From: a virus
Strand: one strand, 5' to 3'
Length of the DNA stretch: 21,531 nucleotides
IMG/VR virus record: IMGVR_UViG_3300044640_002387
Coordinates: 1 to 21,531 of that record
The translations under genes were made by a program, and so were the position numbers. Under the pieces are notes generated by a model. It did no database searches, was not told the DNA's origin, and worked only from the letters and a program-made list of their open reading frames with translations. This document shows, piece by piece, positions 1 to 21,531 of the stretch. The stretch's first letter is position 1; the number at the start of each line of letters is the position of its first letter.

Positions 1-243
1 CGAAGGGGGACGCACCACGCCGTCAAGCCAGCCGGGATAACGCGCCGTCAGCCTTTTGCGGATCGAAGGGCCGACGCCCTTGGGATTGCCCGTCTTGCTG
101 TCCGTCTTCATGAGCGCGATCTGGTAGAGCGACTGATCGCTCACGCCAGCCTCGTCGCCGACCTTGATGTGCCCGCCTTCCTGCGCCAGCAGGCGCTGCA
201 GCGCGCTGACGATTGGGTCTTCCGAGTGCGGGTAAGGGTTCAC
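1..243 (-). CDS. CI-like phage repressor, N-terminal part (cut by window start)
   Basis: Read leftward from a GTG at 243, this gives 81 residues starting VNPYPHSEDPIVSALQRLL and running off the window. The segment EAGVSDQSLYQIAL, about residues 31-44, looks like a helix-turn-helix, and the stretch KTGNPKGVGPSIRKRL is the kind found in phage repressor N-termini. It should bind operator DNA and keep the rightward operon off in a lysogen; the C-terminal half is outside the window. It is divergent from the Cro/YdaS-like gene, with the operator between them, which is the usual repressor arrangement. The start is uncertain: no Shine-Dalgarno precedes the GTG and the frame stays open upstream with TTG codons. 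The repressor role is inferred from position and the HTH. Confidence 0.7.
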   Translation of the reverse strand, partial: MNPYPHSEDPIVSALQRLLAQEGGHIKVGDEAGVSDQSLYQIALMKTDSKTGNPKGVGPSIRKRLTARYPGWLDGVVRPPS

Positions 244-252
244 GGACCCGAT

Positions 253-271
253 TTCAAGCGCAACGCTAGGC
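253..271. promoter_or_regulatory. Possible second, degenerate operator
   Basis: TTCAAGCGCAACGCTAGGC matches the main operator at 12 of 19 positions, with one full CGCTAG half-site at 264-269. It lies 48 bases to the left, just upstream of the repressor start. A second site here would suit autoregulation of the repressor. The match is weak and could be chance. Confidence 0.25.
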
Positions 272-290
272 CCTGGCAAATGCAAAACGC

Positions 291-320
291 TTGACGCGGG
301 CTCTAGTGAATCGCTAGAGT
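291..320 (+). promoter_or_regulatory. Rightward early promoter
   Basis: TTGACG at 291-296 is a 5/6 match to the -35 consensus. TAGAGT at 315-320 matches four of six -10 positions, with an 18-base spacer. Transcription would start at about 326-328, almost on the ATG at 329, so the message would be leaderless or nearly so. The -10 lies within the palindromic operator, so repressor binding would block polymerase. This is a consensus match only. Confidence 0.6.
301..319. promoter_or_regulatory. Palindromic operator of the lysogeny switch
   Basis: CTCTAGTGAATCGCTAGAG is a 19-base dyad. Eight of nine base pairs are symmetric around the central A, including complete CTCTAG/CTAGAG arms. It lies between the divergent repressor and Cro-like genes and overlaps the -10 of the rightward promoter. 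The size and symmetry suit a dimeric HTH repressor. Binding by the flanking regulators is an inference. Confidence 0.65.
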
Positions 321-328
321 GTGGCCCC

Positions 329-610
329 ATGATCTCAATGCCAGCCTCAGAACGCGTCGCCGTGGCGGAAGCCGTCGGCCTCAACGAGCAGTACCTCTAC
401 CAGTGCTTCACTGGTCGAAGGCCACTTCCCGCCGAGCACTGCCCAGGCATCGAGCGCGCCACCGCCGCCCGCGTGCCATGCGAGCAGCTCCGGCCGGACA
501 TCACGTGGCTGCGCGTCCCCGACCCCGAATGGCCTCACCCCGGTGGCCGGCCCTGCATCGACGTGGCCCCGCCTGCGAAGCCCGCAGCCGAAGTGCAGCA
601 GGCGGCCTGA
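329..610 (+). CDS. Cro/YdaS-like transcriptional regulator
   Basis: This 93-residue protein has an N-terminal HTH-like region, VAVAEAVGLNEQYLYQCFTG, followed by RRPLPAEHCPGIERAT and VPCEQLRPDITW. That tail is the characteristic end of the YdaS/Cro-like domain in lambdoid and Burkholderiales prophages. It is the first gene of the rightward operon and faces the repressor, so it probably plays the Cro part by shutting down repressor synthesis. The C-terminal 25 residues are a proline/alanine-rich tail. ATG 329 is preferred because the promoter places the transcript start there; ATG 338 is an alternative. No Shine-Dalgarno precedes either, which supports leaderless translation. YdaS proteins are sometimes annotated as antitoxins; no toxin partner is visible. 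Confidence 0.8.
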   Translation: MISMPASERVAVAEAVGLNEQYLYQCFTGRRPLPAEHCPGIERATAARVPCEQLRPDITWLRVPDPEWPHPGGRPCIDVAPPAKPAAEVQQAA

Positions 611-613
611 CCC

Positions 614-901
614 ATGGCCCGCATCCCCTTCGAAATCCAGCCCGGCAGCGGGTGCCCCGGCGGCACGGTGCAGAAAGGCCCGCGCGCCGGCAAGGCCGAG
701 CCTTCGTGCTTCACCTGCACACGCCTCGGCGGCAACGAGCTGGAGCCCGCCGTGCGCCTTGTGCATGGCGAGCCGCAGTGCGTGAACTTCCTTGAGCTGG
801 GGGCGCATGCCGGCATGGTCGCCGCTGGTGCCACCGGCCGCGAGACTGCTGATCGCGGGGGTGTCGTTGCTGCCAGCACACCGATGGGGGGTGCCGCATG
901 A
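614..901 (+). CDS. Small cysteine-containing phage protein, unknown function
   Basis: This 95-residue protein has four cysteines in its first 56 residues (C14, C32, C35, C56), including one CxxC in SCFTCTRLGG, so a small metal site is possible. The last 30 residues are Gly/Ala-rich and probably disordered. The gene starts 3 bases after the regulator and its stop overlaps the next start (ATGA at 898-901), so it belongs to the same coupled operon. I do not recognise a named family. No obvious Shine-Dalgarno precedes the ATG, so translation may depend on ribosomes ending the upstream gene. Confidence 0.65.
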   Translation: MARIPFEIQPGSGCPGGTVQKGPRAGKAEPSCFTCTRLGGNELEPAVRLVHGEPQCVNFLELGAHAGMVAAGATGRETADRGGVVAASTPMGGAA

Positions 902-1086
902 CACAGCCGATCTACTCGGCGCAGCGCGACCTCACTGCGACGGTGCGCGCCCCAGGCCCGGGCTGCTCGCCGATGTTCCTCTGCGCTGCCTGCGGCAACA
1001 AGAAGGCCAGCCAGGGCCGCAAGCTGGCCCGCGTGCGCGGGCTGCGCACCTGGGTGTGCGCGAGCTGCGCGAAAGGCAAGGCCTGA
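898..1086 (+). CDS. Small zinc-ribbon protein
   Basis: This 62-residue basic protein has two CxxC knuckles, C29/C32 in FLCAACGN and C54/C57 in WVCASCAKG, separated by a basic stretch (KKASQGRKLARVRGLR). This is the layout of a zinc ribbon that could bind nucleic acid or a protein partner. It overlaps the upstream gene by four bases and the downstream gene by one (TGATG), so it is translationally coupled to both. Similar short zinc-ribbon proteins are common in early regions of Burkholderiales prophages. The exact role is unknown. Confidence 0.7.
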   Translation: MTQPIYSAQRDLTATVRAPGPGCSPMFLCAACGNKKASQGRKLARVRGLRTWVCASCAKGKA

Positions 1087-1670
1087 TGCCCTCCGCCTCC
1101 TACTCCGACTACGCACGCATCATGCTGGCCTTGCCCGGCACCGCGAAGCAGGTGGCCGAGCGCGTGGAGATGAAGCCCAGGGCCATGCTGCGCATCTTGC
1201 GCCGCCTTTGGGCCCTGCGCATGGTGCGGCCGGATGGCCGCTGCCCCGATGCCCCGGCGAACCACCCAGAGCTTCGCTGGGCGGCTGGCGATGGGCCCGC
1301 GGTGCTGGGTGCCCGTGCCATCAAGCCCGACCGCCCGTGCGCGCAGCTCATCGCGTTCTCGTACATCTGGCGCGCGCTGAAGGACGGCGACACCGTGCCC
1401 AGCATCGTCGAGCAGTCAGGCGCCAGCCGCATCAGCGTGTACCGGCTGCTGAAGACGCTGGGCAAGAACGCGCACGTCATGGGCTGGGAGCCGCACGGCA
1501 CGCGCACCGCCGTGGCCGTGTGGGTGCTTGGCCCTGGCGTCGATGCGAAGAAGCCGCCGCGCAAGCCCTGCGCGCAGATCTGCCGCGAGTGGCGCCAGCG
1601 CCAGGTGGTGAAGGCGCTGCAGTTCCTGCCGGCCAAGGGGCGACTGGCGTCGGCGGGGGCTGCTGTATGA
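1086..1670 (+). CDS. Winged-helix DNA-binding-like early protein
   Basis: This 194-residue protein appears to carry two winged-helix-like segments. Residues about 8-50 contain PGTAKQVAERVEMKPRAMLRILRRLWALRMV. Residues about 85-150 contain DTVPSIVEQSGASRISVYRLLKTLGK followed by a beta-wing-like strand pair. Both have the helix-turn-helix spacing used for DNA binding. The C-terminal tail is basic. It lies between the zinc-ribbon protein and the replication-type protein, with 1-base and 4-base overlaps. It may act in replication or early regulation, but the sequence does not decide which. The HTH reading is by eye. Confidence 0.65.
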   Translation: MPSASYSDYARIMLALPGTAKQVAERVEMKPRAMLRILRRLWALRMVRPDGRCPDAPANHPELRWAAGDGPAVLGARAIKPDRPCAQLIAFSYIWRALKDGDTVPSIVEQSGASRISVYRLLKTLGKNAHVMGWEPHGTRTAVAVWVLGPGVDAKKPPRKPCAQICREWRQRQVVKALQFLPAKGRLASAGAAV

Positions 1671-2644
1671 GCCGCCCGTCCTTCCAGTTCTACACGAAGG
1701 ACTGGCGCAGCAACTCCAAGCTGCGCCGCTGCTCCCCCGCGGCCCGCGGTGTGTGGGTCGACATCCTCTGCGCGCTGCACGACTCGGACGAGTACGGCGT
1801 CGCACGCTATCCGCTGAAGGAGCTGGCCACCGAGGTCGGCGCCAGCATGGCCCACGTGCGCGAGCTGGTGGACAAGGGGGTGCTGAAGGGCAACGACGCC
1901 GGCACCGCTGAGGCCCTGGTCTACGTGCCGCGCAGCGGCCGCAGAGAGGGTCCGCCCGTGACGCTGCTGCCCGAGCAGCCGGGCCCCATCTGGTACTCAA
2001 GCCGCATGGTCAAGGACGAGCATGTCCGCACCGTGAGGGGCGAGGGCTCACGCTTCGGAGCAGACGAAGGTGATGCACCAAAGGCCCCGCGCAAGCCTTC
2101 ACCAAAGCCCCCCTTAAGTGACGGCTCTTCTACTGCTACTGCTACTGCAGTAAGTAAGACCAATGGAAACGAGAGGGTAGAGCGCGCACTCGCGGAGGCT
2201 GAAGCCGATGGGATCACGCCGAGCCCTGGCGGCCTCGCCTGCCGGGCGATCAAGGCCGCCGGCATTGCCGACGTGAACCCTGGCCACCCGACGCTGCTGC
2301 GCCTGCTGGAGGCTGGGCAGACCGCGCAGACGCTGGCCGCCACAGCCGCCGAGCTGGTGGGCAGGGGCAAGGGCAAGTTCGCTCTGCTGCTGGCCACGGT
2401 CGAAGGCCGGCTACGCGATGCAGCGCAGGCCGCGCCACTGCCGGCCACCGGCGTTGCAGCACCGCCTGCAGCCGACGCCTGGCGCCACGACAGCCGCGCT
2501 GTGCTCGCCATGGGCCGGCAGCTGAAGGTGGCCTCGTACCCCGACGACGTGATGCCGGTCTTCGAGCGCCGCGTCGTCTCCGCCTGGCGCCGGGCCGGAT
2601 GCCCTGCGCTCACCGAACCCCTCACCGAGGACAGCCCGGCATGA
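1667..2644 (+). CDS. Phage replication-type protein (YdaU/DUF1376-like N-terminus)
   Basis: This 325-residue protein starts MSRPSFQFYTKDWRSNSKL, the hallmark of the YdaU/DUF1376-like replication proteins that occupy the lambda O position in many Burkholderiales prophages. Residues 1-125 form the conserved domain, with RRCSPAARGVWVDILCALHDSDEYG and a winged-helix-like segment. Residues about 125-170 are a Pro/Ser/Thr-rich linker coded by repetitive, AT-richer DNA. Residues 170-325 are mostly helical. Family members are thought to bind the origin or help load a helicase, so the role is inferred from family and position. It overlaps both neighbours by four bases (ATGA). Confidence 0.75.
   Translation: MSRPSFQFYTKDWRSNSKLRRCSPAARGVWVDILCALHDSDEYGVARYPLKELATEVGASMAHVRELVDKGVLKGNDAGTAEALVYVPRSGRREGPPVTLLPEQPGPIWYSSRMVKDEHVRTVRGEGSRFGADEGDAPKAPRKPSPKPPLSDGSSTATATAVSKTNGNERVERALAEAEADGITPSPGGLACRAIKAAGIADVNPGHPTLLRLLEAGQTAQTLAATAAELVGRGKGKFALLLATVEGRLRDAAQAAPLPATGVAAPPAADAWRHDSRAVLAMGRQLKVASYPDDVMPVFERRVVSAWRRAGCPALTEPLTEDSPA
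2131..2158. repeat. Short tandem repeat in the linker of the replication gene
   Basis: Three exact copies of TACTGC (2131-2148) are followed by AG and two copies of TAAG (2151-2158), in a stretch with less GC than its surroundings. The six-base unit keeps the frame, so slippage would change linker length without breaking the protein. In lambda the origin lies inside gene O at the corresponding place, so an origin role is possible but not shown. Confidence 0.6.
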
Positions 2645-3192
2645 CAGCCACCACCGTCTCCAAGGCCCTGGCCGCGACACGCACCGCCATGGGCAAGGAC
2701 CACCAGCAGCAGCCCGACCACGACCACGACCGCGCGCCCGAGCCGGGTCAGTGCAGCGCCTACGGCTGCCCCTGCCGCGGCACTGTCGACCTGGGCGGCA
2801 GCGGCCGCGGCGCCTGCCAGTGGCACGCATGGGCCCCGCAGGACCGCTGGCAGGCCATCACCCGCGGGCTCAACGAGCACCAGTGGCTGATCGACTTTAT
2901 CGGCGAGCTGTACCGGCTGCAGTACCGAGGCCGCAACGGCGAATGGCTGGCGCGCGCCGACCAGTTCTTCGAGACCGACCCCGACTGCATGCCCCAGGGC
3001 CCAGAGCGCACGCGGTTCAACGTCTACGTCTGGCGGCTGCGCGAGGAGCTGGCCTTCCGCGCTGGCAGCCGGAAAGAGCGGCCGGCCCCGCGCCTGCCGA
3101 TGGCGCAGCAGGAGGGCTGGAAGCCTGAGCGCACGTCGCAAGCTGCGCGCGTGCACGCAGCCCCCGTTGACGAAGAAGGAGCCCTCGCTTGA
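2641..3192 (+). CDS. Cysteine-rich early phage protein, unknown function
   Basis: This 183-residue protein has a probable zinc site made by C38, C43, C45, C59 and H62 in the pattern CSAYGCPC ... ACQWHAW. A helical, tryptophan-rich middle follows (QWLIDFIGELYRLQY, residues 81-95). The first 30 residues are low-complexity and rich in Gln, His and Asp. I recognise it as a type common beside replication genes in Burkholderiales prophages but know no assigned function. Four-base overlaps link it to the replication protein upstream and the RuvC-like resolvase downstream, so a role in DNA metabolism is plausible from context alone. Confidence 0.7.
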   Translation: MTATTVSKALAATRTAMGKDHQQQPDHDHDRAPEPGQCSAYGCPCRGTVDLGGSGRGACQWHAWAPQDRWQAITRGLNEHQWLIDFIGELYRLQYRGRNGEWLARADQFFETDPDCMPQGPERTRFNVYVWRLREELAFRAGSRKERPAPRLPMAQQEGWKPERTSQAARVHAAPVDEEGALA

Positions 3193-3683
3193 TCACCATC
3201 GGCATCGACATCGGCCTGACCGGCGCGGTGGCTGCGGTGGACGGCCGCGGCACCGCCGCCGTGCGCGATCTACCCACAACCCCGGACGGCAAGGGCCGGC
3301 GTATCGACGGCCGCGGCCTTCTGCTGCTGATCCGCGAGTTCGTGCCCATCGGCGAGGCCGCGCTGCTGATCTTTGAGGACGTGCGCGCGCGGCCTGCCGG
3401 CAACGGCGGAAGCCACGGCAACAGCATGCACAGCCAGGGCAGCCTGATGCGCAGCCGCGGGATCGTCGAGGGCGTGGCCGACATCACCAGGCTGCAGGTG
3501 CAGGTGGTGCAGCCCCAGACCTGGAAGCGCCACTTCGGCCTCCTGAAGCAGCCCAAGGAAGCCAGCGCCGCCGCGGCGCGCGAGCGCTTCCCGCTGGTGG
3601 TGGACCAGCTCAAGCGCGTGAAGGACCACAACCGGGCCGAGGCGCTGCTGATCGCGGCCTACGCCCAGGAGGTAGCCGCATGA
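3189..3683 (+). CDS. RuvC-like Holliday junction resolvase
   Basis: This 164-residue protein has the RNase H-like fold signature of RuvC-type resolvases: GIDIGLTGAVA with D7, IFEDVRA with E63, and the C-terminal helix KDHNRAEALLIAAYA holding D146 and E151. These are the expected acidic metal ligands, although the usual first Asp of the last motif aligns with N148. Length matches phage RuvC-like enzymes. It would cut branched DNA formed in replication or recombination, clearing it before packaging. The start is a TTG at 3189, overlapping the upstream TGA by four bases, and the motif begins at once (MITIGIDIG), which supports that start. Confidence 0.85.
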   Translation: MITIGIDIGLTGAVAAVDGRGTAAVRDLPTTPDGKGRRIDGRGLLLLIREFVPIGEAALLIFEDVRARPAGNGGSHGNSMHSQGSLMRSRGIVEGVADITRLQVQVVQPQTWKRHFGLLKQPKEASAAAARERFPLVVDQLKRVKDHNRAEALLIAAYAQEVAA

Positions 3684-3943
3684 ACGGCATCGACATCGAC
3701 CGCGCGCACGGCCAAGGCCCAGGCCGCGGGAATCACAAGCCGCGGGTGGGCAGCTTGCGCCAGCAGCTGCGGCTCTGGTTCGAGGCCAACCCCGGCGAGC
3801 TGCTGACCTTCGACGACATCGCCGCGAAGTTCGACGTGAGCCGCGCCGCCGCCGTTGCCGCAGTTGAGACGCTGCGCGCAGAGGGCCTGGTCTACAGCGC
3901 CGTGATGGTCGGGCTGGATCCCGACAGAGGCGGGGAGCGGTGA
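3680..3943 (+). CDS. Small winged-helix/HTH protein
   Basis: This 87-residue protein contains PGELLTFDDIAAKFDVSRAAAVAAVETLRAEGLVYS, residues about 33-68. This reads as a winged helix in which the segment after KFDVS would be the recognition helix. The first 20 residues are polar and glycine-rich. It lies between the resolvase and a 50-aa gene with four-base overlaps on both sides, just before packaging genes. It could regulate late transcription or simply be an accessory DNA-binding protein; nothing in the sequence decides this. Confidence 0.65.
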   Translation: MNGIDIDRAHGQGPGRGNHKPRVGSLRQQLRLWFEANPGELLTFDDIAAKFDVSRAAAVAAVETLRAEGLVYSAVMVGLDPDRGGER

Positions 3944-4092
3944 CCGTGGTCTGCAAACCCATCGGCCCCGGCAACTGGACGCCCATGCTGCTGCAGTACG
4001 CCGGCCCCCAGCTCGCACCGTTCACCGTCGCTGTGGGCGAGCGCTTCACCCTGGGCACTGTGACGTGGCGGATCTGTGAGGTGCGGCCTTGA
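3940..4092 (+). CDS. 50-aa protein, unknown function
   Basis: A GTG start overlapping the upstream TGA (GTGA at 3940-3943) opens a 50-residue frame, MTVVCKPIGPGNWTPMLLQY to ICEVRP. The predicted content is mostly beta-strand, with two cysteines. The stop overlaps the TTG of the next gene by four bases. Support for its reality is that it exactly fills the only space between two coupled genes and uses the same overlap style. I recognise no family. Confidence 0.6.
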   Translation: MTVVCKPIGPGNWTPMLLQYAGPQLAPFTVAVGERFTLGTVTWRICEVRP

Positions 4093-4427
4093 GCAGCAAA
4101 GAAGTGCCAGCTACTGCGAAGCGCAAGCCCCCGGCCGCCGGCATGGGCCGCAAGCCCGGGTCGGTCAACAAGACCACGAAGGCCCTGCGCGAGGCCATCC
4201 TGGAAGCTGCTGAGCGCAGCGGTCGAGACAGGCAAGGCAAGGGCGGCCTGGTGGGCTACCTGAAGCGTGTGGCCGACGAAGACACCAAGAGCTTCAGCAT
4301 GCTGCTGGGCAAGGTGCTGCCGCTGCAGGTGACCGGCGAAGGCGGCGGGCCTGTGCCGGTGGCCGCCATCCCGATGACGCTGCAGGAATACACCGACGTG
4401 GCCGCCAAGCTGGCGCGCGAGGTCTGA
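4089..4427 (+). CDS. Probable small terminase subunit / packaging-associated protein
   Basis: This 112-residue protein begins with a basic segment, PATAKRKPPAAGMGRKPGSVNKTTKAL, followed by helices (LREAILEAAERSG, GLVGYLKRVADED) and the phrase SFSMLLGKVLPLQVTGE. This pattern is typical of the small protein encoded directly upstream of large terminases in many siphophages; the basic N-terminus resembles DUF5681-type tails. A small terminase recognises the packaging site and hands DNA to the large subunit. It uses a TTG start inside the upstream stop and a TGATG junction with the large subunit gene. The assignment rests mainly on position and on the GRKPGS and LGKVLPLQV motifs. Confidence 0.6.
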   Translation: MSSKEVPATAKRKPPAAGMGRKPGSVNKTTKALREAILEAAERSGRDRQGKGGLVGYLKRVADEDTKSFSMLLGKVLPLQVTGEGGGPVPVAAIPMTLQEYTDVAAKLAREV

Positions 4428-5830
4428 TGCACAGCGACGCGGAGCTGCGCGAGCGCCTGGTGGCCGCCGAGATGGCCCGGCAGGATCTCTACTTCTTCGC
4501 GCGCTACATGTTCCAGCGCCGGCGCGGCTACACGTGGCGCCGGGCTGCGCACCATCGGGCCATCTGCGACGCGCTGATGCGGGTCTACCGCGGAGAGTGC
4601 CGCCGGCTGATCATCAACATCCCCCCGCGGTACAGCAAGACCGAGCTGGCCGTGCTGATGTTCATCGCCTGGACGATGGGCCACGCGCCCGACAGCGAGT
4701 TCATCCACACCAGCTACAGCGCCACGCTGGCGGCGAACAACAGCGCCGCGGTGCGCGACCTGATCCAGCACGAGGCCTACCGCGAGGTGTTCCCCTCTGT
4801 GCAACTGCAGGCCGAGGCGAAGAGCCACTGGACCACGACCGAGGGCGGCGTCGTGTACGCGGCAGGCGAGGGCGGCACGCTGACAGGTTTCGGCGCCGGC
4901 AAGATGCGCGAAGGCTTTGGCGGGGCCATCGTCATCGACGACCCGCACAAGGCCGACGAGGCGCGCAGCGACGTGATCCGCCAGGGCGTGCTCGACTGGT
5001 TCAGCAACACGCTGGAGAGCCGCAAGAACGACCCCGAGCGCACGCCGATCATCCTGATCATGCAGCGCCTGCACCAGAACGACCTGGCCGGCTGGCTGCT
5101 CGATGGCGGCAACGGCGAGAAGTGGGAGCACCTGTGCCTGTCGGCCGTGCAGCCTGACAGCACGCCGCTGTGGCCCGAGAAGCACAGCGCCGAGGATCTG
5201 GCGCGCATGGAGCGCGCTGCGCCGTACACCTTCGCGGGCCAGTACCGGCAGAGGCCAGCGCCGCCCGAGGGTGGCGTGTTCAAGCCCGACCGGCTGCAGG
5301 TAGTGGACGCCATCCCCGCCGGCGTTGTGCAGTGGGTGCGTGGCTGGGACTTGGCCAGCACCACTGGCGGCGCCTATACGGCCGGCGCGAAGCTCGGCAA
5401 GCTGAAGGACGGCCGGTTCATCGTGGCGCACGTGGAGCGCCAGCGCCTTGCCACCGACGAGCGCGACCAGCTGCTCAAGAACACCGCAGCCCGCGATGGC
5501 GCCGGCGTTCGCATCAGCCTGCCGCAAGACCCGGGGCAGGCCGGCAAGAGCCAGGTGCTGTACCTCACGCGCCAGCTCGCCGGCTACTCGGTGCACAGCA
5601 GCCTGGAAAGCGGCGACAAGGAAACGCGGGCCGAGCCCTTCGCCAGCCAGGTGAACGTGGGCAACGTGCTGATGTTGCGCGGATCTTGGAACGACGAGTT
5701 CACCGAAGAGCTGCGGCTGTTCCCGAACGGCGTCTACAAGGACCAGGCCGACGCAGCGGCGCGCGCCTTCAACGAGCTGCTGGGCGTCCCCGACGCGAAC
5801 CCCGCCGGCTTGAAGGTGCAGGGCCTGTGA
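4427..5830 (+). CDS. terL: Terminase large subunit
   Basis: This 467-residue packaging motor has an ATPase half with a variant Walker A, NIPPRYSKTE (residues 64-73), and a Walker B, GAIVIDDPHKAD (166-177). The segment RLHQNDLAGWL (214-224) is the conserved region near the coupling motif. The nuclease half has GWDLAS with D308, LPQDPGQAGKS with D368, and KDQADAAARAF with D442, the expected metal-binding aspartates. The enzyme cuts concatemeric DNA and pumps it through the portal into the procapsid. Length and motif order are normal, so it is probably intact. It is coupled to the small-terminase-like gene by TGATG and to the next gene by GTGA. The portal gene does not follow it, which is unusual. 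Confidence 0.92.
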   Translation: MHSDAELRERLVAAEMARQDLYFFARYMFQRRRGYTWRRAAHHRAICDALMRVYRGECRRLIINIPPRYSKTELAVLMFIAWTMGHAPDSEFIHTSYSATLAANNSAAVRDLIQHEAYREVFPSVQLQAEAKSHWTTTEGGVVYAAGEGGTLTGFGAGKMREGFGGAIVIDDPHKADEARSDVIRQGVLDWFSNTLESRKNDPERTPIILIMQRLHQNDLAGWLLDGGNGEKWEHLCLSAVQPDSTPLWPEKHSAEDLARMERAAPYTFAGQYRQRPAPPEGGVFKPDRLQVVDAIPAGVVQWVRGWDLASTTGGAYTAGAKLGKLKDGRFIVAHVERQRLATDERDQLLKNTAARDGAGVRISLPQDPGQAGKSQVLYLTRQLAGYSVHSSLESGDKETRAEPFASQVNVGNVLMLRGSWNDEFTEELRLFPNGVYKDQADAAARAFNELLGVPDANPAGLKVQGL

Positions 5831-6051
5831 ACGCCGAAGCCATCCTCGAAGCGGTGTTCATCCTGAACCCGCGCACGGGCGAACGGGCCCGGCGTCTGGC
5901 CTGCGCTGTGCAGCTGCTGCGCGCGAATGCATCAAAGCTTGAGGCCGCTCGGCAGATCCGCCTCCGCTTTGAAGTCAGCCAGCCGGTTGCGTGGCACGTC
6001 GTCAACATGGCCGCCGACATGGTGCTGATCGAGAAGGACAAGAAGCCGTGA
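5827..6051 (+). CDS. 74-aa protein between terminase and minor head genes
   Basis: A GTG start overlapping the terL stop opens a 74-residue frame, with the helical segment ERARRLACAVQLLRANASKLEAARQIRLRFEV and a basic end (IEKDKKP). The arrangement of helices could be a small HTH, but this is not convincing. It overlaps both neighbours by four bases. Its position, where many phages place a head-completion or portal-adjacent protein, gives a hint and no more. I do not recognise the family. Confidence 0.6.
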   Translation: MNAEAILEAVFILNPRTGERARRLACAVQLLRANASKLEAARQIRLRFEVSQPVAWHVVNMAADMVLIEKDKKP

Positions 6052-7142
6052 CCCCCGAACAAGAGCGCGCCCTGCTGGACGCAACCGTGGCCGGCCTCGA
6101 TGAGGCGCTGCGCGAGGCCTTCCGCGAGGTGGTCGAACTGATCCAGGCCGGCGTCGTGCCGCGCGATGCCGTGCAGGAGGTGATGGACAGCTTCCGCGGC
6201 GAGATGGCGCAGACGATGGCCACGGCGCTGTCGGGCATCCTCGGTGAGGCCGTGGGCGCGGCAGCAGTGATGGAGCTGGAGGTCGGCGCGGTGCGCCTGT
6301 CGACGAAGCTCTACGCCGAGGCCCAGAGCGTGAGCGTGGCGGTGCAGGGCGCCGTGGAGCGGCACACCCGCGGCTTTCAGGACGCGCGCCGCCTGGCGCT
6401 GGATCTGTTCGAGGGCTACAACTTCCGGCCGCCGGGTGCCGAGCCGCTGCAGATCAGCCCGCGCAACCCGAAGCTGCCGCGCTACATGCGCGAGGCGCTG
6501 CTGACCGACGACGCGGTGCTGGTGGAGATGCGGCGGGCCTTCGCCTCCATGCAGGTGAGCGACCTCAGCACGCCAGCCCTGCAGGCGGCCTACAGGCAGG
6601 TGCTGGACGCCATCGCGGCGGTGGAGGCGGGGGCAGGCACTGCGCTGCTGGAGAGGCGCATCGAGGTCGCGTTCTACGAGCGCATGCGCTACTTCGCGGC
6701 GCGGATCTCGCGCACCGAGCTGCACCGGGCCTACGCCGACCGCGAGGCGCAGCTGCTGATGGATGATCCCGACGTCGAGTTCGTGCAGGTGCGGCGGGCA
6801 CCAGGCCGCGGCGCTCCGTGCATCTGCCAGCTCTTCGCTGGCCGCGATTTGTACGGCCTAGGTCCCGGCGTGTATCCGAAGGCGGTGGCGCCTCGGCCGC
6901 CGTACCACCCGCACTGCATGTGCGTGACCTCGCCGCGGCTGGACCTGACCGGGCGGAAGGCCGAAGAGCGCGACCCGGACGGCGACGCCTACTTCCTGCG
7001 CCGGCTGGACCCTTCAGTGGCAGGGCGCGTGATGGGCAGCCTGGGCAAGGCCGATGCGGTTCTGCGCGGCACGAGCCCCGAGGCGGTGGTGAACAGCGGG
7101 CGTGATCCGCTGTACCACGTCAAGCCGTTGGCCGGAGCCTAG
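6048..7142 (+). CDS. Mu F-like minor head protein
   Basis: This 364-residue protein has the Mu F/SPP1 gp7 signature in its second half. RISRTELHRAYADREAQLLM (219-238) is followed by CICQLFAGRDLYGLGPGVY (258-276) and PPYHPHCMCVTSP (284-296), with C258, C260, H287, H289, C290 and C292. The first half is helical. Such proteins join the procapsid beside the portal and are involved in capsid morphogenesis or DNA ejection. A GTG start overlaps the upstream TGA, with AAGGA a short way upstream. In most phages this gene directly follows the portal gene; here the portal is more than 10 kb away. Its TAG stop overlaps the stop of a convergent gene. Confidence 0.85.
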   Translation: MTPEQERALLDATVAGLDEALREAFREVVELIQAGVVPRDAVQEVMDSFRGEMAQTMATALSGILGEAVGAAAVMELEVGAVRLSTKLYAEAQSVSVAVQGAVERHTRGFQDARRLALDLFEGYNFRPPGAEPLQISPRNPKLPRYMREALLTDDAVLVEMRRAFASMQVSDLSTPALQAAYRQVLDAIAAVEAGAGTALLERRIEVAFYERMRYFAARISRTELHRAYADREAQLLMDDPDVEFVQVRRAPGRGAPCICQLFAGRDLYGLGPGVYPKAVAPRPPYHPHCMCVTSPRLDLTGRKAEERDPDGDAYFLRRLDPSVAGRVMGSLGKADAVLRGTSPEAVVNSGRDPLYHVKPLAGA

Positions 7143-7456
7143 ACGGCGAAGTCGTACAGCTCGGCCGGCGTGAAGCGGCGGAAGGTCGGCGCCTGGCCGG
7201 GCTGCTGCACGGTCAGGTAGAACTGCTGGGTCTGCACGCCCCAGCCGCCCTCGATGACGCACAAGCCCTGGGCCTGCAGCTTCTCGGCCGCGCTGAGCAG
7301 CGGCGCCAGGTCGGTGGGCTTGTCGGCCGGCACAACGATGGCAGCTCGCGGCACGGGGCCGCACGCGGCGCGCACGTCCTCGCGATGTGAGGATGACAAG
7401 GCGCTGAAGCCCCACCAGGCCAGCAGCGCGCCGATGAGGTAGAGGGCGGCTTTCAT
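7139..7456 (-). CDS. Small membrane-anchored protein, unknown function
   Basis: This 105-residue protein has an N-terminal hydrophobic helix, MKAALYLIGALLAWWGFSAL. It may be an uncleaved signal anchor, since there is no clear signal peptidase site or lipobox. An exported domain of about 80 residues with C32 and C66 follows. It is the last gene of the leftward block, 33 bases after the terminator-like gene, with a distant GGGGAGG as a weak ribosome site. Its TAG shares CTAG with the stop of the Mu F gene on the other strand. Possibilities include superinfection exclusion, lysis help or a lysogenic accessory; the sequence does not choose between them. Confidence 0.6.
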   Translation of the reverse strand: MKAALYLIGALLAWWGFSALSSSHREDVRAACGPVPRAAIVVPADKPTDLAPLLSAAEKLQAQGLCVIEGGWGVQTQQFYLTVQQPGQAPTFRRFTPAELYDFAV

Positions 7457-7489
7457 GCCGGAATTCTGCGCCTCCCCGCGGGTGCGGTT

Positions 7490-7867
7490 TTAGGGGGCTG
7501 CGTTCGCGCCGATGATGTCGACCCGCAGGGCCATGATCTTGTACGCATCCAACCGGTCTTCGTCGGTGATCGTCTCGCGGTAGCGGTGGCCGCCAGCGCG
7601 CAGCACGGCCAGCAGCTTGCCCTCCAGCTCGAACAGCCCGGCATAGACCGCCGGCAGGCCCTCGCTGTTGGCGATGGGCGCCCCGAAGTAGATCAGCGTC
7701 TCGCACTCGCGGCCGTGGTACGGCCTGCCGGCGATGATGCGCGACGGCACCAGGCGCACCATCGGGTAGTCGGCCGGGCTGAGGTTGGCCTCCAGGCCGA
7801 TCTCGCAGGTGACAACGCCGTCAACGGCCGCCAGCGCATCGCGCACGGCTTGCAGGGCGGCCATCAT
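7490..7867 (-). CDS. Probable tail terminator / tail-completion protein
   Basis: This 125-residue alpha/beta protein starts with a helix, ALQAVRDALAAVDGV, followed by strands including PADYPMVRLVPSRI, CETLIYFGAPIA and the final IMALRVDII. Size and pattern resemble gpU-like tail terminators, which cap the finished tail tube and bind the head connector. ATG 7867 is chosen because it forms the same TGATG junction with the upstream stop as its neighbours; GTG 7870 and ATG 7864 are alternatives. It sits with a gp10-like gene and a helical connector-like gene, which supports the role. The assignment is structural guesswork from length, pattern and context. Confidence 0.5.
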   Translation of the reverse strand: MMAALQAVRDALAAVDGVVTCEIGLEANLSPADYPMVRLVPSRIIAGRPYHGRECETLIYFGAPIANSEGLPAVYAGLFELEGKLLAVLRAGGHRYRETITDEDRLDAYKIMALRVDIIGANAAP

Positions 7868-8205
7868 CACGCGCGCTCCAGCGGAATGCTGAAGATGCCC
7901 ACGCCGGCCGCGCCCGGCGTCTCGGCCTCAGCGGCTGCAGCGGCCAGCGCCTGGGGCAGCAGCACGTCGAACTGCTGGCGGTAGCTCTTCAGCTTCGCGG
8001 TGAACAGGTCTTCGGCGTCGGCTTGGTTCTCCAGGCAGGCCAGGATGTAGCACTGCACGATGGTGAGCCGCTGCAGCCAGTCGGCGCTGAAGGTGTAGCC
8101 GGCGGCGGTGGCGCGCAGCTGCACGTCGGCAAGCGCGCGGGCCTCGCGCTCCTCGGTGCAGTACTTCGCCAGGTAGGCGTCGGGGTAGGTGTAGGTCAAA
8201 GCCAT
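7867..8205 (-). CDS. Probable head-tail connector (adaptor-like) protein
   Basis: This 112-residue, mainly helical protein begins MALTYTYPDAYLAKYCTEEREARALAD and continues through WLQRLTIVQCYILACLENQA and LFTAKLKSYRQQFDVLLPQAL. Small all-helical proteins beside gp10-like and terminator genes are usually adaptors joining portal and tail, such as the HK97 gp6 or SPP1 gp15 types. I infer that role from composition and neighbours rather than from a motif. TGATG junctions couple it to both flanking genes. Confidence 0.5.
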   Translation of the reverse strand: MALTYTYPDAYLAKYCTEEREARALADVQLRATAAGYTFSADWLQRLTIVQCYILACLENQADAEDLFTAKLKSYRQQFDVLLPQALAAAAAEAETPGAAGVGIFSIPLERA

Positions 8206-8645
8206 CAGATGGGCTCCTTCAGTGCTTGGTCGAGGATCTTGGAGAACTCGCGCACGGCCAGCGTTGCCGCGTTGATCAGGTAGGGGTCGCCGCGGTAGCC
8301 CGGGTGATTGACCTTGCCGGCGAAGAAGAACCGGCCGCCACTGGCCCAGCGCAGGGCCTTCTTCTTGTTGGGCATGATCACGTGCGGTCGGGTGCCGAGC
8401 TGCACGAAGACCGCGTGCGGCGCGCGGCGCGGGTCATGGCCCACCTCGCGGCCTTTCGGAATGGCGCGGTTGAACAGCGACTGGAAGAGGGCGCCGGTCT
8501 TGTTGTGCCGGCCGGCGCCGCGCTGGGCCTCGTCGTAGCCCACCTGAGACATGCGCAGGATGGTCTTCTTCTCCAGCGTCTCCGGCAGGCGCCTCAGCGT
8601 GCCCGCGGCCTCGCTGAGGCCTTCGAACTTGATGAAGAGGCTCAT
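8205..8645 (-). CDS. HK97 gp10-like head-tail joining / tail completion protein
   Basis: This 146-residue protein starts MSLFIKFEGLSEAAGTLRRLPE and has the central motif FVQLGTRPHVIMPNKKKALRW. The end, HPGYRGDPYLINAATLAV, is the standard signature of HK97 gp10-like proteins. They sit at the head-tail interface or act in tail completion. The length is normal. The gene overlaps the preceding hub gene by four bases (ATGA) and the next by one (TGATG). The odd point is position: it follows the tail-tip genes, whereas it usually lies between the major capsid and tail tube genes. Confidence 0.75.
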   Translation of the reverse strand: MSLFIKFEGLSEAAGTLRRLPETLEKKTILRMSQVGYDEAQRGAGRHNKTGALFQSLFNRAIPKGREVGHDPRRAPHAVFVQLGTRPHVIMPNKKKALRWASGGRFFFAGKVNHPGYRGDPYLINAATLAVREFSKILDQALKEPI

Positions 8646-10180
8646 GTGCCGGGCTCCGCTTCGTAGGTCATCACCCAGCGCCAGTGCCCAGGGCCCGGGG
8701 TGGATGTGTCAGCGTTTGAGGTTGTGCCCACGACGGGCCGATACGGGCGCGTGCGGCCGCCGATGGTCACGTTGATCGTGGGCAATTTCCCGACCGCTGT
8801 GAGCCAGGCCTCCAGCGACGCAAAGTTGACGAGGTCCACCTGGCTGGTGGAGCTGACCAGCCCGCCGGTGACCATCGTGGCAGGCACGCAGCTCGAGTTG
8901 TAGCCAGCGCCGAGCGTCACCACCGACGAGTTGATGGTGGCGATCCGCAGATTCACCGGCGAGGCCGAGCTGGCGAAAACCCAGGTTCCCACGTCCACGG
9001 CCGGAACGGCAGAGCCGCTGAACTCGAACGCCGAGCTGTTGGCCGTGTAGATCAGCTCGCCGACGGGAGCCGACGATGTGAGCGAGGCGCCCGGCGGCGT
9101 TGTAACCAGCTCGATGCTGGCGATCTTTGCTTCGTGGGTCGCTGTGTCTGCCGTGATGGCCGCAGCGGACGAGGACAACACCTGCGTGACGCCGCAGGCA
9201 GCGTTGAACGAGGTCGAGACGATCCACGAGCGCGGAGGGTTGCTGGTCCTGCTGGCCAGGCTGAAGGCCACGGAGACACGCACCAGCGGCCATGGCGCGC
9301 AGGCCTTGGGGTTGTCCAGGAACCCGATGACGCGCGGCGACGTCCAGCTCTGCCCCACGAACTCCACCACCACCCGGTCGCCCACGTTGAACGCGCCCGC
9401 GTTGCAGGTGCTGTAGACCACCGGCACGTTGGAGAGGCTCGAAACCAGGTTCACGCCCAAGCCCTGCGCGCTGGACACCGCCGGCGCCAAGTTCACGCTG
9501 CAGCGGTCGGTGCTGTAGTTGATGGCGGTGATCGTGCCCCAGCGGTAGGTGGGCCGAAACTTCTGCACCCCCGGCAGGATGGCTGCGTTCAGGAACGCCT
9601 GGGCCGGCGACATGATCTCGCGGGCAGTGAGTTCGCCGTCGCTGGGCGTCCACTCTCTGGCGCCGGGTGCGATCAGGATCAGGTTCGACTCGCCGGGGAT
9701 GTCGACCGTCGCGACGTAGCTGCCCGCCGGGGCGTCTTCGGTCAGGTCCGCGCACCAGGCGCTGCGGGTCTCGATGGGGTTGAAGGCCTGCCAGTAGGCT
9801 GCACGGCGCACAGCTTGAGCGCGTTCGAACTGCAGGGACTGCAGCTTGAACCGCAGCGGAGCATTCGCCGCGCGCAGCTCGGTGAGCTGCCGCACCTCGA
9901 ACCGGAAGCCGGCGGTGTCGGGCTTGGATGCCCCGGGCGGCAGGCCGCCGGTCGTGGCGGAGATCAGCGCCGCCTCTGCTGCCTGCACCTTCGCGATCTG
10001 GGCCGCCTCTGCGGCATCCGCTGCGGCAACCCTGACCAGCAGGGTGGAGATGGCGACGTCGAGCTGGGCGAGGAGCGAGTTCGTCGCCGCGAGCAGTGCG
10101 TCGCGCGTGCTCTGGCCGTAGTCGAGCTCGATGGTGTACCGGCCGTCAGGCCCGCCGCTGATGATGCGCGCGTAGCCCAT
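8642..10180 (-). CDS. Tail-tip/baseplate protein with OB-fold-like domain
   Basis: This 512-residue protein begins with a short strand-rich head (GPDGRYTIELDYGQ). An alanine-rich coiled coil follows (residues about 25-75), then a mixed region to about 210. Residues 212-295 look like the OB-type domain of VgrG/gp5-like hub proteins: YRWGTITAINYSTDRCSVNL, then NVPVVYSTCNAGAFNVGDRVVVEF and PRVIGFLDNP. The rest (300-512) is beta-rich, with Ser/Thr/Gly repeats suited to an exposed tip or receptor-contact region. It probably works at the tail tip with the preceding gene, to which it is coupled by TGATG. The OB reading is from pattern, not a search. Confidence 0.65.
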   Translation of the reverse strand: MGYARIISGGPDGRYTIELDYGQSTRDALLAATNSLLAQLDVAISTLLVRVAAADAAEAAQIAKVQAAEAALISATTGGLPPGASKPDTAGFRFEVRQLTELRAANAPLRFKLQSLQFERAQAVRRAAYWQAFNPIETRSAWCADLTEDAPAGSYVATVDIPGESNLILIAPGAREWTPSDGELTAREIMSPAQAFLNAAILPGVQKFRPTYRWGTITAINYSTDRCSVNLAPAVSSAQGLGVNLVSSLSNVPVVYSTCNAGAFNVGDRVVVEFVGQSWTSPRVIGFLDNPKACAPWPLVRVSVAFSLASRTSNPPRSWIVSTSFNAACGVTQVLSSSAAAITADTATHEAKIASIELVTTPPGASLTSSAPVGELIYTANSSAFEFSGSAVPAVDVGTWVFASSASPVNLRIATINSSVVTLGAGYNSSCVPATMVTGGLVSSTSQVDLVNFASLEAWLTAVGKLPTINVTIGGRTRPYRPVVGTTSNADTSTPGPGHWRWVMTYEAEPGT

Positions 10181-11544
10181 CAGGTCGGCTCCACACGCTC
10201 GCCGACATCCATGTACTGATCGCCGTCGCTCACGTAGTAGTTGATGTAGGCCACCACGAATGGGGCCGAGTTCACGAAGGCGATCTGGCCCGGCCGCAAC
10301 AGCCAGTCGATGGCACAGCGCACGCGCAGGCCGCCTGGCGCCGTGAAGATGGTGCGCACGTCCGTGAGCGTGCGCGCTGTCAGCAGCGGCGGGCTTCCCG
10401 AGAGGACAGAGCCTGCGCTGTACCCACTGAGGGTGGCCGTGTAGTTGTTCGGGCCGCGCGCCGTGGTGACGGTCTGCAGCGGCACGGCGGCCATCTGGTA
10501 CTCGAAGGCCGTGCCGTCCAGCAGCACGCAGCGCCGAGAGACCCGCACGCGGGTGGCTGCGTTGATTTGGGCCAGGAAGGGCTCGCAGGCCGGAATGACC
10601 ACCTGCAGGTAGTTCGACTGCTCGGTCTGGAGCGTTGCCTGCCAGGAGCTGATCGGCACGCGCACGCGACCGGCCAGGGTGTCGAGGTCGACCACGTACA
10701 CCAGCGGGCGGCCCTCCACCGCGGCGCTGAAGTTGTGGAAGGCGTCCACGAGAGCGGCCCCGAGTGGGCTGGGCGCAAGGGCCCTGCCTGCGCGCGGTAT
10801 GTGCCGAGCGACCGCAGCGCCGGCGCCGAGGGGGCCCGGGCTTGCAGCCCGGCCAGTTGTGGCGCCACCGCCTCCGGACGGGGTCATCAGGATGGTGACC
10901 GCGCCCAGGTTGTTGTTGCTGCCGTAGAGGGCGGCGGGCGTGCCGCCTGTAGGCTGGAAGTTGAAGGCCCCGGAGTTCGACACGCCGTTGCCGACGATGC
11001 GGTAAGCCGCCGCCAGGTTGTATTCGGCCAGGGCCGTGCCGCTGGTCAGCGTGAAGCTGGCAGGCGGGGCCGGCGTCGCAAGGCCACTGCCGCTCGGGCC
11101 TGGGGGCCAAAGCACGGACGAGGCGAAGATCAGGATCAGCGAGTCATTGCTGGTCGCAGTCACCGTCGACGGGGTGATCGCGTAGGAGTTGACCGACCCT
11201 GAGGTCGTCGTCGAGTAGGCGACCGACGAAGCGCCGCGCGTGACCGCGCACACCACGGCCATCGCGCCTTCGCTGGCCTGCGTGAAGCTGAAGGTCTGGC
11301 TTGAATCCCCCGCAGTCACCGAATCCTTGGCGAAGACTGCAAGGCGCTGGTCGGTGCCGTACTCCGCAAAAATCGCGGTCTCTGAAACCTTCGTCCAGCC
11401 CGAGGGGCCCGAGATCGCGAAGCCCCCGTGCACGGCGGCCAGCAGCCTGTCGCCCGCCTGAATGCCCGCGGGCGTGGTCAGGTCGATGCTGGCCGTGCCG
11501 AAGGCATAGGCGAAGGTCGAGCCAGCGACGAACGTCACGGACAT
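10180..11544 (-). CDS. Two-domain tail protein: beta-sandwich head plus hub-like C-terminus
   Basis: This is a 454-residue protein. Residues 1 to about 220 form a beta-rich domain with AGDRLLAAVHGG, SGWTKVSET, QTFSFTQASEGAMAVVCAVTRG and LAAAYRIVG, the phrasing of phage carbohydrate-binding or Ig-like surface domains. A Gly/Pro/Ala linker (about 222-265) has repeated SPLGA-like units. Residues 270-454 begin RPLVYVVDLDTLAGRVRVPI and run through SSWQATLQTEQSNYLQVVIPA, which resembles tail-hub proteins of related siphophages. The combination suggests a structural hub with an attached adhesive domain. It lies between a 129-aa structural gene (4-base gap) and the OB-fold protein (TGATG). Roles are inferred. 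Confidence 0.6.
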   Translation of the reverse strand: MSVTFVAGSTFAYAFGTASIDLTTPAGIQAGDRLLAAVHGGFAISGPSGWTKVSETAIFAEYGTDQRLAVFAKDSVTAGDSSQTFSFTQASEGAMAVVCAVTRGASSVAYSTTTSGSVNSYAITPSTVTATSNDSLILIFASSVLWPPGPSGSGLATPAPPASFTLTSGTALAEYNLAAAYRIVGNGVSNSGAFNFQPTGGTPAALYGSNNNLGAVTILMTPSGGGGATTGRAASPGPLGAGAAVARHIPRAGRALAPSPLGAALVDAFHNFSAAVEGRPLVYVVDLDTLAGRVRVPISSWQATLQTEQSNYLQVVIPACEPFLAQINAATRVRVSRRCVLLDGTAFEYQMAAVPLQTVTTARGPNNYTATLSGYSAGSVLSGSPPLLTARTLTDVRTIFTAPGGLRVRCAIDWLLRPGQIAFVNSAPFVVAYINYYVSDGDQYMDVGERVEPT

Positions 11545-11548
11545 CGGT

Positions 11549-11938
11549 TCACCCGATCACGGCGCTGATGATTTCGACCGGGCCACCGCCGGCCAGCAGA
11601 AGCGAGTTCAGCACCAACTTGCCCGAGACCGCCGTCGTGCCGGCCTCGCAGGGCAGCGCCAGGTGCACGACGTTTGCGCTGTCGCAGAACTCGCCATAAG
11701 CGGCCGTGCCGGCGACAGCCGCGTCTTCCTGGGTAGCGATGGCGAACGTGAGCTGGCCCGTCGTGCCGTTCACGGTGCCGCAGGGGTCGGTCAGGATCAC
11801 CTCGGCCAGCAGCACGTCTGTGGCGCTGCGGATGCGGATCTTGCCCGGGCCGCTGCCGCCGTCGATGAGGTCGCGAAAGCTGGTGTGCGCGGCCACCAGC
11901 GCGGCGACGGAGTAAGTGGGTGAGGTTGGTGCGGGCAT
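11549..11938 (-). CDS. Small beta-rich tail/structural protein
   Basis: This 129-residue protein has a helix near the start (VAALVAAHTSFRDLID), then strands GKIRIRSATDVLLAEVIL and GTVNGTTGQLTFAIA, and later AGTAAYGEFCDSANVVHLAL. I have seen this layout in small virion proteins encoded next to tail-tip genes; no biochemical role is known to me. It follows the 117-aa gene by 11 bases and precedes the hub protein by four. Structural status is inferred from context. Confidence 0.6.
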   Translation of the reverse strand: MPAPTSPTYSVAALVAAHTSFRDLIDGGSGPGKIRIRSATDVLLAEVILTDPCGTVNGTTGQLTFAIATQEDAAVAGTAAYGEFCDSANVVHLALPCEAGTTAVSGKLVLNSLLLAGGGPVEIISAVIG

Positions 11939-11949
11939 GGTGGGTCCGA

Positions 11950-12303
11950 TCAGGCTGAGAGCTTGGAGATCACCAGCAGGCGCAGCGTGCTTTCGTCATC
12001 GCCTTGCTGGTACACCTCGGGCGCGGCCAGATAGAGGCCGCTGCTGATGGCGACCTGCAGCTGCGCGTAGGTTTGCACCAGGCGCTCAATGTCGAGGTGT
12101 TCCTGCCGGCTGGTGGGCTGCCACGACAGCAGCAGCGTGCGGTCGGCGTCGGTGAAGCCGAAGTCGTTGAGCACCGCGCCGCCGTCGAGCGTGGCGATGC
12201 GGTTGACGCGGCGGCGGGTCTCGCTGGGCTCGGCCGGGCTGCTGAGCTGCAGCTCCACGAAGCCGTCAAGGTCGAAGGTGGGGGCAGAAAGGGTGCAGCG
12301 CAT
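11950..12303 (-). CDS. Minor tail protein directly after the tape measure
   Basis: This 117-residue, strand-rich protein starts MRCTLSAPTFDLDGFVELQL and contains RVNRIATLDGGAVLNDFGF and LLLSWQPTSRQEHLDIERL. It begins one base after the tape-measure stop. In lambda-type siphophages this slot holds gpM or a distal-tail protein that caps the tail tube at the tip. I infer a minor tail role from position; no diagnostic motif is visible. Confidence 0.55.
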   Translation of the reverse strand: MRCTLSAPTFDLDGFVELQLSSPAEPSETRRRVNRIATLDGGAVLNDFGFTDADRTLLLSWQPTSRQEHLDIERLVQTYAQLQVAISSGLYLAAPEVYQQGDDESTLRLLVISKLSA

Positions 12304-12304
12304 G

Positions 12305-14281
12305 TCAGGTGCCCAGCAGTAGCTTCAGGCCGTCAGCGTTCACGCGCACCTGGATGGTCCGCAGGATCTCCCACATGAACGCCTCCAGGTGCGGCTGCAG
12401 GCCGGCGCCGTCGACCTTGATCAGCGAGTCGCCGCGCTCCACGGCCTTGGTCTGCGCGCGGATCTGCGCGATCTGGGCCTCGGTCAGCTTCTTCTGCTGG
12501 TCGAGGGCGTCCTGGCGGCGCTTGTTCTCCTGCTCGATCTGCTTCTCGATCACGCGGATGGCGCCGAAGCTGAGGCTGTCGAAGTCCTTGAACAGGCCGA
12601 AGAGGTCGCCCAGAAGGTCGCCCGTGCTGTTGACGGTGTTGTCGATGCTGGCGAACGCGGCCTTCGCGCGCTCGGTGTCGGCTTCGAGCTGCGCGATGTT
12701 CAGCGAGACCTTGGCCTCGATGTTCTTGATGCGCTCGTTGCTGGCCAGCTTCTCCAGCTCCAGCTTGTATTCGGCGGTCTTCTCCGCAGCCTTCTTGGTG
12801 GCCTCGGCGTTCTTGCGCAGTTCCTCGGCCTGCTTGCGCGCAGCCTCGCTCACAGGGCCGAACGAGGGCGAGAGGTTCTTCTGCTTCGTCTCGATCAGCG
12901 CCACGGCCTGGGCGTACTGCTCGGCATTGAGCCGGCCATCTCGGAAGGCCAGCGCCGCCTGAGTCAGAAACTCCTTCAAGCTGGCATCGCGGGGCAGCTG
13001 CTGCAGCGCACCGATCAGGCCGGTGACGATCTGCTCGCCGCTGGCCTTGGAGTTGGAGGCCAGATCCTTGAAGGCGGTTTCCAGCTCCTTCACCGGGTTG
13101 ACGAACAGCTTGGGGTCGACGCCCAGCGCCTTCAGGCTCTTGTCGATCTCGGCAGAGGCCTTTTTCCAGGCCTCCGAAGACTTGTCGGCGCCCTCGGCCA
13201 CCTTCGAGCCGATCTCGGCGCCAGCAGCCGCAGCCTGGCGCGAGAGGCGCGCGGTCTCGGCGGCGGACTGATTGGAGACGCCGCTGATCTTGTCTGAGAC
13301 GAGGTTGAACTCGGTCTCGATGATGCTGAGGTCGCGCTCGAAGGCCGAGTAGTCGCGCGTCTCCAGTAGCTTGCGCACCGCTCCGAACACGTTGCCCAGG
13401 TACTGCAGGCCTGCGGACACCGACTGCACGCCTCGGCTGAGGAAGTCGAGCGCGTTGGTGATCGCGTTGAAGACCCCGGTGTCCCCGATGACGACGAACA
13501 GCTCGGTGGTGGCGTTCTTCAGCCGGTTCAGCTGCTGGGTGTAGCCGTCGAATGAGCTGCCGCCGAAGGTCTTGTTCAGCTCGGCGGCGAACTTGGGCAG
13601 GAACTCGCTGGCCTGCAGTCCGCCGCCCTCCACCAGCTTGATCAGCTCCTCGGTGGTCAGGCCCAGGCTGCGTGCCGCGATCTGCAGCGCGCCGGGCAAG
13701 CGCTCGCCGAGCTGTCCCGACAACTCTTCGAGCGAGACCCGACCCTTGCTGACGATCTGGGTGATCGCCAGGAAGGCGCCGTTCGTCTCTTCGCTGCTGC
13801 GGCCGAGTGCGGCCATGGCGCGCGAGACCGCTTCGAAGATGGTGCGGGTGGCCTCGCCCTGCAGGTTGGTGCCGTTGGTGGCTGCCGTCAGGCTGGCATA
13901 TGCGCCGGCCGTGACGCTGATCTCCAGGCCCAGCTCGTTGGAGATGCGCTTGACGTATTCGAACTCTTCCGCGGCCGCCGTGCTGCTGCCCTTGAGCAGG
14001 GTCAGCGTGCGGGTGAACTTCTCGGCCTCCACGTTGGCGTTGATGAACGCCTGCGCGACGAGAGAGGCGGCCAGCGCCTGAATGGCCGTGGTGACAGCCG
14101 TCAGGCCCGGGCCCCTCTTGCCGAGGTCGTCGAGTTCCTTGTCGAGCTGGTCGACCTTCGACGCGGCAGAGCCAGCCTCGGTGCCGACCTTGTCGAGATC
14201 GCGCGCCAGGCCGCCGGTCACGCCGCTGGCGCGATCCTCGCCCTGGAAAATGATCGAGACGGTCTTGGTGAGGTCAGCCAT
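12305..14281 (-). CDS. Tail tape measure protein
   Basis: This 658-residue protein is the longest gene here. It starts MADLTKTVSIIFQGEDRASG and has the tape-measure domain features ANVEAEKFTRTLTLLKGSS and VSKGRVSLEELSGQLGERLPGALQIAA (about residues 83-215). A hydrophobic stretch lies near 58-85 and long alanine/lysine coiled coils near 500-620 (ARKQAEELRKNAEATKKAAE, IEKQIEQENKRRQDALDQQK). It would fix tail length and exit ahead of DNA; at about 1.5 angstrom per residue this predicts a tail of roughly 100 nm. It overlaps the 46-aa gene by eight bases. No lytic domain is seen. Confidence 0.85.
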   Translation of the reverse strand: MADLTKTVSIIFQGEDRASGVTGGLARDLDKVGTEAGSAASKVDQLDKELDDLGKRGPGLTAVTTAIQALAASLVAQAFINANVEAEKFTRTLTLLKGSSTAAAEEFEYVKRISNELGLEISVTAGAYASLTAATNGTNLQGEATRTIFEAVSRAMAALGRSSEETNGAFLAITQIVSKGRVSLEELSGQLGERLPGALQIAARSLGLTTEELIKLVEGGGLQASEFLPKFAAELNKTFGGSSFDGYTQQLNRLKNATTELFVVIGDTGVFNAITNALDFLSRGVQSVSAGLQYLGNVFGAVRKLLETRDYSAFERDLSIIETEFNLVSDKISGVSNQSAAETARLSRQAAAAGAEIGSKVAEGADKSSEAWKKASAEIDKSLKALGVDPKLFVNPVKELETAFKDLASNSKASGEQIVTGLIGALQQLPRDASLKEFLTQAALAFRDGRLNAEQYAQAVALIETKQKNLSPSFGPVSEAARKQAEELRKNAEATKKAAEKTAEYKLELEKLASNERIKNIEAKVSLNIAQLEADTERAKAAFASIDNTVNSTGDLLGDLFGLFKDFDSLSFGAIRVIEKQIEQENKRRQDALDQQKKLTEAQIAQIRAQTKAVERGDSLIKVDGAGLQPHLEAFMWEILRTIQVRVNADGLKLLLGT

Positions 14282-14414
14282 GTTTCGACTCGGCGGCCTT
14301 GCGCTCGTAGTAGGCCGTCCACAGGGCCAGTTCTTCGTCGGTGACGAACCCCTGCGGGATCACGTCGGGCCGGTGCTCGTGAAGGAAGCCGCCTCGCATC
14401 TCCAGCAGCTTCAT
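14274..14414 (-). CDS. Small tail assembly protein (gpT-like position)
   Basis: The frame opens with MKLLEMRGGFLHEHRPDVIP and gives 46 residues, ending inside the tape-measure start. It lies between the tail chaperone and tape measure, exactly where lambda encodes the T part of gpGT. Its frame is -1 relative to the upstream gene, and that -1 frame stays open for about 100 bases upstream, so it could be made alone from ATG 14414 or as a frameshift extension. The region VIPQGFVTDEELALWTAYYERK resembles the end of many siphophage second chaperones. No classic slippery heptamer was found. Confidence 0.6.
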   Translation of the reverse strand: MKLLEMRGGFLHEHRPDVIPQGFVTDEELALWTAYYERKAAESKHG

Positions 14415-14422
14415 GGTGGCGC

Positions 14423-14881
14423 TCAGGCCGGAGTCGGTAGCGAGGCGGCTGCGGGCTTTACAAGGTCGAAGCCTTGCCCGGTGAGTTCGGTGATCTTGTT
14501 CGTGAGGGACAGGAACTCAATGGGAGCGACCTCGGCGAGCTTCACCGCGTGCGGCAGCTCGATCTTCGGCGCCACGCTGCCCATCACGAGCATCTCCAGG
14601 CGCTTGGCGATCTCGCCCGGGGTGTCCTTCGTCAGGCCCAGAGCGGCGCGGACAGCCTCGGCCTGGTCGCCGCCACCAGCGATGGCGCGGACGATCTGCT
14701 CGATGCTGCCCTGCCGCTTGCCGGCCTCCAGCGCGCGGTGCAGCTCGGCGGCAGAGAGGCCTCGCACCTCCCAGACAGCCGGCTCGCCTTCGGGAAAAAA
14801 GGCGGCCAGCGCGTCCACCGACACGCTGGCCCGGCGTGGCGCGAACTGCGCCCGCTCGAACTGCTCCGCGTTGAAGCCCAT
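14423..14881 (-). CDS. Tail assembly chaperone (gpG-like)
   Basis: This 152-residue protein begins MGFNAEQFERAQFAPRRASV and includes WEVRGLSAAELHRALEAGKR and the end EFLSLTNKITELTGQGFDLVKP. This is the usual make-up of siphophage tail chaperones, which coat the tape measure while the tube assembles. ATG 14881 is preferred because it forms a TGATG junction with the tail tube stop; a further upstream methionine would run inside the tube gene. It is followed nine bases later by the 46-aa gene in the -1 frame. The role is well supported by its place between tail tube and tape measure. Confidence 0.7.
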   Translation of the reverse strand: MGFNAEQFERAQFAPRRASVSVDALAAFFPEGEPAVWEVRGLSAAELHRALEAGKRQGSIEQIVRAIAGGGDQAEAVRAALGLTKDTPGEIAKRLEMLVMGSVAPKIELPHAVKLAEVAPIEFLSLTNKITELTGQGFDLVKPAAASLPTPA

Positions 14882-15855
14882 CAGGCCACCTCGGTCGCCG
14901 CAGCGCTGGCCGAGATCGTGCACGCCGCCTGGATGCTGTCAGCAGCCGGGAAGGTGCGCGCAATGCCGAGCTTGCCCTGGCAGAGCAGGTTCGGCGTGGC
15001 GTAGCGGTCCGGGTAGAAGCGGAACCACAGCACCTCGTTCTTCAGGGCCACCAGCGGGTCGTTGACGCCGTTGTTCAGGAAGGCCGTGAAGCTGCCCTGG
15101 CCGAGCGTCGAAGAGCTGGAGCCCAGCGTGGTGCCGTAGACCTGGGTCGAGGTCACCGAGTGCGTAGTCTCGGGCGGCACGAAGTCGCTGGCCAGCGCGA
15201 TGTCGGCAAAGATCGGCGAGGCGTAGCTGGCGAACGTGCGCTTCGGCGTCGGGCCGGTGTGGATGGCCGGCAGAACGTCGAGGAAACGCACCGTGCCCGA
15301 GCCCGGCAGCACGTCGAACAGCGGGAAGTCCGCGCGCTCGCGGTGCAGGCCCACCACCTGGAAGATCTCGGTGGAAGGGATCACCGCCGCGGTGCTGGTG
15401 GCGAAGCGCACCTGGCCAATCTCGATGCTGTCCACCGGGATCAGCGGAGGGCCACCGGCCGCGCCGCGGGTCTCCACGAAGGCCGCGGTGCTGCCGTCGG
15501 TGCCAGCCACTGCTGCCAGCGCGCCCGCAGCGTTGACGGTCAGCGAGACCACCTTCGACACGTTCGACGCAGGGCGCGTGGCGGTCAGGTTACCGCCGGC
15601 CACCGTGGTGACCACGCCGTTCAGGTTGCACGTCAGCGACGCGACGGTCACCGTGTTGTTGCTGGCGTTCGGCGTGATGGCGCCGCCGGTCAGCAGGCCA
15701 TTCGGCCGCACCACAGGGGCGAAGCCGCTGCGGCTGGACCAGAGCGAGGCCGCGCTGGTGAAGGTCGTCGCGTCGCCGCTGTTGGTGAGGACGGACATGG
15801 CCACGGCGTTCTGCCCGGCCTCGTACTGGAGCTTTGCGTTCTCTGCGGTAGCCAT
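14881..15855 (-). CDS. Major tail tube protein
   Basis: This is a 324-residue beta-rich protein. The C-terminal half contains YGTTLGSSSSTLGQGSFTAF, then LNNGVNDPLVALKNEVLWFR, then GKLGIARTFPAADSIQAACT. The last phrase is the conserved turn and strand seen near the end of many siphophage tail tube proteins. The first half (residues 40-140) carries Ser/Thr/Ala-rich repeats that may form an Ig-like decoration. Subunits would stack as hexameric rings around the tape measure. It lies directly downstream of the capsid genes and upstream of the chaperone, with no connector genes between. Confidence 0.7.
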   Translation of the reverse strand: MATAENAKLQYEAGQNAVAMSVLTNSGDATTFTSAASLWSSRSGFAPVVRPNGLLTGGAITPNASNNTVTVASLTCNLNGVVTTVAGGNLTATRPASNVSKVVSLTVNAAGALAAVAGTDGSTAAFVETRGAAGGPPLIPVDSIEIGQVRFATSTAAVIPSTEIFQVVGLHRERADFPLFDVLPGSGTVRFLDVLPAIHTGPTPKRTFASYASPIFADIALASDFVPPETTHSVTSTQVYGTTLGSSSSTLGQGSFTAFLNNGVNDPLVALKNEVLWFRFYPDRYATPNLLCQGKLGIARTFPAADSIQAACTISASAAATEVA

Positions 15856-15859
15856 GGTG

Positions 15860-16033
15860 TCAGGCCTCCGTGGTGGGTTGCTTTGCGCCGCGTTTCTTCG
15901 GCGCCTCGGCGGCCTCTTCCTCGAAGAGCTTGTGCACCTCGGGGTTGAAGTCGGCCTTGTTGATGACGACGAACGGACCCTGGTTTGCAGGGTCCGTCGA
16001 AGCCACCCGGACCGTCTCGATCTGGGTGCTCAT
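15860..16033 (-). CDS. 57-aa protein between capsid and tail tube genes
   Basis: This short frame starts at ATG 16033 and reads MSTQIETVRVASTDPANQGP, then FVVINKADFNPEVHKLFEEE, and ends with the lysine-rich KKRGAKQPTTEA. It begins four bases after the capsid stop and ends five bases before the tail tube start, filling the gap with the same codon style as its neighbours. The pattern of a beta hairpin, FNPEVHKLFEE and a basic tail resembles small head-completion proteins that follow major capsid genes in many siphophages. The exact role is unknown. Confidence 0.7.
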   Translation of the reverse strand: MSTQIETVRVASTDPANQGPFVVINKADFNPEVHKLFEEEAAEAPKKRGAKQPTTEA

Positions 16034-16036
16034 GGA

Positions 16037-17188
16037 TCAGCCCAGCAGCAGCGCTGCGTGCTCCGGCTTGATCATCGCGGGGCCCCAGGCCGCCGAGATC
16101 TCCCACTGCATCTGGCGGTACTGCGGGTACATCGCCACTTCGAACGACATGCCCGAGCGCGGGTCGGTGATGACCGTGCGATCGATGGCGCTGTCACCGG
16201 CTTCCGGCAGCGAGGGCAGGCGCGCGGCCAGCACGATGGCCGAACGAGCGAAAGCCATGCTGCGTGCGCTGCTGGCAGCGCGGGTGATCGCCGTGGCCGA
16301 CGCCGGGATGGCGCGGCGCAGGCCGGGCGCAGCCAGCACGATGGTGCCGCCGCCAGAGACATCGGCGTCGCCGGAGACCAGCACGTACTGGTTGGTGTCG
16401 CCCGCGAAGGTCACCACGTCGCCGGCCAGGAAGGTGCCGGTGCCGGCCGAGGCCAGCGTGATGGTCGTGGCGCCGACCGCATAGCCCGCGTTGTTGGTCG
16501 TCGAGCTGGCGGCCGTGCCGGCGGTGTGCGTGCGGACCTGGCCCGACTCGCGGATCATCAGACCCGAGTGGTCGAGCAGCACGCCTTGACGCAGCAGGCT
16601 CAAGTCGCCCTGGATGTCCTGGCGCGACTGCACGCCGCGGATGTTGGCGCCGGCGGCGGTGTCGAGCACCAGTTGCAGGTCGCTCAGCGGCGCGCCGTTG
16701 TCGCTCAGGATGCGGCGGACGTTGGCCGCGTCCATGAAGTTGCCAGCGGTGCCGAAGGGCGTGGTGCCCGCGGTGCCGGTGGCGCGGCTGGCCAGCACAT
16801 GCAGCGCGGCGAGGTCGGCTTCCATCTCGTTGACCAGCGTGCGGATGGCCTGCGCCACTTGGTTGGCGCGCACGTTGGCGACGCCGACGCCGCTGGCGGC
16901 TTGGCGCTCCTGCTCGCCGGTCCAGCGGATCGGCACGCGGCGGGCCTTGGTGATGGTGATCGGCACGTTGCCGATGGTCTGGTTGCCGTCATCGGGCGGC
17001 GTGACGCCGGGGGTGATGTCGGTGGCGGCGGCGGCCGGGGCGACCGGGCTGCGCACTTGCTGGCCCACGGCAGCGCGAGCGGCCTGCGGGTCGAGGGTGA
17101 CGGAGGGGATGAAGCCGACGAGTTCGCGCGAGACGACATCGAGGCCAGCATAGAGGTCGGGGATCAGGCCGGTGAGGGTCGTGGACAT
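16037..17188 (-). CDS. Major capsid protein (P22 coat-like)
   Basis: This is a 383-residue protein. It opens MSTTLTGLIPDLYAGLDVVS followed by RELVGFIPSV, a phrase characteristic of P22 coat-type capsid proteins. RRVPIRWTGEQERQA follows, then a helical run with VAQAIRTLVNEMEADLAALH. An inserted beta domain contains VGATTITLASAGTGTFLAGD and VVTFAGDTNQYVLVSG. The end, MYPQYRQMQWEISAAWGPAM, is also typical. It forms the capsid shell on the scaffold encoded just upstream. AAGGA at 17197-17201 with an eight-base spacer is the best ribosome site in the leftward block, consistent with the most abundant product. Confidence 0.82.
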   Translation of the reverse strand: MSTTLTGLIPDLYAGLDVVSRELVGFIPSVTLDPQAARAAVGQQVRSPVAPAAAATDITPGVTPPDDGNQTIGNVPITITKARRVPIRWTGEQERQAASGVGVANVRANQVAQAIRTLVNEMEADLAALHVLASRATGTAGTTPFGTAGNFMDAANVRRILSDNGAPLSDLQLVLDTAAGANIRGVQSRQDIQGDLSLLRQGVLLDHSGLMIRESGQVRTHTAGTAASSTTNNAGYAVGATTITLASAGTGTFLAGDVVTFAGDTNQYVLVSGDADVSGGGTIVLAAPGLRRAIPASATAITRAASSARSMAFARSAIVLAARLPSLPEAGDSAIDRTVITDPRSGMSFEVAMYPQYRQMQWEISAAWGPAMIKPEHAALLLG

Positions 17189-17211
17189 GATGGTGTTCCT
17201 TCAGGAGGTGG

Positions 17212-17886
17212 TCAGGTGAGTTGCACGCCGGCCTTGGCCTGCTCCACGCGCTGGGCGGGAGGAAGGGCCTCGAACTCGGCTCGGGTCATGGTCTTGCCAG
17301 CGCCGCCGCTTCCCGCGTTGGACTGACGCACCCCCGCACCTCCCGTGCCGGTGGGCTTGAGCAGCTCGGGGCGCGTCTTGGCGATCCCGGCCACTCCGTC
17401 CTTCACGGGAATGAGCTTCCCGTCGTCGGACTTGAACAACAGCTCGTCGCCTTCCCACGTCAGCCGCTGGCTGACGAAGGTTTCGACGATGTCGCGGGCG
17501 ATGAACTCATGCCCGCCCAGCGCTTCCGCGATGGCTGCTTTCTGAAGGGAGCCGCGGAACTTGCCCGAGGCTTCGTCGGCCAGCTTCTTCGCGTCGTCGC
17601 GTTCCCGCTCCGCGCGCTTCAGCTTGGCGGACAACTGCGCGGCTTCCTCGACAGCGGCTTTCGGATTGGGGCGGCTTTTCAGCTCGTCCAGTCCAGCAAC
17701 GCCGGCCGTCTCATATGCCTCGGCAAGTTCAGCTTTCAGGTCGGTGATCTGTTGATCCTTGCCCTTCCTGCCGTTGATCGACTCGTTGCGTGCTGCGTCG
17801 CGCTGCCCGATGAGGTCGTTCACGTAGCCCTGCAGCGAGGCGAACGTCTCGTCGCCCAGCTTGTCCTTCAGTTTCGCAATGTCCAT
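17212..17886 (-). CDS. Capsid scaffolding protein
   Basis: This 224-residue, charged, helical protein starts MDIAKLKDKLGDETFASLQG and then YVNDLIGQRDAARNESINGRK. A coiled coil follows over about residues 45-115 (AAQLSAKLKRAERERDDAKK). A globular C-terminal part has GHEFIARDIVETFVSQRLTW, then a Gly-rich tail and TRAEFEALPPAQRVEQAK. This is a common scaffold form, where the coiled coil dimerises and the C-terminus touches the coat protein. It is the first gene of the leftward block, 23 bases before the capsid gene. GAGG with a five-base spacer precedes its ATG. No protease gene is adjacent. Confidence 0.75.
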   Translation of the reverse strand: MDIAKLKDKLGDETFASLQGYVNDLIGQRDAARNESINGRKGKDQQITDLKAELAEAYETAGVAGLDELKSRPNPKAAVEEAAQLSAKLKRAERERDDAKKLADEASGKFRGSLQKAAIAEALGGHEFIARDIVETFVSQRLTWEGDELLFKSDDGKLIPVKDGVAGIAKTRPELLKPTGTGGAGVRQSNAGSGGAGKTMTRAEFEALPPAQRVEQAKAGVQLT

Positions 17887-17934
17887 GCGGCCTCACGCCT
17901 TGGTTGTTGACGGCGCGGAAGGTAGGCCTGCATC
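17887..17934. promoter_or_regulatory. Divergent intergenic region between scaffold and portal genes
   Basis: These 48 bases separate the leftward scaffold start from the rightward portal start and must hold, or lie downstream of, any promoter for each block. TTGACG at 17907-17912 on the plus strand could be a -35, but the bases 17-18 further on (GCATCC/CATCCA) are a poor -10. No convincing leftward promoter is visible. The region also contains GGAAGGTAGG, the likely portal ribosome site. Confidence 0.35.
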
Positions 17935-17951
17935 CATGCCGAAACGGCATG
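17935..17951. promoter_or_regulatory. Perfect inverted repeat over the portal start codon
   Basis: CATGCCG-AAA-CGGCATG is a perfect seven-base-pair dyad with a three-base loop. The ATG of the portal gene (17936-17938) lies in the left arm. As RNA it would form a GC-rich hairpin hiding the start codon. As DNA it would make a compact operator between the divergent scaffold and portal genes. Either role is inference. Confidence 0.5.
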
Positions 17952-19429
17952 AATGGGCGCAGAGACTGCGGCCTGCCAAACCAGCGCACCGCCCCATGCC
18001 CAACGCCAGCGCCCCGCGCTTCAAGTTCATCGCGCACGCGCTGCGCGGGGATGGGCCTTTCCGTCCCGTGGTGTCGGACTACGGCGACAACAACGTCCAG
18101 CTCTCCGGGCTGAGCTACCTCGTGCGCTACCCGCGCGAGAGCGACATCAAGTTCGCGCGCCGCAACGAGATCGCATTCTATGCCTCGCCGCTGGCGATGG
18201 CCTGCAGCCGCTTCGCCGGTTACCTTTCGATGAAGGCCGCCTCGCGCGAGCTGCCGAACGGGCAGTTCACCCGCATCGCCGAGGACGTGGACGGCAAGGG
18301 CAACACGGTCGACGTGTTCTTCTCGCAGTTCATCGTCCAGGCCAAGGCCCGCGGCTCGATGCTGCTGCTGGTGGACATGCCGGCCACGATGCCCGCAAGC
18401 CAGGCCCAGCAGATCGGCCAGCGCCTGCTGCCGTATTGGTCAGCCATCGAGCCCGAGAGCCTGACCGAGTTCGCCATCGGCGACGACGGCAAGTTCGATT
18501 TCGTGGAGTTCGCTGGCAACTTCACGAAGGCAGACGGCAGCCGGGTGGATTGCACCTGGCACTTCGACCGCGAGAAGTGGTCGGCTGTCAGCAAGGAGAA
18601 GGTGCCGCTGGCCGGAGCCGACCACCCGCTCGGCGAGTGCCCGGTGCTGATCTTCACCGAGGGCGGCGACTTCCCGCACTTCGGGCCGTTCGCGGCCATC
18701 GCGGACCTCAGCAAGCGCCTGTTCAACGCCGAGAGCGAGCTGGACGAGATCCTGCGCGCGCAGACCTTCAGCCTGCTGACCATGCAGGTGCCGGAGGACA
18801 GCACCTCCGAGCAGAAGCTTGCCGCCGCGCAGACCGCCGGCCAGTCCATCGGCACCAGCAACCTGATGGTGCACAGCGGCAGTACGCCCGCCTTCATCGC
18901 GCCGCCTGATGGTCCGGCCCGGGTCTACCTGGACCGCATCCAGAAGCTGGAAAGCAAGATCGACGAGGTCGGCCTGAACGTGGCCACCGTCAATGCCCAG
19001 GAGAGCGGCATCGCCATGCAGATGCGCTTCCAGGCGATCAACGGCGAGCTGTCGCGCTTCGCTCTGCGCATGCAAGACCTGGAGAGCCGGGCCTGGGACA
19101 TGTCGCGCCGCTGGCTGGGCATGCAGCAGGGCCCCTCGGTGCAGTGGCCGCGCGACTTCAACCTGGCGGACGTCGAGACCGAGTTGAAGATCCTGGCCGA
19201 CATGCAGGCCGCCGGGATGCCGCCGGAGGTCATCGCCGAGCAGCAGCGCCGCATCGTGACGCTGCAGTTCCCGGCGATGGATGAAGCCGCCCGCGCCGAG
19301 CTGCTGCAGGCCATCACCGAGCGCACGATGGAGCCGCAGCCCAGCGGTGAGAACGTGGTTCCGCTGCGGCCCGACCCGAACGCCGAGCTGCGCGCCGCTG
19401 CCGTGAGGGCGCTGAGCAATGGCGCGTGA
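17936..19429 (+). CDS. Portal-like protein (DUF4055 type)
   Basis: This is a 497-residue protein. YLVRYPRESDIKFARRNEIA, then FYASPLAMACSRFAGYLSM, matches the layout of DUF4055-type portals, where a loop precedes the helix that enters the wing. PYWSAIEPESLTEF (about residues 163-176) and the HFDREKWSAV strand pair follow. The later helical stem and crown include LDRIQKLESKIDEVGLNVAT, then FQAINGELSRFALRMQDLES. A dodecamer would form the DNA channel. ATG 17936 is chosen for GGTAGG nine bases upstream; ATG 17996 is an alternative without a ribosome site. The stop lies inside the collagen-like gene. Its distance from the terminase gene is unusual. Confidence 0.68.
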   Translation: MPKRHEWAQRLRPAKPAHRPMPNASAPRFKFIAHALRGDGPFRPVVSDYGDNNVQLSGLSYLVRYPRESDIKFARRNEIAFYASPLAMACSRFAGYLSMKAASRELPNGQFTRIAEDVDGKGNTVDVFFSQFIVQAKARGSMLLLVDMPATMPASQAQQIGQRLLPYWSAIEPESLTEFAIGDDGKFDFVEFAGNFTKADGSRVDCTWHFDREKWSAVSKEKVPLAGADHPLGECPVLIFTEGGDFPHFGPFAAIADLSKRLFNAESELDEILRAQTFSLLTMQVPEDSTSEQKLAAAQTAGQSIGTSNLMVHSGSTPAFIAPPDGPARVYLDRIQKLESKIDEVGLNVATVNAQESGIAMQMRFQAINGELSRFALRMQDLESRAWDMSRRWLGMQQGPSVQWPRDFNLADVETELKILADMQAAGMPPEVIAEQQRRIVTLQFPAMDEAARAELLQAITERTMEPQPSGENVVPLRPDPNAELRAAAVRALSNGA

Positions 19430-19973
19430 CGACACCCCCGAGCTGCTGGCCGCTGCGCTGGCAGCCAAGGCGCTGCAGACCGCCCGCGAGGCCCTGGCGC
19501 GCGCACCTGTACCCGGCCCGCAAGGCGAACGCGGCGAGCCCGGCCAGCCTGGTCGCGATGGCGCTGACGGCAAGGACGGAGCCGATGGCCGCGACGGCAA
19601 GGACGGCGAGCAGGGCCCGCCCGGCCGCGATGGTGCCGATGGTGCACCAAGCCGTGACGGCAGGGACGGCGCAGACGGCGAGCGCGGCCCGCAGGGTGAG
19701 CAGGGCCCACCGGGGCGCGATGGCATCGACGGGCTGGACGGCCGCGACGGTGCACCAGGCCGCCGCGGTGTCGATGGGCGCGACGGCCGCGACGCGATGA
19801 CCCTGGCCCCGGCCCGCGTGACCTTCGAACGCGACGAGCGCCAGCGCACGCGCCGGATGCTGGTGCTGCCGCTGGCCGGCACCCAGGGCCTGGAAGTGCT
19901 GCCCGTGCGCGACGCCCGCACCGGGCTGATGGTGGCAGCGGACATCGGGCTTTACCTGCCAGCCGCCGCCTGA
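19419..19973 (+). CDS. Collagen-like virion protein
   Basis: This is a 184-residue protein. The first 32 residues are helical (PELLAAALAAKALQTAREAL). Residues 33-125 form 31 consecutive Gly-X-Y triplets rich in GRD, GAD and GPP, which should make a collagen triple helix. Residues 126-184 form a compact end domain (TFERDERQRTRRMLVLPLAG, then LEVLPVRDARTGLMVAADIG) that may trimerise. Phage collagen-like proteins usually form fibres or spacers on head or tail. One triplet, starting at residue 78, has Ser instead of Gly (codon 19650-19652). It overlaps the portal stop by 11 bases, so it is probably coupled. Confidence 0.8.
   Translation: MARDDTPELLAAALAAKALQTAREALARAPVPGPQGERGEPGQPGRDGADGKDGADGRDGKDGEQGPPGRDGADGAPSRDGRDGADGERGPQGEQGPPGRDGIDGLDGRDGAPGRRGVDGRDGRDAMTLAPARVTFERDERQRTRRMLVLPLAGTQGLEVLPVRDARTGLMVAADIGLYLPAAA
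19515..19793 (+). repeat. Nine-base-period repeats coding for collagen triplets
   Basis: The stretch repeats variants of a GGC-NNC-GAC pattern with a nine-base period for 279 bases, coding for Gly-X-Y triplets. Short identical blocks recur throughout, including CGCGATGG, GACGGC and GAGCAGGGCCC. Such DNA can gain or lose triplets by recombination without breaking the frame. Confidence 0.75.
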
Positions 19974-20003
19974 CCTTTCAACGATCAAGTGAGGAACTGA
20001 CCC

Positions 20004-20492
20004 ATGCCCGCATCTCTCGCCTTCCGCCTCAGCGGCGGCTCTGGCAACTCCAACCCGGCCGCCTCGCTGGGCGGCGTCATGTCCAGCACTGCGGCCACGG
20101 CGAACACGCTGTTCGACACAGTGAGCGCCGCCGAAGCATTGGCCGGCGACACCGAATACCGCTGCATCTTCCTGCTCAACAACGGCGACAAGGATCTGAC
20201 CGCCGTCAAGCTGTGGGTCAGCGATCAGGCGGCTGTCGGCACGCTGGCCCTGGCGCTCGATGGCGGCGGCAAGAACGTGGACGCCGAGGTCGAAAGCGAC
20301 GAAGGTACGGCTCCGACTGGCGAGACGTTCAGCAGCCCCACCGACGTGGGCAGCGCCATCGCCGTGCCCGATCTGGCCGTGGGCGACCGGCACGCAGTCT
20401 GGGTGCGCCGCGTCATCGGCTCAGCGACCGGCGGCGTGGCCCTGGCCAGCAACAGCGCCGAGCTGCGAGTGGACTTCGAGTTCATCCCGTGA
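20004..20492 (+). CDS. Beta-rich structural protein (decoration-like), unknown function
   Basis: This 162-residue protein starts MPASLAFRLSGGSGNSNPAA and contains ALAGDTEYRCIFLLNNGDKD, then LTAVKLWVSD, and GDRHAVWVRRVIGSATGGVA with alternating strands. I recognise the outline, in which LSGG and SLGG openings are followed by EYRCIF and an Ig-like end, from siphophage virion proteins of unknown role. A strong ribosome site, GAGGA at 19991-19995, lies eight bases before the ATG. It stands apart from the coupled genes around it, so it may be highly expressed. Its stop overlaps the GTG of the next gene. Confidence 0.65.
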   Translation: MPASLAFRLSGGSGNSNPAASLGGVMSSTAATANTLFDTVSAAEALAGDTEYRCIFLLNNGDKDLTAVKLWVSDQAAVGTLALALDGGGKNVDAEVESDEGTAPTGETFSSPTDVGSAIAVPDLAVGDRHAVWVRRVIGSATGGVALASNSAELRVDFEFIP

Positions 20493-20926
20493 CCGCCCTG
20501 CGCGTCATCTACACCCGCAGCCGCAGCGTGGGCAGCGTGCTGATCCGCGCTGGCGCGTGGTGGGGTCCGTGGTCTCACTGCGGGCTGGTGGATGGCGAGC
20601 AGGTGATCGAGTGCCTGGCGCTGAAGGGTGGCGTGGTGAGCACGCCGCTGGCCGAGGTGCTGGCGCGCAGCACCGCGTGGCAGGTGGTCGAGGTTGCCTG
20701 CCCGCGGCCCGAGTGGGGCATTGATTGGGCTCGCGGCACTATCGGCGAGCACTACGACTGGGCAGGCGTCCTCGGTATCCCGTTCCGCGCCCGCGACTGG
20801 CAGGCCCCGGGCCAGTGGTACTGCAGCGAGCACGTCGAGGCCGCGCTGGCCCGTGCCGGGGCTGAACGCTGGCGCGCTGGGCTGCACGGCATCAGCCCGT
20901 GCCAAAGCTACTTCAACGCCGGGTGA
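20489..20926 (+). CDS. NlpC/P60-like (permuted papain-fold) peptidase
   Basis: This 145-residue protein has WSHCGLVDGEQVIECLALKG, where H30 could be the catalytic His, and GQWYCSEHVEAALARAGAER, where C112 could be the nucleophile. Order His then Cys suggests the circularly permuted YiiX/YebB-like branch of the NlpC/P60 superfamily. GGVVSTPLAEVL and GEHYDWAGVLGIPF are also typical of that fold. It could cut cell-wall peptide at infection or lysis, or serve another hydrolase role. A GTG start overlaps the upstream TGA by four bases. The last 20 residues are echoed in a small ORF at 21200. Confidence 0.75.
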   Translation: MTALRVIYTRSRSVGSVLIRAGAWWGPWSHCGLVDGEQVIECLALKGGVVSTPLAEVLARSTAWQVVEVACPRPEWGIDWARGTIGEHYDWAGVLGIPFRARDWQAPGQWYCSEHVEAALARAGAERWRAGLHGISPCQSYFNAG

Positions 20927-20940
20927 TGGCGCCGTGACCC

Positions 20941-21195
20941 ATGCCCAGCAACTGCCTTATCTGGGCGCTCGCACTGCACCGGCGCCGCGTGCGCAAGGGG
21001 CACGAGGGCTACTTGCTGCTGCGCTGGAGCCGCTGGGGACCGTTCCCCCACGCGCTCTACGGCGAGCGGCGGCGCAACGGCAGTGTGCGGCTGGTGTCCT
21101 ACAAGCCGGCCGCGCCCAGGGCCAAGCCGGTGCCGCCGCTGCTTTTCGAGGGGCGCTCGCAATGGGGCGACCTGATGGACGACGAGACGAGGTGA
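20941..21195 (+). CDS. 84-aa basic protein next to the peptidase, unknown function
   Basis: This 84-residue, basic protein starts MPSNCLIWALALHRRRVRKG and contains EGYLLLRWSRWGPFPHALYG and SVRLVSYKPAAP. It opens 14 bases after the peptidase stop. I recognise this kind of small protein from phage tail or lysis regions beside NlpC-like genes, but no function is known to me. The hydrophobic start (IWALAL) is too short for a membrane helix. No strong ribosome site is visible; GGTGATGG lies about 12 bases upstream. Confidence 0.6.
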   Translation: MPSNCLIWALALHRRRVRKGHEGYLLLRWSRWGPFPHALYGERRRNGSVRLVSYKPAAPRAKPVPPLLFEGRSQWGDLMDDETR

Positions 21196-21199
21196 TGGC

Positions 21200-21334
21200 A
21201 TGACGCCCGAGCAAATCCGAGCCGCAATCGCGGCATCGCCCGAACTGACGGCGCCAGCCTGGGCCAGCGCCGACCGCTGGCGGCCAGGGCTGCATGGCAT
21301 CTCGCCCTGCGTGTCTTTCTTCAACAAAGGCTGA
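21200..21334 (+). pseudogene. 44-aa chimeric ORF: relic or domain-swap remnant
   Basis: The frame MTPEQIRAAIAASPELTAPA starts with a good ribosome site, GAGGTG at 21189-21194. After about residue 20 it turns into WASADRWRPGLHGISPCVSF and ends FNKG. That second half mirrors the end of the peptidase encoded 400 bases upstream (ERWRAGLHGISPCQSYFNAG). The first half resembles the N-terminus of a different small phage protein family. It is probably the scar of a deletion or recombination between two genes. It may still be translated, so calling it a pseudogene is a judgement. Confidence 0.5.
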
Positions 21335-21337
21335 CCT

Positions 21338-21531
21338 GTGAGCGCCTTCCTCGATTCCTGCAGCTTCAGCATCAGCAACACGCCTGGCACTTCGGGCGGG
21401 TTCACCTTCTCTGCCAAGGTGGCCGGCGCGCACCTGACGCCGACCGAAGCGGGCGCCGTGAACGGCGAGGGCTACCGGCTGTTCATCTACGAGCCCAGCA
21501 ACGGCAACCTAGAGATCCGAGGCGGCTGCAC
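21338..21531 (+). CDS. Structural/tail-fibre-like protein, N-terminal part (cut by window end)
   Basis: From GTG 21338 the frame reads MSAFLDSCSFSISNTPGTSG, then GFTFSAKVAGAHLTPTEAGA, and runs off the window after 64 complete codons. AAAGG at 21326-21330 lies seven bases before the start. The pattern of short strands and small residues, with NGEGYRLFIYEPSNGNLEIRGG, is like phage tail-fibre or tip proteins. It follows the relic ORF by three bases. Function is a guess from composition and place. Confidence 0.55.
   Translation, partial: MSAFLDSCSFSISNTPGTSGGFTFSAKVAGAHLTPTEAGAVNGEGYRLFIYEPSNGNLEIRGGC

What the first reader, a model, noticed from the sequence alone, without database searches (positions are those of the whole stretch)
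4427..19429. Portal gene separated from terminase and Mu F genes by an inverted capsid/tail block
Most siphophages run terminase, portal, Mu F protein, scaffold, capsid and then tail on one strand. Here terL and the Mu F gene are on the plus strand at 4427-7142. The whole scaffold-to-tail block is on the minus strand, and the portal-like gene is on the plus strand at 17936. Simply flipping the block back does not put the portal beside terL, so either more than one rearrangement occurred or this is a stable, different architecture.
Basis: partly seen in the sequence, partly recalled or inferred. Interest (0 to 1): 0.6.

Follow-up and report, generated by a model that had tools for sequence, protein, structure and literature searches.

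The report
Phage with divergent portal and capsid operons
The odd gene order is real and inherited, not an assembly error: this phage belongs to a widespread family in which the portal gene points away from the scaffold and capsid genes, and the window's own branch has in addition flipped the whole portal-capsid-tail region.

Summary
TerL (4427-5830) and the MuF-type gene (6048-7142) lie on plus, a neck/tail/capsid/scaffold block (7139-17886) on minus, and the portal (17996-19429) on plus.

It is not a misassembly: contigs from three other metagenome assemblies match at 99.98-100% across every junction.

In 73 of 73 distinct relatives with this portal type, portal and scaffold/capsid lie on opposite strands; in 49 phages with distant portals they share a strand. 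Relatives include bacterial-genome contigs and isolated phages NrS-1 to NrS-3.

The family's usual order is TerL> MuF> | <connectors <portal | scaffold> capsid> tail>. The window and seven other contigs differ from it by one inversion of [portal + scaffold-to-tail]. The left breakpoint is at 8642-8645, between the neck gene and the last tail gene; the right one lies beyond the window. So the 7.14 kb and 17.9 kb points are not inversion junctions, and the connector genes did not move.

The ~110-bp portal|scaffold gap holds a variable palindrome more often than chance (17/52 versus 2/104 in controls). I infer divergent late promoters sharing one operator, like P2's pP/pO. A helix-turn-helix gene between TerL and MuF is a candidate regulator, untested.

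The parts
4143..4427 (+). probable small terminase subunit (TerS), by position only
   Evidence: ORF directly upstream of and overlapping TerL; phrog_11043, unknown function, 4.5e-23
4427..5830 (+). large terminase subunit TerL
   Evidence: phrog_38 5e-102; Pfam Terminase_6C 1e-8
5827..6051 (+). m0, small helix-turn-helix-like protein (74 aa); candidate late regulator
   Evidence: conserved between TerL and MuF in relatives; weak HTH Pfam matches in family members, none in the window copy; four-helix model, pLDDT 89
6048..7142 (+). MuF-type head morphogenesis protein
   Evidence: phrog_1657 8e-18; start
7139..7456 (-). small gene at the end of the minus block, present in G005 and G012
7490..7867 (-). 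connector gene, possible tail terminator (role by position)
   Evidence: stays next to MuF in both arrangements
7867..8205 (-). connector gene, possible head-tail adaptor (role by position)
   Evidence: stays next to MuF in both arrangements
8205..8645 (-). neck / tail completion protein (Neck1)
   Evidence: phrog_5 1e-10
8642..8645 (.). left breakpoint of the inversion: neck gene | last tail gene, a 4-base gene overlap
   Evidence: gene-order comparison with G006, G008, G009, G011
8642..10180 (-). distal tail-operon gene; last gene of the inverted segment on this side
10180..11544 (-). tail-operon gene, function unknown
11549..11896 (-). virion structural protein
   Evidence: phrog_3758 5e-7
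11950..12303 (-). tail-operon gene, function unknown, conserved in family
12305..14281 (-). tape measure protein
   Evidence: Pfam TMP_3 1e-28
14423..14881 (-). possible tail assembly chaperone (by position)
   Evidence: conserved before the tape measure gene
14881..15855 (-). probable major tail protein (by position)
   Evidence: phrog_30644, unknown function, 3e-108
16037..17188 (-). major capsid protein, P22-coat type
   Evidence: phrog_283 4e-91; Pfam P22_CoatProtein 8e-6
17212..17886 (-). scaffold protein
   Evidence: phrog_206 3e-9
17887..17995 (.). divergent intergenic gap between scaffold and portal, inferred bidirectional late promoter region
   Evidence: 109 bp here, 90-125 bp in most full contigs compared
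17931..17955 (.). palindrome CATCCATGCCGAAACGGCATGAATG, inferred shared operator; perfect core at 17935-17951
   Evidence: p about 0.01-0.02 against shuffles for this copy, strong excess across the family
17996..19429 (+). portal protein
   Evidence: phrog_145 2.5e-46; fold match to portals
19419..19973 (+). collagen-like protein, second gene of the portal operon
   Evidence: tail-fibre PHROG matches; same place in G003 and G011

Best explanation
The window is a real fragment of a tailed phage (probable siphophage) whose late genes form two divergent operons: the portal operon outward on one side, the scaffold-capsid-tail operon outward on the other, with a short gap between them. This divergence is an old, stable trait of the whole portal family (shown). 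In the usual order the portal operon ends with the neck/connector genes and runs head-on into the TerL-MuF module. In the window's branch, an inversion of the segment [portal operon without its connector genes + scaffold-to-tail operon] put the connector genes at the end of the tail operon and turned the portal to the same strand as TerL, 10.9 kb from MuF (shown by gene-order comparison; the direction, usual to inverted, is inferred from the inverted order being confined to shallow branches). Because the segment turns around a bidirectional start point, both operons keep their promoter, so the flip need not disturb expression (inferred). A palindrome in the gap is probably the shared operator of a phage regulator (inferred, weaker).
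For: 73 of 73 distinct near-portal contigs have portal and scaffold/capsid on opposite strands, against 49 same-strand among distant portals. Same plan in NrS-1, the circular record MW202423 and contigs of bacterial genomes, including the isolate Aquariibacter albus. Inverted order in eight distinct contigs: window, G001-G005, G012, L178. Usual order in the close relative G010/G011 plus L004 (TerL 75%, MuF 65%, portal 66% identical; overlap 2,364 b at 99.9%) and in G006 and G007, which have terminal repeats. Junctions reproduced in three other assemblies. Palindrome excess 17/52 gaps versus 2/104 coding controls.
Against: Block genes (portal, scaffold, capsid, tail) reject a single clade of inverted-order phages (AU p=6e-12), so it is not one simple event followed by clonal descent; flank genes do not reject it (p=0.13). 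The right breakpoint is outside the window. No promoter-like consensus was found in the gap and nothing tests transcription. Not all gaps have a clear palindrome; for example G011 has none.
Confidence: 0.8

Rival explanations
1. Assembly artefact: the minus block was joined in the wrong orientation.
For: The window is a linear metagenome contig without end repeats, and raw reads were not available.
Against: Three contigs from other assemblies match at 99.98-100% and span every junction; seven further distinct contigs have the same order at lower identity.
Confidence: 0.01
2. Several unrelated rearrangements or module swaps, rather than one inversion in place: the TerL-MuF-connector module and the portal/capsid/tail module are exchanged between phages and rejoined in either orientation.
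For: Block and flank genes give different trees and the block rejects one clade. TerL is clearly swapped between close relatives: 44% between the window and G005, against 77-81% in other genes. Other placements of TerL/MuF exist: L257, L261, L250, L251.
Against: The collagen-like gene and the one after it stay next to the portal in both orders (G003 versus G011/L004), as an inversion in place predicts; flank genes do not reject a single origin.
Confidence: 0.25
3. A switchable (phase-variable) invertible segment that flips within one phage population.
For: Both orientations exist in the family.
Against: All near-identical contigs of this phage have one orientation and all three of G010/G011/L004 have the other; the inverted-repeat search found nothing distinctive in the window or G003. 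The right end could not be examined for this phage.
Confidence: 0.03

Closest known systems
Nitratiruptor phages NrS-1, NrS-2, NrS-3 (AB746912, LC545443, LC545444)
   Same: Homologous portal (36%), recorded as '44 kDa structural protein' in NrS-1; portal on the opposite strand from scaffold and capsid in NrS-1; portal convergent with MuF and TerL
   Different: Connector genes lie between portal and scaffold; no inversion of the tail block relative to TerL; unrelated TerL
Siphoviridae sp. ctgwJ031 (MW202423, circular)
   Same: TerL and MuF on plus, tail-to-scaffold block on minus, portal on plus: the same overall layout at 36% portal identity
   Different: MuF precedes TerL; the connector genes follow the portal instead of ending the tail operon
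Phage P2 late region (NC_001895, Peduoviridae)
   Same: Portal-containing operon divergent from the scaffold-capsid operon, with one annotated activator site serving both promoters
   Different: In P2 TerL (P) is first in the portal operon; here TerL is separate with MuF. Activator and operator of the window phage are not known
Acinetobacter phage vB_AbaS_qsb1 (PV107591) and other canonical-order siphophages
   Same: Capsid protein 61% identical
   Different: One-strand order TerS TerL portal, head morphogenesis, scaffold, capsid; distant portal

Membership tests
Canonical siphophage late cassette | TerL, portal, MuF, scaffold, capsid, tail on one strand in that order | tested here: not met
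   portal and capsid on opposite strands, TerL and portal apart
NrS-1-type divergent-portal family (defined here) | portal homologous to the NrS-1 44-kDa protein | tested here: met
   36% identity, E=1e-78
NrS-1-type divergent-portal family (defined here) | portal on the opposite strand from scaffold and capsid | tested here: met
NrS-1-type divergent-portal family (defined here) | connector genes on the portal side, convergent with MuF (usual order) | tested here: not met
   in the window they end the tail operon; this is the inverted sub-type
P2-type (Peduoviridae) late region | portal operon divergent from scaffold-capsid operon | tested here: met
P2-type (Peduoviridae) late region | TerL in the portal operon | tested here: not met
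   TerL is 12 kb from the portal
P2-type (Peduoviridae) late region | single activator site between the two promoters | tested here: inconclusive
   a palindrome is present; binding is not testable here

The most novel reading that the evidence does not exclude
A family of tailed phages controls its late morphogenesis genes from one central bidirectional promoter whose palindromic operator co-evolves with a small phage HTH protein (m0) encoded between TerL and MuF. Because both operons are wired to that hub, whole arms can be flipped or swapped without loss of coordinate expression, which would explain why this family breaks the usual gene order. Support: a palindrome at p<=0.05 in 7 of 11 m0-carrying and 1 of 20 m0-lacking phages (Fisher p=0.0009, not corrected for relatedness).
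Probability: 0.25. Interest if true: 0.65.

Novelty: new variant of a known kind. Interest (0 to 1): 0.5.

Why it matters
Morphogenetic gene order is described as strikingly conserved in temperate phages, with very few exceptions (PMC3558961). This family is a widespread exception, found in phages and in contigs of MAGs assigned to several bacterial phyla, that keeps the portal divergent from the capsid genes while TerL, MuF and connector genes change place. It allows a direct test of whether gene order in phage heads is kept by co-assembly, by co-transcription or by history. In practice, annotation that expects the portal next to TerL can miss it: the NrS-1 and MW202423 records call it a '44 kDa structural protein'.

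Tried and rejected
Misassembly: rejected by contigs from three other assemblies. Sigma-70-type promoters: none found from 3800 to the window's right end; the terminator scan was at chance level. Inverted repeats at the inversion ends: nothing distinctive in the window or in G003, with the right end outside the window. Fixed-position palindrome test: a peak 55 bases from the scaffold start (z=4.7, but about equal to the largest of 200 shuffles); re-anchored on the ribosome-site motif it was not significant (46 of 500 shuffles as high), perhaps because the spacing shifts by a few bases. The per-gap test with coding controls was used instead; this choice was made after seeing the weaker tests. 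Further copies of the palindrome: no more near-matches in the window than chance. One origin of the inverted order: not rejected by flank genes (p=0.13), rejected by block genes. m0 by fold search: no significant match; several of the weak best ones are DNA-binding domains. Papers describing this divergence in siphophages: none found in the held library with the searches made.

Full report
WHAT WAS CHECKED. The window is one whole IMG/VR record, a 21.5-kb linear fragment. The portal call was tested separately: an AlphaFold model of modest confidence (pLDDT 63) has only portal and portal-complex/connector structures among its 50 best PDB hits. A codon-usage gene caller refined the starts: m0 5827-6051, MuF 6048-7142, portal 17996-19429.

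NOT A MISASSEMBLY. Contigs from three other metagenome assemblies match the window at 99.98-100% and together span every junction: L174 (3781-8800), L015 (8379-17170), L002 (15139-21531). Raw reads were not available.

THE DIVERGENCE IS A FAMILY TRAIT. Relatives were fetched with portal, capsid, TerL and MuF queries from viral contigs and with a portal profile from bacterial genomes, and gene orders were read with iterated profile HMMs. Among distinct contigs with a near portal (at least 430 bits) that also carry scaffold or capsid, 73 of 73 have these on the opposite strand from the portal. Among lower-scoring portals 49 are on the same strand; the four exceptions are L008, L039, L260 and L267, which carry partial or split copies of the near-family portal. 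The near family includes contigs of MAGs assigned to Burkholderiales, Methylococcaceae, Campylobacterota and others, a chromosome locus of the isolate Aquariibacter albus, NrS-1 to NrS-3, and the circular record MW202423. MAG assignments of small contigs can be wrong. Capsid genes occur in both architectures: L018 has a 76%-identical capsid protein but a 28% portal in the one-strand order. Some near-family contigs lack the capsid region; two of them (L250, L251) have the portal on the same strand as TerL and near it, so separation from TerL is not universal.

THE WINDOW'S OWN STEP. The commonest order, read from the terminase side, is TerL> MuF> | <tail-terminator-like <adaptor-like <neck ... 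<portal | scaffold> capsid> tail>. The window and seven other distinct contigs (G001-G005, G012, L178) instead have MuF> | <tail-terminator-like <adaptor-like <neck <tail ..., and where the contig reaches far enough ... <capsid <scaffold | portal>. One inversion of [portal ... last tail gene] converts one into the other. The left breakpoint is the boundary between the neck gene and the last tail gene, window 8642-8645. That boundary is tight: a 4-base overlap in the window, G003 and G012 with the tail gene, and also in G006, G009, G010 and G011 with the different gene that precedes the neck gene there; it is looser in G001, G002 and G004. The right breakpoint lies past the window. The strongest comparison is G010/G011 with L004, which overlaps G011 at 99.9% over 2,364 bases: TerL 75%, MuF 65%, portal 66% identical to the window, the same collagen-like gene after the portal, but the usual order. 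G006 and G007 have terminal repeats that indicate complete genomes, and also have the usual order.

HISTORY. In the tree of MuF and connector genes the inverted-order phages plus G011 form one clade (100/99) inside usual-order phages, and a single origin is not rejected (p=0.13). In the tree of portal, scaffold, capsid and tail genes a single clade is rejected (p=6e-12). In the portal tree all inverted-order rows lie within one shallow part of the tree. So the inverted order is probably derived, but block exchange, recurrence or reversal also took place. TerL is exchanged freely: 44% identity between the window and G005, its nearest relative in other genes (77-81%), and no detectable TerL similarity by blastp to G003, G006-G009 and NrS-1.

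HOW IT PROBABLY WORKS. The scaffold|portal gap is 90-125 bp in all full contigs compared where no ORF lies between the two genes, from this phage to MW202423; a branch with an extra ORF there has about 380-440 bp. The gap contains palindromes more often than dinucleotide shuffles predict: 17 of 52 non-redundant gaps at p<=0.05, against 2 of 104 neighbouring coding segments, with many centres about 55 bases from the scaffold start. Their sequences differ between phages while the symmetry remains: CATGCCGAAACGGCATG here, AGTTATGCGCAATCTGCATAACT in G005, TCTTTTCACGGCGTGAAAAGA in L017. That is what an operator co-evolving with a dimeric phage regulator would look like. Position-fixed versions of the test were weaker. 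A candidate regulator is m0, a 74-aa helix-turn-helix-like protein between TerL and MuF; a palindrome at p<=0.05 is found in 7 of 11 phages with m0 and 1 of 20 without (p=0.0009, not corrected for relatedness). NrS-1 also has a small protein with a possible helix-turn-helix at that place (judged by eye). Shown: gene order, its conservation, the palindrome excess. Inferred: promoters, operator function, the role of m0.

COMPARISON. The logic resembles phage P2, whose portal-terminase operon diverges from the scaffold-capsid operon with one annotated activator site between pP and pO. The window does not meet the P2 plan because TerL is not in the portal operon. No paper in the held library was found that describes the divergence for siphophages; the passages read in one Nitratiruptor phage paper do not remark on it (PMC9723563), but its whole text was not read. 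I rate this a new variant of a known kind: real and widespread, already visible in deposited records, with a testable regulatory reading.

Noticed in passing
window 4427-5830: TerL is exchanged in this family: only 44% identical between the window and its nearest relative G005 (77-81% in other genes), while 78 of 80 TerL-search loci carry no MuF of this family and none carries a near portal.
   Followed up: partly
L018 (whole); window 16037-17188: A 76%-identical capsid protein sits in a one-strand, canonical-order contig with a 28% portal, so capsid genes occur in both architectures.
   Followed up: partly
L251:405-3498 and L250:949-5934: Near-family portals directly after a terminase-like gene (L251) or after terminase-like and MuF genes (L250) on one strand, with no capsid genes on the contig.
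   Followed up: partly
L257:713-6236, L261:4396-9086: A further order: scaffold< | portal> neck> adaptor> terminator-like> TerL> (MuF>), with TerL downstream of the portal operon on the same strand.
   Followed up: partly
L035:8064-9197 (G007): The portal gene of this otherwise complete-looking contig is split into two frames; real frameshift or sequencing error not resolved.
   Followed up: no
window 17887-17900: A motif GCSTCNCGS (on the plus strand) just upstream of the scaffold start occurs in 35 of 58 distinct gaps; probably the ribosome-binding site of the scaffold gene.
   Followed up: partly
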